Shown: positions 1 to 64,000 of the stretch, in pieces
Position numbering within the stretch: position 1 is the stretch's first letter
How the letters are laid out: each line of letters opens with the position of its first letter
Assembly (NCBI RefSeq): GCF_027923385.1
Contig: NZ_BSEC01000002.1
Span: forward strand, 1-64,000
Length of the DNA stretch: 64,000 bases
Reading direction: 5' to 3'
Source of the DNA: Methylocystis echinoides
Lineage (GTDB): Bacteria; Pseudomonadota; Alphaproteobacteria; Rhizobiales; Beijerinckiaceae
Notes under the pieces: generated by a model
The model's database searches: none
What the model was told of the DNA's origin: nothing
Seen by the model: the letters and a program-made list of their open reading frames with translations, nothing else
Program-made: the position numbers and the translations under genes

Positions 1-69
1 GACCGCCGCGGGATCAACGCGGCTCGCTTCCCTCGCTTTGCTCGGTTGCAGCTCCGCCCCGCTTTGCGG

Positions 70-85
70 CGCGCCTTAAGGCGCG
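70..85. promoter_or_regulatory. 16-bp perfect palindrome upstream of ardC
   Basis: The sequence CGCGCCTTAAGGCGCG is a perfect palindrome about 90 bases upstream of the ardC start, in an otherwise gene-free leader. It could be an operator or part of a hairpin. No regulator is identified, so only its presence is certain. Confidence 0.35.
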
Positions 86-172
86 GCGTTTGATCCCCCG
101 GCTCATGGGCCCCGGTCCCCCTGCCCCCACGAGGCCGCAATCCCGCGGCCCGCCAAACAAGGGGGAACCTCC

Positions 173-1051
173 ATGAAGACCGAACGCTTCGACATTCACC
201 AGCACATCACCAACCAGATCATTGCCTCCATTGAGAACGGTGCAGGCGAATTCCGCCTCCCCTGGCATCGCTCAGCTGGGAACATCATGCGCCCGGTCAA
301 TATCGCCTCGAAGAACGCTTATCGTGGCGTCAATGTCCTGACCCTCTGGGCCGCCGCCGATGCTTGCGGCTACGGCTCCGGCACCTGGGGCACCTACAAG
401 CAATGGGCCGAGGCTGGTGCTCAGGTCCGTGAGGGCGAGAGAGCCGCTTACGTCGTCTTCTACAAGGAGATCATTGTCGGTTCCGAACACAGCGACGAGT
501 CTGAAACCCGCCTCTTCGCCCGCGCCACGCCCGTCTTCGCCGCTGAGCAGGTCGAGGGCTACGAAGCGCCAACCGTTGAAGAACCGACGACCGTCTTCCC
601 GCCGATCGAGGCGGCCGAGACCTTCGTCACCAATACGGGTGCGATCGTGAACCACGGCGGCAGCCGCGCTTACTACCGTCCTTCGACCGACAGCATTCAG
701 CTGCCGCCGCGCGAGGCCTTTGTAGGCTCGCCGACCAGTACCCCGGCCGAAGCTTACGCCTCAACCAAGCTGCATGAGCTCATTCACTGGACAAGCGCCG
801 AGGCGCGCTGCAATCGCCAACTCGGCAAGCGCTTTGGCGATGATGCCTACGCCATGGAAGAGCTTATTGCTGAGCTGGGTGCAGCCTTCCTGTGCGCCGA
901 TCTGCGGATCACCGACGCGCCGCGTCCCGACCACGCCCAGTATCTCGACTGCTGGCTGCGCGTCCTCAAGGCCGACAAGAAGGCCATCTTCACGGCATCC
1001 TCGAAGGCGTCAGAGGCCGTGGCGTTTCTCGCCACCTTGCAGGGCGCGTGA
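173..1051 (+). CDS. ardC: ArdC-family anti-restriction protein
   Basis: This 292-residue protein has the two-part ArdC layout. An N-terminal single-stranded-DNA-binding region (about residues 5-125) begins with a helix containing ITNQIIASIENG and an LPWH motif. A zinc-metallopeptidase-like C-terminal domain carries HELIHW at residues 201-206 and a downstream EELIAELGAAF helix that would supply the third zinc ligand. ArdC proteins of conjugative plasmids protect incoming single-stranded plasmid DNA from host restriction. A GGGGGAA ribosome site lies a few bases before the ATG. No transfer gene is visible nearby, so entry by conjugation is only suggested. Family length is usually about 290-320 residues, so the gene looks complete. 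Confidence 0.9.
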   Translation: MKTERFDIHQHITNQIIASIENGAGEFRLPWHRSAGNIMRPVNIASKNAYRGVNVLTLWAAADACGYGSGTWGTYKQWAEAGAQVREGERAAYVVFYKEIIVGSEHSDESETRLFARATPVFAAEQVEGYEAPTVEEPTTVFPPIEAAETFVTNTGAIVNHGGSRAYYRPSTDSIQLPPREAFVGSPTSTPAEAYASTKLHELIHWTSAEARCNRQLGKRFGDDAYAMEELIAELGAAFLCADLRITDAPRPDHAQYLDCWLRVLKADKKAIFTASSKASEAVAFLATLQGA

Positions 1052-1332
1052 GCGCCCTGCCCGGCTTCTTACGTTGCTGGCCGCAATCTTTGTGAGGCGC
1101 GCATGGTCAAACGCGCGAGGGCCGCAACCAGGTGCGCGGCGACAACAACCACAAAGAGGGTCAGACGAACGATGGCGAGCGCCAGATGCCAGTGGGCTAA
1201 TGTGAAATGCAACAGGCTCGACGCCAAATGTTCCATGCCAAAGGGCCCCGTGCGCAGAACCGGGAGGGACGGCGTTGCGTTCTAATGCAACATGCTTGCC
1301 TAACGGCCGGCCAGGCGGGGCCCCTGGTTGCG

Positions 1333-1372
1333 TGCCATTATGATGGCATGACGCGCTGATGTTATGACATCA
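1333..1372. repeat. Two tandem 16-bp hairpins sharing a TATG loop
   Basis: TGCCAT-TATG-ATGGCA (1333-1348) and TGATGT-TATG-ACATCA (1357-1372) are inverted repeats with six-base arms and the same four-base centre, 24 bases apart centre to centre. They lie in a gene-free stretch (1052-1409) between ardC and the 3' end of the ParA-like gene. Their regular spacing suggests a binding site or a hairpin array. Nothing else is recognised in this stretch. Confidence 0.4.
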
Positions 1373-1374
1373 TA

Positions 1375-1393
1375 GGGGGCGTACGGAGCCCCC
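1375..1393 (-). terminator. GC-rich hairpin at the 3' end of the ParA-like gene
   Basis: GGGGGC and GCCCCC form a six-base stem with a seven-base loop, 17 bases beyond the stop of the leftward ParA-like gene. There is no T tract, so it may slow or end transcription only weakly. Confidence 0.35.
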
Positions 1394-1409
1394 TGCCCTA
1401 CCCGGCACA

Positions 1410-2051
1410 TCAAGCGCTCATCACTTCGGGCATGGCCCGTTTTTCAGCCGGACAATGAACGTCGTAATAATCCGACATGGTCTCTAATGCCCGGCGGGCT
1501 GCCTGGCACACTGATGTTGACGGCGACGCAAGCGTCGACGAGAGCAGATCGGATATCGAATTCACGAAGGGAATGGGCGGCGTGATGATCCGCTGCGGAA
1601 ACGGCTTGCCCAAGCCCTCCAGCAGATACTGAGCCGCGTTTACAGCGAAGGAATTCGTCGGCCAGGCGCTCGGCCAGGCCAACGCATTCGGCATTTCCAG
1701 GAGCGATTGGGCGACCGTGTCGATGTCCTCTTCGGACGCGCGGAACGGGATGATGGCCAGATCGACGTGTTTCGAGACTTCAATGTCGAAGTCGGGCCGG
1801 TTGCCGCCGCCGTCGATCACCAGCCAGCCATTGAGATTGCTGCGGCTTGAATCGAGGATCAACGCCAGCTGTTCCGGGAGCCGTCCATCCAGAACCGCAT
1901 AAGGACGCCCCTCCCCGCGCACTTTGCGCTGCGGATCGGTCAAGGCATAGGCAGCAGGAATGCCATGCAGATAGGCACCCAGGCAAACCAGGTGCGACGA
2001 TGCGGTCTTGGTGCTTCCGCCCTTACCGCCAAGGATGGCGACCGACTTCAT
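1410..2051 (-). CDS. ParA-like ATPase with variant Walker A
   Basis: This is a ParA/MinD-type P-loop ATPase of about 213 residues, taking the internal ATG at 2051 that begins MKSVAILGG. The nucleotide-binding loop reads GGKGGSTKTA, so the usual KGGxGKT has Thr where the conserved Gly is expected; the signature lysines remain. WLVIDGGGNRPD near the middle is the Walker B region. The ATG overlaps the stop of the upstream small ORF as ATGA, so the two are probably translationally coupled. It is separate from repA, which has its own ATPase. A role in plasmid or conjugation-complex positioning is plausible but unproven. Confidence 0.75.
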   Translation of the reverse strand: MKSVAILGGKGGSTKTASSHLVCLGAYLHGIPAAYALTDPQRKVRGEGRPYAVLDGRLPEQLALILDSSRSNLNGWLVIDGGGNRPDFDIEVSKHVDLAIIPFRASEEDIDTVAQSLLEMPNALAWPSAWPTNSFAVNAAQYLLEGLGKPFPQRIITPPIPFVNSISDLLSSTLASPSTSVCQAARRALETMSDYYDVHCPAEKRAMPEVMSA

Positions 2052-2254
2052 GGCTGCACCTGCGGGCGGCCGCATTCCAAAACTTCAAGCATGATTTCCT
2101 GCGTCGAAACCACGCGGCCTTCCTTCATGGTCGCTCGGCAGCGGCGTTCGTGTAGCGGGTCAAAAGCTCCCGAGACGGCCGCAGGGTGATGCCGACCGTA
2201 TCTGTCGTCACTTGCGCGCGAGCTGTTCTTGGCTTCTTCGCGGGAACCGCTCAT
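2048..2254 (-). CDS. Small ORF coupled to the ParA-like gene
   Basis: This 68-residue ORF starts MSGSREEAKN and is basic and hydrophilic. It ends in the ATGA overlap with the ParA-like ATPase gene. I do not recognise the family. Small DNA-binding adaptor proteins often sit next to plasmid ParA-like genes, which is the only hint of function. An upstream ATG at 2380 would lengthen it to 110 residues, but the added part is low-complexity and unconvincing. Confidence 0.45.
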   Translation of the reverse strand: MSGSREEAKNSSRASDDRYGRHHPAAVSGAFDPLHERRCRATMKEGRVVSTQEIMLEVLECGRPQVQP

Positions 2255-2435
2255 CGGCGGCCCTTTGACCCACCCAGCCTCAAAGTTCAGATAATCCCCG
2301 AAACTGCGACAGGCCCGTTCACGCGCGTCTCCGGCGCAACCGGCTGAATGCTGCGGGCGACGGAGTCCGCAAGGTATCATCGGCAGGTTAATTCGACCGT
2401 CCCATCATCAAGGCCGGTCTGCAGCTTTCGCAAAA

Positions 2436-2451
2436 GTTTGCCGCGGCAAAC
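2436..2451. promoter_or_regulatory. parS: parS-like centromere site 1
   Basis: GTTTGCCGCGGCAAAC is a perfect 16-bp palindrome that fits the repABC parS form GTT-N4-GC-N4-AAC. It lies about 170 bases upstream of the chosen repA start. RepB (ParB) should bind here. Two near-copies lie inside repB, which strengthens the assignment. Confidence 0.8.
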
Positions 2452-2619
2452 ATCGTCCACAAGAGGCCATGTTCTCGGACGACCATCTTTAAATCATTGA
2501 TGCGCAGGCGTTTAGAAAGAGACCCGGGCGATGGCACCTTGCCAAAACAGGCCGAATCGTATGATGTTTGCCGAGTAGCGTTGTTTTCCCGTTTTTCTGA
2601 TCAACTCCGCAGATATGTC

Positions 2620-3822
2620 ATGATGAACGCCGCCGCGCCAATTTTGCAAAACGAAACCCTTCGGGGGCTGATCCAACGGCATGCGCGGGAGTTATCCGGG
2701 CAGCTTGCGAATCATCGAGTAGCGAGTTTCCCGCCCTCGGCCGCGAAGGAGTTTCGCCGGCTCCAGCCTTCCGAGGTCGCGCGGCTTCTGGGCGTCAACG
2801 AAGGCTATCTCCGTCAGATCGCCATCAAGGGCGATGCTGGCGTCGCGGTCAACGGACGCCGCACATACTCGGTTGAGGATCTGAGCAACATCCGTCACGC
2901 TCTCGCGCAGAACCCGCGAGCGGATCGGCAGTATTTGCCGCACCGCCGTGACGATGAGCATCTGCAGGTCGTCGCCATCATGAACTTCAAGGGCGGATCG
3001 GGCAAGACGACGACGGCCGCCCATCTCGCTCAATATCTCGCCCTGCACGGCTACCGGGTCCTTGCGCTCGACTTGGATCCGCAGGCCAGTCTTTCAAGCC
3101 TGTTCGGCCTCCAACCGGAGATCGACGTGGCGTCCAACGAAACCCTTTACGGAGCGATCCGTTACGACGCGGACCGTGTTCCTCTCGCTGGGATCATCCG
3201 TTCGACCTACGTACCCGACCTGCATCTCGTACCCGCGAATCTCGAGCTCATGGAATTCGAGCACGAGACGCCACGCGCGCTGACCACGCGCGCAGGAGAG
3301 ACGCTGTTTTTCGACCGGATTGCAGAGGTGCTGGGAACAGTACAGGCGGCATATGATGTGGTCGTGGTCGATTGTCCGCCGCAGCTTGGCTATTTGACCT
3401 TGTCAGCACTGACCGCCGCAACTTCAGTACTTGTCACGATCCATCCTCAGATGTTGGACGTGGCCAGCATGAGTCAGTTTCTTAATATGGTTGGGGACCT
3501 CCTGGAGGTGGTGGCGGAGTCGACCCCCGGCGACGACGCGGGTTATGACTGGATGCGCTATCTCGTCACTCGATTTGAGCCGAGCGACGGTCCACAAAAT
3601 CAGATGGTCGGCTTCTTGCGATCGCTCTTCGGCGAGCACGTCCTCAATCACCCTATCCTGAAAAGCACGGCGATCGCCGATGCAGGCCTGACCAATCAGA
3701 CGATCTACGAGGCCGAGCGAAGCCAATTCACCCGGGCGACCTACGATCGCTCTGTCGAATCGGTCAACGCCGCAAACAGCGAGATCGAGGCGCTGATCTG
3801 CAAAGCTTGGGGCCGTAAATGA
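2620..3822 (+). CDS. repA: RepA, ParA-type partition ATPase of repABC
   Basis: RepA segregates the plasmid with RepB at parS sites and represses repABC. I chose the ATG at 2620 (400 residues, normal for RepA); an in-frame ATG at 2497 would add 41 atypical residues. An N-terminal DNA-binding region carries LQPSEVARLLGVNEGYLRQI (about residues 48-67). The ATPase core has the Walker A loop FKGGSGKTTTAAH near residue 125, LDLDPQASLS, and Walker B VVVDCPPQLGYLT. The stop overlaps the repB start as ATGA, the normal repABC coupling. Expression is probably autoregulated from the region that holds parS site 1. Confidence 0.95.
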   Translation: MMNAAAPILQNETLRGLIQRHARELSGQLANHRVASFPPSAAKEFRRLQPSEVARLLGVNEGYLRQIAIKGDAGVAVNGRRTYSVEDLSNIRHALAQNPRADRQYLPHRRDDEHLQVVAIMNFKGGSGKTTTAAHLAQYLALHGYRVLALDLDPQASLSSLFGLQPEIDVASNETLYGAIRYDADRVPLAGIIRSTYVPDLHLVPANLELMEFEHETPRALTTRAGETLFFDRIAEVLGTVQAAYDVVVVDCPPQLGYLTLSALTAATSVLVTIHPQMLDVASMSQFLNMVGDLLEVVAESTPGDDAGYDWMRYLVTRFEPSDGPQNQMVGFLRSLFGEHVLNHPILKSTAIADAGLTNQTIYEAERSQFTRATYDRSVESVNAANSEIEALICKAWGRK

Positions 3823-4847
3823 GCCGGAAAAATATTTTTGGATCGCTGGGAAAATTTGCCGCGGCAAACAATCCGGAGCGCATCACAAAAACTCCCGATC
3901 GTCCGCTGGTGGAGGTCGCCGATCAGCTGAGCGCCGCTGCGGCACCGGTCGGATCATTGGGGCGCGTGCTGAGAGAGGCTAAACAAAAGTCCGCACGCGC
4001 CGACGAGATAGAGCGCGCCTTTCAGGAAGGCGCGAAGGTCGTAGAGCTGAGCCCAGCCGACATCGATCCTAGCTTCGCGCGCGACCGCATGTCAGGCTTT
4101 GAGCCGGACGATCTCGATGAGGGGTTTCTCGCTTCGATCCGAGACAATGGGCAACAGGTTCCTGTGCTGGTGCGCCCGCATCCGACCAAGCCCGGCCGTT
4201 ATGAGACGGCCTACGGGCATCGGCGCATCGCTGGCGCGCGCATTCTGGGACGGCCCGTGCGCGCCGTTGTGCGCATGCTGAGCGATGATGAGCTCGTGGT
4301 TGCGCAAGGGCAGGAGAATGTCGAGCGAAACGGGCTGTCATTCATCGAAAAATGCCGTTTCGCGCATGCGCTAGAAAGCCGCGGTTTTGTGCGCGAAACG
4401 ATCAGCCGTTCGCTATCAGTTCACAAGACGATTCTGTCGATTATGATTTCGCTGATCGAGCGGCTGCCGGCCGATATCGTCAACGCCATCGGCCCGGCAC
4501 CCGCGACAGGGCGGCGCGCCTGGTCGCTGCTCGCGGACCAGCTGGATGCGCTTGGCGCGGGAGACCGGGTTAGAGAAGCGATTGCTTCGAAAGAGTTTGC
4601 TGCGGCAAATTCGGATCGACGGTTTCAATTGCTGCTCGCCACGATGACGAACAGGCCGGCAGCTCCTCTGAAGGAGGCGTGGAAGCGGGCTGACGGACGT
4701 GCTTTCGCGAGTCTTGCGATCGACGACAAGAGGATTGTTCTGTCGGTTGACCGCGCGAAGCATCCCGAGATCGCCAGGCTCGTTCTCGATCGGCTTACGC
4801 AGTTACAGGCGGAGCTTCAACAGGCAAGCCCAGAAGAGGAGGGATAA
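3819..4847 (+). CDS. repB: RepB, ParB-type centromere-binding protein
   Basis: RepB is the ParB-like partner of RepA. The 342-residue protein has a ParB/Sulfiredoxin-like N-terminal domain (VVELSPADIDPSFARDRM about residue 72 on, then ETAYGHRRIAGARIL, the conserved arginine-rich patch), QENVERNGLSFIEK, and a helix-turn-helix region after it. Its gene overlaps repA by four bases. Two parS-like sequences lie within the coding region and are read in the same phase, giving FAAAN in both places (near residues 13 and 260). About 200 bases separate it from repC, and that gap holds the counter-transcribed RNA. Confidence 0.95.
   Translation: MSRKNIFGSLGKFAAANNPERITKTPDRPLVEVADQLSAAAAPVGSLGRVLREAKQKSARADEIERAFQEGAKVVELSPADIDPSFARDRMSGFEPDDLDEGFLASIRDNGQQVPVLVRPHPTKPGRYETAYGHRRIAGARILGRPVRAVVRMLSDDELVVAQGQENVERNGLSFIEKCRFAHALESRGFVRETISRSLSVHKTILSIMISLIERLPADIVNAIGPAPATGRRAWSLLADQLDALGAGDRVREAIASKEFAAANSDRRFQLLLATMTNRPAAPLKEAWKRADGRAFASLAIDDKRIVLSVDRAKHPEIARLVLDRLTQLQAELQQASPEEEG
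3854..3869. promoter_or_regulatory. parS: parS-like site 2 inside repB
   Basis: ATTTGCCGCGGCAAAC differs from site 1 only in its first base. It lies about 35 bases into repB. In repABC replicons parS sites may lie within the operon, including inside coding sequence, so a functional site here is credible. Confidence 0.65.
4595..4610. promoter_or_regulatory. parS: parS-like site 3 inside repB
   Basis: GTTTGCTGCGGCAAAT matches site 1 at 14 of 16 positions. It lies in the last quarter of repB, in the same reading phase as site 2. It may be a weaker centromere site. Confidence 0.55.
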
Positions 4848-4908
4848 TAAGTAAGCCCGAAGCGAATTGAATCTCCGACGAATTTGTCATCAAGAAGGAT
4901 CGAACCGC

Positions 4909-4964
4909 AAAAGAAAAAGGCCCCCGAAACGTCGCCGTCCCGGAAGCCTCTGTAAGTCTTAGCA
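4909..4964 (-). ncRNA. incA: Counter-transcribed RNA (incA) between repB and repC
   Basis: repABC plasmids encode a ~55-60 nt antisense RNA in the repB-repC gap that limits RepC synthesis and sets incompatibility. On the minus strand there is a TTGACA -35 element at 4998-4993. A terminator-type stem follows at 4948-4919 (GGCTTCCGGGACG pairing, with internal mismatches, to CGTTTCGGGGGCC), and then TTTTTCTTTT. The -10 element is not clear (TTCTGT at 17-bp spacing is the best match), so the 5' end near 4964 is an estimate. Confidence 0.75.
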
Positions 4965-5055
4965 ACCTCACAGAACCACTTCCGCGAATCGCTGTCAAGA
5001 GTCTCGGCTCCGGGTTGGAGAGCGGATTTCTTTTGCCTGAATGAAAGGCAAAGAA

Positions 5056-6390
5056 ATGCAGACATATTCGACGACGCCCTTTGGGCGGCGAACGCTGTCC
5101 CTCGCCATGGTGGCAAGCCAGGCGGCGACAAAAGAATTCGCCTCGCGCCCTAACGCGTCAGAAACTGTCGTTCATAAATGGCGGCTGTTTCGGGCGCTGA
5201 CCGAGGCAAAAGCGCCACTCGGTGTCACTGACCGGGCGCTCTCGGTTTTGCACGCGTTGCTCAGCTTCCATCAGGAGACGGCGCTGACACTGCCCGAGAG
5301 GGATGCCGACGGCTCGGAAAGCGAGGCAGCCCCCGGGATCGTGGTCTTCCCTTCGAATAAGGAGTTGTCGATCCGTGCGCATGGAATGGCGCCGGCGACC
5401 CTGCGCCGGCATATCGCCATGTTGGTCGAGGCCGGACTGATCATCCGCCGCGACTCGCCCAACGGTAAGCGTTTCGCCAGGCGAGGGCAGGGAGGCACGA
5501 TTGAGGACGCCTTCGGCTTCGATCTGACTCCGCTTATCGCGCGCGCCAGCGAAATCGAAAATCTCGCTGAAGAAGTGCGCGCCGAGAACCGCGCGACGGC
5601 TTTGCTACGCGAAAAAATCACCCTGGCGCGCCGCGACATCGTCAAGATGATCGAGACGGGGATGGAAGAGGGGGTTCCTGGCGACTGGGAAGCTCGTCAC
5701 AGCGATTATCAGGCGCTTGCCAGCCGCCAGGCGCGTAGGATGACACGGACCGATTTGGAGGCTTTGGCGGGCGAACTCGCCGCCCTCGCGGCCGACATCA
5801 ATAATGTGTTGGAAAATCACGTTAAACGCCAAAATAAGAGCGCCAATGAGTCTCAGACTGAGCGGCACATACAGAATCAAACCACAAACATATCTGATCT
5901 TGAACCTAGCCTTCGAAAAGGCACGGCCGGACCGCCCGGGCCAATCGGAGACGATGCGTCGGCTGATGGGGCGAGGATTTCGGAACCTGAGAAGCGGGAA
6001 TCTGAAGCTCCGCTCCATCCCACGCCAACCCCCAGAACCTATCCGCTGGGGATGGTGCTGCAAGCTTGTCCGGATATCGTCGATTACGCCAGAGGCGGCG
6101 AGATTTCATCGTGGCGCGATCTCGCAACGGCGGCCGCGACCGTGCGCTCGGCGCTGGGCGTCTCGCCCGACGCCTGGGCTCAGGCCTTGGACGCCATGGG
6201 CGAGCATGACGCCGCGATTGTCATCGCCGCGATCCTGCAGCGGGGAGGGGAAATTAGATCCGCCGGCGGCTATTTGCGCGTTCTGACCGCCAAGGCGCGG
6301 GCAGGGGAGTTTTCACTCGGGCCGGTGTTGATGGCACTCTTGCGCGGCAAGGCCGCAAAAGCGGCGCGAGAGCGGAAGAGGGCAGGGTGA
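5056..6390 (+). CDS. repC: RepC, plasmid replication initiator
   Basis: RepC initiates replication of repABC plasmids from an origin inside its own gene. I take the ATG at 5056 (444 residues) because RepC proteins typically begin with a Met-x-x-x-x-T-T-P-F-G-R-R pattern, as here (MQTYSTTPFGRR), and AAAGGC lies just ahead. The ATG at 5041 would add five residues. The N-terminal winged-helix region is well conserved in type (VFPSNKELSIRAHGM, TLRRHIAMLVEAGLIIRRDS near residues 100-140). A central, more AT-rich, low-complexity linker (about residues 250-320) precedes a conserved C-terminal domain. It is preceded by the antisense RNA gene that should control its translation. Confidence 0.95.
   Translation: MQTYSTTPFGRRTLSLAMVASQAATKEFASRPNASETVVHKWRLFRALTEAKAPLGVTDRALSVLHALLSFHQETALTLPERDADGSESEAAPGIVVFPSNKELSIRAHGMAPATLRRHIAMLVEAGLIIRRDSPNGKRFARRGQGGTIEDAFGFDLTPLIARASEIENLAEEVRAENRATALLREKITLARRDIVKMIETGMEEGVPGDWEARHSDYQALASRQARRMTRTDLEALAGELAALAADINNVLENHVKRQNKSANESQTERHIQNQTTNISDLEPSLRKGTAGPPGPIGDDASADGARISEPEKRESEAPLHPTPTPRTYPLGMVLQACPDIVDYARGGEISSWRDLATAAATVRSALGVSPDAWAQALDAMGEHDAAIVIAAILQRGGEIRSAGGYLRVLTAKARAGEFSLGPVLMALLRGKAAKAARERKRAG
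5808..5905. other. Probable oriV region within repC
   Basis: In characterised repABC plasmids the origin lies in an AT-rich stretch in the middle of repC. This is the most AT-rich stretch of this repC. I see no clear iterons, so the assignment rests on position and composition alone. Confidence 0.4.
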
Positions 6391-6456
6391 TGGCGGGAGC
6401 TTTGCGCCCACAAGCCCGGGACTTGAACTGCCCCCTTAATGGTGGCGTCTCAGCTA

Positions 6457-6751
6457 ATGGAAAAGCGGCGGCCGACCTATGATCTCGACGCCATCAAGCA
6501 GGCGATCGGATCGGTCGACCGGTTGGCTATCACGACGTCGGCGCTGCGCGACGCCTCCGCGTTGGGGTTCGATCGCGGCGCGATTGTCGAGACGATCCAC
6601 AGCGTCGACCGGCGCATGTTCGTCAAGTCGATGACGACCTTTGCCGCCATCGGCTGTGGCAGGACGTGCCGATCGTGGATTGCTGCTCTATGTGAAATTT
6701 CAGGCGGATGTGCTGACCGAGTTCACGGTCGTCTCGTTCAAGGAAAAGTGA
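6457..6751 (+). pseudogene. mqsR: MqsR-type toxin, frameshifted
   Basis: The start MEKRRPTYDLDAIKQAI and the core RRMFVKSMTTFA match the MqsR mRNA interferase. The reading frame then breaks at least twice. The expected HRLWQDV is found one frame over, and GLLLYVKFQADVLTEF followed by TVVSFKEK and the TGA at 6749-6751 is in the third frame. Together the pieces cover the full ~98-residue toxin. Single-base losses near 6643 and 6680-6690 explain this. The toxin should be inactive unless these are assembly errors. The antitoxin gene begins four bases later. Confidence 0.8.
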
Positions 6752-6754
6752 GCA

Positions 6755-7175
6755 ATGGCCACGAAAGACGAGCCGCTTCCCGAGACGATGATTTCTCCTG
6801 AAACGGGAGGGACGCTGACGCGCGGCGTGCGGCCGTTTACGGTCGCCTATAAGGGCGAAAGCGTCGTCGTCGATCTGCCCGGGTATTTATCCGTCGGGCG
6901 AAGGCGAGGGTGTCCACATCGGCAAGGACATGGCCGTCGTCGACCAGGCGCTGCGCGATCTCAAGGAGAAGGCGGACGGCGTGCCATCGCCGGAAACGAT
7001 CCGCCGCCTGCGCGCCAAGCTTCAGCTGTCTCAGCGGGAGGCGGGCGCTCTGTTCAAGGTCGGGGAAAACGCCTTCGACAAATATGAGCGAGGCTTGGTC
7101 GAGCCGAGCGGCCCGACGATCCAGCTGATGGCCTTGCTCGATCGGCATCCAGAGCTGGCGGCGGAGTTGAAATAA
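6755..7175 (+). pseudogene. mqsA: MqsA-type antitoxin, frameshifted
   Basis: MqsA pairs an N-terminal toxin-binding domain with a C-terminal helix-turn-helix. Here residues 1-44 (ending VVVDLPGY) read from 6755. The remainder (YPSGEGEGVHIGKDM, then LRAKLQLSQREAGALF and VGENAFDKYERG) needs a one-base shift near 6884-6887, in the run GGGTATTTATCC. The zinc-binding Cys pairs of Escherichia coli MqsA are absent; PETGG stands where CPxCG would be. The 82-residue HTH part could still be translated from the ATG at 6930 and repress. Alternative: a sequencing error hides an intact gene. Confidence 0.75.
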
Positions 7176-7179
7176 CCAC

Positions 7180-8223
7180 TCACAGCCCGGCGGCCTTGGT
7201 GAGGTTGACCTTGAAGCGGTCGCGTTTGCGCTGATAGCGGCGGGTCATTTCCGCCGAGGCGTGGCCGAGGTGCCTTTGCACGTGGCCTTCCTCGATCTGC
7301 GCCGAGGAGGCGAGGCCGGCGCGTAAGGAGTGGCCAGAAAAGGCGCGGCGCCTTTCTCCTTCGGGGAGATCGCCGCGCAGGCCAGCGGCGAGCGCGGCTT
7401 TCTGGACGAGGCGGGCGACATGCTTGTCGGAGAGCCGCTCGGCGGAGACGCCGCCGTTCTTGCGGGCGAGGGGCCGGAACACAGGACCCCGCGTGATCCT
7501 TCCGAGTTTGAGCCAGGTTTCGAGCATGGCGACAGGGCAGGTGAGGGGAGAAGAGCCGCGGCCGATCTCGACCTCGCGCCAGCCGGTCTTGCCGTTGAGG
7601 GTCAGGAGCAGGCCGCCGCCGTTCTGGTCGGCGCCGACGATCTCGATCCAGCCCGTTCCGTCGTCCGTCTGCTCCGGCCCGCAATCGAGGCCGACGATCT
7701 CCGAGCGCCGCAGGCCGCCCGCGAAGCCGATGGCAAGAATGGCCTTGTCGCGCAGGCCGCGCAGGTCGTTGTTTAGGACCGCCAGCATGGCCAGAAGCTC
7801 GTCGGCGAAGATCGCCTCCTTCTGAACCGGCGGGCGGCCATGCGCGCGGCGGATGCCGGCCAGCACGGTCGCGATATGGGGATCGCCCGTGTCCAGCAGG
7901 CGGCCGAGCTGGCGATAGCGCCAGCAAATGCCCGAGAGCCGGCGCTCCAGCGAGGAAACAGACAACGGCGCCCGGCCCGGCCCGCCCTCGACGCAGGCGG
8001 CGAGATAGAGGCCGACGGTCTGCGGGTCCGGGGGCAGGGGGTCGAGGCCTTGCCGGCGCAGCCAGGAGGCGAAGTGCCGCCAGTCGGCGTCATAAGCCCT
8101 TTGGGTGTTCTCTGAGCGGGCGTTGCGGGCGTAGTCGCGGGCCTTTTCCGAGAGCGCCGCGAGATGGGGGGCAGGCTCGGCGAGCGCCCTGCCGCCGGTC
8201 TTATCGTTGTCGGCTTCGGCCAT
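7180..8223 (-). CDS. Tyrosine recombinase / phage-type integrase
   Basis: The 347-residue protein has an N-terminal SAM-like core-binding domain (about residues 25-130, ENTQRAYDADWRHFASWL) and a C-terminal catalytic domain. Catalytic residues visible are Arg in GGLRRSEIVGLD (about 180), His and Arg in GHSLRAGLAS (298, 301), His in RHLGHAS (318) and Tyr in TRRYQRKRD (330). Such enzymes resolve plasmid multimers or move cassettes. The start at 8223 (MAEADNDK) is chosen because the conserved domain begins soon after; the frame stays open far upstream without homology. It is divergent from DUF1403-scpB, with a perfect inverted repeat between them that could be its core site. Confidence 0.9.
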   Translation of the reverse strand: MAEADNDKTGGRALAEPAPHLAALSEKARDYARNARSENTQRAYDADWRHFASWLRRQGLDPLPPDPQTVGLYLAACVEGGPGRAPLSVSSLERRLSGICWRYRQLGRLLDTGDPHIATVLAGIRRAHGRPPVQKEAIFADELLAMLAVLNNDLRGLRDKAILAIGFAGGLRRSEIVGLDCGPEQTDDGTGWIEIVGADQNGGGLLLTLNGKTGWREVEIGRGSSPLTCPVAMLETWLKLGRITRGPVFRPLARKNGGVSAERLSDKHVARLVQKAALAAGLRGDLPEGERRRAFSGHSLRAGLASSAQIEEGHVQRHLGHASAEMTRRYQRKRDRFKVNLTKAAGL

Positions 8224-8354
8224 TCTTGTCCTCGCTTGCCCCGCCGCAGAGTGGGTCCGGTGCGCGCCTAGGGCCTCAAAAATCCGACGCCTCGGCGGGC
8301 TCTGGGGAGCCCAAACCAGCGCCTGTCGCCCACTATAGCAGGAGTTTCTTTGTG

Positions 8355-8381
8355 TGTCCGATAAGCGCACATTATCGGACA
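8355..8381. promoter_or_regulatory. 27-bp inverted repeat, candidate recombination core or operator
   Basis: TGTCCGATAA and TTATCGGACA are perfect 10-bp inverted arms around the seven-base spacer GCGCACA. Tyrosine recombinase core sites typically have 9-13-bp arms around a 6-8-bp crossover region, so the geometry fits. It lies 131 bases upstream of the recombinase start and 78 before DUF1403. A divergent operator is the alternative. Confidence 0.55.
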
Positions 8382-8459
8382 TGAAATACAGAAGACAAGC
8401 CCGGCGGATTCGCCCCGAAATCAGCTGACAAAGCGCCGCTGTCGGGTAGGATTCTTCCC

Positions 8460-9524
8460 ATGTCCGTGCTTGATTCGCCGCCGACGTCCGCGCCCCTTTC
8501 CCCCGCCAGGCGGCCGCCGCGCGCCCGGCGCGACGCGGCGCCGCCGGCGACACAGGTGGTTGAAATTCAACCGCTTCCGCGCTGGGCGCGAACTGGAAGC
8601 GACGATCAGACGACGGCGGCCTTTCGCGCCGGCGCCGGCCTCGCGCTGTTCGACCAGATCCTGCGCGGCGGCGCACCAGTCGCCGATGTTTCGAGGGCCG
8701 CAAAGGACCTGGGCGAGCCGGTCTATACGGGTTGTTTGCGTCAACGGCTCGCGCTACGCGCCGCCGATTTCTGCGCGACGCTTTGCCGGCTGCGCGAGGA
8801 TGCGGCCGCCCTGCGCGACGCCGAACATCTTGCGGGCGGCAGCGAGACCAGCCCCGCTGGCCAGCGGCATCGCGTGTTCCGCCTTTACGTGTCGCTGCCG
8901 GCGCGCCTCGACTCGGCGCTCTCGCGCGCGGCGGGGCAACTCGGATTGGATGAGGCGATCGACGCGGGCGCCCTTGCGGAAGTGGCGACCACGGCGCCCG
9001 ATCCCCTCCTCTCGGCGGCACGGGCCAGCGCCGCGGCGATGAGACTTTGCGCGCCCTCGACAGACGCTGAAATCTTCGCCTTCGTCGTCGCCGATCTTGC
9101 TCTGGCAAACCAACTTCGCTGGGCGCGGCCTGTCCCTCTGCTCGCCGTCGCCATGGCGCATCCCTCGCTCAGGCGCGGGGCATGGGCAAGGGAAGGGGGA
9201 AGCCGGCCTAGACCGTCGGACGCGGACTGGCCGGCGGCAGTCGCCTTCGCCTATGGGCTCGCGGTCGTCGAGGCGCATGCGCTCGCTGTCGACCTGGCGC
9301 GACGCGCGCAAATGCTCGTTTCCGTCGCGCCGATGTTGCGCGCGAAAGGAGCAGGCCGCGTCGTGGAGATGCTGTTTGCCGACGACGCCGTCACGCCCGC
9401 CGCCGCCGCATCCCGCGTCGGCCTCTCCGATCGCGCCGCGCGGCGGCTCTTCGACCGGCTCGTCGCGCTTGGCGCCATCCGCGAACTCTCCGGGCGCGAG
9501 ACCTTCAGGATGTACGGCCTATGA
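8460..9524 (+). CDS. DUF1403 family protein
   Basis: This 354-residue alanine-rich protein matches the DUF1403 family of rhizobial-type plasmids in its overall pattern (PRWARTGSDDQTTAAFRAGA near the start, LRQRLALRAADFC, and a C-terminal winged-helix-like segment VGLSDRAARRLFDRLVALGA). Its biochemical role is unknown. The C-terminal segment suggests DNA binding. The stop overlaps the start of scpB as ATGA, so the two are coupled. With the adjacent tyrosine recombinase it forms a three-gene unit that looks like plasmid maintenance, which is inference. Confidence 0.8.
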   Translation: MSVLDSPPTSAPLSPARRPPRARRDAAPPATQVVEIQPLPRWARTGSDDQTTAAFRAGAGLALFDQILRGGAPVADVSRAAKDLGEPVYTGCLRQRLALRAADFCATLCRLREDAAALRDAEHLAGGSETSPAGQRHRVFRLYVSLPARLDSALSRAAGQLGLDEAIDAGALAEVATTAPDPLLSAARASAAAMRLCAPSTDAEIFAFVVADLALANQLRWARPVPLLAVAMAHPSLRRGAWAREGGSRPRPSDADWPAAVAFAYGLAVVEAHALAVDLARRAQMLVSVAPMLRAKGAGRVVEMLFADDAVTPAAAASRVGLSDRAARRLFDRLVALGAIRELSGRETFRMYGL

Positions 9525-10222
9525 GCCGCGTCACCGCCGCCCGTCTCGACCGCGATCTCTCCGACCTGCCGGAGGGCATGCGCTGGCGCGAATGGATGCT
9601 GCGCGCCGAAGCGGCGATCTTCGCATCTGCAAAGCCCGTCTCCCGCGAGACGCTCGCCCGGCTCGTCGGCGACGCCTGCCGGCTCGATGCGCTCCTCGCC
9701 GATATCAACGAAGAGCTCAAAGGGCGGCCTTACGAAATCGTCTTCGTCGCCGGAGGCTGGCAGTTTCGGACGCGCCCGCGTCATGCTGAGACGCTGCGCG
9801 CGCTGGCCGGGGCAAAGGATGCAGGGCCGCCGTCTTTCACTAAGCTCGAAATGCTGGCGCTCTCGGCCATTGCCTATCAGCAGCCGGTCACCCGCGCCGA
9901 GCTCTCGCGTCTCGCTGGCCACGACATCAGCCGCGACATTCTCGGCCAGCTGAAAAGCCTCGGCGTCATCGCCCCTGGGCCCCGGGCGCCCATGCCCGGT
10001 GCGCCGATCGCCTGGGTGACGACGGCGCGCTTTCTCGAAATGTTTTCGCTCGGCAGCCTGCGCGATCTGCCGGAGCTCGACACGATCGAGGACGCCGGCG
10101 CCCTGGGGCGAGAAATTGACGATACCGTCGAAGCCGCGCTCGACGACGCGCTCGGGCTGGCGGAGGAGGAAAGTGCGGAAGATAGTGCGTTGGACGAAAC
10201 GAAGCTCGAGGCTTGGCGCTAG
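9521..10222 (+). CDS. scpB: ScpB-like chromosome/plasmid segregation protein
   Basis: ScpB is the winged-helix kleisin-associated subunit of the SMC-ScpA-ScpB condensin. This 233-residue protein shows the two winged-helix domains: AEAAIFASAKPVSRETLARL (about residues 28-47) with YEIVFVAGGWQFRTRP, then KLEMLALSAIAYQQPVTRAE and IAWVTTARFLEMFSLGSLRDLP. An acidic tail follows. No scpA or smc is present, so it may work with chromosomal partners or form a plasmid-specific complex with DUF1403. Two partial copies lie downstream at 11634-11965 and 15347-15721. Confidence 0.9.
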   Translation: MSRVTAARLDRDLSDLPEGMRWREWMLRAEAAIFASAKPVSRETLARLVGDACRLDALLADINEELKGRPYEIVFVAGGWQFRTRPRHAETLRALAGAKDAGPPSFTKLEMLALSAIAYQQPVTRAELSRLAGHDISRDILGQLKSLGVIAPGPRAPMPGAPIAWVTTARFLEMFSLGSLRDLPELDTIEDAGALGREIDDTVEAALDDALGLAEEESAEDSALDETKLEAWR

Positions 10223-10323
10223 CCGACCGCGTCGGTTGGATTCCATGCCGTGAGTGTCCCATTGAGTAGCGACCGATCTCGCCTAGCTCTTGAAAAGCGC
10301 TAGAGCAAACGAAGCGCTAATGG

Positions 10324-11361
10324 ATGCCTGGAATGAACAAGGATCAACTGATCAGGACCGCCCGAGCGCTCGTCGCGCGAGGGAAAGGCATATTGGCGGC
10401 CGACGAAAGCGCGTCGACCATTGCGAAGCGTTTTTCGGCCTTTCAGATCGACTCGTCTCCTCAAACTCGCCGCGACTACAGAGAGCTGCTCTTCCGCTCA
10501 AAGGGCGCGATTGAGCAAAGTATCTCTGGGGTCATACTCTTTGACGAAACGATCCGCCAGCAAGCGAGCGATGGCGTCGAACTTGTGAAATTGATCGAGG
10601 CGGCTGGCGCTCTCCCGGGCATCAAAGTCGACATCGGCGCTAAGTTGCTTGCCCATTACCCTGGGGAAACCATCACTGAAGGTCTCGATGGATTGCGCGA
10701 GCGTCTGAGCGACTACCGCGATCTGGGCGCGCGTTTCACGAAGTGGCGCGCCGTCATTGGCATCGATGCCCATATCCCAACCCCATATGCGGTCGACGCC
10801 AACGCATCGGCATTGGCGCGCTATAGCGCATTGTGCCAGGAGGCCGACCTCGTCCCCATCGTCGAGCCAGAGGTTTTGATGGACGGGGATCACGATCTCG
10901 ACCGTTGTGCAGGGGTTACGGAATTCGTGTTGAAGCGCGTATTCATGGCCCTTTCTGAAGCGCAGGTGCTTCTCGAGGGGATGATCCTTAAACCGAACAT
11001 GGTCGTGCCAGGAAAGCGATGCCCGCGGCAGGCGGCTCCTAAGGAGGTCGCACGAGCGACGATACGCGTGTTGAACCGCTCCGTGCCGGTCGCGGTCCCT
11101 GGGATAGCTTTTCTTTCCGGCGGCCAATCCGATGTCGACGCCACAGCCAACCTCAACGCCATCAATCGCATCGGCGGCCCATGGGCTCTGACTTTCAGCT
11201 ACGGCCGTGCATTGCAGGCGGCAGCGTTAAAGGTGTGGGCTGGACACGGAGAAAACGCGCCTGCGGCTAGCGCCGCCTTCACTCATAGGGCTTTTATGAA
11301 CGGCTTAGCCGCACAGGGACGGTGGTCAAAGGATTTAGAACCACCGCCGCAGGATTCCTAG
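10324..11361 (+). CDS. fbaB: Class I fructose-bisphosphate aldolase
   Basis: This Schiff-base (class I) aldolase of 345 residues splits fructose 1,6-bisphosphate into dihydroxyacetone phosphate and glyceraldehyde 3-phosphate in the cytoplasm. Visible family motifs are GKGILAADESASTIAKRF (about residues 18-35), SGVILFDETI, TKWRAVIGID, PIVEPEVLMDG, and the catalytic-lysine segment EGMILKPNMVVPG (about residue 225). FLSGGQSDVDATANLNAIN and LTFSYGRALQ complete the barrel. The start could also be the ATG at 10333. It stands alone between two scpB copies, with no other glycolytic gene until the PfkB kinase at 62.4 kb. The symbol follows common use for bacterial class I enzymes. Confidence 0.9.
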   Translation: MPGMNKDQLIRTARALVARGKGILAADESASTIAKRFSAFQIDSSPQTRRDYRELLFRSKGAIEQSISGVILFDETIRQQASDGVELVKLIEAAGALPGIKVDIGAKLLAHYPGETITEGLDGLRERLSDYRDLGARFTKWRAVIGIDAHIPTPYAVDANASALARYSALCQEADLVPIVEPEVLMDGDHDLDRCAGVTEFVLKRVFMALSEAQVLLEGMILKPNMVVPGKRCPRQAAPKEVARATIRVLNRSVPVAVPGIAFLSGGQSDVDATANLNAINRIGGPWALTFSYGRALQAAALKVWAGHGENAPAASAAFTHRAFMNGLAAQGRWSKDLEPPPQDS

Positions 11362-11633
11362 CTGGCGGACGCCAGGTGGTAATTTCTGACGGTCCCGGAG
11401 GCGCCTGGGGAACAGAGCGGTTAATCCAGAACCCTCACGATCGATGGAAGGCCATGGCGGGCGGCTGCAACCCGTAGGGTAGAAAGGGCGCTGGCGCGAG
11501 CCGCGAAGGCCTGGAGATTTCCAGGCAGGTTTCCCGTAAGTTTTCTACCGCTCGTAGGACGTTCCGGCCCTCTATTGAGAAGCAGCGCCAAGGCCTGGGG
11601 AATTTGTGCGGCGGCGCGCAAGCCCTAGCAGCC

Positions 11634-11965
11634 TCACTCGCGCCGGGCTCTCGCGCCTCGCCGGCCACGACATCAGCCGCGACATTCTCCGGCACTTGAA
11701 GAGCCTCGGCGTCATCGCGCCCGGGCCGCGCGCCCCGGAGCCCGGCGCGCCGATCGCCTGGGTGACGACGCCACGCTTCCTGCAAGTCTTCGCGCTCGGC
11801 AGCCTGCGCGATCTCCCCGACCTCGACACTCTCGATGGCCCCCGCGTCCGGGAGGCAGAGGACGACGGCGTCGAAGCCGCGCTCGACGACGTGCTCGGGC
11901 CGGGCGATGAGGAGGGCGCGGAGGCGGAAGGTGACGCGTTCGACGAGGCTGAGGTTGATGGCTGA
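11634..11965 (+). pseudogene. C-terminal half of a second scpB
   Basis: The reading frame LSRLAGHDISRDILRHLKSL through IAWVTTPRFLQVFALGSLR is closely similar to residues ~128-190 of the intact ScpB at 9521, followed by a comparable acidic tail. Similarity begins abruptly at 11634. The preceding 270 bases hold no recognisable gene. The missing N-terminal half lies downstream of the mer operon at 15347-15721, and the two halves share a 34-base overlap. Confidence 0.85.
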
Positions 11966-12048
11966 GGAAATCGGCTACTACGACTGACCGAAGATCTTTA
12001 TTTTTTGCAAAAGCGACTATTGATTTTGCCCATCGCAAGGTTCGCCCC

Positions 12049-12462
12049 TCAATGCCTCTCATCAAAGAGAGCATCGACAATCGCACAATCAGGTGCGCGG
12101 CGTCCGCTGCATTGCGCCGCCATGTCCTCCATCACGCGTTTGAGGCGTTTCAAATCCGTGATCTTTCGGCGAATCTCTACCACGTGATGCAGCGTCAGCT
12201 CGCGCACTTGCGGGCAGGTGTAGGCGTCGTCATCGACGAGACGCAGCAGACCGCGGATTTCATCGAGGCTGAAACCAAGTTGCCGGCTGCGCCGCACGAA
12301 ACTCAAGCGTCTGAGATGCTCTGCGCCGTAAACGCGGTAGCCGTTCGCGCTGCGGCCCGGCGCCGGCATGACGCCAATTTTTTCATAGTAGCGGATCGTC
12401 TCGATGTTGACGCCGCTTTGCTTCGACAATTCGCCAATCGAAAGCCAATCCTTTGGCTTCAT
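12049..12462 (-). CDS. merR: MerR, mercury-responsive regulator
   Basis: MerR-family activator/repressor of 137 residues. The N-terminal winged helix-turn-helix is typical (LSIGELSKQSGVNIETIRYY, about residues 7-26; YEKIGVMPAPGRSANGYRVY), followed by the dimerisation helix. The three cysteines that bind Hg(II) in MerR are present: YTCPQVREL (about 82), AAQCSGRRAP (about 117) and DCAIVDALF (about 126). It is divergent from merT-merP-merA, with a classic 19-bp-spacer promoter in between, so regulation of the operon is well supported. Confidence 0.93.
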   Translation of the reverse strand: MKPKDWLSIGELSKQSGVNIETIRYYEKIGVMPAPGRSANGYRVYGAEHLRRLSFVRRSRQLGFSLDEIRGLLRLVDDDAYTCPQVRELTLHHVVEIRRKITDLKRLKRVMEDMAAQCSGRRAPDCAIVDALFDERH

Positions 12463-12487
12463 GTTGGGGCCTCGGCCAAATATCCTC

Positions 12488-12518
12488 TTGACCCTGTAGT
12501 GGCTACAGGGCGTAGGGT
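12488..12518 (+). promoter_or_regulatory. MerR-controlled mer promoter/operator
   Basis: TTGACC (12488-12493) and TAGGGT (12513-12518) are separated by 19 bp, the long spacer of MerR promoters that needs DNA untwisting by Hg-MerR. Within the spacer lies the dyad CCCTGTAG-TGG-CTACAGGG (12492-12510), where MerR should bind. Confidence 0.9.
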
Positions 12519-12572
12519 CTCATTAATCCAGGCGCATGGGGCTGGCAAGCAAGATGGTGGGAGGCGTCGGCG

Positions 12573-12686
12573 ATGTGTGACCGCGAGGGTCTGGGCCTCA
12601 TCCAGATGGCGATTACGCCGATGGGGGTTGCGGCGGCGGGCAGCGCGCTGCTTTTCCTTTTCATGCGCTGGGTTCGCGCGGAGTGA
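12573..12686 (+). CDS. Small membrane protein leading the mer operon
   Basis: A 37-residue ORF starts MCDREGLGLIQMAIT and has one hydrophobic helix (VAAAGSALLFLFMRW). A GGGAGG ribosome site lies about eight bases before the ATG, and merT starts ten bases after its stop. It is the first gene after the mer promoter. It does not match MerF, MerE or MerC: there is only one Cys and no Cys pair in the helix. It could be a short transport accessory or simply a leader ORF. I do not recognise it. Confidence 0.5.
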   Translation: MCDREGLGLIQMAITPMGVAAAGSALLFLFMRWVRAE

Positions 12687-12696
12687 CGAGGGAACC

Positions 12697-13107
12697 ATGT
12701 CCGAATACACAATCTCTTGTAAGAAAGCGTGCGGGGGATCGGCGTCCCCCCAAAGGGCGACGGACGGCGCCGCCGGTCGCAAGGCGCTGGCCGCTGGCGG
12801 CGTGGCGGCGATCTTGGCGTCCGCCTGCTGCCTTGGCCCGCTCCTACTGGTGAGCCTCGGCTTCAGCGGCGCTTGGCTCGGCAGTTTCAAGGCGTTCGAA
12901 CCGTTCCGGCCGCTGTTCCTGAGCGTGGGCTTCGTCGCGCTCCTCTTGGCCTGGCGGCGCATCTATCGACCACCCGCGGCCTGCAAGCCCGGCGAGGTCT
13001 GCGCTGCGCCGCGGATGACAGTAGCCTACAAAGCGACTTTCTGGGGTGTCGCGGCGCTGGTCGGAGGCTCGGCTGTTTTCCCCTATGTGTTGCCGCTGTT
13101 CTACTGA
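12697..13107 (+). CDS. merT: MerT, mercuric ion inner-membrane transporter
   Basis: MerT takes Hg(II) from MerP across the inner membrane to MerA. The 136-residue protein has three membrane helices: GGVAAILASACCLGPLLLVS with the essential vicinal Cys pair, a second after PFRPLFLSVGFVALLLAW, and a third near the C-terminus (GVAALVGGSAVFPYVLPLFY). The cytoplasmic loop carries the second Cys pair in CKPGEVC. The N-terminus is longer than usual and has two extra cysteines (ISCKKACGG). The ORF remains open upstream into the merR region, but the ATG at 12697 is where the protein begins to resemble MerT. Confidence 0.93.
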   Translation: MSEYTISCKKACGGSASPQRATDGAAGRKALAAGGVAAILASACCLGPLLLVSLGFSGAWLGSFKAFEPFRPLFLSVGFVALLLAWRRIYRPPAACKPGEVCAAPRMTVAYKATFWGVAALVGGSAVFPYVLPLFY

Positions 13108-13122
13108 AGGGAGATGCCAAAC

Positions 13123-13401
13123 ATGAAAAGACTCGCCGCGATGATCGTTTTCGCTGCTGTTCTCAACGCTCCCGCGTTCGCCGCTCCAAAGACGGTCACT
13201 TTGTCTGTCTCCGGCATGACCTGCGCCGCCTGCCCCATCACGGTCAAGAAGGCGTTGACGAAAGTTGAGGGCGTGCAAAGCGCCGAGGTGAGCTACGAGA
13301 AAAAAGAGGCCTCCGTGACCTACGACGACGCAAAGACAAACGTCGAAGCGCTCACCAAGGCGACCGAAGGGGCCGGGTATCCTTCGCAAGTGAAGCAGTA
13401 A
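13123..13401 (+). CDS. merP: MerP, periplasmic mercury-binding protein
   Basis: MerP is a small periplasmic heavy-metal-associated domain protein that scavenges Hg(II) for MerT. A signal peptide (MKRLAAMIVFAAVLNAPAFA) is followed by a ~72-residue HMA domain with the metal loop GMTCAACPITVKKAL. The start at 13123 is preferred because GGGAG lies nine bases upstream; the ATG at 13114 directly abuts it. The C-terminus GAGYPSQVKQ is typical. It lies 15 bases after merT and four before merA. Confidence 0.93.
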   Translation: MKRLAAMIVFAAVLNAPAFAAPKTVTLSVSGMTCAACPITVKKALTKVEGVQSAEVSYEKKEASVTYDDAKTNVEALTKATEGAGYPSQVKQ

Positions 13402-15234
<1,833 letters not shown>

Positions 15235-15346
15235 GTGTCATGTTGGCATGGTACGGTCAATCGACCGGTCGATGATCTCTGTTGAAGCCGAAAAATCGTA
15301 GCGCTGGTTTCAAATGACACCGAAACTGTGCTGAAACTGATTTGCC

Positions 15347-15721
15347 CTGGACCGCGACCTTTCCGACTTGCCGGAGGGGATGCGGTGGCTAATGGATGCT
15401 GCGCGCCGCAGGCGGCGACCTTCGCCTCTGCAAAACATGTTCCCCGCGAGACGCTCGCCCGTCTTGTTGGCGACGATTGCCGGCTCGACGCGCTCGTCGC
15501 CGACATCAACGAAGAGCTAAAAAGGCGCCCTTACGAGATCGCCTTCGTCGCCGGGGGCTGGCAGTTTCGGCGCGCCCGTGCCATGCCGAGACGCTGCGCG
15601 TGCTGGCCGGGGCAAAGGCGCGGGGCTGCCGTCAATTCACCAGGCTCGAAATGCTGGTGCTCGCGGCCATCGCCTATCAGCAGCCGGTCACTCGCGCCGA
15701 GCTATCCCGCCTGGCCGGCCA
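15347..15721 (+). pseudogene. N-terminal half of the second scpB, frameshifted
   Basis: DNA from 15347 follows the intact scpB (from about 9545) closely: DLSDLPEGMRW, then MLRA, then in other frames SRETLARLVGD-like, DALVADINEELK, YEIAFVAGGWQF, HAETLRVLAGAKA, LEMLVLAAIAYQQPVTRAEL. At least three frame changes are needed. Similarity stops at 15721 after SRLAG, where a tolC-like tail begins. It complements the C-terminal half at 11634. Confidence 0.85.
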
Positions 15722-15960
15722 GCGCACGACGCTCGACATTCTCAACCCGCAGCAGAAATTGCTCAACGCCCGCATCGGCCTGATCATCGCACAGCGCGAG
15801 CGCGTCGTCCTCTCCTACGCGGTGGTCGCGGCCATTTAACGACTGTAGGCTGAAACGCTGGCGCTTGGCGAAGCGCGCTACGATCCCGCCGTTCATTTCG
15901 ATCAGGTAAAGGGACTGTGGGGTGGGATCAAGACGCCGGACAGGGGCCCTGGAACAAGAT
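15716..15960 (+). pseudogene. 3' remnant of a tolC-type outer-membrane protein
   Basis: From 15720 the frame reads QRTTLDILNPQQKLLNARI, IGLIIAQRERVVLSYAVVAAI, then after two in-frame stop codons (TAA where Gly is expected, TAG where Ser is expected) AETLALGEARYDPAVHFDQV and KGLWGGIKTPD. This is the C-terminus of type I secretion TolC-like proteins of Alphaproteobacteria. It is fused to the scpB remnant and has no 5' part in the window, so it marks a recombination junction. Confidence 0.8.
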
Positions 15961-16042
15961 TGCGCGCCAGATCCTCTGCCCCTGGGGCGAGGGCGCATGC
16001 ATCCCATCGACTTGACTCGTCGCCGAGTCCGTGTCTCTCTCT

Positions 16043-16215
16043 TGGCTGATGGTTCCCTTAGGGGATCAAAAGGGAACTCGGTGCGCGCAAGATAGCGCAA
16101 TGCCGAGGCTGCCCCCGCAACTGTAAGCGGCGAGCCTTAGAGCCATAAAGTCACTGGGGGAAACTCCCTGGGAAGGCGGCTCAAGGCGATGACCTGCGAG
16201 CCAGGAGACCTGCCA
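16043..16215 (+). promoter_or_regulatory. Cobalamin riboswitch
   Basis: The conserved elements occur in order: GGTTCCC...AGGGAACTCGGTG (P2 arm), AATGCCGAGGCTGCCCCCGC with AACTGTAAGCGG (the B12 box region), GTCACTGGGGGAAACTCCC with TGGGAAGGC, and GATGACCTGCGAGCCAGGAG with ACCTGCC at the end. It lies about 135 bases upstream of a vitamin-B12-type TonB receptor. Adenosylcobalamin or a related corrinoid should shut off the downstream operon. Confidence 0.95.
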
Positions 16216-16349
16216 TCAATCGTGGTCACGCGCGGAAGCGTCGGGCGGGGTGCACCGAGGCGGTCGAAAACTGTCGCAGAGCGCAGAAGCGCAAGTGACA
16301 GCCACAGACCTTTCGCAGTGACGGCCCACGTTGCTGCGAGTTTCTGCTC

Positions 16350-18452
16350 ATGCAGTCCCATTGCCTATCTGGCGCCGACAAGGGCGTTCTGACGCGCGCG
16401 TCGCGTTGTGCTCCACTTATTCCCTGGCTCTTGCCCCTGACGTTCTCATCTGCTGTCGCCCAGCAGTCGCTGCCGCCGATCGAAGTTGGACAAAACGAGG
16501 CCTCTCTAACCCACGGGGACGGCGCCACAGGCGACACCCAGGAGTCGCCTGAAGAAGAGGTCGTCGTCACGCCCGACCGCGTTAAGGAATCCGTGTGGCG
16601 GACGGCCAGCTCCATTTCAGTGGTGACGTCCGCACAGATTAATAAATGGGCCTCGCTCGGGCTGGCCAATGCACTCCGTGGCGTCCCAAGCCTGGACCTG
16701 TATGAGTCCGGAGGGCCTGGAACCCAAACATCGGTGTTCTTGCGGGGCGCGACCCCAGGACAAACGCTTGTCCTGATCGACGGCATTCGCGTCGGTGACG
16801 CCTCATCGACAGACGGCTCGATGGATCTCGGCATGCTGGCCGCAACGGATATCGACCGGATTGAGGTCCTTCGAGGGCCGCAATCGGCGCTCTACGGCTC
16901 GGACGCCATGGGGGGCGTCATCAATATCATTACCCGCAAAGGAGAAGGAAAGCCGCGCGGTTCGGTGCTGCTCGAAGGCGGAGCCTATGGGACGGGGCAT
17001 ACGCGCGCGACCGTCTCGGGGAGCGAAGACCGCTTCTCCTACGCCTTCTCTGCCGACGCTCTCCATACGGAAGCATTCCCGCGTTACGGCTACCGCATCA
17101 ACAGGCCCTTGACGATCGGCGACGGCCTTACCCCGCTGCCGCCCCTTCCGCCGAACGACCCCACGAACCGCATCGGCGCGACGGCGCGTTTGGCTTATCA
17201 ACTCACCGACGCACTTTCGATCGAGGGCGGGTTCACGGGCTATGGCAACGCGATACGCTTCGATAATCCATACGCCTTCGTGGCGGCCGACGTGTTCAAT
17301 ATCGCCAACCATAGCCATGCTACCTTTGCCCAGGGATATGCGCGCGCCGACGCGGATCTCTTCGACCGCATTCTGCACAACCGGCTGACGATTTATGGCA
17401 ATGAGACGAACCGCGACGTCTGGCAGACCGAATCCTGCTTCGACGCGAGTTTAAACGCCCTTACCTGCCGCAATGGCTTTCTCGGTAAGCGGCGCGGCGT
17501 GGAATATCAGGGCGATTTCAAGCTCGGCGCCCTTGGCCTCGCTACTTTCGGCGCGTCTAATTGGACGGAATCCGCCCATGCTTCGCAGGATCCGATTCCT
17601 TTGGATCCGACCACTCCCGTCGACTTCGTCCAGACGACCCGCTCCGGCTTCGCCCAGCACCAAGTTACACTTTTCGATCGCCTCGACCTCAGCTATGGGG
17701 GCCGTATCGACTCGGTGCAGAATGGCCCGACCTTTGACACCTGGCGCACGACGGCCGCGCTCCGGTTGGACGAGATCGGCGCAAAGTTTCGCGGGTCGGC
17801 CGGAACCGGCGCAAAGGTCGCATCCCTCTATCAGCGGTTCAGCCAATATGGCGACCCAAACCTGAAGCCAGAACGCAGCACCGGTTACGACATTGGTTTT
17901 GATCAAAAATTGTTCGCCGACAGGGGCCTGGCTTCGGTCAGCTTCTTCGACAACCGGTTCCAGAATCTGATCGACTTCGCCTCTGTTCCGAGCTGCACCA
18001 TCACGCAGATTTTCGGGTGCTATTATAACATCGGGCGCGCGGAGACGAAGGGCGTTGAGTTTGCCGGGGAAGCTGAGGTGATTCCCCAGCAGGTCAGAGT
18101 TCGCGTCAGCTACACCCACCTTGTCGCAGTGAACCGCGTCACGGAGCGCACGCTTTACCGCCGCCCGCCCGACAAGGGCATGGCGTCTCTGATTTACACC
18201 GGAATCCCTGGCCTGGAACTCGAGACGCGCCTCTTGGCCGCGAACAAGACGCCCGACTATGACTTCATCAATGGCAAGAGGGTCGCTCTCCCTGCCTATG
18301 CGAGAGTCGACCTTTACGCCAACTACAGCTTCGACGAGCGTTTTTCCATCTTCGGCCGCGTCGAGAATGTGACGAATACGCACTACCAAGAAGTCTATAA
18401 CTACGGGACGCCCGGCCGTTCGTTTTACGGCGGCATGAAGTTTAATTGGTAA
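16350..18452 (+). CDS. btuB: TonB-dependent cobalamin/corrinoid receptor
   Basis: A 700-residue outer-membrane receptor. A hydrophobic signal segment ends in PLTFSSAVAQQ (about residues 28-40), followed by a TonB box (EEEVVVTPDRVKES). The plug domain is at about residues 75-185, with RGATPGQTLVLIDGIRVGDA, RIEVLRGPQSALYGSDAMGG and VINIITRKG. A 22-strand barrel follows, ending GRSFYGGMKFNW with the terminal aromatic residue. The cobalamin riboswitch just upstream and the cobinamide-salvage genes downstream identify the substrate as a corrinoid. The start is uncertain because no strong ribosome site precedes the ATG. It is the first gene of the operon. Confidence 0.88.
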   Translation: MQSHCLSGADKGVLTRASRCAPLIPWLLPLTFSSAVAQQSLPPIEVGQNEASLTHGDGATGDTQESPEEEVVVTPDRVKESVWRTASSISVVTSAQINKWASLGLANALRGVPSLDLYESGGPGTQTSVFLRGATPGQTLVLIDGIRVGDASSTDGSMDLGMLAATDIDRIEVLRGPQSALYGSDAMGGVINIITRKGEGKPRGSVLLEGGAYGTGHTRATVSGSEDRFSYAFSADALHTEAFPRYGYRINRPLTIGDGLTPLPPLPPNDPTNRIGATARLAYQLTDALSIEGGFTGYGNAIRFDNPYAFVAADVFNIANHSHATFAQGYARADADLFDRILHNRLTIYGNETNRDVWQTESCFDASLNALTCRNGFLGKRRGVEYQGDFKLGALGLATFGASNWTESAHASQDPIPLDPTTPVDFVQTTRSGFAQHQVTLFDRLDLSYGGRIDSVQNGPTFDTWRTTAALRLDEIGAKFRGSAGTGAKVASLYQRFSQYGDPNLKPERSTGYDIGFDQKLFADRGLASVSFFDNRFQNLIDFASVPSCTITQIFGCYYNIGRAETKGVEFAGEAEVIPQQVRVRVSYTHLVAVNRVTERTLYRRPPDKGMASLIYTGIPGLELETRLLAANKTPDYDFINGKRVALPAYARVDLYANYSFDERFSIFGRVENVTNTHYQEVYNYGTPGRSFYGGMKFNW

Positions 18453-18464
18453 GGGAGGAAGCCA

Positions 18465-19055
18465 ATGACAGTTGCGCCGCATGAGGTCACGCCCAAACGA
18501 ACCTATGAGCCGGATGGAACGCCTCTGGATGTGTTTCCGCTGCCGACGGATCAGACGAGCCTCGAAGAGCTGCTGCGCGATCTTTTTCAGAACCATTGGC
18601 AAGAGATCGCCTTCGGCATTCTCATTCAGGGCGCCGCCTGGGAGATGAAAGCAGACCGCGCGCCGACGCGGATCGGCACGCTCGACGGCTATCTTACGGT
18701 CGCCTTCGGCGTCCCGCATTTTCACATCTGCATCGGCGAGCATAAGGGCCCGCGAAGCCGGCCGACGCCGCCGGAAGTGGCGCGCCATCGGCGCACCGCG
18801 CGCGCTGAGATTTACCGCCGGATCGGGCGCTCTTGCGCGCCAATGTCCTGGGGCGTGCAACTCTTCAATGGCGCGGGCGAGCAGCAAATAACGGTGTTGC
18901 TGCCCAACCCGTTCCTCCATCCCGACACTGACAAAATCCTCAAGGAGCCCGACTGGTCCCGCCTCGCCTTGTGGGACAAGCTGCGGTCGCGATGGTTCGG
19001 CCTTCACGAGCCCGATCCGGTCGACCGCTCGGCAAGCCGTTTCGCGCATGCCTGA
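18465..19055 (+). CDS. Unknown protein in the corrinoid operon
   Basis: A 196-residue soluble protein follows the receptor by 12 bases with a GGGAGG ribosome site. It lacks a signal peptide or membrane helix. Conspicuous segments are EELLRDLFQNHWQEIAFGIL, GTLDGYLTVAFGVPHFHICI and EIYRRIGRSCAPMSWGVQLF. The HFHICIGEHKGP stretch, with two His and a Cys, could bind a metal or corrinoid. I cannot name the family with confidence. Its place under the riboswitch implies a role in B12 uptake or remodelling. Confidence 0.75.
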   Translation: MTVAPHEVTPKRTYEPDGTPLDVFPLPTDQTSLEELLRDLFQNHWQEIAFGILIQGAAWEMKADRAPTRIGTLDGYLTVAFGVPHFHICIGEHKGPRSRPTPPEVARHRRTARAEIYRRIGRSCAPMSWGVQLFNGAGEQQITVLLPNPFLHPDTDKILKEPDWSRLALWDKLRSRWFGLHEPDPVDRSASRFAHA

Positions 19056-19197
19056 CAATCTTGACCACGCCCCAACGATCGACCAGCTAGCGATCGTCGG
19101 CTTCTATCCTCCTCGTCGACGCGACCAGATCGAAGACGAGCGGAGCCGGTGGCGAATGAATGCAAGCGCCGCCGTCATCACCCCCAGGAGACTTAGC

Positions 19198-19752
19198 ATG
19201 ACAGCAATTGATATGGATTCTCTTCGTTCGCGAACGGCGATCGGGCTTATCGCGCTGCCCGTGGCCAGCATTCTGTTCACGCTCGGCTTCGCCTGCGCTG
19301 TTCCGCTTGCCGCTTTTGCGGCGATAGCCGCCACGTCATCTAACCGCCGCGACGCGCTTGCCGCGATTGGCGCCGCGTGGCTCGCCAATCAGGCGTGGGG
19401 TTTCGTCTTTAGGCACTATCCGATGGATTGGCAGACATTCGCCTGGGGTGGCGCGCTCGGGGTCATCGCCGTCCTCTCCTGCGAAGCGGCAGGAGCGGCA
19501 ACGAGACAACTCACGGGCGTCGTGGGCGCCTGCGCTGCGTTTTTGGCGGCCTTCCTCGTCTACGAAGGATCGTTGATCGCAATCGATCTTGTTGCCGACC
19601 AAAACGCGGAGGATTTCTCGGCGACGACGGTCCTGAGGATCTTTTTGATCAACGCTTGCGCTTTCGGCGGGCTCTGGGCGCTGAAGATTTTGTTCAAGGG
19701 CATGTCCTTTGCCCGCAAGGTCTCCGAGACGCTCGCGTCACGTCAAATTTAA
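19198..19752 (+). CDS. Multi-pass membrane protein in the corrinoid operon
   Basis: A 184-residue protein with about six hydrophobic helices (for example IGLIALPVASILFTLGFACA, WGGALGVIAVLSCEAAGA, GACAAFLAAFLVYEGSLIA, LINACAFGGLWALKILF). I start it at 19198 because AGGAG lies seven bases upstream. An in-frame ATG at 19048, overlapping the end of the previous gene, would add 50 mostly polar residues. The family is not recognised. By context it may be an inner-membrane permease or accessory for corrinoid uptake: no BtuCD ABC genes are present, and a partner for the outer-membrane receptor would be needed. Confidence 0.7.
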   Translation: MTAIDMDSLRSRTAIGLIALPVASILFTLGFACAVPLAAFAAIAATSSNRRDALAAIGAAWLANQAWGFVFRHYPMDWQTFAWGGALGVIAVLSCEAAGAATRQLTGVVGACAAFLAAFLVYEGSLIAIDLVADQNAEDFSATTVLRIFLINACAFGGLWALKILFKGMSFARKVSETLASRQI

Positions 19753-19818
19753 CCCGAGACGCGAAAGACGCCTGGCCGCCAACCGGCCGGGCGTTCTGAT
19801 GATGCGGACCAAAAGACG

Positions 19819-20490
19819 ATGCCACCGCTTTTCCGACTCGACCTGGAACCGCCGTTTCTCGTCGTGCGCTTTAAGGAGCCTCAAAAAATGCTGGGGTGGT
19901 CAACTGCCAAGCCCGGTTTCAGCTCCGCGACGAAAGTCGTGTGGCTCGAAGTCCACGACGACGATCTCCCAATCGATGTCGACCCCGCAACATTCTTGAA
20001 ACATAAACTTTCGTCGCGCGGTCTTTCGGAGGCGGCGGCCTTCATGACGTCGCGCGAAATTCGACGTCATCACCTGGCTCAGTCTCGCATCGGCGCGGTC
20101 GTGGCGAGCTGCGTGACGACGGTGGGTCTGTCGAACGGAGAAATGGTTGGCGCCCCGCGCAAACAAAAAGTGTCCCACGCGGGAACGATCAACACGCTCG
20201 TTCACGTCTCGCACCCGCTTTCAACCGGCGCCCTTGTCGAAGTCATATCCATCGCGACACAGGCGCGCACGGTTGCGATCTTGCAAACAAATGATCTCCG
20301 GGATGGACCGCCCATAAGCGGAACGGGAACGGATTGCATCATCGTCGCAGCGCCGGACGGCGAAGCGCTCGACGATTGCGCCGGTCTGCACACGGATTCG
20401 GGAGAGGCGATCGGCGCAGCCGTCTACCAAGCGACGCACGCGGGCGCGATGGCGTGGTACGCTGACATCGCGCCGAAGGAACAACGATGA
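19819..20490 (+). CDS. cbiZ: CbiZ-type adenosylcobinamide amidohydrolase
   Basis: CbiZ hydrolyses adenosylcobinamide to adenosylcobyric acid, letting the cell salvage incomplete corrinoids. The 223-residue protein has the family signature LSSRGLSEAAAFMTSREIRR (about residues 65-84), GAVVASCVTTVGLSNGEM, and GTINTLVHVSHPLSTGALVE, with GTGTDCIIVAAPDG near the C-terminus. The last bases overlap the start of the adenosyltransferase gene (ATGA). Its presence implies that the organism imports cobinamide or pseudo-cobalamin as well as cobalamin. Confidence 0.88.
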   Translation: MPPLFRLDLEPPFLVVRFKEPQKMLGWSTAKPGFSSATKVVWLEVHDDDLPIDVDPATFLKHKLSSRGLSEAAAFMTSREIRRHHLAQSRIGAVVASCVTTVGLSNGEMVGAPRKQKVSHAGTINTLVHVSHPLSTGALVEVISIATQARTVAILQTNDLRDGPPISGTGTDCIIVAAPDGEALDDCAGLHTDSGEAIGAAVYQATHAGAMAWYADIAPKEQR

Positions 20491-21035
20491 AGCAGGACGT
20501 AAAGATGAGGACAAAGCTCTACACAAAGAAAGGAGACCGGGGCGCCACGAGTCTTTATTCGGGTCGCAGAGCGGCGAAGTTCGATCCCAGGGTCGCGGCG
20601 ATCGGGGACCTCGACGAACTCTCTGCAGCCGTCGGAATGGCTCGTGTCGGCTATCCTCCAGCGAATGAGGCGCTGCGTTCTGTTCAACGGGCGCTTTACG
20701 TGATCGGCGCCATCGTCAGCGCCGAAGATCGGCCGACCGGAATGGACTTTGGCGAGGGTGAAGTGGAGGCTCTCGAATTCGAAATTGACCGGATAGAGGC
20801 GGAGCTCCCTGAATTGGGAGAGTTTATCATTCCCGGCGAAGCCGAGCCAAGTTGCCGCCTGCATATGGCGCGCGCAATTTCGCGCCGCGCCGAGCGCCGC
20901 GTCGCCGCGCTGGCTGACCCAGCTCCTCCGGACGCAATTCTCGCCTATCTCAATCGATTGAGCGACTTTCTGTTTGTTCTGGCGCGTCAGGCCGATCAAT
21001 CGCTGGGACGATCTGAAACGCCCTTGCGGATCTAG
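20487..21035 (+). CDS. pduO: PduO-type ATP:cob(I)alamin adenosyltransferase
   Basis: This enzyme attaches the 5'-deoxyadenosyl group of ATP to cob(I)alamin. The 182-residue protein has the PduO-family N-terminal ATP site (KLYTKKGDRGATSLYSG, about residues 9-25), GDLDELSAAVGMAR, and the C-terminal signature RAERRVAALA with LAYLNRLSDFLFVLARQA. It is translationally coupled to cbiZ. CobA-type enzymes have a P-loop that is absent here. It completes the receptor-salvage-adenosylation series under the riboswitch. Confidence 0.92.
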   Translation: MKQDVKMRTKLYTKKGDRGATSLYSGRRAAKFDPRVAAIGDLDELSAAVGMARVGYPPANEALRSVQRALYVIGAIVSAEDRPTGMDFGEGEVEALEFEIDRIEAELPELGEFIIPGEAEPSCRLHMARAISRRAERRVAALADPAPPDAILAYLNRLSDFLFVLARQADQSLGRSETPLRI

Positions 21036-21079
21036 GTTTCGCGGTCGGCGGCGGCACGAAACATATTCCCGAGTTTGAT

Positions 21080-21484
21080 ATGGGAAAGCAGGATCATCCT
21101 CACACACATGCGCCACGCGCATGCGTCACAGTCTGGCTTCGCCTTCGCCGTCAGCATGGCGCTCAACCTGGCGCTCGTCGCGGAGAATTGGCGTTCGGCT
21201 TCCTATCCAATTCGCTCGCCCTGATTTCTCACGGCGCGCATAATTTCTCCGGTGTGGTTGGTCTCTTGTTGGCTTGGGGCGGTTCCTGGCTGGCGTCACG
21301 ACAGCCAAGCCCCTCCCGTACTTATGGCTATCGCCGCGCTTCCGTACTGGCGGCGCTCGGCAATACGGCGCTGCCGTTTATGGCGACAGGCGCCGTCATT
21401 ATAGAAGCGGCGCAACGGCTCACGGATCAAATGGCGCCTCAAATGCCTGTCCGTTGCCGACAGCCTCAACGAGGCGGGCGATAA
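21080..21484 (+). pseudogene. Truncated CDF-family metal cation transporter
   Basis: The frame GFLSNSLALISHGAHNFSGV, VGLLLAWGGSWLASRQPSPS, RTYGYRRASVLAALGNTALP matches the first half of CzcD-type cation diffusion facilitators. The preceding helix (FAFAVSMALNLALVAEN) is in another frame, so there is a frameshift near 21185. The metal-binding Asp residues of helix 2 are changed (HGAHNFSG where DAxHNxSD is usual). The gene stops after about four helices. It is a decayed remnant. Confidence 0.75.
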
Positions 21485-21889
21485 GTAGCTGACCTTTGCG
21501 CGCTTTCAGCATCCATGGAGATTGGTATGCATGGGAGATTACGAGCGTCGGATCAAACAGCCGGAGATGCTACTCTGCGCTGAGACAGCCCGACGTTGTG
21601 TTGAGCACTGTTGGCGTCAGACCAGGTCCCCGTGCGAAACGTCAATGCCTTGCCATAGAAGCCCTGCATCAGATCGTTGACCTTGCCTCACGACGGGCTG
21701 GCATCGTTGAGCTTGAAGACGAGCCAACAAATCCTTCGCGCCGGCGCTCGGGAAAATTTCGGAAACGCTGCTCCCGACGCGGTTTTACGTCCCGACCGCG
21801 AAAGCACCCATCTAGTCGCGTCGCAAAGCAAACTGGGAACCATCATCAGATCGTGGCGTTTGAAACAGAATCCCCGAAGGAGAACCTCT
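21485..21889. other. Gene-free stretch
   Basis: About 400 bases between the CDF remnant and the DUF305 gene. Open frames here have no recognisable motif or ribosome site. It probably holds further decayed sequence and the promoter of the next gene. Confidence 0.5.
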
Positions 21890-22270
21890 ATGAAGCTTCC
21901 GCCCTTACTCGTGCCAGCCCTAGTCGCCGTCGCGCTCATTTCGCCCGCTACGGCGCAACAGGCCCAAACAAGCCCGGGTGGCTCCATGTCTGGCATGCAG
22001 AATATGAGCATGACGCCTGCTCAGAAAGAATTTCACCAGGCCATGCAGAACATGAACGCGGAAATGATGCAGGGCATGATGGACTCAGACCCTGGCAGAT
22101 CTTGGATGAAACAGATGATCGCCCATCACCAGGGGGCGGTAGATATGTCAGAAATCATTCTCAAGTATTCCAAGGACTCCGATGTCGTTAAGGAAGCGCG
22201 TAAGACGAAGGAAGAGAACGAGAGAGGTATTAGAGAGCTTCAAGCCAAGCTTCGAAAAGAAGAGAAGTAA
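21890..22270 (+). CDS. DUF305 secreted protein (CopM-like)
   Basis: A 126-residue exported protein with a signal peptide (MKLPPLLVPALVAVALISPA, cleavage near TAQQ). The mature part is Met- and His-rich: SGMQNMSMTPAQKEFHQAMQ, NAEMMQGMMDSDPGRSWMKQ, and the DUF305 signature MIAHHQGAVDMSEIILKY. DUF305 proteins such as cyanobacterial CopM bind copper in the periplasm. An AAGGAG ribosome site precedes the ATG at 21890. The neighbouring multicopper oxidase supports a copper role. Confidence 0.85.
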   Translation: MKLPPLLVPALVAVALISPATAQQAQTSPGGSMSGMQNMSMTPAQKEFHQAMQNMNAEMMQGMMDSDPGRSWMKQMIAHHQGAVDMSEIILKYSKDSDVVKEARKTKEENERGIRELQAKLRKEEK

Positions 22271-22631
22271 TTAGGTAGGACTTCCTTCTTGCCGCTGGCC
22301 TGCTCCTCGTGGCCACCACCCAGGCCTTGGCGTCGCGCCCGTAGTTGGTCAAACAGTTGTGTTTGAGCGGAAAGCACAACAAAGGCGCCGCCCGGGTTAG
22401 CTCATCCATATGAACCGCGATAAAGCTCCGCTGAAGCGGACACCTGCCAGGTTGCAAGATTAACCCACGGATGGTGTTATGCGTCTTGGCGGTAATAAGG
22501 CCTTTCAGCTCGTTCGATTGGCTGGCGCTCGGGCCAAAAATCCAGGGGGAGGTCAACCTTGCGGATGCCTGTTAATCGAAACAAGGGCCTTGGCGGCCGT
22601 TCGTGACAAAAAAAACTCCTTTGGGGCCTCG
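22271..22631. other. Gene-free stretch before the oxidase
   Basis: About 360 bases without a supportable gene. The frame of the following oxidase is open back to 22479, but that part lacks homology and a ribosome site. A promoter for the oxidase should lie here; I cannot point to clear -35/-10 boxes. Confidence 0.45.
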
Positions 22632-24479
22632 ATGATTGTCCTGCCTTATGATTACTTCCTAATCGCCTGGTTCGCGATCGTGCTCGCCTCGGCCGCGTAT
22701 GTGGCCTATGATCAGTTTTCTGGCAATCCCGAGCCGACGGTGATGAAGTGGGCCTTCATCCTTGTCACGCTCTATATGGGACCCTTCGGTCTCCTGCTTT
22801 ATATCCTAGCAGACAAGGAGCCGCGACCTGGAGAGCACGAGCATTTTACTTCGCCGCTTTGGAAGCAAGCGATCGGTAGCACCATCCATTGCGTCGCTGG
22901 CGACGCCACCGGCATTATCCTAGCAGCAGCGACGACAGCGCTGCTTGGATTGCCGATGTGGATAGATTTCATCGTCGAATACTTCGCTGGATTTTCGCTC
23001 GGCCTCCTCATATTCCAGTCCCTCTTCATGAAGAGCGTGATGGGTGGCTCCTATTGGCAGAATGTGAAGAGGAGTTTCATGCCTGAATTCATCAGCATGA
23101 ACGCTATGATGGCTGGTATGGCGCCTACGATGGCGTTCCTCATGATGGGACGCGATATGCGGGCGATGGATCCTCTAGAGCTCGCGTTCTGGGGTGTGAT
23201 GTCGTTAGGCGTAATCGTCGGGTTCATGACGTCCTATCCACCTAACTTCTGGATGGTTCTTAACAGTCTCAAACACGGCCTCATGACAGAACGGCCTGTG
23301 AGAAGCGCGGAAGACCGCCAGGATGGAAAAGGCGACCAGCAGCCTTGGAGCCACGGCGGCGGGCATGGGATGAAGAGCGAGGCGACAGGGCCCCAGCTTG
23401 CCGCATTGGCGGGTGTGACGGGGTTGCTACTTATCGCGGGCATGGTCTGGCCTGGCTTTTATGTGAACCTGCGACTGAGCGCCCGCGATGTCGGCGGCGC
23501 GATTATGCCGCCGGGGATGATCAATACATTCGATCTGCCAGCCGCAGCCATGCGCGAAATGGCGGCGGTGAAGCCGCGGCATGTTAGTTATCAAGCACCA
23601 AAAGCGGCACGCGGCGATCAAGTGCTGCAGCCGCGGCTGGAGAATGGCGTGAAGGTGTTCGATATCGACGCCTCTGTGATTGGGTGGAACATCCTGCCTG
23701 ACGTAACCGTGCAGGCCTACGCATACAATCGCCAGATACCCGGGCCACGGCTAGAGTTGACGGAAGGCGATCATGTCAGGATCAACTTCCACAACGCCCT
23801 GCCCGAAAGCACTACGGTGCATTGGCATGGACTAATCATCCCCAACGAGATGGATGGCGCGGCAAAGGTTACACAGCCGCCGGTTCCGCCAGGCGGTTCC
23901 TATAGCTACGAATACACGATAGGACAGCACGGGACTTTCTTTTATCACAGCCACGATCACCCCGACCGCCAGCAAGCGCTCGGTCTCTACGGGGCGCTTA
24001 TCATTCGCCCGAAAAATCCGGCTGAGGAAGTGAAGTCAGACCTCGACTACACAATTCAGCTACAGGAGTGGCTGAAACGCGAGTGGCTCACGTACCCGGC
24101 AATGCTGATGGAGGGCGAGTTGCCGAATTATTTCACGATCAACGGTAAGGCTTTTCCCGCCACTGACATCCTTCCGATGAAAATCGGTCAGACGATAAAG
24201 CTGAGATTTATCGGGACCAATAACAACTTCGTTCATCCAATGCATGTCCACGGCGGACCTTTCGACGTCGTCGCGGTGGACGGCGTCACCTTACCCAAGA
24301 GCGCGCGATACCAGGCGGACACGGTCAATGTCGGCCCCGGCCAGAGATACGAAGTGATCTGGACCGCCCGAAAATCAGGGAAATGGCTAGTGCATTGTCA
24401 TATTCCGCATCACATCTCCAATAACAATGTCGAGCAGGACGGCGGCGGCGGACTCATGCTGGTCCTCAACGTTCAGTAA
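22632..24479 (+). CDS. DUF4396-multicopper oxidase fusion
   Basis: A 615-residue fusion. Residues 1-~215 are a DUF4396-type membrane domain with several helices and Met/His-rich faces (SIHCVAGDATGIILAAATTA; MPEFISMNAMMAGMAPTMAF). A linker with HGGGHGMK leads to another membrane helix (about 240-260). The rest is a multicopper oxidase with all four copper motifs: TVHWHGLIIP, FFYHSHDHPD, HPMHVHGGPF and HCHIPHH. It should oxidise Cu(I) or organic substrates at the outer face of the inner membrane. Tethering to a membrane domain with its own possible metal sites is the unusual part. A stem-loop follows the stop. Confidence 0.88.
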   Translation: MIVLPYDYFLIAWFAIVLASAAYVAYDQFSGNPEPTVMKWAFILVTLYMGPFGLLLYILADKEPRPGEHEHFTSPLWKQAIGSTIHCVAGDATGIILAAATTALLGLPMWIDFIVEYFAGFSLGLLIFQSLFMKSVMGGSYWQNVKRSFMPEFISMNAMMAGMAPTMAFLMMGRDMRAMDPLELAFWGVMSLGVIVGFMTSYPPNFWMVLNSLKHGLMTERPVRSAEDRQDGKGDQQPWSHGGGHGMKSEATGPQLAALAGVTGLLLIAGMVWPGFYVNLRLSARDVGGAIMPPGMINTFDLPAAAMREMAAVKPRHVSYQAPKAARGDQVLQPRLENGVKVFDIDASVIGWNILPDVTVQAYAYNRQIPGPRLELTEGDHVRINFHNALPESTTVHWHGLIIPNEMDGAAKVTQPPVPPGGSYSYEYTIGQHGTFFYHSHDHPDRQQALGLYGALIIRPKNPAEEVKSDLDYTIQLQEWLKREWLTYPAMLMEGELPNYFTINGKAFPATDILPMKIGQTIKLRFIGTNNNFVHPMHVHGGPFDVVAVDGVTLPKSARYQADTVNVGPGQRYEVIWTARKSGKWLVHCHIPHHISNNNVEQDGGGGLMLVLNVQ

Positions 24480-24497
24480 CAGGGAAAAACAGTTGTT

Positions 24498-24519
24498 GGA
24501 GGCTGGTTGGCCAGCCTCC
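24498..24519 (+). terminator. Strong hairpin after the oxidase gene
   Basis: GGAGGCTGG and CCAGCCTCC form a perfect nine-base stem with a TTGG loop, 19 bases after the oxidase stop. No T run follows, so it may act as a stabilising or weak terminating hairpin. Confidence 0.55.
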
Positions 24520-25030
24520 GGGGACGGAAAGCCGGCAGTTTCCTCGCAGCGTAGAGCGATGCGCTTTGAGGCGCTTTAGCTTACCACTAAGGATCTCGAT
24601 CTGGGCCCTCGCTTTGTAGAGTCGCCGGAAAGAACGCGGGCTTTGGTTTCGAGGGAATAGCAAGGGCAATTCCCATGCTCTCAACTTCGCGTCGGTCCGA
24701 CGGCTCTTCAATACGACGGCGCGCTATGAAACACAGATAGTCGATTGCTCAGCAAAAAGCAGCACGAATCCGTTCACACGGCCTCGCGACGGGGAACCAA
24801 CAGCAGCCAGACAACAGCGCGGCCGTTCTTTTGCGATCGCGGGAGCGGCAGTATGCGCTTTGCCTACCCCATTGTGCATTGCAAAGCCCGCCCCAGTGTC
24901 GTGAACTGCTACACTAGGCCCACAATAATCACTGCAGAGACGGAATAAGCCGGCTCTCCTTGTTCTCACCGGCGAGCGCGATAGGTGCAATTCAAGAAGA
25001 ATCGGCAGCTCTCGGCAAAGGAGCAGTTCA
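24520..25030. other. Gene-free stretch
   Basis: About 510 bases between the oxidase terminator and the His/Trp-rich gene. No ORF here shows motifs or a convincing ribosome site. Confidence 0.5.
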
Positions 25031-25285
25031 ATGCTGCGCAAACTCGCTCTTGTTACGGCGTTGGCGGTGACGGTGTCATTGCCGGCGACGGTGGCGTTCG
25101 CTGGACATGGCGACTGGGACCACGGACACCACGGGGGGTGGCGTCACGGCGGTTGGGATCACCATGGTGGCTGGGGCCACGGCGATTGGGACCACCATGG
25201 TCGATGGGGCCATGGCGATTGGAACAATCACGGTGATTGGGACCACCATGGTGGCTGGGGCCATGGTGATTGGGACGACCATTGA
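25031..25285 (+). CDS. His/Trp-rich repeat periplasmic protein
   Basis: An 84-residue protein with a clear signal peptide (MLRKLALVTALAVTVSLPAT, cleavage after AFA) and an AAGGAG ribosome site. The mature 60 residues are built almost only of Gly, His, Asp and Trp: 16 His and 10 Trp, in loose repeats of the type GHGDWDHHGGW. There is no Cys. The composition suggests periplasmic Cu, Zn or Ni binding; the metal is unknown. It sits among copper genes. Reading in other frames also gives long ORFs because the DNA is repetitive; those are artefacts. Confidence 0.75.
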   Translation: MLRKLALVTALAVTVSLPATVAFAGHGDWDHGHHGGWRHGGWDHHGGWGHGDWDHHGRWGHGDWNNHGDWDHHGGWGHGDWDDH

Positions 25286-25553
25286 CATCGACGCAGCCGA
25301 ATCCAGCCCAAGGGGGAGCTACGGGAGCCCGATGAGGATCAATAGGGGCTGCATCGTTTTTGGAGAATGGCTCGCGCTGCAAAGCGCGAGCGGTGCAATG
25401 AGGGGCGACAAAACCGAGCGTCATTTCGAGTCGAGCGCCCGCGTGATGTCCTCTCTCAGGATCACACAAGGGTGAGAGATAGCCAGTCATGGGTCGAACA
25501 ATGAAACCTCCCCTGGGTTATCTCGAGGTTCTATAGATTGCTGGGACGTATGC

Positions 25554-25853
25554 TTGGCGACTGGCGCGACATCGACCCGCCGCATCGGGTCCAATGAAGA
25601 ACTTATTAGATCCATGCTGGAGTCATACGCTGTGGCCTGCTGCCTTTGCGCCGATGAATGCGAAAAGCACGCCCCTCAGCACGAGCACTACAGGGTCTGT
25701 GCAGAAGCCTGCCGGCGCTGCGAGCAAGCCTGCAAAGAAGCGCTTCGTTCCCTTGGCGCCACGCGCCACGCATTGATAAAATGGCGGGTCGATGGATCGA
25801 CCCGCTATGCACTTTGCCCGCCTTCCGAAGCCCGGGGGAGCTACGCAAAATAA
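25554..25853 (+). pseudogene. Fragment of a Cys-rich four-helix copper-binding (Csp-like) protein
   Basis: Residues ~15-70 read NEELIRSMLESYAVACCLCA, DECEKHAPQHEHYRVCAEAC, RRCEQACKEALRSLGA, the Cys-lined helices of four-helix-bundle copper-storage-type proteins (CxxC and CxxxC spacings, HEHxRVCAEACRRC). The frame then runs into a basic unrelated tail to 25853, and no start with a ribosome site is evident. It may be a truncated gene. Csp proteins were first described in methanotrophs, a weak hint about the host. Confidence 0.65.
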
Positions 25854-25888
25854 GAAAGGGGTCAAGCGGAATTTCGGCCAGCGCGCAG

Positions 25889-26107
25889 TTAACGGCAGTT
25901 CCAGACCCAACCTTTTCCTAAGTCCCAGTCCCAGCAAACGTTGTGGACGTGGCGGCCTTCCTGCTGGCTCCAATCGCGATGGCCATGCCGCCAGTGCCCG
26001 CCAATGTGTTGCATCGCACTATGTTCTCGGTGCTCCTCGCTCTGCGCTATTACCGGACCGGTAAAGAGCAAAACCGAGACGAAACTCGACCACATGATTT
26101 TTTTCAT
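25889..26107 (-). CDS. Small secreted GGHxR/HRDWS/VCW family protein, copy 1
   Basis: A 72-residue exported protein. I start it at 26107 (MKKIMWSSFVSVLLFTGPVI, signal peptide ending AQ) because GAGGGA lies just upstream. The mature ~50 residues read REHSAMQHIGGHWRHGHRDW, SQQEGRHVHNVCWDWDLG and KGWVWNCR. Conserved with two paralogues at 44134 and 44972 are GGH(W/Y)R, HRDWS, VCWxW and a final WxC, giving two Cys that could form a disulphide or bind metal. I know no named family. All three copies lie near copper genes, so a periplasmic metal role is likely but unproven. Confidence 0.8.
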   Translation of the reverse strand: MKKIMWSSFVSVLLFTGPVIAQSEEHREHSAMQHIGGHWRHGHRDWSQQEGRHVHNVCWDWDLGKGWVWNCR

Positions 26108-26416
26108 CTTTTCCCTCATTTTTTCTGAGTGCGGATCACAAAAGAATAAACTTGGGACAGTCAAAAACGCAACGGCTCAGATTGACGCATGTCAAAACTG
26201 ACGCAGCTTGGCTTTATCGTCACCGCGAGGATGGAAAGGAAGGGAACGGTCATTAAAAAGAGGGCGACCCGACTTTCGTCGCCGCGTCAATGCGAAACTC
26301 CCCCTGAAGCGTCTGGCGGCGCGGGTTCAAACTGCTCACCGGCGTTTTCGACCATTACAATTGCTAATCGACCATAGCGGAAGGCGGTCGCTGGCCCCCA
26401 AGTCATAACACGGCCT

Positions 26417-27235
26417 TCACGACGGAGCAGTGAGATCGCGCGGCGGAAGGAAGAGTCGCGGCTCAGGCTTGTGGTCATAGTGCTGCTCGAATCCAGCGTA
26501 GACCTTAGCAAGGAACCCGTCGCACTCCGACCGCGACAGTTTCGTTTTGAGCATAAGAGCATCAACGATTTGGGTAAGCTCATCGCGCAAACACCCTAGG
26601 CGAGAAGCGGTCGCGTTTTGGAGATCTACCAAAAGAGAGAGGCGCAAGCGGCAGGTTTCATCGGGCGTGAGAGCACGAATATCGAATGATTTATGAATAT
26701 ATGATTCCGCCAAGCATTGGGCCGCATGCAAGTTGTTCTCGTCCCCTGTTTTACTCGCTGAGCCCAAGAACAGCCGCTCCGCTACTCGCGGGGCCAACGC
26801 CCGCATTGCGTGCATGGCGTCGATATCGGCGGGCGCGAGTGGGTCGTTGACGTAGTAGGTGAATCCCTTGGGGATCTCAAATCTGACGTCCGCGCCCCAC
26901 AGGTCGACCGTGGCGCTTTCGGGCAGGCGGCGCAGCGAAATTCCGAGTGTTCGAAGGCCGGCCGTAGCCGATATCAGCGCAATGCCTGCAGCGCGCACGG
27001 CCGTCCGCCGGCGCCCAGATAAATCAACGACGAACTCGGATTTGCGTAAGCGGCGCATCTGCGCCCGCATTTCTTTCTCTGCACGAGCCCGTGCCAACTC
27101 TCGTCGACCAGCTCGGCGTTGAGCTTCAATATCGCGCTCGCGAGCTTCAACGGACGCGACGTCCACCGGCTCAGTGGGAGAGACCTTGAGCTTGAGCTTA
27201 CGGCGCGTGTGAGCGATATATCTGCCCATGCTCAA
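26417..27235 (-). CDS. Unknown 272-residue protein
   Basis: The N-terminal ~70 residues are a highly basic, charged helix (VEARERDIEAQRRAGRREL), followed by a hydrophobic segment (AAGIALISATAGLRTLGI) and a globular part with TVDLWGADVRFEIPKGFTYY and APADIDAMHAMRALAPRV. No catalytic motif is evident and I do not recognise the family. It stands alone, upstream of nothing on its strand, and neighbours a broken TonB receptor. The second Met at 27229 is an alternative start. Confidence 0.6.
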   Translation of the reverse strand: MSMGRYIAHTRRKLKLKVSPTEPVDVASVEARERDIEAQRRAGRRELARARAEKEMRAQMRRLRKSEFVVDLSGRRRTAVRAAGIALISATAGLRTLGISLRRLPESATVDLWGADVRFEIPKGFTYYVNDPLAPADIDAMHAMRALAPRVAERLFLGSASKTGDENNLHAAQCLAESYIHKSFDIRALTPDETCRLRLSLLVDLQNATASRLGCLRDELTQIVDALMLKTKLSRSECDGFLAKVYAGFEQHYDHKPEPRLFLPPRDLTAPS

Positions 27236-27374
27236 GTGTCCCTGATCTGGCGTGAGGCAATGGCGTGCAGGTCTTAGTTCATAGTTTCCCGCGAAGCCAA
27301 ATGGAGATCACTGGCAAAATCTTGAAACTTTACCCCTTGCGGCGGGTCCGGCTATCCCACATCCAAATGAGCCC

Positions 27375-29073
27375 TCACTCCCAAAATTTCACGAGTTTGA
27401 ATGGCTCCGTCAGGTCTGGGAGCTTGGCGTCGAAGTCGATGGGGCCGCCAAATGTTAATCGCCAGTTCACCGGCTCAATCGGATGGCCAATGACGTTCAT
27501 CACTCCGACTCCGCAATTTGCGGCCGTGACGGGAAGATTTACGAGACCGTTGCAGGCTCGAAAAAGGAGGTCAGTCGGTATCAATGAGCCGTATGCATAG
27601 GCGATTGATTGCGAGCGGGAGTTGAACATGTTGAAAATATCGAGCTGAAGTTTCCAGCCCTCTTTCCAGCGATAGCCGAGTCGAGCGTTCACCGTCCCAA
27701 TAGCGGGGCTCTTGAAATAGCCATCCTCCGTTAACGAGCGAGGACCAATATAGCGATATTTTAGAGCGCCGAACCACCCCGTCGCCTCGCCCAATTCCAA
27801 AGTTGTCGTTGCGATGATCGGCGCGGCGTTGATCAGAAAATTGCCCGGCGCATTGCCAAGGAAAGTGCCCCAAGGCAACGCGGTTGGCTGAATGAGCTGT
27901 TGGTATAAAAGCGCTTGGTCTTTATCAAAACCGAGGAAGCGCGCGTTGGTCATGGTCAGGTCGCCCTCGAAGCTCAACCATGACAACGGACGATAGTGGT
28001 TTGTGAACTCGATGCCGATGCGGCGGCTCGGCGGGCCGAAAACCGTGTTACCCGTGTCGCCTGAGAAGACATTCTCGGATCGAAGTTGGATCCAGAAGAG
28101 CGTAAGGGCGGACTCGAGCTTATCAATCGCCTTGGTCTTGACGCCAACTTCGGCGGCGGTCGAGGGTGAAAGCAGCGGGCGCTTGGCGACCCATACGTAG
28201 CTCAGATCGTCATTGATTTCATTTGTTGAGAAATTTTGCACGGTGCCGCGCGCATCTGTCGAGTGGAAGCCGCGCCCGAAGTTCAAGTAAAAATCAGTTT
28301 TATCATCGAAGGGGTTGAGGATGACGGAGGCCTTCGGGCTGATCAGTTGCGCGCTGCTGTTTCCGCTGTTGTAAGGCGCGGTATAAAGTTTAATCGGCTG
28401 CAACGGGCTATCGTTGAGATAGCCGACAATCGGCGCGTCGGCAGGCGTTTGGTAGCCGCCAACGCTCGCCCAATAATAATCATAGCGTGCGCCGGCGATC
28501 GTGGTCAGCCAAGGCGCCCATTTCGTCTTCACATCCGAGAGAAGGCTTAAACTCCCTTCAGTCACAAGATCATTGCGCAGATGGTCGTAAACCGCGCGAC
28601 GATAGCTGTCCCCTAAACCGACGCGAATGTCATCCCAGCGCGTCTGATAGCCAAAGCGCAATTCTGAGGGATTATCGGCGAGATTGAACTGGATGCCGTG
28701 GATGCCATTCGAGCCTAATATTGTCCTGCGGTCGAATTGACGGAATTGATCCCCCAGGATTGGATTCGTGAGAAAATAAGTGAAGTTGCTATACATTTGC
28801 AACGTCGAGTGGATGGCGTAGGCGTCGACGTGAGAGTAATGGTTATCACTCTTCTGGTCCCAATGTGCCGACAAGCTGAAGCGCGTTGAATTGGCGCCGT
28901 CGGTTGGGTCGATAGCTCCCCAACGGGAGATCAAACCTTGATCCAATGCGCGCAGCGGAATTTGGTCGGTGGAGTTCCATCGGTTGGCGTAGGCCATGCC
29001 GGTGACGCCAAAACCATCGACTTCCGTGCCGCGCGAATATCTAAGAACCGCGTTTATCTTACGCGCGTCATTA
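27375..29073 (-). pseudogene. TonB-dependent receptor, C-terminal part (split by IS)
   Basis: About 565 residues of a TonB-receptor barrel, from NDARKINAVLRYSRGTEVDG to the C-terminal VKFWE with the final aromatic pattern (RLTFGGPIDFDAKLPDLTEP). The gene is cut at 29073 by an IS5-family element. Removing that element and one TTA copy rejoins GTTGTTCC with TAATGACGCG in frame, giving ..VVPNDARKINAV... The substrate is unknown. The family resembles siderophore/heme-type receptors with a [16 protein letters not shown] plug (in the other part). Confidence 0.88.
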
Positions 29074-30009
29074 GTGTCTGTCCGAAGAAAAGTTGAGCCG
29101 AATGAGTCGGTTATGATTCAACGAGGCGACCTGATTCTTTTGGAGATCGCCGAATGTGGACGAAGGAAAATCGCGCTCGTTATGATCGTAGCAAATTGCG
29201 TTATCCCAGCGATCTGACGGACGCGGAATGGGGATTTGTCGGACCTCTGATCCCGCCTGCAAGGCGCGGCGGCGGCAAGCGCAGGGTGAACATGCGCGAG
29301 GTGATCAACGGTCTGATGTATGTCCTATCGACAGGCTGTCAGTGGCGTGCGATTCCAAAGGACTTCCCACCCAAAAGCACGGTTTATGGCTATTTCGATC
29401 TTTGGACATATGACGGGACGTTAGAACGCATCCACCACGTGCTTTATGTTATGTGCAGGGAAGCGGAAGGGCGCGAGGCCAGTCCGACTGCCGCCGTCAT
29501 CGACAGCCAGAGCGTGAAAAGCGCTGAAAAAGGGGGAGCCATATCGATCCCCATGGCTATGACGCGGGCAAGAAGGTCAAAGGCAAGAAGCGACATATTC
29601 TTGTCGACACTTTAGGCCTGCTGCTTCACGCCGTCGTTCATAGCGCGGACATTCAAGATCGCGATGGCGGCATTCTCGTCTTGAGCACGTTGTTCGGGAA
29701 ATTTCCATTTCTTCAAAAACTGTTCGCCGATGGCGGCTACCGGGGTCCCCAATTTCGCGAGGCGCTGAAGAAAGCCTTGCCGGGTCTTGTGACAGAAATC
29801 GTCAAGCGTTCCGATGCGGCCAAAGGCTTCGAGGTCTTGCCCAGGCGTTGGGTTGTTGAGCGAACTTTATCCTGGCTGGGCCGCTGTCGCCGATTGGCCA
29901 AGGATTGGGAAAATCTTAATCGGAAGGCGCTCGCTTTCTTGCGCCTCGCCTCCATTCGCCTCATGCTCAGAAGGCTCTGTAATCAGTCATGAAGTCTTCG
30001 GACAGACTC
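29074..30009 (+). mobile_element. IS5-family (IS427-like) insertion sequence
   Basis: A 936-bp element with terminal inverted repeats G(T/A)GTCTGTCCGAAGA (15 bp, one mismatch), flanked by TTA direct repeats at 29071-29073 and 30010-30012. It carries one transposase in two frames. It interrupts a TonB-receptor gene, whose frame is restored on precise removal. Confidence 0.92.
29154..29992 (+). CDS. IS5-family transposase, probable -1 frameshift
   Basis: DDE transposase in two overlapping frames. Frame 1 (from 29154) has LTDAEWGFVGPLIPPARRGG, GLMYVLSTGCQWRAIPKDFP and the first Asp in AVIDSQSVKSAEKGG. The rest (DPHGYDAGKKVKGKKRH, the second Asp in LFADGGYRGP, the Glu in RWVVERTLSWLGRCRRL) is in the -1 frame. 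The change occurs at AAAAAGGGGG (29527-29536), a slippery run like those used for programmed frameshifting in IS427-group elements. The joined protein is about 280 residues and looks intact. Confidence 0.85.
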
Positions 30010-30557
30010 TTAGGAACAACCCAAGGACCGTTGTAGAATTGCCCTTCGGCGGCGCCGAGAATATTGCCGCCCATGAACTCCCAGGATTTCATGCCAAATT
30101 GGCGAGCAAAACCAAACTCGCCCGCCGTTGTCGTGAAGACTCCCTGAGGCACTCTGGTCAGATACTGCATGCGCAGCGTGCCGGCGTTTGAGAAATCACC
30201 GTCCTCGACATTGTAGGGGCCTTTTCGGGCGTCGATCGAGGCCAGCAACTCCGGCATGATGAAATTGGCGTCGGCCCAGCCTTGACCATGGCCGTGAGTG
30301 CGAGCGTTGATGGGCATACCGTCGATATACAAAGCGAGATCTGTGCCGTGGTCGAGGTCGAAGCCTCGCAAATAGTACTGGTTCGCTTTGCCTTCGCCGC
30401 TGTGCTGCGTGACCGCGAGGCCAGGAACGATTTCGAGCGCCTCGCCAGGCCGGTAGAAGGGGATCGTGTTGACCTGCCCGCCGGTGAAGAACCGCTCGCT
30501 GGAGGAGGGCATTTGCTTCGGGCCGACTGGATAGTCGATCTTCGGACCGAGAGAGCT
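30010..30557 (-). pseudogene. TonB-dependent receptor, N-terminal plug part
   Basis: This part reads [20 protein letters not shown], then [40 protein letters not shown] and [20 protein letters not shown]: a TonB plug domain. It joins the barrel part at 29073 after removal of the IS5-family element. On its 5' side the frame is cut at 30557 by an IS3-family element. On the far side of that element, 31797-31840 could encode a few more residues before a stop. No signal peptide is found, so the gene is dead. Confidence 0.85.
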
Positions 30558-30640
30558 GGCCCCGCAAATTCGGACAGTAGCTTGAGTGGAATTTCTGCCT
30601 GACTGCGGCGAGGATTCTCGCTGCGAATCAGGAGCATTCG

Positions 30641-30949
30641 ATGACGAAGAGGAGCCGCCGGACGCATTCGCCGGCGTTCAAGGCGAAAGTGGCGTTGGCC
30701 GCGATCAAGGGCGAGAAGACGTTGGCCGAGCTGGCGCAGCAGTTCGACGTCCATCCAAACCAGATCACGACATGGAAGAGCCAGCTTCTCGAAGGCGCGG
30801 CGGGCGTTTTCGGGCAGGAAAAGGCGGAGAGCAAAGAAGCCGCCGTCGATTTGAAGGCGCTTCACGCCAAGATCGGCGAACTGGCGCTTGAGAATGATTT
30901 TTTGTCCGGCGCGCTCAGCAAGGCCGGCCTGCTGAGCGCAAAGCGATGA
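30641..30949 (+). CDS. IS3-family transposase OrfA
   Basis: A 102-residue helix-turn-helix protein ([40 protein letters not shown]) with a C-terminal leucine-zipper helix ([19 protein letters not shown]). It binds the element ends. Its last four bases overlap orfB as ATGA. Confidence 0.92.
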
Positions 30950-31773
30950 TTGATCGCAGCCACGACCTCCCCATTGCCCGGCAGGCGAAAGCGCTCGGCG
31001 TCGCTCGCAGCTCGGTCTATTACAGGCCTCGGCCGGTTTCGGCCGAAGACTTGAAGCTCATGCGTCGCCTCGACGAGCTGCATCTCGATTTTCCCTTCGC
31101 GGGCGCGCGGATGCTGCGCGACCTCTTGCGGCGCGAAGGCCTTGCCACAGGCCGTCGCCATGTCGCGACGCTGATGAAGCGGATGGGCATCGAGGCGATC
31201 TATCGTCGCCCGAACACCAGCAAGCCGGCGCCGGGGCACAAGATTTATCCCTACCTCCTGCGCGGCGTGAAGATCGAGCGCCCCGATCATGTCTGGGCGA
31301 TGGACATCAGTTACATCCCCATGCGGCGCGGCTTCGTCTATCTAGCGGCGGTCGTCGATGTGTTCAGCAGGCGCGTGCTGGCGCATCGCGTGTCGATCAC
31401 GATGGAAGCGGCGTTTTGCGTCGAGGCGCTCGAGGAGGCGCTGGCGAAACACGGGAAGCCCGAGATCTTCAACACGGACCAGGGCAGCCAGTTCACCAGC
31501 GTCGATTTCACCGGCGTTCTGCTGGATGCGAAGGTCTCGATCAGCATGGACGGCAAAGGCGCCTGGCGCGACAATGTATTCGTCGAGCGGCTGTGGCGCA
31601 GCGTGAAATACGAGGAGGTCTATCTGCGCGCCTACGACAGCGTGTCCGAGGCGCGCGCCTCGATCGGCCGGTATCTCGCCTTCTACAATGAGAGGCGCCC
31701 GCACTCGAGCCTTGACGGCCGCACACCCGACGAGGCCTACTTCCGAAAACAGGAAACGGCGATGGCCGCATGA
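30946..31773 (+). CDS. IS3-family transposase OrfB (rve integrase core)
   Basis: A 275-residue retroviral-type integrase. An N-terminal HTH_21 region ([20 protein letters not shown]) is followed by the catalytic core, with Asp in [13 protein letters not shown], Asp in [13 protein letters not shown] and Glu in [18 protein letters not shown], and a C-terminal [20 protein letters not shown]. All DDE residues are present, so the element could be active. Confidence 0.93.
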
Positions 31774-31796
31774 CCGTCGCCACCGATTTTGTCGCA

Positions 31797-32153
31797 GCTC
31801 TGGTCGGGCTCGTATGGGGCTTTGGAAGTCAAGGCGAGAATTTGGTCTCATGGCGTCTTTCTTCCGTAACAGTCGGAGATGTGCGGCGTGCGTTCCCGTA
31901 ATAATCCAAGGCTGATTCCCCTCCGTCCAGGCCGACCTTGGCCTGCAAGCTCGTATCCGGGGAGCGTTGGCTCCGACCATGATGCCCTTTTCGCCAGGGC
32001 TTTCGGGGAACCAAGGAGGTCGGGACCAATCTACGCGGCGGCATTTGAAGCCAGAGCCCGACACGGCGACCCGCCCACCTTGGAACTTTCGAAGAATTCC
32101 GCGTCCGCTCTCCTTCCTCCGTAACCTTTCGCACTCACGACAGAGCGATCTGC
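31797..32153. other. Gene-free stretch between two insertion sequences
   Basis: About 360 bases between the IS3 element and the IS110 transposase stop. The first ~45 bases may be the remaining 5' part of the split TonB-receptor gene. The rest probably includes the terminal region of the IS110 element. No gene is supported. Confidence 0.45.
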
Positions 32154-33314
32154 TCACGTCGCGAATCTCACTCCGTCGGGGATTTCGCCGGTCTCGACGA
32201 AGCGCCAAAGGGCGACGAGCAGCTTGCGGGCGAGCGCCACGATCATGATCTTCTTGATCCGCCCTTTGGCGCCGTTGACGCGTTCGTGAAACCATCTGGC
32301 GAGGCCACTTTCCGGTTGAAACTTGAGCCAGCGCCACGCCAACTGGCCAAGAAGTCGTCTCACGCACGAATTGCCGTTCTTGCTGATCCCCTGCTCACGC
32401 CTCGAGCCCCCGCTATCATAGGGCGTGCCCGAAATGCCGACGAAAGCGGCCAGCGCACGTCGATCCTTGAAGCTTCGGGCGAACACCTCCTGCGCCAAAA
32501 CGGTCGCTGTTTCCACGCCCAGACCAAAGACGCTGAAAAGCAGCTGTATCTTCCGCTCGACGGGATCGGGATCGGCTTTTGTCGCGACCTGCTGGCGCGC
32601 GGCCTCAATCTCCTTAAGCTGCTGCGAGAGCAAGCGATGCTGCGTCAACAGTCGCTCGACGCTGCTCATCGTATTTGGTGGCAACTCTCGACCGTCGGCG
32701 GTCTTGAGCTCGGCGAGCTTTTGCTCGGCATTCTTAAGGCGTGGCTTAAAACTTTCGACCCCATAGCGGACGAGAAGCGCGTCGATCTGGTTCTCGACCT
32801 TCAATCGGGCGGCAACGATCGCTTCCCGGCGGCGTCCTGGCTCACGCATGTCTTCTTCAGCTTCAGTCGGGATCGGCGCCATCGTGCAGCGGCGCGGCTC
32901 GCCCCGTAACCAACCGAGCAATGTCCCAAGCAGAATATCCACGTCGAGACGATCGCTTTTGGCGCGTCGTCCGCGTCGTTCGACCGAGATGCTCGAGGGA
33001 TGCATGACGTAGACCTCGAGTCCACGCGCTTGCAAAGCGCGCGCGATCCAGAAGCCATCGCGCCCCGCTTCATACCCCAAGACAACGCGCCCGACCTCGA
33101 ACCCTGCCTTGCGCGCCTCGATCTTCAATCGTGCAAGAGCTTTCAAGACGCCTTCGATGTCGCGCGCGTCAATGCTGCGCTTCGTGCGCCGATCGACACC
33201 AGGCGCAACGGCCCCCAAGAGCCAGGACTTGCCGCTGAGCTCCAGCACCGCGACAATCGTAATCGTATGGTCATAAGCGGCCATGGGCATGCGTGGATTA
33301 AAAGACTTACTCAT
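32154..33314 (-). CDS. IS110-family transposase (IS110 group)
   Basis: A 386-residue DEDD transposase. The RuvC-like N-terminal domain has the first Asp in MAAYDHTITIVAVLE, the Glu in VVLGYEAGRDGFWIARAL, and Asp residues in KSDRLDVDILL. The C-terminal Tnp_20 domain contains LLFSVFGLGVETATVLAQEV and GISGTPYDSGGSRREQGISK, with the serine region. I start it at 33314 (MSKSFNPRMP) because AGAGGAG lies just upstream. Ends of this element are not certain. IS110 enzymes are guided by a structured RNA from the non-coding end of the element. Confidence 0.9.
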   Translation of the reverse strand: MSKSFNPRMPMAAYDHTITIVAVLELSGKSWLLGAVAPGVDRRTKRSIDARDIEGVLKALARLKIEARKAGFEVGRVVLGYEAGRDGFWIARALQARGLEVYVMHPSSISVERRGRRAKSDRLDVDILLGTLLGWLRGEPRRCTMAPIPTEAEEDMREPGRRREAIVAARLKVENQIDALLVRYGVESFKPRLKNAEQKLAELKTADGRELPPNTMSSVERLLTQHRLLSQQLKEIEAARQQVATKADPDPVERKIQLLFSVFGLGVETATVLAQEVFARSFKDRRALAAFVGISGTPYDSGGSRREQGISKNGNSCVRRLLGQLAWRWLKFQPESGLARWFHERVNGAKGRIKKIMIVALARKLLVALWRFVETGEIPDGVRFAT

Positions 33315-33500
33315 CGACGGCTCCTCTCGGATCTGCTCATCCGCCAGGATACCGAGTTCCGCGACCGCCCGCCCCATAGCGTCTACGCCCTCCCGGCGCC
33401 GCGACAAAATCGAAACGCCCCGCGTCCAGCAAACCGGCAGAGTTCCACTTAAAATCCGCGGGGCGCTGTCCAAACAACCGGGGCCAGATCTGAAGACAAT
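33315..33500 (-). ncRNA. Candidate IS110 guide (bridge) RNA region
   Basis: In IS110-group elements the guide RNA is transcribed from the non-coding end upstream of the transposase. The region just 5' of this transposase has no ORF of its own and contains GC-rich inverted stretches such as CCCCGCG and CGCGGGG (near 33418-33465). Only position and composition support the call. Confidence 0.3.
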
Positions 33501-33632
33501 TTCCATACATGTTCAATGCGAATAGGCACCGCCATTCTCGTCCAGGCTACGAACGTCGGCGCGAGAACCTGCGGCTTTCCACAGCCAACTGCGAGACTCG
33601 GTTTCAAAAGGAAGGGAGCAGCTTGCTGGTCT

Positions 33633-33821
33633 TTACCGCCCCTCAAAATAGAGGATGACCAAGCCGATCACAATGATAGCGAGAGTAACATACCAGCTCG
33701 AAGAGGCGGGTTGAGGCTCTTTTTCGCGCTGAACTTCTCCAAGCCGAATCCCGCATTTGGGGCAGCTAGTAGATAGCTCGTTAACCTCAGCTTTGCAGCC
33801 AGGACAGACCAAGCGGGACAT
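33633..33821 (-). CDS. Zinc-ribbon single-pass membrane protein
   Basis: A 62-residue protein. An N-terminal zinc ribbon has Cys pairs in LVCPGCKAEV and SCPKCGIRL (about residues 6-27). A polar linker then leads to one C-terminal membrane helix (WYVTLAIIVIGLVILYF). A strong AGGGAGGTGAGG ribosome site precedes the ATG. Function is unknown; such proteins are often membrane-anchored adaptors. It lies between the IS110 gene and the putative nuclease on the same strand, about 100 bases from the latter. Confidence 0.75.
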   Translation of the reverse strand: MSRLVCPGCKAEVNELSTSCPKCGIRLGEVQREKEPQPASSSWYVTLAIIVIGLVILYFEGR

Positions 33822-33928
33822 GCCTCACCTCCCTGACGATTTAGGTGCGCCTATCACCCCTCAACTTAAGGGCGCGCATTGGGTTCCGTTAAGCCCCTCC
33901 GATGCTTAAGAGATGGTCACGGACATCT

Positions 33929-35224
33929 TCATAGAACGCGTGAGATAGCGTGGATACCCTTCAGCCCGGTTCCAAAGCGGGCGATGGCGTCGCGGTGCGT
34001 CTCCAATTCGCCATAAGGCAAGTAACGCACTTTCAAATCGCGCACGCGGCTGAACGCGGGTCTTTGGAGCTGCATTCGAACTTCATTCTCGCGCGCATCA
34101 GGGGCCACCAGAAAGAGATTGTCTGTCTCGTGCATCTCGCTGAGCGCGAGATCAAGCATGCGTACGATGCCCGAATAGATCGAAGTCGTATGTTCGACTT
34201 CAAAAGCGGCGCTCACACGCGCTTGGCTCGAGTTGATCCAGAGCACATCGATCAGACGGATAGAGTCGGCGCCCGGCAAGCGTTCAAGCGGTTCTGGAAG
34301 GCGGTTCAGGCAACCAGAACTTAGCGATTTACCGTCATGTATGCGGCCCCGGTCGTTCGCCGCGATCCAGACTTCGTAACCGAGCGCCAGGCCAAGATCC
34401 CTGAGCCATGCCTGGACTTCGGTATGAGTGCGGTCGTTTGCCTTATCCGCAGCGAGTGGCCCCTCAAATTTCTTTGCGTTTTCTCGCGCCTTCGATAAAT
34501 CCGCAAGCCATTCCTCGCGCGCCGAACCGGAGTCGCAGACGGGAGGCGCTGAAAACCGGCCAATTCCTATGTCGAACAGGAAGCCGGCGATTGCGCCGAG
34601 GTCATTCGACAGGACGTCGCGATACGTCTGGTTCAAGCGTAAAACGCCGAGCCGCATTGCGAGATATTGATCCCAGCGGCCAAGCTTTACCTTGGAGCCT
34701 GTGACTGCATTGAAGCCTCTCACGATGGCTGTGTTAAACGGCGGCATGATCGTGGGGTGCAAGAAGTAGAGGAGGTTTGCGACGGCCGGTCCCAAGCCTT
34801 TGATTTCAAGGCGGTCAATGGTTTCGATTCCGGCGAGGATCTCCCTCTCAGTTTCGCAACAGCAGCAATGATGAAGCAAACGGGCAAAGGCCCGTTTGTT
34901 TTCCTCGTTTTCGTAGATGTCAGGGATCCGAAGCTTTGGCTTCCACAAAAAGGCGTGATCAGCGCCTTTGAAAATCTGTCGCTGCTCGGCGATTGACCCC
35001 ACGATCGTCTCCAGCGAGGAGCCTTTGTAAACGTTGCCAAAGCTTCCGGCCTCAATGTCGCTGACAACCAACGAAATGCCGCGCTTGATCGACCGGAAAT
35101 TCTTGAGGCGTTCCTCCCAGAGAAACCAAGATCTGTACGTGGCGCAAGGATCGTCTCGCCAACGTGCAATCAAATCCCGGAGTAGGTCCGACAGGGTAAT
35201 TCCTCCAGGGTATGAAAATGGCAT
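33929..35224 (-). CDS. Putative PD-(D/E)XK nuclease
   Basis: A 431-residue soluble protein in two parts. The N-terminal ~200 residues are helical and include LEIKGLGPAVANLLYFLHP, which resembles a helix-hairpin-helix DNA-binding element. From about 260, HTEVQAWLRDLGLALGYEVW and IAANDRGR lead to a restriction-endonuclease-like core with Asp in RLIDVLWI (about 326) and Glu-x-Glu in AAFEVEHTTSIYSGI (about 342-344), then LFLVAPDAREN. This Asp/ExE pattern with a preceding helix is typical of PD-(D/E)XK nucleases near restriction systems. No methylase is adjacent. Restriction or anti-phage activity is an inference. Confidence 0.65.
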   Translation of the reverse strand: MPFSYPGGITLSDLLRDLIARWRDDPCATYRSWFLWEERLKNFRSIKRGISLVVSDIEAGSFGNVYKGSSLETIVGSIAEQRQIFKGADHAFLWKPKLRIPDIYENEENKRAFARLLHHCCCCETEREILAGIETIDRLEIKGLGPAVANLLYFLHPTIMPPFNTAIVRGFNAVTGSKVKLGRWDQYLAMRLGVLRLNQTYRDVLSNDLGAIAGFLFDIGIGRFSAPPVCDSGSAREEWLADLSKARENAKKFEGPLAADKANDRTHTEVQAWLRDLGLALGYEVWIAANDRGRIHDGKSLSSGCLNRLPEPLERLPGADSIRLIDVLWINSSQARVSAAFEVEHTTSIYSGIVRMLDLALSEMHETDNLFLVAPDARENEVRMQLQRPAFSRVRDLKVRYLPYGELETHRDAIARFGTGLKGIHAISRVL

Positions 35225-35381
35225 TCTCGCAGACTATTTGCTGACGCGCAACATGCGACTGACATGAACCGATCTGTTGCGAGACCGGGCGCGCGCCATA
35301 CTGACAGCGCCAAGCGGACACCTCGAAAAACCTCGCCGATTTGCCGGCGTCGTGATTCAATCGTCGGGCGGCGCGGAGGGA

Positions 35382-35577
35382 ATGGCGATGAGTCGGCAGC
35401 CCGGGCTTTTTGATCTGGACGAGCGGTATCGGAAATTGTCGGAGGTCGGCGATCCGTTGATGCGGCTCAAAGAGCTCATTGACTTCGAAGTCTTCCGCCC
35501 GGCGCTCGCCACGGCGGTGAAGCGCTCCAACGGCGCCAAGGGCGGGCGTCCGGCGTATGACGCCGTGCTGATGTTCA
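35382..35577 (+). pseudogene. IS5-family transposase, N-terminal fragment
   Basis: The fragment reads MSRQPGLFDLDERYRKLSEV, VFRPALATAVKRSNGAKGGR, PAYDAVLMF and is then cut by the inner element. A GGAGGG ribosome site precedes it. It continues at 36961. Confidence 0.88.
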
Positions 35578-35592
35578 TGTATGGATGCCCCC

Positions 35593-35847
35593 GTTCGCGC
35601 AAGGTGTTTTTCGTAAAGTCTGGACGGGTGATCGGGTGCGGTCATGTATCAGGCCTTCTAGCGCGGCCTGACCGCCGCTGGCCGGTATGGAGATTCGCGG
35701 ACCTGGCGCAGATCAAGATCGCGAGCTTTGCGCTCGTTGAACATCAATGCATTTCCAAGCCCTGATCTAGCCGATCAATTTGTCCTTACCGTTCGATGAC
35801 CTCCCGCGCGCCCAAACTTCCTTCGACTGTCCGATTTGATCGCAAGA
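35593..35847 (-). ncRNA. Candidate guide RNA region of the IS1111-type element
   Basis: IS1111-group elements carry their targeting RNA in the long non-coding end downstream of the transposase. This 255-base stretch has exactly that position and includes pairing stretches such as GGCCTTCTAGCGCGGCC. No ORF in it is convincing. The RNA limits are not known. Confidence 0.4.
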
Positions 35848-36876
35848 TCAAACCGGTGCAGACGCAGGAACTCGATAGTCCTCACCTTTTGTGAGCATGG
35901 CCCAGACCACGCGGGCCATTTTGTTGGCAAGCGCAATCGCGACCAGCCGGCGCGGCTTGCGCGCGAGCATACGATAAAGCCACGTTCCCTCAGCCGCCCC
36001 CTTACGGAGTGCGCTGCGCACGACGGCCATCGCACCAATGATCAGCAACCGTCGAATATCTCGTTGCCCCATTTTTGAGGTTCTTCCGAGAAGCTGCTTG
36101 CCTCCGGTAGAGTGTTGGGCTGGAACCAGCCCAAGCCAAGCGGCAAAATCCCGTCCACGTCGAAAGACCTCCATCGGAGGGGCGAATGTTTCGATCGCTA
36201 TGGCGGTAATTGGCCCGATCCCTGGCACGGTCCGAAGCCGCCGGGTCTGCGAGCCGCATTCGGCTTCGCGAGCGATTACTTTCTCGAGGGCGACGACCTT
36301 TTCCGAAAGCTCACTGATTTGCGTGAGAAAAATTCGCGCCAACTCAACGACGAGGAGCGGCAGAGACGTTGAAGGATCATCGACCGCTTCCGCAAGCGTT
36401 TTTACGTTTGTTGATCCTTGTGGCGCGACGACGCCATGTTCGGCCATGTGGCCACGCAGCGCGTTGATCAATTGCGTGCGCTGGCGAACGAGCAGGTCTC
36501 GGGTGCGAAATAGCATGGCGTGCGCCTGCTGCTCCTGCGCCTTGACTGAGACGAAGCGCATGGTCGGCCGGCTTGCCGCCTCCGCGATTGCCTCCGCGTC
36601 GGCAGCGTCGTTCTTTTGCCGCTTGACAAAGGGTTTGACGTAAATGGGCGGGATCAAGCGAACCTCATGACCAAGCTCTTGGATCGCCCGTCCCCAGTGA
36701 TGTGAGCTCCCGCATGCTTCCATCGCAACGATGCAGCGAGGCTGCTCGGCCAAAAAGGCAAGGATTTTCTCTCGGGAAAGCTTCTTACGGAACGCCACGC
36801 CGCCAATAGCGCAAGCGCCGTGGAGCTGAAAGACACGCTTTGCAAGATCAAGACCGATGATGCTAGCCTTTTCCAT
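35848..36876 (-). CDS. IS110-family transposase (IS1111 group)
   Basis: A 342-residue transposase. The DEDD domain has IIGLDLAKRVFQLHGACAIG, RCIVAMEACGSSHHWGRAIQ and KNDAADAEAIAEAASRPTMR. The Tnp_20 domain has RLRTVPGIGPITAIAIETFA and DFAAWLGLVPAQHSTGGKQL with the conserved serine region. I start it at MEKASIIGLD (36876); the upstream extension crosses the element end. All acidic residues are present. Confidence 0.92.
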   Translation of the reverse strand: MEKASIIGLDLAKRVFQLHGACAIGGVAFRKKLSREKILAFLAEQPRCIVAMEACGSSHHWGRAIQELGHEVRLIPPIYVKPFVKRQKNDAADAEAIAEAASRPTMRFVSVKAQEQQAHAMLFRTRDLLVRQRTQLINALRGHMAEHGVVAPQGSTNVKTLAEAVDDPSTSLPLLVVELARIFLTQISELSEKVVALEKVIAREAECGSQTRRLRTVPGIGPITAIAIETFAPPMEVFRRGRDFAAWLGLVPAQHSTGGKQLLGRTSKMGQRDIRRLLIIGAMAVVRSALRKGAAEGTWLYRMLARKPRRLVAIALANKMARVVWAMLTKGEDYRVPASAPV

Positions 36877-36960
36877 GGATGCCCTCTTCGTTGTTGCGGT
36901 GCTCGAGGCGCCACGACCTTGGCACATTACGATGCCGTCGGGAGGGGGCATCCACTCCAT

Positions 36961-37852
36961 CAAGATTTTGATCCTCCAGACGCTCTACACACTCGGCGAC
37001 GATGCGACGGAGTTCCAGATCCGCGACCGCTTCTCCTTCATGCGCTTTCTCGGGCTCGAGCTGCATCACGCCGTGCCCGACGCCAAGACGATCTGGCTGT
37101 TTCGCGAGCAACTCGCGAAGGCCGGCGCGATCGACGCGCTGTTCGAAAGCTTCGACGCGCATCTGAAGACGCAAGGCTTTCTCGCCATGTCGGGGCAGAT
37201 CGTGGACGCGACCCTCGTCGCCGCGCCGCGTCAGCGCAACACCGACGACGAGAAAAAGGCGATCAAGGAGGGGCGCATTCCGGACGACTGGAAGGCGAAG
37301 CCGAAAAAGCTGGCGCAGAAGGATCGCGACGCGCGCTGGACGTTGAAACGCGCCAAGGCGCGGCCGGCGAAGGACGGCGAGAAGGCCAAAGTGGAAATCG
37401 CGATCCCAGTGTTCGGCTACAAGAACCACGTCTCGATAGACCGCGCCCATGGGCTCATCCGGCGCTTCGCGGTGACGAACGCCGCGGCGCACGACGGCGC
37501 GCGGCTCCCCGAGGTTCTCGACAAGAGCAACACGGCGAGCGCCGTTTGGGCGGACACGGCTTATCGTTCGCACGCCAACGAAAAGCACATGGAGAGATGC
37601 GGCTTCGTTTCGAAGGTCCACTTCCGGCGGCGCAGGGGAGCGCCGCTGACGACGGCGCAGGCGAAGGCCAACGCAGCGAGATCGAAAGTGCGCTCGGCGG
37701 TGGAGACGGTCTTCGCCGCGCAGAAGCATCGCTTCGGATTGTTCGTGCGAACCATCGGCGCGACGCGCGCCAGGGTGAAGATCGGCCTCGCCAACATCGC
37801 CTACAACGTCACGCGCTTTATCTGGCTCTCGACCCGGCCCGTTGCGGCATGA
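36961..37852 (+). pseudogene. IS5-family transposase, C-terminal fragment
   Basis: The remainder of the interrupted transposase: ILILQTLYTLGDDATEFQIR, DRFSFMRFLGLELHHAVPDA, GQIVDATLVAAPRQRNTDDE (first Asp), AVWADTAYRSHANEKHMER (second Asp), and SAVETVFAAQKHRFGLFVRT (Glu). It joins the fragment ending at 35577 through TTCAAG. The full protein would be about 360 residues. Confidence 0.9.
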
Positions 37853-37983
37853 ACGCCGAGGCCGCCGCGACACGCGGCCGCCTTACAGACGCAGCATAGG
37901 CTGCATTCCCCCCGTCAAAGCGCCAGGCGCGCCGTTCTCACGTCGCCGCAGCCGCTGAAGACGGTTTTTCGAGGCGTCCAAGC

Positions 37984-38290
37984 GTTTTTAGAAGGCCGAA
38001 AACCTCACTTTTGTTGCGCAGGCCTCTCGCCAATTGCATAGGCGGTCGAACCTAGGCTCAGGCGGGCGAGTGCTGCACGAAGGACAGCCTCGCAAGCGCG
38101 CTAACGGCGCGGCGGAAAAGGACAGAATGGCCCGCGTCTCAGCCGACGCGTTGCGTTTAATGGTCGTCAGTGTTTGCACCGAATCTGCAAAGCTTCCGCC
38201 TGAGCGCCGCAAGCAGGCCACCTGTCCCGCGCGCTGGAGGCCTTGATCTAAATGGCCTATGATTAAGTCCCGCGTTCCCAGATTGGGAGT
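37984..38290. other. Gene-free stretch
   Basis: About 300 bases between the IS5-family element and the DUF2933 gene. No coding signal is seen. The copper genes that follow probably have their promoter here. Confidence 0.45.
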
Positions 38291-38524
38291 ATGACGCGTC
38301 CGGAGCAGCCAAAAATGCGATTTTCACTTCCGCGAACCCCCCTCCTGCTTCTCTACGGACTGGCAGCCGCATTTCTTGTTTATTGGCATTGGCGGCACAT
38401 TCTTGACGCTCTCCCATTTTTAGTCGTCCTCGCATGCCCGCTGATGCATCTCTTCATGCACCATGGACACGGCCATCGCCACGACGCGCCGCCTGAAAAT
38501 CACAGAGAAACGAAAATTGACTAG
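38291..38524 (+). CDS. DUF2933 small membrane protein, copy 1
   Basis: A 77-residue protein with two hydrophobic helices (PLLLLYGLAAAFLVYWHW; ALPFLVVLACPLMHLFMHHG) and a His-rich tail (HGHGHRHDAPPENHRE). The CPLMHxFMHxGHG motif is the DUF2933 signature and is repeated in the protein at 55385. It lies 21 bases before a copper ATPase gene, and the motif residues (Cys, Met, His) suit Cu(I). The start could be the Met at 38315. Confidence 0.8.
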   Translation: MTRPEQPKMRFSLPRTPLLLLYGLAAAFLVYWHWRHILDALPFLVVLACPLMHLFMHHGHGHRHDAPPENHRETKID

Positions 38525-38545
38525 GTTGAGCTGAGCGGGGAAGTC

Positions 38546-40837
38546 ATGGGGCACGAGCATCATCACCCTCGTCATCACTCAGACCCCGCCGAGCATAAGA
38601 CGCATTCTGATCTGCGACCTTCGCATGCCTCTTCCAGCCAATCTGGCAAGGGTGACCAGAGCCCCACGCCTGCCGGAGAAGGCGCCATCTACACTTGTCC
38701 CATGCATCCGCAAATTCGCCAGGTCGGCCCCGGAAACTGCCCGATCTGCGGGATGACGCTCGAGCCCGTCATAGCCGCCGTAGAAGAGGGACGAAGCGCC
38801 GAGCTCATAGATATGACGCAGCGGTTCTGGGTTGGGTTGGCGTTGACGATTCCTGTCTTCCTGCTCGAGATGGGCGGCCACTTCTTCAATCTTCATGATT
38901 ATATTTCGCCCGAAGAGTCCGGGTGGGTGCAGTTTGCCTTGGCGACACCGGTGGTCTTGTGGGCCGGTTGGCCATTTTTCGTCAGAGGCGCCAAGTCACT
39001 GCTCACTCGGCGCCTCAATATGTTCACCCTCATCGCCATGGGCACGGGCGTCGCGTGGACCTACAGCGTTATCGCAGCTTTTGTGCCCGCAATCTTTCCA
39101 GCGACGTTTCGCAGCGCCGAGGGCGCGGTTCCTCTCTATTTCGAGGCGGCGGCCGTCATCACCGTGCTCGTGCTCCTTGGACAAGTTCTTGAATTGCGCG
39201 CCCGCGAACAGACCGGGGGCGCTATCCGCGCTTTGCTTAACCTTGCGCCCGTCACAGCGAAGCGTGTTCGCGACGACGGCTCTGACGAGGAGGTCGCGCT
39301 GGATCAGGTCAGCGTGGGCGACCGCCTGCGTGTGCGTCCTGGAGAGAAGGTGCCGGTCGACGGGGCTCTTGTCGAGGGCCGAAGCTCGGTGGACGAGTCC
39401 ATGGTGACGGGCGAGTCCATGCCGGTGACCAAGAGCGTTGGCGACACTGTCATCGGCGGCACGCTCAACCAGACTGGCGGCTTCATCATGAGAGCAGACA
39501 AGGTTGGCAGCGACACGATGCTTTCCCGCATCGTCGACATGGTCGCTTCCGCCCAGAGAAGCCGCGCGCCAATCCAGCGCCTCGCTGATCAGGTCTCCGG
39601 CTGGTTCGTCCCTCTTGTCATCCTCGTCGCGCTGTTTGCGTTTGGCGCCTGGTCGATCTGGGGGCCGGAGCCCCGCATGAGCTATGGGCTGATCGCAGCC
39701 GTCTCGGTTCTCATCATCGCCTGTCCCTGCGCCCTTGGCCTCGCGACTCCGATGTCGATCATGGTAGGCGTGGGGCGCGGCGCGCAATTGGGCGTCCTGA
39801 TCAAGAACGCCGAGGCGCTCGAGCGGCTCGAGAAGATCGACACGCTCGTTATCGACAAGACCGGCACGCTGACAGAGGGCCGGCCTCGCGTAACGGCCAT
39901 CCGGCCGGTCGCGGAAATAACAGAAAACGAACTTCTAAGAGTCGCGGCGAGCCTGGAGCGCGCAAGCGAGCATCCGCTTGCGCACGCGATCGTCAAGGCG
40001 GCCTCAGACCGTGACTTGAGCCTTTCAGAGGCGACGGACTTTAATTCGCCGGTCGGAAAGGGGGTGACAGGCCGGATCGGCGAGTCGGCGGTCGTCATTG
40101 GCAATCGGCGCTTCCTGGAGGAACTTGCGATCGACGCGGGAGCGCTCGACGCCGTCGCCGAAGGGCTAAGGGAGGATGGCGCGACGGCAATTTTCGTCGC
40201 CGTGGATGGCCGCCCGGCAGGCGTCATCGCGATCGCTGATCCGATCAAGGAGACGACCCGGGATGCGCTGCAGGCGCTGGTCGATGAAGGAATCTCGGTC
40301 GTCATGCTCACGGGCGACAATTGGACATCGGCGCGAGCTGTCGCGAGGCGCCTGGGCATTTCGGAGGTCGAGGCGGAAATCCTCCCGCAGGATAAGAGCC
40401 AGGTTGTCACCCGGCTGCGTCAATCTGGACGGGTCGTCGCGATGGCTGGAGATGGCGTGAATGACGCGCCGGCGTTAGCCGCGGCCGATGTGGGCATTGC
40501 CATGGGCACAGGCACCGACGTGGCGATCGAGAGCGCCGGCGTCACCTTGCTTAAGGGGGATTTGCGCGGCATCGTGCGAGGGCGTCGCCTATCGAGGGCG
40601 ACCATGCGGAACATTAGAGAAAACCTGTTCTTCGCTTTTATCTACAATGCAGCCGGCGTGCCTGTCGCGGCAGGCGGGCTATACCAGGTCTTCGGCATTT
40701 TGCTGTCGCCGACAATTGCTGCGGCGGCCATGGCGTTGTCCTCCGTTAGCGTCGTCTTGAATTCACTGAGGCTCAGGCGGGCTCGGATCGAGCCCAAGCG
40801 TCTACCAATCATGCCGCCGTTCCCAGGCATCACCTGA
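38546..40837 (+). CDS. copA: CopA-type Cu(I)/Ag(I) P1B ATPase
   Basis: A 763-residue pump exporting Cu(I)/Ag(I) to the periplasm. The His-rich N-terminus ([20 protein letters not shown]) leads to a heavy-metal-binding YHS-like domain, [20 protein letters not shown] (about 49-68), instead of an HMA domain. Signature elements are the actuator loop MVTGESMPV, the membrane metal site [11 protein letters not shown] (about 393-403), the phosphorylation site [11 protein letters not shown] (Asp about 437), [15 protein letters not shown] and [20 protein letters not shown]. Membrane helix 8 carries [15 protein letters not shown]. With DUF2933 it forms a two-gene copper unit. Confidence 0.95.
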
Positions 40838-40851
40838 GGATGGTTGAAATC

Positions 40852-41302
40852 CTATGGGTCTTGTTCGACGCGTCGGAGGCTGTCGAACGCGCCGAGGAAC
40901 GGTAGGAGCCCTTCAAGAGCGATGCCCGCAAGCATCCCGACGAAAAACAACACGGCCTGAGGATCGAGAAGTCCCAGGTTGAACACCGCTGGTCCGGGAC
41001 AGACGCCCGAGAGGCCCCAGCCGAGCCCAAAAATCGTTGCGCCCACGAGCATCTGTCGGTCAACCGCCCGAATTGAGGACGGCTGCGCCGAACAGCCAGT
41101 TAGAGGTATTTCCTTCTTTTCCACCATCTGAAATGCAAAAAACCCCACCAACACGGCGCCTCCCATCACCAGGGCGAGCGAAGGGTCCCAAAGGCCCGAA
41201 AATATCAAGAAAACTCAGCACCTTACCTGGATCTGTCATGCCGCTGACGTAAAGACCCAGACCGAACACGGCGCCGAGGACGAAAGTAAGAAGGATACGC
41301 AT
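40852..41302 (-). pseudogene. DUF6691/YeeE-type transport subunit, one-base frameshift
   Basis: The first 35 residues (MRILLTFVLGAVFGLGLYVS, GMTDPGKVLSFLDIF) read in one frame and the remainder (GLWDPSLALVMGGAVLVGFF, MLVGATIFGLGWGLSGVCPG, FVGMLAGIALEGLLPFL) in another. A single missing base near 41200, at GATATTTTCGGGCC, explains it. The conserved Cys in GVCPGPA is present. Partner of the YeeE/YedE gene 12 bases upstream. An assembly error is possible. Confidence 0.8.
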
Positions 41303-41314
41303 TTTCTCGGTCCT

Positions 41315-41746
41315 TTACCCGATCACGTGCCGAACGACGAAAACGGTCGTCATCGCTGATCCCATAAAAGTGCACGTCGCGACCAATGATCGCAGCGAGA
41401 GGCGGGACAGGCCGCAGACTCCATGTCCGCTCGTGCAACCGCCGCCGAGGCGCGAACCGAAGCCAACCAGAAAGCCAGCAAACCCGGTCAAGGGGTAAGC
41501 GATCTGGAAAGCTGGTCGCGCTGGCGTTTCGAAGAACCCGATCAGAAGAGCCGACGCGAAGAGGCCAAAGAGGAAGACGATCCGCCAATCAACGTCACCC
41601 GGGCGCGGTGGAAACAGCCCCGAGAGGATGCCGCTGATTCCTGCGACTCGGCCAATGAGAAGCGCCGTCAGCCCTGCAGATCCCCCGATCAGCGCGCCGC
41701 CTGCGAGCGCGCTCAAGGGCGAAAAATGCGTCCAGTCGATTTGCAC
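41315..41746 (-). CDS. YeeE/YedE family (sulphur-compound) membrane protein
   Basis: A 143-residue inner-membrane protein with about four helices. The signature GFGSRLGGGCTSGHGVCGLS (about residues 98-117) with its two Cys is typical of YeeE/YedE proteins, which transport thiosulphate or related sulphur species. It is the first gene of a pair with the frameshifted subunit at 40852. It is divergent from the FadL-type porin gene, with a very AT-rich gap between them. Confidence 0.87.
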   Translation of the reverse strand: MQIDWTHFSPLSALAGGALIGGSAGLTALLIGRVAGISGILSGLFPPRPGDVDWRIVFLFGLFASALLIGFFETPARPAFQIAYPLTGFAGFLVGFGSRLGGGCTSGHGVCGLSRLSLRSLVATCTFMGSAMTTVFVVRHVIG

Positions 41747-41893
41747 GTGATTTCCTTCAACAAAAGCAATAGCTTACAGCCCCGCTCGCGGCCCTTCCAG
41801 TTATTTTAAGCGCGGAGTTGCTGAGAAGCTATATACAAACACTATAAACTATATAATAGTAGTGGTCTAAGGAAGACAGAACAAGGTCGCTTC
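41747..41893. promoter_or_regulatory. AT-rich divergent promoter region
   Basis: The stretch 41830-41860 (ATATACAAACACTATAAAC followed by TATATAATAG) is strikingly AT-rich for this DNA and contains TATAAT at 41852-41857, 36 bases before the porin start. No good -35 box is visible, suggesting activator or repressor control. Confidence 0.5.
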
Positions 41894-43204
41894 ATGATCC
41901 CGTTTCCCCGCCTCGCCGCGTTCCTTCTGGCCGCCGCAACTCTGAGCACTCACGCCGAGGCCACCGAGGGCTATTTCTTGGAAGGCTATGGCGCGCGCGA
42001 AAAAGGCGTTGGCGGCGCCGGCGCCGCAGACTCGCGTGATCCTCTCGCGTTGTCGATCAATCCAGCCGGCCTCGTGGACGTGAATGATCAATATACGCTT
42101 GGCCTCACCGCCTTTTCGCCCGACCGAGGCTATTGGGCCTCAGGCCCGGGTTTTGTCGCGCCGGGCTTTGTCCAAAGCGGACGTGCCCTCTTTCCCATTC
42201 CGAACGGGGGTTATAGCCAGCGCTTCAACCAAACGTCAGCGTGGGGCGTCGCCGTATATGGCAACGGCGGCATGAACACGACCTACTCGCCGAACTATGT
42301 GAGCGAGTTTTTTGGCAGTCCGATGTGCGGCAAGACTGGCGTATTCTGTGGCCGCAATGCTGGCGTCGACCTAAATCAGGCCTACATTACCGCTGGCTAC
42401 GCCCAACGTTTCGGAAATCTTTCCCTAGGTTTTGCGCCGGTGTTGGCCGTGCAAATCTTCAAAGCAAGAGGCTTGGAGGTCTTCGCGCCTTTTTCGATGG
42501 CGCCAGAACAACTCACCAACCATACCTACAACTGGTCTGTGGGGGCGGGGGTCCGCGCGGGCCTGCAATACCGCGTCACCGACAGTCTTAGGGTCGGCGT
42601 CGCCGGCTCCTCGCCCATCTGGATGTCGCCCTTTGAGAATTACAAAGGCTTGTTCGCCAATCGAGGCGACTTCGACATTCCCGCAAATATCACGGCGGGC
42701 GTTGCCTATGATATCCTGCCGACCTTCACCCTGCTGGCCGACTGGAAGCATATTTTCTATTCTCAGGTTCCCTCCGTCGGCAATTGGTCGACGGAACAAT
42801 TGCCGCTTGGCGCCATCGGCGGTCCGGGATTTGGCTGGCGCGACATCAACGTGATCAAAGTCGGCGCGGAATATCGCGGGTTCGAGAAGCTCACTCTTCG
42901 ACTAGGCTACAGCTACAACAACAATCCCATCAACCCGCGTGACGTCACGCTGAATATTCTTGCGCCCGCTGTGACGAAGCATCACATCAGTGGCGGCCTC
43001 AGTTATTTTGTGACGCCTTCGTCGTCGATTGATCTGGCCGCAGTCGTTTCGCCGCAGGCTACGGTGTCGGGTGTCGAGCGCACGCCGCTTGGACCCAATC
43101 CCATGCGGACGATCACGCTTTACCTCAACTCGTTCGAAGTCACGGCAGGATGGACGCACCGCTTCGATGCGGCGTCAACAACTCCTGTCACCGCAAGATT
43201 CTAA
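41894..43204 (+). CDS. OmpP1/FadL-family outer-membrane transporter
   Basis: A 436-residue outer-membrane porin for hydrophobic compounds. A signal peptide (PRLAAFLLAAATLSTHAEAT) is followed by the family N-terminus EGYFLEGYGAREKGVGGAGA and DSRDPLALSINPAGLVDV. Barrel strands follow, with GYAQRFGNLSLGFAPVLAV and INVIKVGAEYRGFEKLTLRL, ending TARF. Its neighbours (YeeE/YedE, OsmC) suggest import of a sulphur-containing or other hydrophobic molecule rather than fatty acid, but this is inference. Confidence 0.9.
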   Translation: MIPFPRLAAFLLAAATLSTHAEATEGYFLEGYGAREKGVGGAGAADSRDPLALSINPAGLVDVNDQYTLGLTAFSPDRGYWASGPGFVAPGFVQSGRALFPIPNGGYSQRFNQTSAWGVAVYGNGGMNTTYSPNYVSEFFGSPMCGKTGVFCGRNAGVDLNQAYITAGYAQRFGNLSLGFAPVLAVQIFKARGLEVFAPFSMAPEQLTNHTYNWSVGAGVRAGLQYRVTDSLRVGVAGSSPIWMSPFENYKGLFANRGDFDIPANITAGVAYDILPTFTLLADWKHIFYSQVPSVGNWSTEQLPLGAIGGPGFGWRDINVIKVGAEYRGFEKLTLRLGYSYNNNPINPRDVTLNILAPAVTKHHISGGLSYFVTPSSSIDLAAVVSPQATVSGVERTPLGPNPMRTITLYLNSFEVTAGWTHRFDAASTTPVTARF

Positions 43205-43318
43205 CCTCTCCCCCAGTTTGGCCTGACGCCTTCGGGATCAAGTCCCTTGTCCAAGGTTCCACCAATCAGCCTCGTCGGGCACTCAGCCTCATCACTGTGA
43301 AAAAGGAGAAAATACCGG

Positions 43319-43813
43319 ATGTCCGTCACTGAGCTCGTCAACACCGCCAAGTCGATCTTCTCATCCAACCCGGATCGAGCCCAAGCGAGATTCAGAGCGC
43401 ATCATGACCTTACAGGACCGACGGAAGTAACTGTCAAGGTAGGCTCAGGCCACCGTTTTTCAGTCGACGAACCTGAAGCCTTGGGCGGCGGCAACTCGGC
43501 AGCCAATCCTGTGGAGTACGCCTTGGCTTCGCTCGGTTCCTGCCAGGCGATCAGCTACAGGGTTTGGGCTTCGCAACTTGGACTCGAGCTCGAAAAGGTC
43601 GAGGTGGAAATCGAGGGTGATATCGACCTGCGGGGGTTCTTTGGCGTCGATGAAACTGTTCGACCCGGTCTCAACGCCGTTCGCATGCGAGTGCGCTTAA
43701 CGGGACCTGAACCCGATGCTCGGTATGAGGAACTTGCAGCGGCCGTCGACGCCCATTGCCCGGTGCTCGATCTCTTTCGCAACCCAGTCTCCGTTGAGCG
43801 AGAATTGGCGTAG
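43319..43813 (+). CDS. OsmC family protein
   Basis: A 164-residue OsmC/Ohr-type protein. Conserved elements are the substrate-pocket segment GGGNSAANPVEYALASLGSC (Cys about 78), the following helix with AISYRVWASQLGL, and VDAHCPVLDLFRNPVSVERE with the second Cys (about 150). These paired thiols reduce organic peroxides or act on sulphur compounds. An AAGGAG ribosome site lies upstream. Placement near YeeE/YedE fits thiol or sulphane-sulphur handling. Confidence 0.9.
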   Translation: MSVTELVNTAKSIFSSNPDRAQARFRAHHDLTGPTEVTVKVGSGHRFSVDEPEALGGGNSAANPVEYALASLGSCQAISYRVWASQLGLELEKVEVEIEGDIDLRGFFGVDETVRPGLNAVRMRVRLTGPEPDARYEELAAAVDAHCPVLDLFRNPVSVERELA

Positions 43814-44133
43814 CTCTCCAGGGTCAGCCACCACCCTTGCCGGTCGGCCCACGTCCCCCTGCGAGTTTGGAGCGGTAGGGCCTTAAGTCTGCCGCAGGCA
43901 ATCGAGCGAGCCGCATTTCTCAGACCTGCCTCGCGCGGGTTTGGGAGGTCGTCCCGGTGCGCCTGATAAGTGAGCTTGGCCAAGGAATCCGCCTGCACGG
44001 CCTCCCGTTTTCTCCTTCGACGCGCGCCCTAGATCATTTCAATACCCGGTCGCCCTTGGTCTGTCTGTAACGCAGCGCCGGCCATCGGCCTGGGGCGGAC
44101 AAAGCGGGAAAACCACCAGGCAAAGGCAATCAG
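43814..44133. other. Gene-free stretch
   Basis: About 320 bases after osmC-like. No ORF with motif or ribosome site; probably promoter for the small secreted protein that follows. Confidence 0.45.
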
Positions 44134-44355
44134 ATGCGCAAGCTCGCTTTCCTAACCGCAGCAGCGTTGCTACTTGCTGCTCCCGTGGCTCAGGCCCAGC
44201 ATGCCGGCCCGTTCCCCGGCAGTGGGAATTTGCAGAATTACGGTGGGCATTGGCGATATCAGCACCGCGATTGGAGCCGTCCTTGGGGTCCGCCTAACCC
44301 CGGCGTATGCTGGGAGTGGAATTCTTACATGGGCCAATGGGAGTGGCAGTGCTAG
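44134..44355 (+). CDS. Small secreted GGHxR/HRDWS/VCW family protein, copy 2
   Basis: A 73-residue exported protein: signal peptide MRKLAFLTAAALLLAAPVAQ, then a mature part with NYGGHWRYQHRDWSRPWGPP and NPGVCWEWNSYMGQWEWQC. Compared with copies 1 and 3 it keeps GGHWR, HRDWS, VCWxW and the final WxC. It lacks the REHSAMQHIG segment and most of the His residues after HRDWS, so it is the most diverged member. Unknown function. Confidence 0.75.
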   Translation: MRKLAFLTAAALLLAAPVAQAQHAGPFPGSGNLQNYGGHWRYQHRDWSRPWGPPNPGVCWEWNSYMGQWEWQC

Positions 44356-44971
44356 GAAACTCCCAAAGCTGCCGAGCGGGTGGGAGCCATCGGGCTCGCC
44401 GTTGATCTTGTAGACGAGGCGCGGCTTCGCGCCCGCTCTCTCCGCGACCCCCCAGGCCATCAGCGCCCGAAGCTCGGTCGCGCGTCAATCCGATTGATCT
44501 TGGCGCGTTTGCCGCGGCGATCGACCAACAGGCTACGGGACCGATCTGCGGCGGGATACCGTGCCCGGTCGGTGTGCCATGTATCGCGCTTCGTCGCAGA
44601 CGACGACGGTGTTGACGCCGTCGGTGATCAGCCTAACCCGGAGCGCCAGAAGCGCACCAACATCGCCGCAACCCACCACTTCAGTGCGATCTTGTGAGCC
44701 AGTCGCATATACAAGCCGACTGCCTCCTTCGACCGACTTTTTGCACCTAAACGCAGAATCTCTTAACACTCAGACTTCGGCCGGCTACCGCGATTGGCGC
44801 GCCTCGTTTTCTATTGAAGCAGCAGGGGCGGGCACAAGCGCCAGGGCGATTTTCTTGGATGGCTTCACGATGAAACCGGCCAGGCTCCTTCAAAACCTGT
44901 GGTATAGTCGCCACTTACTGATCAGGGTGAGCTGATTAAGCGCGCCCAAAGCCTGAAAAAAGGGGGAGAAC
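44356..44971. other. Gene-free stretch with possible decayed sequence
   Basis: About 615 bases between two small-protein genes. Minus-strand frames around 44380-44470 give TELRALMAWGVAERAGAKPR, which looks protein-like but is short and interrupted. I cannot assign it. Probably remnants. Confidence 0.4.
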
Positions 44972-45193
44972 GTGCGTAAACTTTCGCTTTCGATCGCCGC
45001 CTTGCTGTTCGCGGCCTCCGGCCCTGCTATGGCGCAAAGTGACGAAAATCGCGAACATAGCGCGATGCAGCATATCGGTGGCCACTATCGGCATATGCAC
45101 CGCGACTGGAGCGGGCAGGAGGGACGCCACACGCACAGTGTCTGCTGGAACTGGGACCCTGGGCATGGCTGGGTGTGGAGCTGCAACCGGTGA
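44972..45193 (+). CDS. Small secreted GGHxR/HRDWS/VCW family protein, copy 3
   Basis: A 73-residue protein starting at GTG, with GGGGGAG six bases upstream. Signal peptide LSIAALLFAASGPAMAQ; mature part NREHSAMQHIGGHYRHMHRD, WSGQEGRHTHSVCWNWDPGH, GWVWSCNR. It is closely similar to copy 1 at 25889 along its whole mature length. His is frequent (8 in ~50 residues) and both Cys are conserved. It lies about 1.4 kb upstream of the cus-type efflux genes. Confidence 0.8.
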   Translation: MRKLSLSIAALLFAASGPAMAQSDENREHSAMQHIGGHYRHMHRDWSGQEGRHTHSVCWNWDPGHGWVWSCNR

Positions 45194-45372
45194 TGGCCCG
45201 CGGTTGCTCGTGAGAGAGGGTCGCTCCGCCGGTCTTGGCCGCCTCGCCGCGTGTTGGGCCGTAGTATATCGCCGCCAGAGCCAGAAGCCGACGCCTGGTG
45301 GCCCTTAGCCAGAGCCCGCAGAGCCTTTGCAATAAGACCGCCAACGCCTGCCACCCCGAGCGGCTGGCGAGT

Positions 45373-45861
45373 TCATCGCCGCTGGGGGTGCGCTTGTGGA
45401 CAGTGCGAGTCACCCGGGCACTCAGGCAATTTTTCCAAGGCCATGTCCCATACGGCCCCGTGGTCGCCTGCGGTGTCACATCGGCAAGAAATTTTATCGC
45501 ACAGCTTCGCGATATGGCGGTCATATCGCTTGCGTCGGTCCTCCTCGCTGAACCCCCAGCGATGGGAGCGGGCCCGCGCCTTTGCCTTGTAGGCAGAGAC
45601 GACGTGTGTGACTTTATCATCGAGCTTCTCCGCCGGCCGGGCGATGAGGGCGGCTAGCTGATCCAGCGCGCCTTCGGCGAGACTGTCGATAAGGTCGACT
45701 TCGGCCTCGCCGCTGGCCTCCAAATAGAGTTTCACGCCCGTCTTGATCGCGGCGGACCATTGCGGCCGCAGTGAGGGAAAAATCGCGGGCAAAGCAACGG
45801 TCAATCCAAGCCCGAGGGCGATCGGCAGGTTGCTCTTAAAGAGGTCTTCGACTGCGGCCAC
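45373..45861 (-). CDS. Hypothetical protein with N-terminal membrane helix (DUF5132-like?)
   Basis: I start it at a GTG (45861) preceded by GGAGGAGG. The 162-residue product begins MAAVEDLFKSNLPIALGLGL with a hydrophobic helix continuing TVALPAIFPSL, then a helical region (YLEASGEAEVDLIDSLAEGA) and a basic tail. It resembles small DUF5132-type proteins in its N-terminus only. The last ~60 residues look unrelated, so the 3' end may be altered. Function unknown. Confidence 0.5.
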   Translation of the reverse strand: MAAVEDLFKSNLPIALGLGLTVALPAIFPSLRPQWSAAIKTGVKLYLEASGEAEVDLIDSLAEGALDQLAALIARPAEKLDDKVTHVVSAYKAKARARSHRWGFSEEDRRKRYDRHIAKLCDKISCRCDTAGDHGAVWDMALEKLPECPGDSHCPQAHPQRR

Positions 45862-46018
45862 GGCTTCCTCCTCCACTACGAACGGACATATAGACCGCGG
45901 TCCGGGCCGCAACGGTTCGTCGTGTGTATCTCTGCGCCTGGGGCGCGCCCGAGCTTAGTGTTCTGCATAGGGAGGACGCGCCTTATGTAACCGCCTGCGC
46001 GCTTGCCTAGAGTATCCG

Positions 46019-46350
46019 TTATGCGCAAGGGGCGTTTTCGGCCCAGGGACGGTTATGGCGCAAGAGGGCGTTGGCAAGGACGACGAGCTTTCGCATGACG
46101 GCGGTGATGGCGACCTTGGCGGGCTTCCCGGCCTCGATGAGCTTTTGGTAGAGCGCTCGACTGTCCTTGTTGAACCTGGAGGCAACGAGCGCTGGCATAT
46201 AAAGGGCCTGGCGAAGGGACGCCCGGCCACCGCGAATATAGGCGTGGCCTTTCCATGAGCCTGACTGTCTTTGCACGGGCGCGAGGCCAGCGAGGCTTGC
46301 GGCCTGTTTGCCTTCGAGGCTCCCAAGCTCTGGCATTTCGATCAGCAAAG
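46019..46350 (-). pseudogene. IS110-family transposase C-terminal fragment
   Basis: The frame reads ALLIEMPELGSLEGKQAASL, AGLAPVQRQSGSWKGHAYIR, GGRASLRQALYMPALVASRF and KPAKVAITAVMRKLVVLANA: the Tnp_20 domain of an IS110-family enzyme. The catalytic N-terminal domain is absent. It abuts an ISAs1-like fragment on the other strand. Confidence 0.85.
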
Positions 46351-46351
46351 C

Positions 46352-46500
46352 GAAAGCGGTAACTCCCCGCTCAGCCTCGCCGTCATCCGCCACGCCGCCC
46401 TCAACATCCTCACAACCGACCAATCCAAAGGCTCCCTGCGCCGAAAACGCCTCAGAGCCTGCATCGGCCCAAATTTCCGAGGCGGCCTATTCGCGGCTTT
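46352..46500 (+). pseudogene. ISAs1-type transposase C-terminal fragment
   Basis: About 50 residues (SPLSLAVIRHAALNILTTDQ, SKGSLRRKRLRACIGPNFRG) match the C-terminal end of ISAs1-family DDE transposases. Nothing upstream continues it. The junction with the IS110 fragment is at about 46350. Confidence 0.65.
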
Positions 46501-46579
46501 AGGATTTCGCCTGAGACGCGGCGGTAAAGCTCTTTCAGGCAGCGGCGCGCTGTGCTATCGGTCGCCGCAGGGATCAACT

Positions 46580-46906
46580 ATGCAGCGAAGCTGGCTCCGC
46601 CTTCTCATTTCGGCCTTGGTGATTCTCGCGGCTCTGACCGCGGGGAGGGCGAATGTCGTCGCGCCGCCCGCCTCTCAGCCATGCGCCGAGATGGCCATGT
46701 TCCACGGCGGCCGCAACGCCGATGGCGACCACGCCGCCGTGCCGCGACATTGCGACTCGCTCATCTGCGGCGCAATTCAATTGACGCCCCCCATTTTCGA
46801 TGCGGCAGGCCTCGCGACGCAAATGGGCCGCGCGCCACAGCCGCACGACGACGTGATTCGTCTCGGCGTCACCGGTTCTCCTGACCTTCGGCCCCCCATC
46901 TCCTAA
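46580..46906 (+). CDS. Small exported Cys-pair protein, copy 1 (cus locus)
   Basis: A 108-residue protein with a signal peptide (MQRSWLRLLISALVILAALT, cleavage near GRA) and a mature part containing SQPCAEMAMFHGG, HCDSLICGAIQLTPPIF and a C-terminus PDLRPPIS. It shares its plan with the 110-residue protein at 48881: CxxxxC followed by Gln and Pro-Pro, and a final (D/N)LRPPI motif. The Met/His/Cys content and location at the head of the Cu/Ag efflux locus suggest a periplasmic metal-binding role. Unrecognised family. Confidence 0.65.
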   Translation: MQRSWLRLLISALVILAALTAGRANVVAPPASQPCAEMAMFHGGRNADGDHAAVPRHCDSLICGAIQLTPPIFDAAGLATQMGRAPQPHDDVIRLGVTGSPDLRPPIS

Positions 46907-47061
46907 ACGCCATGCAAGCCGGGCTCACGCACGGCAACCCGGGCCTTTTGTCTTCGGCGGCGTCGTGACCCGACGCCCAAGGACCGTTGTCGCGCGCTCC
47001 CGCAAGACGAGCAAGGCCGCTCCTTCAACGGCGCTTTCGACAGGAAGCGGGAGAGATTCTC

Positions 47062-47463
47062 ATGAGCACTTTCATTTCGCGAGGACTCGCTGGGTCCTTG
47101 CTCGTCCTGGGGCTTTTTGCGGCGCCGACAGCGGCGCGAGCCGCAATCGGCGACTACGAGTTTAAGCTTGTCAGTGAGCAGGCCAAAAAGGGACAGACCG
47201 TCGTCGACGTCCGGCTGATCCACAAGCCTCATGCGAAACCAGTTCCTGACGCCGTCGTCTTCGCCATGCGTCTCGACATGGCGCCAGACGACATGGAGGC
47301 AATGACCGGCGCGATCGAGCAGGTCGAAAGCTCGGAGCCTGGCGTCTACCGGTTCAGGGTCGCGCTGACTGACGAGGGGCGTTGGCGTATCTCGCTCGCG
47401 GCGAAGGTCCAGGGGGAGGCTGAGACGCTGCAAGGCCGCTTGGTGCTGAAGGCGACGCCATGA
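47062..47463 (+). CDS. FixH-like periplasmic protein
   Basis: A 133-residue protein starting at 47062 after a GGGAGAG site. Signal peptide LAGSLLVLGLFAAPTAARA; the mature domain has YEFKLVSEQAKKGQTVVDVR, PDAVVFAMRLDMAPDDMEAM and GVYRFRVALTDEGRWRISLA, the beta-sandwich pattern of FixH/YtkA-type proteins with a Met-rich copper-suited loop (MRLDMAPDDMEAM). The stop overlaps the outer-membrane gene start (ATGA). Such proteins often accompany Cus-type efflux genes. Confidence 0.8.
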   Translation: MSTFISRGLAGSLLVLGLFAAPTAARAAIGDYEFKLVSEQAKKGQTVVDVRLIHKPHAKPVPDAVVFAMRLDMAPDDMEAMTGAIEQVESSEPGVYRFRVALTDEGRWRISLAAKVQGEAETLQGRLVLKATP

Positions 47464-48710
47464 CGTTGCGCCGGCTGGGCTTATCGCTGTTGGTCTTGGC
47501 CGCCGCGGCGGCGCCGGCGGGCGCCGGCGAGCGGGCGGCCGCGCCGGGCGCAAACGTCGAAAGCGTCGTGGGATTTGCAACGCGGCTGAGCCCGGAGCTG
47601 GCGGCGTCGATCCTTGACGCGGATGCGGCGGCGCATCGCGTGGGCGCGGCCGGCGTCCAGCCGGACCCCACCTTCACCCTCCAGGCCTGGGACGTGAACA
47701 GCAAAGGCGTAGGCCAGCCCTGGATCGGCCAGCGCTGGATCGGGCTCGAGCAAACCGTCCGCTTGTGGGGAAAGACCGATCTGGAGAAAGGCGTCGCCGC
47801 GGCGGAGGCCGATGCGGCTCGGCATGGGAGTCATGCCGTCGAGCTCGATCTTGTCGCCCGCGTCAAGACGGTTTACGCGCAATACAACGCGGCGCATCGC
47901 GCCGTCGAGCTTGCAATATCGCTTCGGCAGCGGCTCGAGGAGGTTGCCGAGCTTTTACGCCTGCGTTACGGCGCAAGCTCGGTTAACCAACAGGAGGTTA
48001 TCAAGGCCGAGCTCGAGGCGGCCAACGCCGCGGCCGACGTGGTGCGCCGCGAGGGCGAGGAAAAGTCTGCGGTCGCCCGGTTGAACGCTTTGATCGGTCG
48101 CCAAGCGCAGGCGCCGCTCGCCGCGCCAAAAGGCTTCCCGGCTTTGAAGGCTCGGCTGACGCTCGCGAGCGTGCAGGAGATGGCGCGATCTTACAACCCG
48201 CAACTCGCCGCTACGCATGCGCGAGTGCGTTCGGCCACAGGAACGAAAGAGCTAACGGATCTCAATTACTACCCCGACGTCACTGTCGGAGCGACCTATG
48301 TGCAGCGGCCCGTGGGCCAGGACAGCGGCCAATTCCTGATCGGCTTCAAAGTGCCCCTGCAATACGAGGCGAAGGACGCCGAGCAACGCGTTGCGAGCGC
48401 CAGCCTCGGCGCAGCGGAGGCGCGCAATGACGCGCTTCGTATTCGCCTCGACGGCGAGGTCGCCGAAGCCTGGTTTCGCCTGGAGGCGATCCGTAAGGCG
48501 TTGAAGATTTTCGAGCATCGGCAGCTCCCGCCCGCGCGTCTATCTGTTGAAACCGCCCAAAAGGGATTCGACGCCGGCGCCGCCGACCTCGCGACGCTCC
48601 TCGAAACTGAACGGCGTCTACGCGCGGTTGAATTGGAGCTCCTCGCGCTCAGAGTCGAGGAGCAGAGCAGATTCGCCGACCTCGAGCGCTTAGCCGGAGG
48701 CTCGCTGTGA
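47460..48710 (+). CDS. cusC: CusC/TolC-family outer-membrane factor
   Basis: A 416-residue outer-membrane efflux protein. Signal peptide LGLSLLVLAAAAAPAGAGE; two outer-membrane-factor repeats, with QPDPTFTLQAWDVNSKG, IGLEQTVRLWGKTDLEKGVA and YYPDVTVGATYVQRP, FKVPLQYEAKDAEQRVASAS. A long periplasmic coiled-coil segment is evident (ELAISLRQRLEEVAELLRLR). There is no lipobox. It is the exit duct for the CusBA pump that follows about 1 kb downstream. Confidence 0.9.
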   Translation: MTLRRLGLSLLVLAAAAAPAGAGERAAAPGANVESVVGFATRLSPELAASILDADAAAHRVGAAGVQPDPTFTLQAWDVNSKGVGQPWIGQRWIGLEQTVRLWGKTDLEKGVAAAEADAARHGSHAVELDLVARVKTVYAQYNAAHRAVELAISLRQRLEEVAELLRLRYGASSVNQQEVIKAELEAANAAADVVRREGEEKSAVARLNALIGRQAQAPLAAPKGFPALKARLTLASVQEMARSYNPQLAATHARVRSATGTKELTDLNYYPDVTVGATYVQRPVGQDSGQFLIGFKVPLQYEAKDAEQRVASASLGAAEARNDALRIRLDGEVAEAWFRLEAIRKALKIFEHRQLPPARLSVETAQKGFDAGAADLATLLETERRLRAVELELLALRVEEQSRFADLERLAGGSL

Positions 48711-48880
48711 CGCGCTTGTCGCTTCGCGCCCAGGGGTTTGAGTACGTCGCGAACGCCCGCGCCTCATGCGCCAATCTCCCCAGAAAAAGCATGGCCCCGT
48801 AAAAATCGACCTCTGCATGGCGCTGCCTTGAAGGAGAGGGCGCCTCGGCCTAGGTTGATGATCGATCCGCGAGTGACAAG

Positions 48881-49213
48881 ATGGTTCATTGGATCCGCGC
48901 ACTAATTGCCGTGTCCGCGTTGGTGGCGTTCTTCGCGGGTGGCGGCCTGTGGTCGGGGAAACCCACCCATGGATGTGATGGCATGGGCATGGAGATGGTC
49001 GACTCCACGGCCATGGCAGGCGAGGGAAATGACGGCGGGATCATGCCAGGCTGCCCTGCGCTGACATGCGCATCGACACAGTTTTTTCCGCCTCCGCAAA
49101 CTGATTTTGCTCTGCCGGTAGTGATCGAGCTCATTTCATCGGCGACGCCGCGAGACGATCTCGAGCGCAGCGGAACCTCCAGACCGCCGAACCTTCGGCC
49201 GCCGATTGTCTGA
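48881..49213 (+). CDS. Small exported Cys-pair protein, copy 2 (cus locus)
   Basis: A 110-residue protein. Signal-type N-terminus MVHWIRALIAVSALVAFFAG, then a Met-rich stretch (GCDGMGMEMVDSTAMAGEGN), MPGCPALTCASTQFFPPPQT, and a C-terminus RPPNLRPPIV. The last two elements match copy 1 at 46580. It lies between the cusC-like and cusB-like genes. The Met and Cys residues suit Cu(I)/Ag(I). Family not recognised. Confidence 0.65.
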   Translation: MVHWIRALIAVSALVAFFAGGGLWSGKPTHGCDGMGMEMVDSTAMAGEGNDGGIMPGCPALTCASTQFFPPPQTDFALPVVIELISSATPRDDLERSGTSRPPNLRPPIV

Positions 49214-49771
49214 CCGCGCATTTCGGCGACGCGTCGGCGGGCGCTCCGTCTCCGCCGGCGCGCGCTTCGCGCCGTGAATGGCGCTGCGCCGATCGAAATC
49301 GCGACTGGACAAGCCAGAAATATTACGCCGCCGCTTGCGGATTCGCTTCTGCGTTAGAATACGCGCAGTTGAACGCTCGTGTTTTGCCTATTCAGCAATG
49401 ATAATTACTTATGCTCCCATCATTTTATTTGCTTGCAGCGGTCAGTGTTTAAATTTACAGAGGTAAAATACCCTGGCTGATCTGGCGACGCGCCGAAAGA
49501 CGATGACGATTTCAAGGCGACCCCGAGGCGACCCGCAAACGCCGATCGAAGGCGAAACGGTTGTTTGAGCGGAGCTCGCCTCGACCAGCGCGCCCCTGGG
49601 CTGAGTCGGGCCAATCCGGTTTTCTGGACCGCATGCCCCTTTGGTTGCAGCGTTCCAAGCCGAGCGTCAATTTCCCGCGGCGGCCGCGGTGGAACTTAAG
49701 CTTCTGCGGGCTGAGATTATCGAGATGAGAGAGCTTGCTACATATCCTGTCGCACGAGCGGGAGTTATAAA
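49214..49771. other. Gene-free stretch before cusB
   Basis: About 560 bases. An AT-rich patch at 49390-49470 (ATGATAATTACTTATGCTCC; TTTAAATTTACAGAGGTAAAA) may hold a promoter for cusB-cusA-cusF. No gene is supported. Confidence 0.45.
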
Positions 49772-51178
49772 ATGACGCGGCGCGGCATGGTTTTCCTCAG
49801 TGTTTTGACGGCCGCCGCCGCCGGCGTCGCTTGGCTGCTCGAAGGACGGTTCAGCTGGGTTGCGCCACCCTCAATGCACGCGCCGCCAGCTCAGTCGAAC
49901 CGACCGTCTGCGACCAACCCGATCATTTACTATCGCGACCCCGATAATCGCCCATTTTACTCCTCCACCCCCCGAAAAGCGGCGAACGGGAAAGAATTTG
50001 TGGCTGTGCGCGCCAGCGAAGACGTGAGTTTCGAAGACAAACCGGCTCCGACGCCTTCGAAGACCGGCGAAGCGAGACGCGTCCGCTACTACCGCAATCC
50101 CATGGGCCTGCCCGACACCTCGCCCGTTCCCAAGAAGGACCCAATGGGCATGGATTACGTCCCTGTTTTCGAGGATGAGGGCGAGGACAATTCGACCGTG
50201 ACGGTCAGCCCCGGAAAACTGCAAAAGACGGGCGTCCGCTCTGAGCCTGTCGAACGTCGGACGATGAGCGTTCCCGTCCGCGCCGCAGGTCGGATCGAAT
50301 TCGATCCACGCCGCGTTTCAGTCGTTTCCCTGCGTTTTGAAGCCTTCATCGAATCGGTCGGGAAATTCGCGGAAGGCGATTACGTCCATAAGGGCGAGCC
50401 GCTCATGCGCGTTTATGGCCCCGATCTTTCGAGCGCGGCGGCGGAGTATGTCGCCGTGCTCAACTCGGGGCGCGGCGGCCGGGAGCGCCTCGAGGGGGCC
50501 AAGCGCCGCCTCGCCAATCTTGGCCTCGACGAGAACGCCATCGCTGCGATCGCACGGTCGCGGCGCGTTCCGCGCGTCATTCTCTGGCCGGCGCCGCAAG
50601 ACGGCCACATCTTCGAGCGGTCGGCGCTCAATGGCATGCGCGCGGCGCCGGGCGACGCGTTGTTTCGCATCGTGGATCATTCGTTGGTCTGGGTTCTGGC
50701 TGACTTTCCGGAACGAGACGTCGCTATGATTGCGCCCGGACAAAAGGCGGAGGTTCGGGCAAGGGCTTATCCCGATCGCGCCTTCAAAGGCGAGGTCGCG
50801 CTCATCTATCCGCATCTCAACGCTGAAACGCGCACGGCGCGCGTGAGGATCGAATTGCCGAATCCCGAAGGACTGCTGCGCGGCGACATGTACGCCGATG
50901 TCGAAATCGCCGCCGCCGGAAACGAAAAGGTCTTGACCGCTCCCGAGAGCGCCATCATCGACACCGGCAAGCGGCAAGTGGCGATCGTCGACAAGGGCGA
51001 GGGCCGTTTCGAGCCGCGCGAGGTGAAGATTGGCCGGCGCGGAGACGGCCTCGTCGAGATCGAGGCGGGGCTCGGCGAGAAGGACCGGGTCGTCACGACC
51101 GCCAATTTCCTCATCGACGCCGAAAGCAATCTCAAAGCCGCCTTGCGGGCCCTCGACCAAGGGGAGGGCGGCAAGTGA
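49772..51178 (+). CDS. cusB: CusB-type periplasmic adaptor with heavy-metal-binding domains
   Basis: A 468-residue membrane-fusion protein linking CusA to CusC. A single N-terminal helix (GMVFLSVLTAAAAGVAWLLE) is followed by two copies of the heavy-metal-binding motif. The first is degenerate (YYRDPDNRPFYSSTPRKAAN); the second is typical (YYRNPMGLPDTSPVPKKDPM, GMDYVPVF). Then come barrel-sandwich and hairpin domains (RTMSVPVRAAGRIEFDPRRV; PLMRVYGPDLSSAAAEYVAV) and a C-terminal beta domain (APESAIIDTGKRQVAIVDKG). Its stop overlaps the cusA start (ATGA). Confidence 0.92.
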   Translation: MTRRGMVFLSVLTAAAAGVAWLLEGRFSWVAPPSMHAPPAQSNRPSATNPIIYYRDPDNRPFYSSTPRKAANGKEFVAVRASEDVSFEDKPAPTPSKTGEARRVRYYRNPMGLPDTSPVPKKDPMGMDYVPVFEDEGEDNSTVTVSPGKLQKTGVRSEPVERRTMSVPVRAAGRIEFDPRRVSVVSLRFEAFIESVGKFAEGDYVHKGEPLMRVYGPDLSSAAAEYVAVLNSGRGGRERLEGAKRRLANLGLDENAIAAIARSRRVPRVILWPAPQDGHIFERSALNGMRAAPGDALFRIVDHSLVWVLADFPERDVAMIAPGQKAEVRARAYPDRAFKGEVALIYPHLNAETRTARVRIELPNPEGLLRGDMYADVEIAAAGNEKVLTAPESAIIDTGKRQVAIVDKGEGRFEPREVKIGRRGDGLVEIEAGLGEKDRVVTTANFLIDAESNLKAALRALDQGEGGK

Positions 51179-54100
51179 TCGGCAAGCTCATCGCCTGGTC
51201 CGCGCGCAATCTGGTCTTGATCTTCATCGGAACGACCTTCGTTGTCGCTGCCGGCGTCTACGCTTTACGCACTTTGCCGCTCGACGCCATTCCCGACCTC
51301 TCCGACGTGCAGGCGATTGTCTACACGGAATATCCTGGGCAGGCGCCGCAGGTTGTCGAGGATCAGGTCACGTATCCGTTAACGAGTTCGATGCTGACGG
51401 TGCCGCGCTCGAAGGTGGTGCGGGGATTTTCGTTCTTTGGCGTGTCCTTCGTTTACGTCATTTTCGAGGACGGGGTCGACATCTATTGGGCGCGTTCGCG
51501 CGTGCTCGAATATTTGAGCGCCGCAAGCCGAAAATTGCCCTCGGGCGTCAATCCTGTTCTGGGTCCCGACGCGACGGGCGTCGGCTGGGTCTATCAATAT
51601 GCGCTGATCGCCAAAGAAATGACCCTCGCCGAACTGCGTTCCATCCAGGACTGGACGGTGCGCTACGGACTCGCCAAGGCCGAAGGCGTCGCCGAGGTCG
51701 CGAGCGTTGGTGGTTTTGTCAAGCAATATAACGTCGTCGTCGATCCAAATCGGCTGCGGGCGCTGGGCGTTCCGCTGTCGAAAATTCGGGACGCCATCCG
51801 CGCCAGCAACGCCGACGTCGGCGGCCGCACGGTCGAGCTATCCGAATTCGAATTTATCGTGCGCGGGCGCGGTTATCTGCGCGACGGTGCGGACCTCGAG
51901 CGGCTCGTCTTGCGGGCGGAAGGCGGAACGCCGCTGCTCTTGAAGGACGTGGCGCGCGTCGAACTCGGCCCCGACGAGCGGCGCGGCATCACCGAGCTCA
52001 ACGGCGAAGGCGAGGTCGCGAGCGGGATCGCGATTCAACGCTACGGCGCCAACGCCCTCACTGTGATCGACAACATTAAGGCGGCGCTGGCGCAAATGGC
52101 CCCGGCGCTGCCCAAAGGCGTGGACATCGTTCCCGTCTACGACCGCTCACAGCTCATCCATGCGGCGATCGAGACCTTAAAGGGCACGCTCGTTGAAGAG
52201 AGCGTCATCGTCGCTCTGGTGTGCATCGTGTTTCTTTTGCATGTGCGTAGCGCGCTCGTTGCAATTATCATGCTGCCGGTCGGCGTTCTGATGGCTTTCG
52301 CCGCGATGAAGGCGCTCGGACTGGGCTCCAATATTATGAGCCTCGGCGGCATCGCCATCGCCATCGGCGCGATGGTCGACGCCGCCATCGTGATGATCGA
52401 GAATGCGCACAAGCACCTCGAACGAGCGCCGAAAGGCGGGTCCCGCGTCTACGTGCTTATCGAGGCGGCTAGCGAGGTGGGGCCGGCGCTGTTTTTCAGC
52501 CTGCTCGTCATCACCGTTTCGTTCCTGCCAATCTTCACGCTCGAGGCTCAGGAAGGAAGGCTGTTCAGCCCTCTTGCCTACACCAAGACATTCGCCATGG
52601 CGGCGGCGGCGCTTCTTTCGGTGACGCTGGTGCCGGCGTTGATGATAATCTTCGTGCGCGGGACAATCATTCCAGAGGCGAGAAACCCGATCAATCGCGG
52701 CCTGATCTGGATTTATCGGCCCATCATCAGCCTCGTCCTTAGGGCCAAGGTCCCAACCATCTTGTTGGCGGCGGCGATTTTGGCCGTAACGGTCGTTCCC
52801 GCGCGCCAGCTCGGGGCCGAGTTCATGCCCGCGCTCAACGAGGGCGCCCTTCTCTACATGCCGACAACATTGCCTGGCCTTTCCGTCACCAAGGCCGCTG
52901 CGCTGCTGCAAACGCAGGACCGCATCATCAGAACGTTTCCCGAGGTAGAGTCCGTCTATGGCAAGGCCGGACGCGCGTCGACGGCGACCGACCCCGCGCC
53001 GCTCGAAATGTTTGAAACGGTCGTCAATCTGAAGCCTAAAGAGCAGTGGCGGCGCGGGATGACAGTCGACAAGTTGATCACAGAGATGGACGCCGCGCTT
53101 CAGTTTCCGGGCGTCTCAAACGCCTGGACCATGCCGATCAGAAACAGAATCGACATGCTCGCGACCGGGATCAGGACCCCGATCGGGGTCAAGATCTTCG
53201 GACGCGATCTCACGCAGATGGAAGGGCTCGCGCGCCAGGTCGAGGCCGTTCTGAGGCGCGTGCCCGGAACCTCGAGCGCCTATGCCGAACGCGTCATCGG
53301 CGGCTACTATCTCGATATCATTCCCGACCGCGTCATGCTCGCGCGCTACGGACTCATGATCGGAGATTTGCAGGAAGTGATCGCGACGGCGCTCGGCGGC
53401 GCCACCGTCACGACAACGGTCGAAGGACGCGAACGCTATGGGGTGACCATTCGCTACCCGCGCGATTTTCGTTCTAACCCCCGGGCGATCGCAAGCGAAG
53501 TGCTCGTTCCGCTTGCGACTGGCGGGACCGTGCCGCTCGGCGAAGTCGCCAAGGTCGATCTCGTTCGCGGGCCGACGACGATTCGCACCGAAAACGGCCA
53601 GCTCGCCGTCTACATCTTCGTCGACGTCCGCGATCGCGATATCGGCGGCTATGTTTCGGAGGCGCGCAAAGCGGTCGCCGACAGCATTGATTTCCCCTCG
53701 GGATCGTACGTCGTCTGGAGCGGCCAATATGAATATATGGAGCGGGCGCAAGCGCGGATGCGGATCGTCGTGCCGGTGACGCTGCTTATCATCTTCCTGC
53801 TCCTCTATTTGAATTTCCGACGCCTGACGGAAACGCTCATCGTCATGGCGTCGCTGCCCTTTGCTCTCGTGGGCGGCGTCTGGTTGATGTGGTTCTTGAA
53901 CTTCAACATCTCCGTCGCCGTCGCTGTCGGGTTTATCGCCCTCGCCGGAGTCGCGGCGGAAACCGGCGTGGTGATGCTGATTTACCTCGATCACGCCATG
54001 GAGGAAATCAAAGAGGAACGTGAAGCCGAAGGCGCCCTATTCACGCGCGCTGATCTTCATGAATCGATCATGCTTGGCGCCGTTGAGCGGGTGCGGCCGA

Positions 54101-54336
54101 AGATGATGACCGTCGTCGCCATCATGGCTGGCCTTGTGCCGATTCTTTGGAGCACGGGCGCAGGATCAGAAGTGATGCAGCGCATCGCCGTCCCAATGAT
54201 CGGCGGCATGGCGTCATCGACCATTTTGACGCTCGTCGTTATCCCGGCGGTCTACGCGCTCATCAAGGGCTTCGGCCTGCCGCGAGGGGCGGGTGTCGAA
54301 AGGCAAGCAACCTACGTCAAGTCGGCGGCGAAATAG
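51175..54336 (+). CDS. cusA: CusA-type HME-RND Cu/Ag efflux pump
   Basis: A 1053-residue inner-membrane RND pump of the heavy-metal subfamily. It has twelve expected membrane helices and two large periplasmic loops. Signature elements are ALRTLPLDAIPDLSDVQAIV, the helix-4 motif IAIGAMVDAAIVMIENAHKH with Asp and Glu for proton relay, LVPALMIIFVRGTIIPEARN, STATDPAPLEMFETVVNLKP, and RPKMMTVVAIMAGLVPILWS. Met residues along the porter region fit the Cu(I)/Ag(I) branch rather than the Co/Zn/Cd branch. Coupled to cusB. Confidence 0.95.
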   Translation: MIGKLIAWSARNLVLIFIGTTFVVAAGVYALRTLPLDAIPDLSDVQAIVYTEYPGQAPQVVEDQVTYPLTSSMLTVPRSKVVRGFSFFGVSFVYVIFEDGVDIYWARSRVLEYLSAASRKLPSGVNPVLGPDATGVGWVYQYALIAKEMTLAELRSIQDWTVRYGLAKAEGVAEVASVGGFVKQYNVVVDPNRLRALGVPLSKIRDAIRASNADVGGRTVELSEFEFIVRGRGYLRDGADLERLVLRAEGGTPLLLKDVARVELGPDERRGITELNGEGEVASGIAIQRYGANALTVIDNIKAALAQMAPALPKGVDIVPVYDRSQLIHAAIETLKGTLVEESVIVALVCIVFLLHVRSALVAIIMLPVGVLMAFAAMKALGLGSNIMSLGGIAIAIGAMVDAAIVMIENAHKHLERAPKGGSRVYVLIEAASEVGPALFFSLLVITVSFLPIFTLEAQEGRLFSPLAYTKTFAMAAAALLSVTLVPALMIIFVRGTIIPEARNPINRGLIWIYRPIISLVLRAKVPTILLAAAILAVTVVPARQLGAEFMPALNEGALLYMPTTLPGLSVTKAAALLQTQDRIIRTFPEVESVYGKAGRASTATDPAPLEMFETVVNLKPKEQWRRGMTVDKLITEMDAALQFPGVSNAWTMPIRNRIDMLATGIRTPIGVKIFGRDLTQMEGLARQVEAVLRRVPGTSSAYAERVIGGYYLDIIPDRVMLARYGLMIGDLQEVIATALGGATVTTTVEGRERYGVTIRYPRDFRSNPRAIASEVLVPLATGGTVPLGEVAKVDLVRGPTTIRTENGQLAVYIFVDVRDRDIGGYVSEARKAVADSIDFPSGSYVVWSGQYEYMERAQARMRIVVPVTLLIIFLLLYLNFRRLTETLIVMASLPFALVGGVWLMWFLNFNISVAVAVGFIALAGVAAETGVVMLIYLDHAMEEIKEEREAEGALFTRADLHESIMLGAVERVRPKMMTVVAIMAGLVPILWSTGAGSEVMQRIAVPMIGGMASSTILTLVVIPAVYALIKGFGLPRGAGVERQATYVKSAAK

Positions 54337-54361
54337 AGCTCTAACAAGGAGAAGAACCATC

Positions 54362-54721
54362 ATGACAAACGCGCGTTTTCACGCTTCCAAGATCTCGGCG
54401 TTCGCAGCTGCGACGATCTCCGCCTGTTTCGCGGCGACAAACGTCGGCGCGTTGGAAGCGGGACGCAAGATCGTCGTCGCGCAGGCGGTCGAGAAAGCCT
54501 CCGGCGAGGGCGTCATCAAGGGCGTCAATGCGGATGAGCGAAAGATCCAGATCGCTCACGGTGCCATTCCGGCGCTGACATGGCCGGCGATGACAATGGC
54601 TTTTGGCGTCGCGCCTAATATCGACCTCTCGGGTCTCGCAACCGGAGCCAAAGTGAAGTTCACCTTGAGCCGCGACGCCAAGGGTCTCTACGTCATCGAG
54701 GAGATTCGCCGCGTGGAGTGA
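54362..54721 (+). CDS. cusF: CusF-like periplasmic copper chaperone
   Basis: A 119-residue protein starting at 54362 after an AAGGAG site. A signal region (ISAFAAATISACFAATNVGA) is followed by the CusF OB-fold: GEGVIKGVNADERKIQIAHG (the metal-binding His), PALTWPAMTMAFGVAP (the Trp and two Met that bind Cu(I)/Ag(I)) and GAKVKFTLSRDAKGLYVIEE. It delivers metal to CusB. The 25-base gap after cusA supports one operon. Confidence 0.93.
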   Translation: MTNARFHASKISAFAAATISACFAATNVGALEAGRKIVVAQAVEKASGEGVIKGVNADERKIQIAHGAIPALTWPAMTMAFGVAPNIDLSGLATGAKVKFTLSRDAKGLYVIEEIRRVE

Positions 54722-54839
54722 AGCGAGCTCCCAAACTCTACAGACCGGAAATGCCGCGACCGCGCTTATCAAACTCAGTCCAAGCGGGCCACGCAAGCTT
54801 TAACAAACGAGTCCGTTGTCGTGCTTATCGGAGAATGAC

Positions 54840-55280
54840 ATGTGGAAATCAAAAACTGGTTTAGCGATTATCCTCGCCCTTGGCCTCATGACGCCGCTCA
54901 CGGCCTTGGCCCAGGAGATCACCGCATGGCGCTCGCCAACTTGCGGCTGCTGTCAGCTATGGGCGAAACGCCTCGAAGCGGCGGGGATGAAGGTCACCCT
55001 CCTTGAGTCGAATGATCTCCCGAACATCAAAAAGCAGCACGGCGTGGCGCCCCAGCTGGAGTCGTGCCACACCGCGGTTGTTGAGGGCTATACGATCGAG
55101 GGGCATGTGCCGCCGAGGGAGATTGCCCGTCTCTTGGCCGAGCGGCCGGACGCCATCGGGCTGAGCGTTCCGGGCATGCCGGCCGGTTCGCCAGGCATGG
55201 AGCGTGATGAAACCAAACCCTACGACGTGGTGCTGATGAAGCGCAACGGAACGACTGAAGTTTTCGCGCACTATCCGTGA
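54840..55280 (+). CDS. DUF411 periplasmic metal-binding protein
   Basis: A 146-residue exported protein starting at 54840 (MWKSKTGLAIILALGLMTPL signal). The mature domain has the thioredoxin-like DUF411 motif WRSPTCGCCQLWAKRLEAAG with its three-Cys cluster, then APQLESCHTAVVEGYTIEGH and VPPREIARLL. DUF411 proteins are repeatedly found with copper efflux genes and probably bind or deliver Cu(I). It follows cusF by about 120 bases. Confidence 0.9.
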   Translation: MWKSKTGLAIILALGLMTPLTALAQEITAWRSPTCGCCQLWAKRLEAAGMKVTLLESNDLPNIKKQHGVAPQLESCHTAVVEGYTIEGHVPPREIARLLAERPDAIGLSVPGMPAGSPGMERDETKPYDVVLMKRNGTTEVFAHYP

Positions 55281-55384
55281 AAACGTCAGAGGCGCTGCCG
55301 ATCGGCATTCCGAGTCTATCGTTGGCGCTGAAACAAACTTAAAGATAACAGCGCCAGCGTCTCGACGTCAACGTGGAGAATCTC

Positions 55385-55669
55385 ATGCGACATGAACATC
55401 AAATACAAAATGTCAGCTCCGATCATCCAAAGGCCGGATTTTTCACGGACCGTGGGAAGATCGTTCTGATCGGCTTTCTCGCGATTGTCGGCTTCTATCT
55501 CCTGACGGAGCACACCGCGCATCTCTTCGGGGTTCTTCCCTACCTGCTCTTATTCGCCTGCCCGCTCATGCATATCTTCATGCACGGAGGGCATGGGAGC
55601 CACGGCGGTCATCAGTCAGAAAGGAATGAGGACGCGGTTTCACGCGACGAACCCCCGCACCAGCGCTAA
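55385..55669 (+). CDS. DUF2933 small membrane protein, copy 2
   Basis: A 94-residue protein starting at 55385 after GGAG. Two hydrophobic helices (IVLIGFLAIVGFYLLTEHTA; LPYLLLFACPLMHIFMHGGH) carry the CPLMHxFMHxGHG motif shared with the protein at 38291, followed by a His-rich tail (GGHGSHGGHQSE). It lies between DUF411 and the methyltransferase-like membrane protein. Confidence 0.82.
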   Translation: MRHEHQIQNVSSDHPKAGFFTDRGKIVLIGFLAIVGFYLLTEHTAHLFGVLPYLLLFACPLMHIFMHGGHGSHGGHQSERNEDAVSRDEPPHQR

Positions 55670-55690
55670 CAGCCCCTCGGGAGAGATCTT

Positions 55691-56374
55691 ATGCACGACG
55701 ACAACCCGGCCTATGGTCTTTGGTCGCTCGTCATTCTCAATTCGGCGGTCTTTATTTTCTTCACCTTCACCTTTTTCAACCCGCAAACGAAACGCGACTG
55801 GCGGTCTTTCAGCGCCTTCAGCGCCTTCTTGGTCGCGCTCTTCGCCGAAATGTATGGCTTTCCGCTGACGATTTATTTTCTGTCGGGTTGGCTGCAAAGC
55901 CGCTGGCCAGACGTAAACTGGTTCTCCCACGACGCCGGACATCTCCTGGAGATGACGCTGGGGTGGAAAGCGAACCCGCATTTTGGGCCGTTTCACATTG
56001 CAAGCATTGCGCTCATCGGCGGCGGCTTCATTTTGATTTCGGCGGGCTGGAGCGTGCTTTACGAAGCGCAGCGCCGGCGTCGGCTCGCGACCACGGGCGT
56101 CTATGCCTATGTCCGTCACCCCCAATATGTCGGCTTCGTCCTCGTCATGTTCGGATTCCTTCTGCAGTGGCCGACCCTGCTGACGTTGGCGATGTTTCCG
56201 GTTCTCGTTTTCATGTATGCGCGACTCGCTCGGGCGGAGGAGCGGGAGTCTCTCGCCGCGTTCGGACCAGCGTATGAAAAATACATGTCCGATGTTCCGG
56301 CGTTCGTTCCGCGGATCGGAGCGAGTCGCGGCCGCAAAACGGGTAAAGTCGGAAAGGAACGGCAATGGACCTAG
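55691..56374 (+). CDS. Isoprenylcysteine carboxyl methyltransferase-like membrane protein
   Basis: A 227-residue integral membrane protein. The C-terminal half has the ICMT/phospholipid methyltransferase pattern: LATTGVYAYVRHPQYVGFVL (about residues 136-155, the SAM-binding RHPxY motif), VFMYARLARAEERESLAAFG and PAYEKYMSDVPAFVPRI. About five helices are expected. Its substrate is unknown; such genes recur at the end of Alphaproteobacterial copper loci. Its last ten bases overlap the start of the MBL/beta-CASP gene. Confidence 0.85.
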   Translation: MHDDNPAYGLWSLVILNSAVFIFFTFTFFNPQTKRDWRSFSAFSAFLVALFAEMYGFPLTIYFLSGWLQSRWPDVNWFSHDAGHLLEMTLGWKANPHFGPFHIASIALIGGGFILISAGWSVLYEAQRRRRLATTGVYAYVRHPQYVGFVLVMFGFLLQWPTLLTLAMFPVLVFMYARLARAEERESLAAFGPAYEKYMSDVPAFVPRIGASRGRKTGKVGKERQWT

Positions 56375-57729
56375 TGTTATCCTTCTTAGGCGCGGCCGGC
56401 ACGGTGACTGGGTCGAAGTATCTCGTCGAAAGCAGCGAACACGAAATCTTGGTTGATTGCGGCCTGTTTCAAGGCTTCAAGGCTCTACGCCTGCGCAATT
56501 GGGACAGACTTCCCATTGACCCTCGAAACGTCGACGCAGTGGTGCTGACCCACGCCCACCTCGATCACTCGGGTTATTTGCCGCTGTTTGTCAGGCAGGG
56601 ATTCGCCGGTCCTGTTCTTTGCTCAGCGGCGACCGTGGATCTGTGCGGGATCCTGCTGCCGGATTCGGGGCATCTCCAGGAAAAAGACGCCGAATATGCG
56701 AATCGGCATGGATTTTCAAAACATAAGCCCGCCTTGCCGCTTTATACCGAGAAAGACGCGGAGGCGTCGCTGGAACGCTTGGCGGCGATCGCCTTTGATC
56801 ACCCCCATCCAACGCCCGGCGGCGGGACCCTTCGCCTTCGACGCGCGGGGCATATCTTGGGCGCCGCGATTGCGCAATTAGACTGGTTTGGCAAGACTAT
56901 CGTCTTCTCCGGCGACTTGGGGCGATACGATGATCCTCTGATGGTCTCGCCCGCCTCGGTCGATCGCGCCGACTATCTCGTCGTCGAATCGACCTATGGC
57001 AACCGCCGGCACAGCAGCGAAAATCCGCAAGAGCTACTGGCCGACATTGTCGAGGCTACTGCAAAGCGCGGCGGAACTGTCGTGATCCCCTCCTTTGCCG
57101 TCGGGCGCGCGCAAAGTCTCCTTTTTCATTTCTATCGGCTGAGAGAGGGAGGACGATTGCGCAACATCCCGATTTTTCTCGATAGCCCCATGGCGGTGGA
57201 CGCCAGCGAAATCTTCTGCGCGCATTTCGAGGACCATCGGCTCGACAAGCAGGAATGCCGCGGCGCCTGCGCTGTCGCGCATTACGTTCGAACCGCCGAA
57301 GAGTCGAAGGCGCTGATGGCGAATCCGATGCCGAAAGTGATTATTTCGGCAAGCGGCATGGCGACCGGCGGCCGTATCTTGCACCACCTCAAACACTATG
57401 CTCCCTACGCGAAGAATACGATTTTGTTTACGGGCTTTCAGGCAGGCGGCACGCGCGGCGCGGCGATTGCCGCGGGAGCGACGGAGATCAAGATCCACGG
57501 CGATTATGTTCCGATCCGCGCAGAGGTGAAAAATCTCGAAATGTTGTCGGGCCACGCCGACGCCGACGAAATCTTGCGATGGCTGCGGGGCTTCTCGGCG
57601 CCGCCGCGCATGACCTTCGTCACCCACGGAGAACCGGCCGCATCGGACGCTTTGCGCCATCGTATCGAGGAGGAGCTCGGCTGGCCGTGCTTGGTTCCCG
57701 ACCATGGCCAGCGGGCTCAATTATCATGA
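56365..57729 (+). CDS. MBL-fold beta-CASP RNase-like protein
   Basis: A 454-residue metallo-beta-lactamase-fold protein with an RNA-specificity (beta-CASP) domain, probably an RNA exo/endonuclease. Metal motifs are LTHAHLDHSGYLPL (HxHxDH, about residues 61-66), HILGAAIAQL, and FSGDLGRYDDPL. beta-CASP motifs are VVESTYGNRRH (motif A), IPSFAVGRAQ, SGMATGGRILHHL, LSGHADADEI (motif B/C His) and VTHGEP. A short internal insertion is absent. It overlaps the gene before and after, so it is part of a coupled series. Confidence 0.9.
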   Translation: MDLVLSFLGAAGTVTGSKYLVESSEHEILVDCGLFQGFKALRLRNWDRLPIDPRNVDAVVLTHAHLDHSGYLPLFVRQGFAGPVLCSAATVDLCGILLPDSGHLQEKDAEYANRHGFSKHKPALPLYTEKDAEASLERLAAIAFDHPHPTPGGGTLRLRRAGHILGAAIAQLDWFGKTIVFSGDLGRYDDPLMVSPASVDRADYLVVESTYGNRRHSSENPQELLADIVEATAKRGGTVVIPSFAVGRAQSLLFHFYRLREGGRLRNIPIFLDSPMAVDASEIFCAHFEDHRLDKQECRGACAVAHYVRTAEESKALMANPMPKVIISASGMATGGRILHHLKHYAPYAKNTILFTGFQAGGTRGAAIAAGATEIKIHGDYVPIRAEVKNLEMLSGHADADEILRWLRGFSAPPRMTFVTHGEPAASDALRHRIEEELGWPCLVPDHGQRAQLS

Positions 57730-59267
57730 ACGCCAGCCATTGCGCCAATAATACGCGGCAGCCGGCGCCGACCAACAGCTTGCGCGCTCGGCGTCTCGGC
57801 GTCGACACGCAATATGAAGCCATCGTCTTCATGCGCAAGGACTGCCCGGTTTGCCGATCGGAAGGCTTCACGGCCCATACCCGTATCCTGTTGCGCGCGG
57901 GCGGCCGAGAGATTATTGCGACGCTCTATCAAATCACCGGCGACCTCATCTCGCACGAGGAAGCGGCGCTCTCCGAAGCTGCTTGGCAGAGGCTGGGGCT
58001 TCGCGACGGCGACCGGATTACGGTCAAGCACTCGCCTCCTCTTGATTCCTTGAGGGCCGTTCGCCGCCGAATTTATGGCAACAGCCTCGAGCGAGCGTCA
58101 TTTCAGTCCATCGTCCGGGACGTGGTCGATGGGCGCTACTCGGACCTCCATCTTGCTTCTTTCATCACCGCCTGCTCCGCCCGGCCCCTGGAGCGCGCGG
58201 AGATTCTCGCGCTCACGCAGGCCATGGTGAATGTTGGGGACCGGCTTAAATGGGACGCAAATTTGGTGGTCGATAAGCATTGCGTCGGCGGTCTCCCCGG
58301 CAATCGCACCACTCCCATCGTTGTTGCGATCGTCGCCTCGCTCGGTCTGACGATGCCGAAGACCTCGTCGCGGGCCATCACCTCGCCAGCAGGCACCGCC
58401 GATGTGATGGAAACGATCGCCCCGATTGATCTCGACGCGGACGCGATCCGTCGGGTTGTCGAGCAGGAAGGCGGATGCGTCGTTTGGGGCGGCGCGGTCA
58501 GGCTGAGTCCAGCAGACGATATCCTCATCCGGGTCGAGCGGGCGCTCGATCTCGATGCCGAGGGGCAACTGATCGCCTCGGTGCTCTCAAAGAAAATTGC
58601 GGCAGGCGCAACTCATCTGGTGCTCGACATTCCGGTCGGGGCGACTGCAAAGGTGCGGGGGCGCGAGGCCGCCGAGAACCTAGCCAAAGGCCTTCTCAGC
58701 GTCGCTGAACATTTTGGATTGAAGGCCCAAGTCGTGCTCTCGGATGGATCGCAACCTGTCGGAAAAGGCGTCGGTCCCGCGCTTGAAGCGCGCGATGTCT
58801 TGGCCGTGCTGCGATGCAACGCTGAGGCGCCGCCGGATTTGCGTCGGCGCGCGATTACGCTCGCCGGCGCCGTGCTCGAATTGGCGGCTGCGTCGCCGCC
58901 AGGTCAAGGCGAAGTCTTAGCTACAAAGGCGCTCGACGATGGTCGCGCCTGGGCCAAGTTTCAACGCATTTGCGATGCCCAAGGCGGGATGCGGACGCCG
59001 CCGTCCTCGAAACATCGGCGACCGCTTCTCGCGCCGCGCTCGGGTTGGTTAGGAGTAATCGACAATCGACGGATCGCTCGGCTCGCGAAGCTTGCCGGGG
59101 CTCCCGACGCAAAAGCGGCTGGAGTTGAACTCCATGCAAAGCTCGGAGACGTGGTTGTCGCGGGACAACCCCTCTGCACCGTTCACGCCGAGGCGCCGGG
59201 CGAGCTTGCCTATGCGCTCGAATACGCCGTGGCAAATCCCGATATTTTGGTGGTCGAAGACCAATGA
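57726..59267 (+). CDS. AMP phosphorylase / thymidine-phosphorylase-family enzyme
   Basis: A 513-residue protein with the layout of archaeal-type AMP phosphorylases. An extra N-terminal domain (about residues 15-100, FMRKDCPVCRSEGFTAHTRI) precedes the nucleoside-phosphorylase family II fold: DVVDGRYSDLHLASFITACS, DKHCVGGLPGNRTTPIVVAI (phosphate-binding loop), TSSRAITSPAGTADVMETIA, and AKLGDVVVAGQPLCTVHAEA near the end. The reaction in that subfamily is AMP + Pi = adenine + ribose 1,5-bisphosphate; thymidine phosphorylase activity is the alternative. It is coupled by ATGA overlaps to the MBL gene before it and the PRPP synthetase after it. Confidence 0.85.
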   Translation: MNASHCANNTRQPAPTNSLRARRLGVDTQYEAIVFMRKDCPVCRSEGFTAHTRILLRAGGREIIATLYQITGDLISHEEAALSEAAWQRLGLRDGDRITVKHSPPLDSLRAVRRRIYGNSLERASFQSIVRDVVDGRYSDLHLASFITACSARPLERAEILALTQAMVNVGDRLKWDANLVVDKHCVGGLPGNRTTPIVVAIVASLGLTMPKTSSRAITSPAGTADVMETIAPIDLDADAIRRVVEQEGGCVVWGGAVRLSPADDILIRVERALDLDAEGQLIASVLSKKIAAGATHLVLDIPVGATAKVRGREAAENLAKGLLSVAEHFGLKAQVVLSDGSQPVGKGVGPALEARDVLAVLRCNAEAPPDLRRRAITLAGAVLELAAASPPGQGEVLATKALDDGRAWAKFQRICDAQGGMRTPPSSKHRRPLLAPRSGWLGVIDNRRIARLAKLAGAPDAKAAGVELHAKLGDVVVAGQPLCTVHAEAPGELAYALEYAVANPDILVVEDQ

Positions 59268-60148
59268 GCGCGCCCCTTATGATTGCAACGCCGGGCAACG
59301 AGCGCATGGCCGCGAAACTGGGTCCTTGCCTCGCTGCAGAGATTGGCCATTTGGAATTCCGGAAATTCCCAGATGGAGAAACCTATCTCCGTTTTGCGAC
59401 GGACCCCGCGGGACGTCGCCTCTCTCTGCTTTGCACGCTTGTCGATCCAGATTCAAAAATATTGCCGCTCATTTTCGCCGCCGCCACTGCGCGTGAGCTC
59501 GGCGCGATCGAGGTTGGCCTGATCGCCCCTTACCTCGCCTATATGCGGCAAGATCGAAGATTCAACCCAGGCGAAGCCGTAACCTCCCGCCTGGTGGCGC
59601 GGCTGCTATCAGAAGCCTTCGATTGGCTCGTGACCGTTGATCCACACTTACACCGCTATAGCTCGTTGGGCGAAATCTACACGATTCCGACGTGCGTCGT
59701 GCATGCTGCGTCTTCGATCTCGAGCTGGATCAGAACTCATGTCGAAAATCCAATCATCATCGGGCCGGATAGCGAAAGCGAGCAATGGGTGTCCGAGGTC
59801 GCAAAAGAGGCAGACGCGCCCTATACGGTGTTGGAGAAAGTGCGTCATGGCGATCGCGACGTTAAGATCTCTGTCGAAAACAGCGACCGTTTGCCGGGCC
59901 GCACGCCGGTCCTCGTCGATGACATTATTTCAAGCGGACGGACGATGCTCGAAGCCGCGCGGTTGGTTTCGAGAGAGGGAGCGCGCCCCGTCTGCGTCGC
60001 CGTTCATGGCGTCTTCGCAGACCGATCCGATGAGCTGCTCGAGCAAGCCGGCGCCCGCGTAATTACCTGCAACTGCATTTTGCATCGCACGAATGAAATT
60101 GACATGGCGGAGGCGCTAGCGGACGCGGTTCGGGCAATGTCGAGGTGA
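59264..60148 (+). CDS. prs: Ribose-phosphate pyrophosphokinase (PRPP synthetase-like)
   Basis: A 294-residue enzyme of the PRPP synthetase family (ribose 5-phosphate + ATP to PRPP + AMP). Motifs: FRKFPDGETYLRF (ATP site, about residues 32-44), YLAYMRQDRRFNPGEAVTSR, VTVDPHLHRYSSLG (the flexible-loop/DPHLHR form of archaeal-type and class III enzymes rather than DLHAxQ), and the PRPP loop PVLVDDIISSGRTM (about 216-229). It is shorter than the usual ~310-residue bacterial housekeeping enzyme. Coupled to the AMP phosphorylase gene, it may rephosphorylate that enzyme's product or feed purine salvage. Confidence 0.9.
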   Translation: MSAPLMIATPGNERMAAKLGPCLAAEIGHLEFRKFPDGETYLRFATDPAGRRLSLLCTLVDPDSKILPLIFAAATARELGAIEVGLIAPYLAYMRQDRRFNPGEAVTSRLVARLLSEAFDWLVTVDPHLHRYSSLGEIYTIPTCVVHAASSISSWIRTHVENPIIIGPDSESEQWVSEVAKEADAPYTVLEKVRHGDRDVKISVENSDRLPGRTPVLVDDIISSGRTMLEAARLVSREGARPVCVAVHGVFADRSDELLEQAGARVITCNCILHRTNEIDMAEALADAVRAMSR

Positions 60149-60284
60149 AATCACAAGTTCGCCTCGAGCCCAGCCGCGCCAAGCGCCTCCAGTTAACCCG
60201 CGCCAACTTCATGATCCTATAATCGGAAAGTGTGGAATTACTTACTTCGTTCCGCCCCCTGACGGTTAGCTTAGGACATCGCCT

Positions 60285-61538
60285 ATGGATTCCATCGTCG
60301 AAGAGCATTTGGTCGCCTTTTTCACGAGCCTTGCAATTGGGCTTTTAATTGGCGTTGAACGCGAGCGTTCCGGTTCGGCGATAGGATTGAGAACGACGGC
60401 TCTGGCCGCATTGTTTGGCGCTATGTCCGCCCTGGTCGGTCAAAGCGCCCTGGCCCCCTGGTTTCTCCCTGCAGCCTTATTGGCCGTGACGGCGGTTACG
60501 GTTTTAGGATCAACCGGGACCGATGAGCGAGATCCTCATACCGGCGCCACGACGCGAGTATCGATTCTGCTCTCCTTCACGCTCGGGGCGATGGTCTGGC
60601 TAGGCCATGGCGCGTATGCAGTCATGCTGGCCATTACGGCTTCTGCGCTGCTTCATTTCAAAGCTGAGTTGCACGGGATCAGCGCCCGGATTACATCTCG
60701 GGATCTTGTATCTGTCCTGCAGTTCGCCGCGCTTAGTTTTATCGTGCTCCCTCTGCTGCCGAAGGTCGGTTATGGACCTTACGGCGCCCTCAATCCGCAC
60801 CATGTCTGGCTGATGGTGGTTCTGGTTTCTGGCCTAAGCTTGGCAGGGTATTTGGCCATGCGCATTGCCGGAGATCGCTTCGGCCCCCCTCTGCTGGGTT
60901 TACTCGGGGGCCTGGTCTCAAGCACCGCTACGACCCTCGTCTATGCCCGGCATGCGCGTCAAACCCCTGCTATGATGCCAACGTCGGCGTTTATTATTCT
61001 CATGGCGAATTTGGTGGTGTCTGTTCGGCTGGGAGCAATTGCCTATGCAGCGGCTCCAACCCTTATGGCGACCCTATGGCCGATTTTGGCCGGCAATTTG
61101 TTCGCAGGCGGTCTGGCTGCGCTAGTCAGTTGGCTTCGTGGTAAGGAGAACGGTCCACTCCCCCCGCCGGATGTAACCAATCCAACCGAGCTGCGCGTCG
61201 CGCTCACTTTCGGGGCGATATATGCGGGCATCCTACTCTTGGTTTCGTGGCTATCCGACTGGGCGGGCGCTCGCGGGCTTTACTTGGCTGCCGCCGTATC
61301 GGGGTTGACGGACCTCGACGCGATCTCATTATCGGCCATGAGGTTATTTGCAACGAATAAACTCAGCGCCGAGGCGGCGGCCTACGCCATTGGCCTAGCA
61401 ATCCTTTCCAACCTTTGCTTCAAGACAGGGCTCCTGACGTGGGTTGCGGGCTACAGCTTCTTTCGGCGTTGCCTCCCGGGTTTAGCCGCAATCGGAATTG
61501 GTATTTTGGTCGGCGTCGCTTGGATCGCAAAGACTTGA
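60285..61538 (+). CDS. MgtC/SapB-DUF4010 family membrane protein
   Basis: A 417-residue integral membrane protein with roughly ten to twelve helices. The N-terminal MgtC-like part has FTSLAIGLLIGVERERSGSA and GLRTTALAALFGAMSALVGQ. The C-terminal DUF4010 part has LGLLGGLVSSTATTLVYARH and AAAVSGLTDLDAISLSAMRL. The GLIGxExR and SxTxxLxxA motifs are typical. Function is not established; Mg or other ion handling is often suggested. It starts 136 bases after the PRPP synthetase gene. Confidence 0.88.
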   Translation: MDSIVEEHLVAFFTSLAIGLLIGVERERSGSAIGLRTTALAALFGAMSALVGQSALAPWFLPAALLAVTAVTVLGSTGTDERDPHTGATTRVSILLSFTLGAMVWLGHGAYAVMLAITASALLHFKAELHGISARITSRDLVSVLQFAALSFIVLPLLPKVGYGPYGALNPHHVWLMVVLVSGLSLAGYLAMRIAGDRFGPPLLGLLGGLVSSTATTLVYARHARQTPAMMPTSAFIILMANLVVSVRLGAIAYAAAPTLMATLWPILAGNLFAGGLAALVSWLRGKENGPLPPPDVTNPTELRVALTFGAIYAGILLLVSWLSDWAGARGLYLAAAVSGLTDLDAISLSAMRLFATNKLSAEAAAYAIGLAILSNLCFKTGLLTWVAGYSFFRRCLPGLAAIGIGILVGVAWIAKT

Positions 61539-61795
61539 AGTTATCTTCGACGAGCGTCCCACAGGACAACCGCGGCGCTGCGCTGAAAGCGCCGCGCGGA
61601 TCGCCAATTGGCCACTGGGGCCGGGGCAAAAAGAGGGTCGCCTGCCGGGGCCGTCCAGCCAAGCAATCAATATTCATTTGGCCTGCGACGCCTTCTCAAT
61701 TCCGCAACGAGCGCGCGGTATTATCTAATGGCCTATCAGACGGCGAGCTGCCCTTCGAGCGGCAAATGCTGTGACGAAGGCGGCATAACTCCAAG

Positions 61796-62212
61796 TTAAA
61801 TTCTTCGCCGACGTTTGCGCGCCGCTCCTTTGATCGAATTGTTCGGATAGTTCCCCGGAGGCTGGAGTGTGCGCGCGCACCATCGCCATAAACATATCGC
61901 CGCGATCAAAAAGCTCTCTGAAGAGTCGTCGCCCAAGATGGCGCGCCGGATAACCGTCCCGACCTCAGCAAGGCGCGCGTTCCCCGAGGCAAGCTCACCC
62001 AGAGCGCTTGCGATCGTCTCATTCAGCCCATTATCGGCAATAAAGCGCCTATAGGCGTTGGCAGTCGTCGCAAATCCTGCCGGCACGCGAACGCCTTGTT
62101 GGTCGAGATGGTGCAGCATTTCGCCAAGGGAGGCGTTTTTGCCGCCGACGCGTGGCACGTCGTTACGCCCCAGCTCTTCCATCCAGATGACGGGAGAGGA
62201 GTCTTTGGCCAT
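61796..62212 (-). pseudogene. ppsA: Phosphoenolpyruvate synthase N-terminal fragment
   Basis: The first ~90 residues (SPVIWMEELGRNDVPRVGGK, NASLGEMLHHLDQQGVRVPA, GFATTANAYRRFIADNGLNE) are the start of the ATP-grasp nucleotide-binding domain of PEP synthase. After AEVGTVIRRAILG the similarity stops and the frame runs through unrelated residues to a stop. A whole enzyme is ~800 residues, so this is a remnant. It lies about 200 bases downstream of the PfkB gene on the same strand. Confidence 0.85.
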
Positions 62213-62418
62213 AGCGCATTCCCACGGGCGCCGATTGCTCGGATCAACGCGCCCCGAGTTTGGCGGTCGGCTGGGCGCGAAGGGTAGACATGTCGTTCCC
62301 GAGAGGCTTTTCTAGGGAGCATGGCGCCTCTCGCAAGATTGAGCCGCTACGTCGCGCAAACATCCCCGATTTTGTAGCTCGCATAGCGGTGCGCCCCGCC
62401 GAACGTTTGCTTGGCGCT

Positions 62419-63363
62419 TTAAAATCTCTCCCAAATCTTGCGGACTACCACCTCTCGATAGATACGCTCTACATCTTGCTTCCGGCAGAGCTCCGTGCCA
62501 GCGGCAAGGACCGCGGCCGTTCCCGCCGCATTACCGTAACGGAAGGCGTCTTCCAAGCATTGCCGAGAAGCGAGGCTCCAGACCAGACCGCCCAGGAAAC
62601 TGTCACCCGCGCCGACCGCGCTGACGGCCTCAACTGGCGTTCCTTGCGCGCGCCAGGCGCGATCCTTGGAGACGAGGAGGGCTCCTTGATCTCCAAGCGT
62701 GAGGGCGACGAGTTCGCTGCGTCCCTCTTCGACAAGCATGCGGCTGGCCTCGACCCATGCCTGTTCATTTTCGAGGGGCGCGCGAGCCAGCTCCTCCAGC
62801 TCACGCAAATTCGGCTTGATCAGATAAACCCCTTCCGTCAACGCGGCTTCGAGCGAAGCTCGGGAACTATCCACGATGAATCTGGTGCCCGCTTGCTTCG
62901 CCGCTCTGGCGACCCGGCCGTAGAAGTCCTCGGGGACCCCAGGCGGCAGGCTGCCGCTCGCGACCAAGAGCGGCCCCATGTGTGAGATTACTGCATCGAA
63001 GCATTGACGCCACTCTTGCTCGGAAAGTTGCGGCCCGGGCAAGACGAACCGGAATTGATCGCCAGTTTCCTTCTCTGATACAGTAAAATCTGCGCGAGTT
63101 TCCTCGGACCCTATGAACGCCAGGCTTGCAACCCCTTCTTCAGCGACGAGACGCCGCAGCAACTGACCAGTCGATCCGCCCACCGGGTAGATCGCCGTGA
63201 CGTCCGCTCCAAGGCGGCGGACGACGCGCGCCACGTTGATCCCCCCACCCCCTGGATCTCGTTTTAGCGCTTCGCAGCGCAGCTTACGGATGGGCTTGAC
63301 CCTGTCGACGCGTGTCGAAAGATCGATCGAAGGATTCATGCAAAGAGTAACGACGTCTGTCAC
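62419..63363 (-). CDS. PfkB-family 1-phosphofructokinase / 6-phosphofructokinase II
   Basis: A 314-residue ribokinase-fold sugar-phosphate kinase. It starts at GTG (63363) after GGAAGGAGG, giving MTDVVTLCMNPSIDLSTRVD, the typical N-terminus. Other motifs are KRDPGGGGINVARVVRRLGA, LVASGSLPPGVPEDFYGRVA, YLIKPNLRELEEL and the anion-hole/catalytic segment SAVGAGDSFLGGLVWSLA (catalytic Asp about 250). It phosphorylates fructose 1- or 6-phosphate or tagatose 6-phosphate. With the class I aldolase at 10.3 kb and a ppsA fragment next door, it may be the remainder of a plasmid glycolytic set. Confidence 0.88.
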   Translation of the reverse strand: MTDVVTLCMNPSIDLSTRVDRVKPIRKLRCEALKRDPGGGGINVARVVRRLGADVTAIYPVGGSTGQLLRRLVAEEGVASLAFIGSEETRADFTVSEKETGDQFRFVLPGPQLSEQEWRQCFDAVISHMGPLLVASGSLPPGVPEDFYGRVARAAKQAGTRFIVDSSRASLEAALTEGVYLIKPNLRELEELARAPLENEQAWVEASRMLVEEGRSELVALTLGDQGALLVSKDRAWRAQGTPVEAVSAVGAGDSFLGGLVWSLASRQCLEDAFRYGNAAGTAAVLAAGTELCRKQDVERIYREVVVRKIWERF

Positions 63364-63490
63364 GGTCCGCCTCCTTCCAACGTCGCCTGCAGCTTCAAAA
63401 CGACGCGCAAATTGGCTCAGGGCTTTTGGCGAGCGATCGCTTTCACCGGCAAGCTTGCAAACGCATAGCTTTTTCTCGCTAAGCGAATTT

Positions 63491-63952
63491 CTAATCCACC
63501 CGGCTCTCTTCGCCATTTTTCCGAGGAGCGCACAGGAGCGCTATGCCGAACATGCTCGCGAACCAAGTGACAACTGCAACAAGCACATTGCCCCACCACA
63601 GATTGCCCAGCGCGAACCCGCAGGCCAGCACGGCGGCCGCGAGAAGCGTGGTGAATTTCAGAAACTTGCTCTCGAACGCCTGTTCGTCCGCGCGTTCATT
63701 GAGGGAGGGCTCGTCCCGATCGGCGGCAGGCTCATCGGCAAGCTCATTTTTTTCGCAAGCGCTCGCCGCGGTCCGGCTCCCAGAGGCTCTGATTCCGGCG
63801 GTTGCAAGTCCAGCCGCCAACCAGACAGCTGCGACCCACCCGTCGTCACGAACGACCCCACTGACAGTCCCCGCTGCGCAGGTGACGAAAAAGACCTCTA
63901 GAACGTGATTAAGCCGTCGATGTGCTTGCGAATATGTGGCGATCATTGGCAT
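63491..63952 (-). CDS. Hypothetical membrane protein
   Basis: A 153-residue protein with two N-terminal hydrophobic helices (HVLEVFFVTCAAGTVSGVVR; GWVAAVWLAAGLATAGI), a charged linker (DEPAADRDEPSLNERADEQA), and two C-terminal helices (FTTLLAAAVLACGFALGNLW; NVLVAVVTWFASMFGIALL). No family recognised. It runs in the same direction as the PfkB gene, 127 bases upstream of it. Start at the Met at 63952 or the next Met six bases on. Confidence 0.6.
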   Translation of the reverse strand: MPMIATYSQAHRRLNHVLEVFFVTCAAGTVSGVVRDDGWVAAVWLAAGLATAGIRASGSRTAASACEKNELADEPAADRDEPSLNERADEQAFESKFLKFTTLLAAAVLACGFALGNLWWGNVLVAVVTWFASMFGIALLCAPRKNGEESRVD

Positions 63953-64000
63953 CGAACCAGTTTCCTCATGCTGCGCGGCAAATAAAGCGCATGCCGGGCT

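Follow-up and report, generated by a model that had tools for sequence, protein, structure and literature searches.

Methanotrophs need copper for particulate methane monooxygenase, yet must survive copper excess. Among proteins and peptides associated with this metal, the copper-storage proteins (Csp) are Cys-rich four-helix bundles, SmbP (PF16785) is a small secreted metal-binding protein, and bufferins and methanobactins are small copper-related peptides whose Cys pattern differs from that of the family described below. CusF (PF11604), a small protein encoded with cusCBA near a Cu-ATPase gene, folds as a barrel of five strands and has a His/Met2/Trp site; it takes copper from CopA and gives it to CusB (PMC7558416).

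The window, that is the whole stretch of 64,000 nucleotides from Methylocystis echinoides analysed here, encodes three members of a small-protein family which resembles each of these systems in part. As in CusF, Trp and His are possible ligands and a portion of the genes lies with cus genes. Unlike CusF, the family is Met-poor (no Met in 43 of 70 cores), carries a conserved Cys pair and stands beside cusF in several loci, and PF11604 gave no match for the three proteins in Pfam/NCBIfam at E up to 10. An SmbP protein is encoded beside members L077, L104 and L108 and on an M. rosea plasmid, but overall smbP shows no enrichment around family members (3/92 versus 1/57 controls), and PF16785, which matches the SmbP neighbour in L104, does not match the three window proteins at E up to 10. 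The family is copper-linked like Csp, and a DUF326 ORF adjoins copy 1; it differs from the Cys-rich Csp in having two Cys, and neither the DUF326 nor the Csp1 profile matches the window proteins.

Genes that are short, multi-copy and lineage-restricted with a conserved C-terminal Cys/Trp segment could encode the precursor of a copper-binding peptide that is modified as bufferins or methanobactins are, and MNIO (PF05114) enzymes occur in 33 of the 39 genus genomes. Against this, the nearest MNIO gene on the same contig is 13.9 kb away, a view limited by short contigs and drawn from the 28 members, picked out by hand, that share a contig with one, and no maturase appears among 20 annotated neighbour representatives of 63 recurrent clusters; we hold such a precursor to be highly improbable.

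Three copies in the window and their neighbours

The three genes are as follows.

25889..26107, minus strand: copy 1, subfamily A; ATG start; precursor with a hydrophobic N-terminus; core GGHWRHGHRDWSQQEGRHVHNVCWDWDLGKGWVWNC
44134..44355, plus strand: copy 2, subfamily B, with few His; ATG start; core GGHWRYQHRDWSRPWGPPNPGVCWEWNSYMGQWEWQC
44972..45193, plus strand: copy 3, subfamily A; GTG start with GGGGGAGAAC immediately upstream

All three ORFs lie at these coordinates with the sequence quoted in the initial annotation, and the genes are real and homologous. A purine-rich stretch precedes the ATG of copy 1, and copies 2 and 3 match at a BLASTP E of 6e-11. The common core reads GGHxR[HY]xHRDWS…VCWxW…WxWxC, in the motif order given earlier, and copies 1 and 3, described as nearly alike, have the same residue at 38 of the 49 positions of the mature part (78%). 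The term three-member family is correct within the window; the genome as a whole holds nine copies. Recognised neighbouring genes are listed below.

22479..24479, plus strand: ORF combining a DUF4396 and a multicopper oxidase domain, at 1.4 kb from copy 1; Pfam above cut-off, NCBIfam copper models below cut-offs
25554..25853, plus strand: DUF326 Cys-rich, copper-storage-like ORF; PF03860 at 24.7 bits (cut-off 20.4), NCBIfam Csp1 model below cut-off
38291..38524, plus strand: DUF2933 protein (PF11666)
38546..40837, plus strand: copper-translocating P1B-type ATPase; TIGR01511 above cut-off, HMBD domain
43319..43813, plus strand: OsmC-like protein (PF02566)
46987..47463, plus strand: YtkA-like (FixH-type) protein, first gene of the cus run (PF13115)
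47460..48710, plus strand: CusC-type outer membrane efflux protein (PF02321)
49772..51178, plus strand: CusB-type adaptor (PF16576)
51175..54336, plus strand: CusA/CzcA heavy-metal RND pump; TIGR00914 above cut-off
54816..55280, plus strand: DUF411 (CopG-type) protein (PF04214)

That all copies flank copper genes was a loose description: copies 2 and 3 do lie inside a copper region, but the first recognisable gene on the upstream side of copy 2 encodes OsmC (320 nt), with the Cu-ATPase 3.3 kb upstream, and the YtkA-cusC-cusB-cusA run begins 1.8 kb downstream of copy 3. Copy 1 is convergent with the DUF326 ORF at 35 nt; this ORF and the multicopper oxidase recur as neighbours only in a near-identical region of one other genome (2/96 members).

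Family extent, conservation and the cysteine pair

Within the reach of the database and open-licence literature searches, no characterisation of the family came to light. The three proteins gave nothing above cut-off in Pfam, NCBIfam or PHROGs (two weak signals were dismissed: DUF6705, whose 14.6 bits fall short of the 24.4-bit cut-off, and a PHROG match at E 0.31), and a 90-sequence profile found no match among PDB sequences at E up to 1. The names Spy/CpxP and invasion protein IalB, carried by three relatives as one source's labels, were set aside because these relatives have no listed Pfam domain, and five plasmid records list no gene at the family's best match. Open-licence PMC full text gave no account of the family among the matches listed, nor is it named in the available portions of PMC7558416 and PMC12811070.

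Strong matches occupy 96 places in 26 of 39 Methylocystis genomes, at 0–9 copies per genome. Beyond the genus, the rest of the bacterial family yields a single divergent match, in G286 (locus L204, E 1.6e-9), which looks like a real relative; order- and phylum-wide genome samples contained no convincing member, although distant relatives could be missed since the profile scans considered no more than 14 candidates in each genome. Weak matches in other genera (E 6e-5 to 1e-2), some of which contain stops, were left uncounted. The loci examined supplied 93 frames, a stop-containing copy in L141 being missed, and the addition of L202, L203 and L204 gives the 96 members of the single-marker copper counts. 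The family is under purifying selection: of 24 independent pairs, 22 have a dN/dS below 1, the two that exceed it being cross-subfamily comparisons made without alignment, and the median over 352 pairs is 0.31.

Across 90 sequences, eight positions (R40, R44, W46, S47, C58, W67, W69 and C71) never vary; five of these positions remain invariant in a 104-sequence alignment, where the others stay at or above 90%. Exactly two Cys, 11–13 residues apart, are found in 68 of 70 distinct cores. A loose pattern places an AxA-type site near residues 13–34 in 109 of 123 proteins, and AlphaFold places a helix at 2–20 in a low-confidence model; members are probably secreted, with about 50 residues when mature. 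AlphaFold also predicts a hairpin between the two Cys. Both models are of low confidence (pTM 0.27) and for this reason no fold is claimed; in Foldseek, one was without a match and the other had three at E >5.

Conservation resides in Cys, Trp, Arg and Asp, whereas most His positions are variable and His is enriched in copper-linked members. The median number of core His is 5 in the 27 copper-linked distinct cores versus 3 in the 43 others (p 1.4e-4), and HxHx(1-2)C is present in 23/27 and 16/43, respectively. The proposal of a periplasmic Cu(I) or Ag(I) binder gains from this enrichment as regards His, but is weakened as regards a two-Cys site. In that version, the two Cys, with Trp, would bind Cu(I)/Ag(I) as a thiolate site or cycle between dithiol and disulfide as a redox mini-protein. 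The two invariant Cys, each with a conserved Trp nearby, and the copper linkage speak for it, as does the Cys/Trp motif of Ctr4, cited in PMC7558416 as stabilising Cu(I). Yet both Cys persist in subfamily F, whose members lack core His and scored copper neighbours (0/9), and they sit at the two ends of the predicted hairpin with no CxxC. The periplasm is moreover oxidising. A structural disulfide fits this better, and a thiolate or redox function appears improbable.

Linkage to copper genes by subfamily

Copper linkage is real but subfamily-dependent. The association with copper genes anticipated by the initial annotation is borne out, as 41 of 92 members have a core copper-efflux or storage gene within 4 kb, compared with 0/57 matched random regions drawn from the same contigs (57 of 61 drawn regions were used); 51 of the 92 have no scored copper gene nearby. 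On the same strand and within 500 nt, the figures are 25/92 versus 0/57 controls on either strand, and a Cu-ATPase alone lies within 4 kb of 30/96 members and 0/57 controls. Marker queries came from the window and hit loci and were picked once neighbourhoods had been seen, and the identity thresholds of the combined 4-kb test were fixed after a looser single-marker test, in which single markers matched up to 3/57 controls within 4 kb and up to 5/57 within 7.5 kb (CusA). The combined test omits L068, L094 and L106 (incomplete frames) and L204, none of which fits the core pattern, L068 and L094 each lying 300 nt from a copper ATPase gene. The window region and a near-identical region in G026 are both counted; the figure by distinct core, 27/70, corrects for this, and at least half of the members are copper-linked in 10 of 26 clusters at 80% identity. 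An association with methane monooxygenase genes, also envisaged, did not emerge: the nearest pmoA/amoA on a shared contig is 19.7 kb away among the 96 members checked, of which 28 share a contig with one; the contigs of the other 68 carry none, and some of these contigs are short, which limits the test of close linkage.

Hitch-hiking, in which a mobile or duplicating small gene comes to lie near copper genes through shared plasmids or islands, would suit the uneven, multi-copy distribution (0–9 per genome) and the transposase genes close to some copies. The empty same-contig controls, the short same-strand spacing and purifying selection count against it; this reading is already disfavoured and very unlikely.

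By subfamily, with labels that are motif-based and a tree built from short sequences at moderate support, a scored copper gene lies within 4 kb of 17/26 A members (copies 1 and 3 among this subfamily; 9/26 are not so placed) and 18/21 of clade C, nested in A, so co-location with cus genes of the kind known for CusF applies to part of A and C. As these form one clade, the copper link may have few independent origins. Judged by tblastn match extents, cusA lies 47–94 nt upstream of C members on the same strand in 17/21 and copA 215–455 nt downstream in 12/21, with neither in 3/21. Five A members follow cusF by 22–113 nt and several stand upstream of YtkA-cusC-cusB-cusA. Linkage is 3/11 in B (copy 2), 3/15 in D, 0/3 in E and 0/9 in F, which adjoins [NiFe] hydrogenase; branches B, D, E and F, copy 2 included, may serve some other function. 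A shared copper-responsive promoter motif was sought in the upstream regions of members, where ribosome-binding-site-like words alone stood out.

A candidate role in periplasmic copper handling

Since many copies adjoin copper export pump genes, the family may contribute to copper handling on the outer side of the cell membrane. In the reading to which we give an even chance, the fixed part would be a beta-hairpin rich in Trp (VCWxW…WxWxC), with a single disulfide to close it and the conserved Rx3RDWS segment before it, and the His-rich forms would be periplasmic copper buffers or carriers for Cus/CopA efflux. In the copper branch (A and C) this scaffold bears a His cluster, GGHxRHxHRDWS…HxHxVC, with which the proteins would bind copper released by a CopA-type ATPase or loose in the periplasm, and would either keep it harmless or hand it to CusBA, as CusF does elsewhere. 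Homology, conservation, copper-gene placement and the His enrichment of copper-linked members are observed, whereas export, the disulfide, co-transcription, metal binding and delivery to the pump are inferred. A carrier would be redundant where a cusF gene is also present, as in several loci.

The hydrogenase neighbourhood bears on two broader readings. Genes for a [NiFe] hydrogenase large subunit and a HycI-type protease are found no further than 2 kb from 11/96 members and 0/57 controls, and chromosomal B members adjoin unrelated genes, judged by eye among the matches listed. Together with the conservation of Arg, Asp, Trp and Cys over most His, this would suit a secreted scaffold or adaptor that binds no metal and was recruited by copper operons, the hydrogenase locus and others, for envelope stability or as a small subunit of different membrane machines; the His enrichment and the frequent cusA-copA placement in C suggest a copper-specific role there, and we consider the adaptor possible but on the unlikely side. 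Alternatively, and also only tentatively, the family could be a Methylocystis-specific evolvable mini-scaffold, a tryptophan hairpin closed by one disulfide. Genomes carry as many as nine copies, and ligand gain and loss would have adapted them to different metal machines while the scaffold stays fixed, with the His cluster for copper export and without it for nickel-iron hydrogenase. If true, this doubtful reading would make the family a new class of metal-handling proteins in the periplasm. The sister clades with and without the His cluster offer a natural test of what the scaffold needs for metal binding.

In C, where the gene often stands between cusA and copA, the small protein could supply a step in periplasmic copper handling that is otherwise missing. 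The annotation of M. rosea pGW6_2 gives the same order: FixH, TolC, adaptor, CusA, a gap and Cu-ATPase.

Copies in the window and their gene setting

The three reading frames put forward in the initial annotation as secreted proteins of ~73 residues are present in the window as described:

25889-26107 (-), copy 1
44134-44355 (+), copy 2
44972-45193 (+), copy 3

All have in common the motifs GGHxR[HY]xHRDWS, VCWxW and a final WxC, with copies 2 and 3 matching at a BLASTP E-value of 6e-11 and copies 1 and 3 being identical at 38/49 mature residues. The setting is a metal region. A DUF326 Cys-rich ORF converges on copy 1, and an ORF carrying DUF4396 and multicopper oxidase domains is 1.4 kb away; outside the window these two neighbours were seen only in genome G026, in a near-identical region (2/96 members). 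Upstream of copies 2 and 3 are DUF2933, copper-translocating P1B ATPase (TIGR01511 match above cut-off) and OsmC genes, and downstream are YtkA, CusC, CusB, CusA (TIGR00914 match above cut-off), DUF411 and methyltransferase genes. The proposal that the copies are linked to copper genes stands, while flanking in the literal sense applies to copy 1 and not to copies 2 and 3.

Also near copy 1 is an ORF of His/Asp/Gly/Trp repeats (25031-25285, +) with GHGDWDHHG-like units and a signal-like N-terminus, for which a Pfam search gave no match. By eye, a TonB-receptor-like gene (27375-30512, -) is apparently split by a transposase-like insertion at 29154-29992; beside the counterpart of copy 1 in another locus (L090:9697-12231), Pfam identifies an uninterrupted TonB-receptor ORF.

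Linkage of the family to copper genes

Regions of ~8 kb per side, shorter at contig ends, were fetched around members and compared with 57 random 16-kb regions of the same contigs, scoring Cu-ATPase, CusA/B/C/F, multicopper oxidase and DUF326 genes as copper markers. The association expected from the window was borne out, with a marker within 4 kb of 41/92 members and 0/57 controls (Fisher 3e-11). This corresponds to 27/70 distinct cores (the conserved motif region of the mature part); clustering at 80% identity gives 26 clusters, of which 10 are copper-linked in half or more of their members. A same-strand marker lies within 500 nt of 25/92 members, compared with none on either strand in the 57 controls. 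At looser thresholds single markers appear within 4 kb in up to 3/57 controls, and Cu-ATPase alone separates 30/96 members from 0/57 controls. Subfamilies, assigned by motif and tree, differ in their linkage.

Copper-linked members (marker within 4 kb) by subfamily
A (includes copies 1 and 3): 17/26
C (nested inside A): 18/21
B (includes copy 2): 3/11
D (Gly-rich): 3/15
E (small): 0/3
F: 0/9
Others: 0/7

The A+C clade has a support of 0.84; B groups with F, itself supported at 0.91, and two of the three copper-linked B members are copy 2 and its G026 twin. Measured from match extents, 17/21 C members have cusA 47-94 nt upstream and 12/21 have copA 215-455 nt downstream, all on the same strand; the annotation of a Methylocystis rosea plasmid has the same cusA/copA order, with an unannotated gap between the two genes. 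Five A members lie 22-113 nt downstream of cusF, and several stand at the head of a YtkA-cusC-cusB-cusA run. On the M. rosea plasmid pGW6_1, a D member comes last after cusA, copper-binding protein, DUF411, P-type ATPase, TPR protein, DUF2933 and methyltransferase genes. The smbP gene adjoins some members, without enrichment (3/92 vs 1/57 controls).

A second recurrent family of small proteins (~110 residues, hydrophobic N-terminus, Cys/His/Met, C-terminal LRPP) was observed at window positions 46577-46906 (+) and 48881-49213 (+) and at L073:10875-11231. By tblastn, 19-21/92 members and 0/57 controls have a relative of this second family at a distance of 7.5 kb or less, and Pfam gave no match at E up to 0.1.

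Conserved scaffold and proposed role

Eight residues (R40, R44, W46, S47, C58, W67, W69 and C71) are invariant across 90 sequences, five of them still so across 104, and H43 is the sole His at 90% conservation in the former alignment. Exactly two Cys, spaced 11-13 residues, occur in 68/70 distinct cores. The median number of His per distinct core is 5 in copper-linked and 3 in other members (p 1.4e-4), and HxHx(1-2)C is found in 23/27 and 16/43, respectively. Counts and conservation together indicate a common scaffold (Arg, Asp-Trp-Ser, Cys pair, Trp), with a rich His set mainly in the copper branch. AlphaFold models the mature part mainly as a C-terminal hairpin, W59-D62 with G66-W69 (block-mean pLDDT 74 and 81), placing C58 and C71 at its two ends at an overall pTM of 0.27; the Cys pair is read as a putative disulfide.

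The A and C branches are best fitted by a candidate periplasmic copper buffer or carrier, which would hold or carry copper for Cus/CopA. We infer export, co-transcription, the disulfide, metal binding and delivery. The working analogy is CusF, described in PMC7558416 as taking Cu from CopA and passing it to CusB, its site containing His, Met and Trp. However, the family has no sequence match to CusF and is Met-poor, whereas the CusF site described there includes Met, and both genes are present together in some loci. Neither a family model nor a solved structure was found in the databases searched, nor a paper among the matches listed from open-licence literature, and we file the proteins as a new family within a known kind, small copper-operon accessory proteins.

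Members away from copper and family range

Genes for a [NiFe] hydrogenase large subunit and a HycI-type protease occur no more than 2 kb away from 11/96 members (nine F, two B-like) and in 0/57 controls. F cores lack His. In 9/9 loci (L076, L081, L113, L116, L121, L127, L130, L133, L137) F has the hydrogenase large subunit and HycI-type protease genes on one side and an M15 peptidase gene on the other. By eye, chromosomal B members have neighbours seemingly unrelated to copper; these settings and the hydrogenase-linked members count against a universal copper role. The suggested association with methane monooxygenase genes was not recovered: the nearest same-contig pmoA/amoA is 19.7 kb away and 28/96 members share a contig with one, this gene family being carried by 31/39 genus genomes.

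The M. echinoides genome has nine copies over three contigs. With at most 14 candidates scored per genome, a 28-sequence profile found members in 26/39 Methylocystis genomes and, among 397 genomes sampled from the bacterial family, one divergent relative outside the genus (E 1.6e-9) and six further matches at E 1e-3 to 1e-2. The relative (L204, G286:C64:7680-7799), from a different genus, is His-rich, with neighbours not copper-related in appearance. Order-wide and phylum-wide samples (397 and 398 genomes), searched with a 90-sequence profile scored likewise, yielded no convincing relative outside the genus, the best E-value being 2e-4. Five PLSDB plasmid records match, all Methylocystis (L205, L206 and L207 among them), and the incomplete PLSDB gene table lists no feature at the best match in 5/5. 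A search of 5.8 billion proteins returned 142 relatives; among the 120 matches listed, all but three are unnamed, "hypothetical" or "uncharacterized". The family is under purifying selection, with a median dN/dS of 0.31 (352 pairs) and values <1 in 22/24 independent pairs.

One copy (L106:7988-8086) has an early stop and adjoins a small Cys-rich ORF, bufferin-like by eye, with no Pfam match above cut-off. An IMG/VR contig classed as "viral" carries a B-like copy (L214:3940-4158) near a sensor-kinase-like gene similar by eye to one beside the L083 copy; this stretch is probably host DNA next to a prophage.
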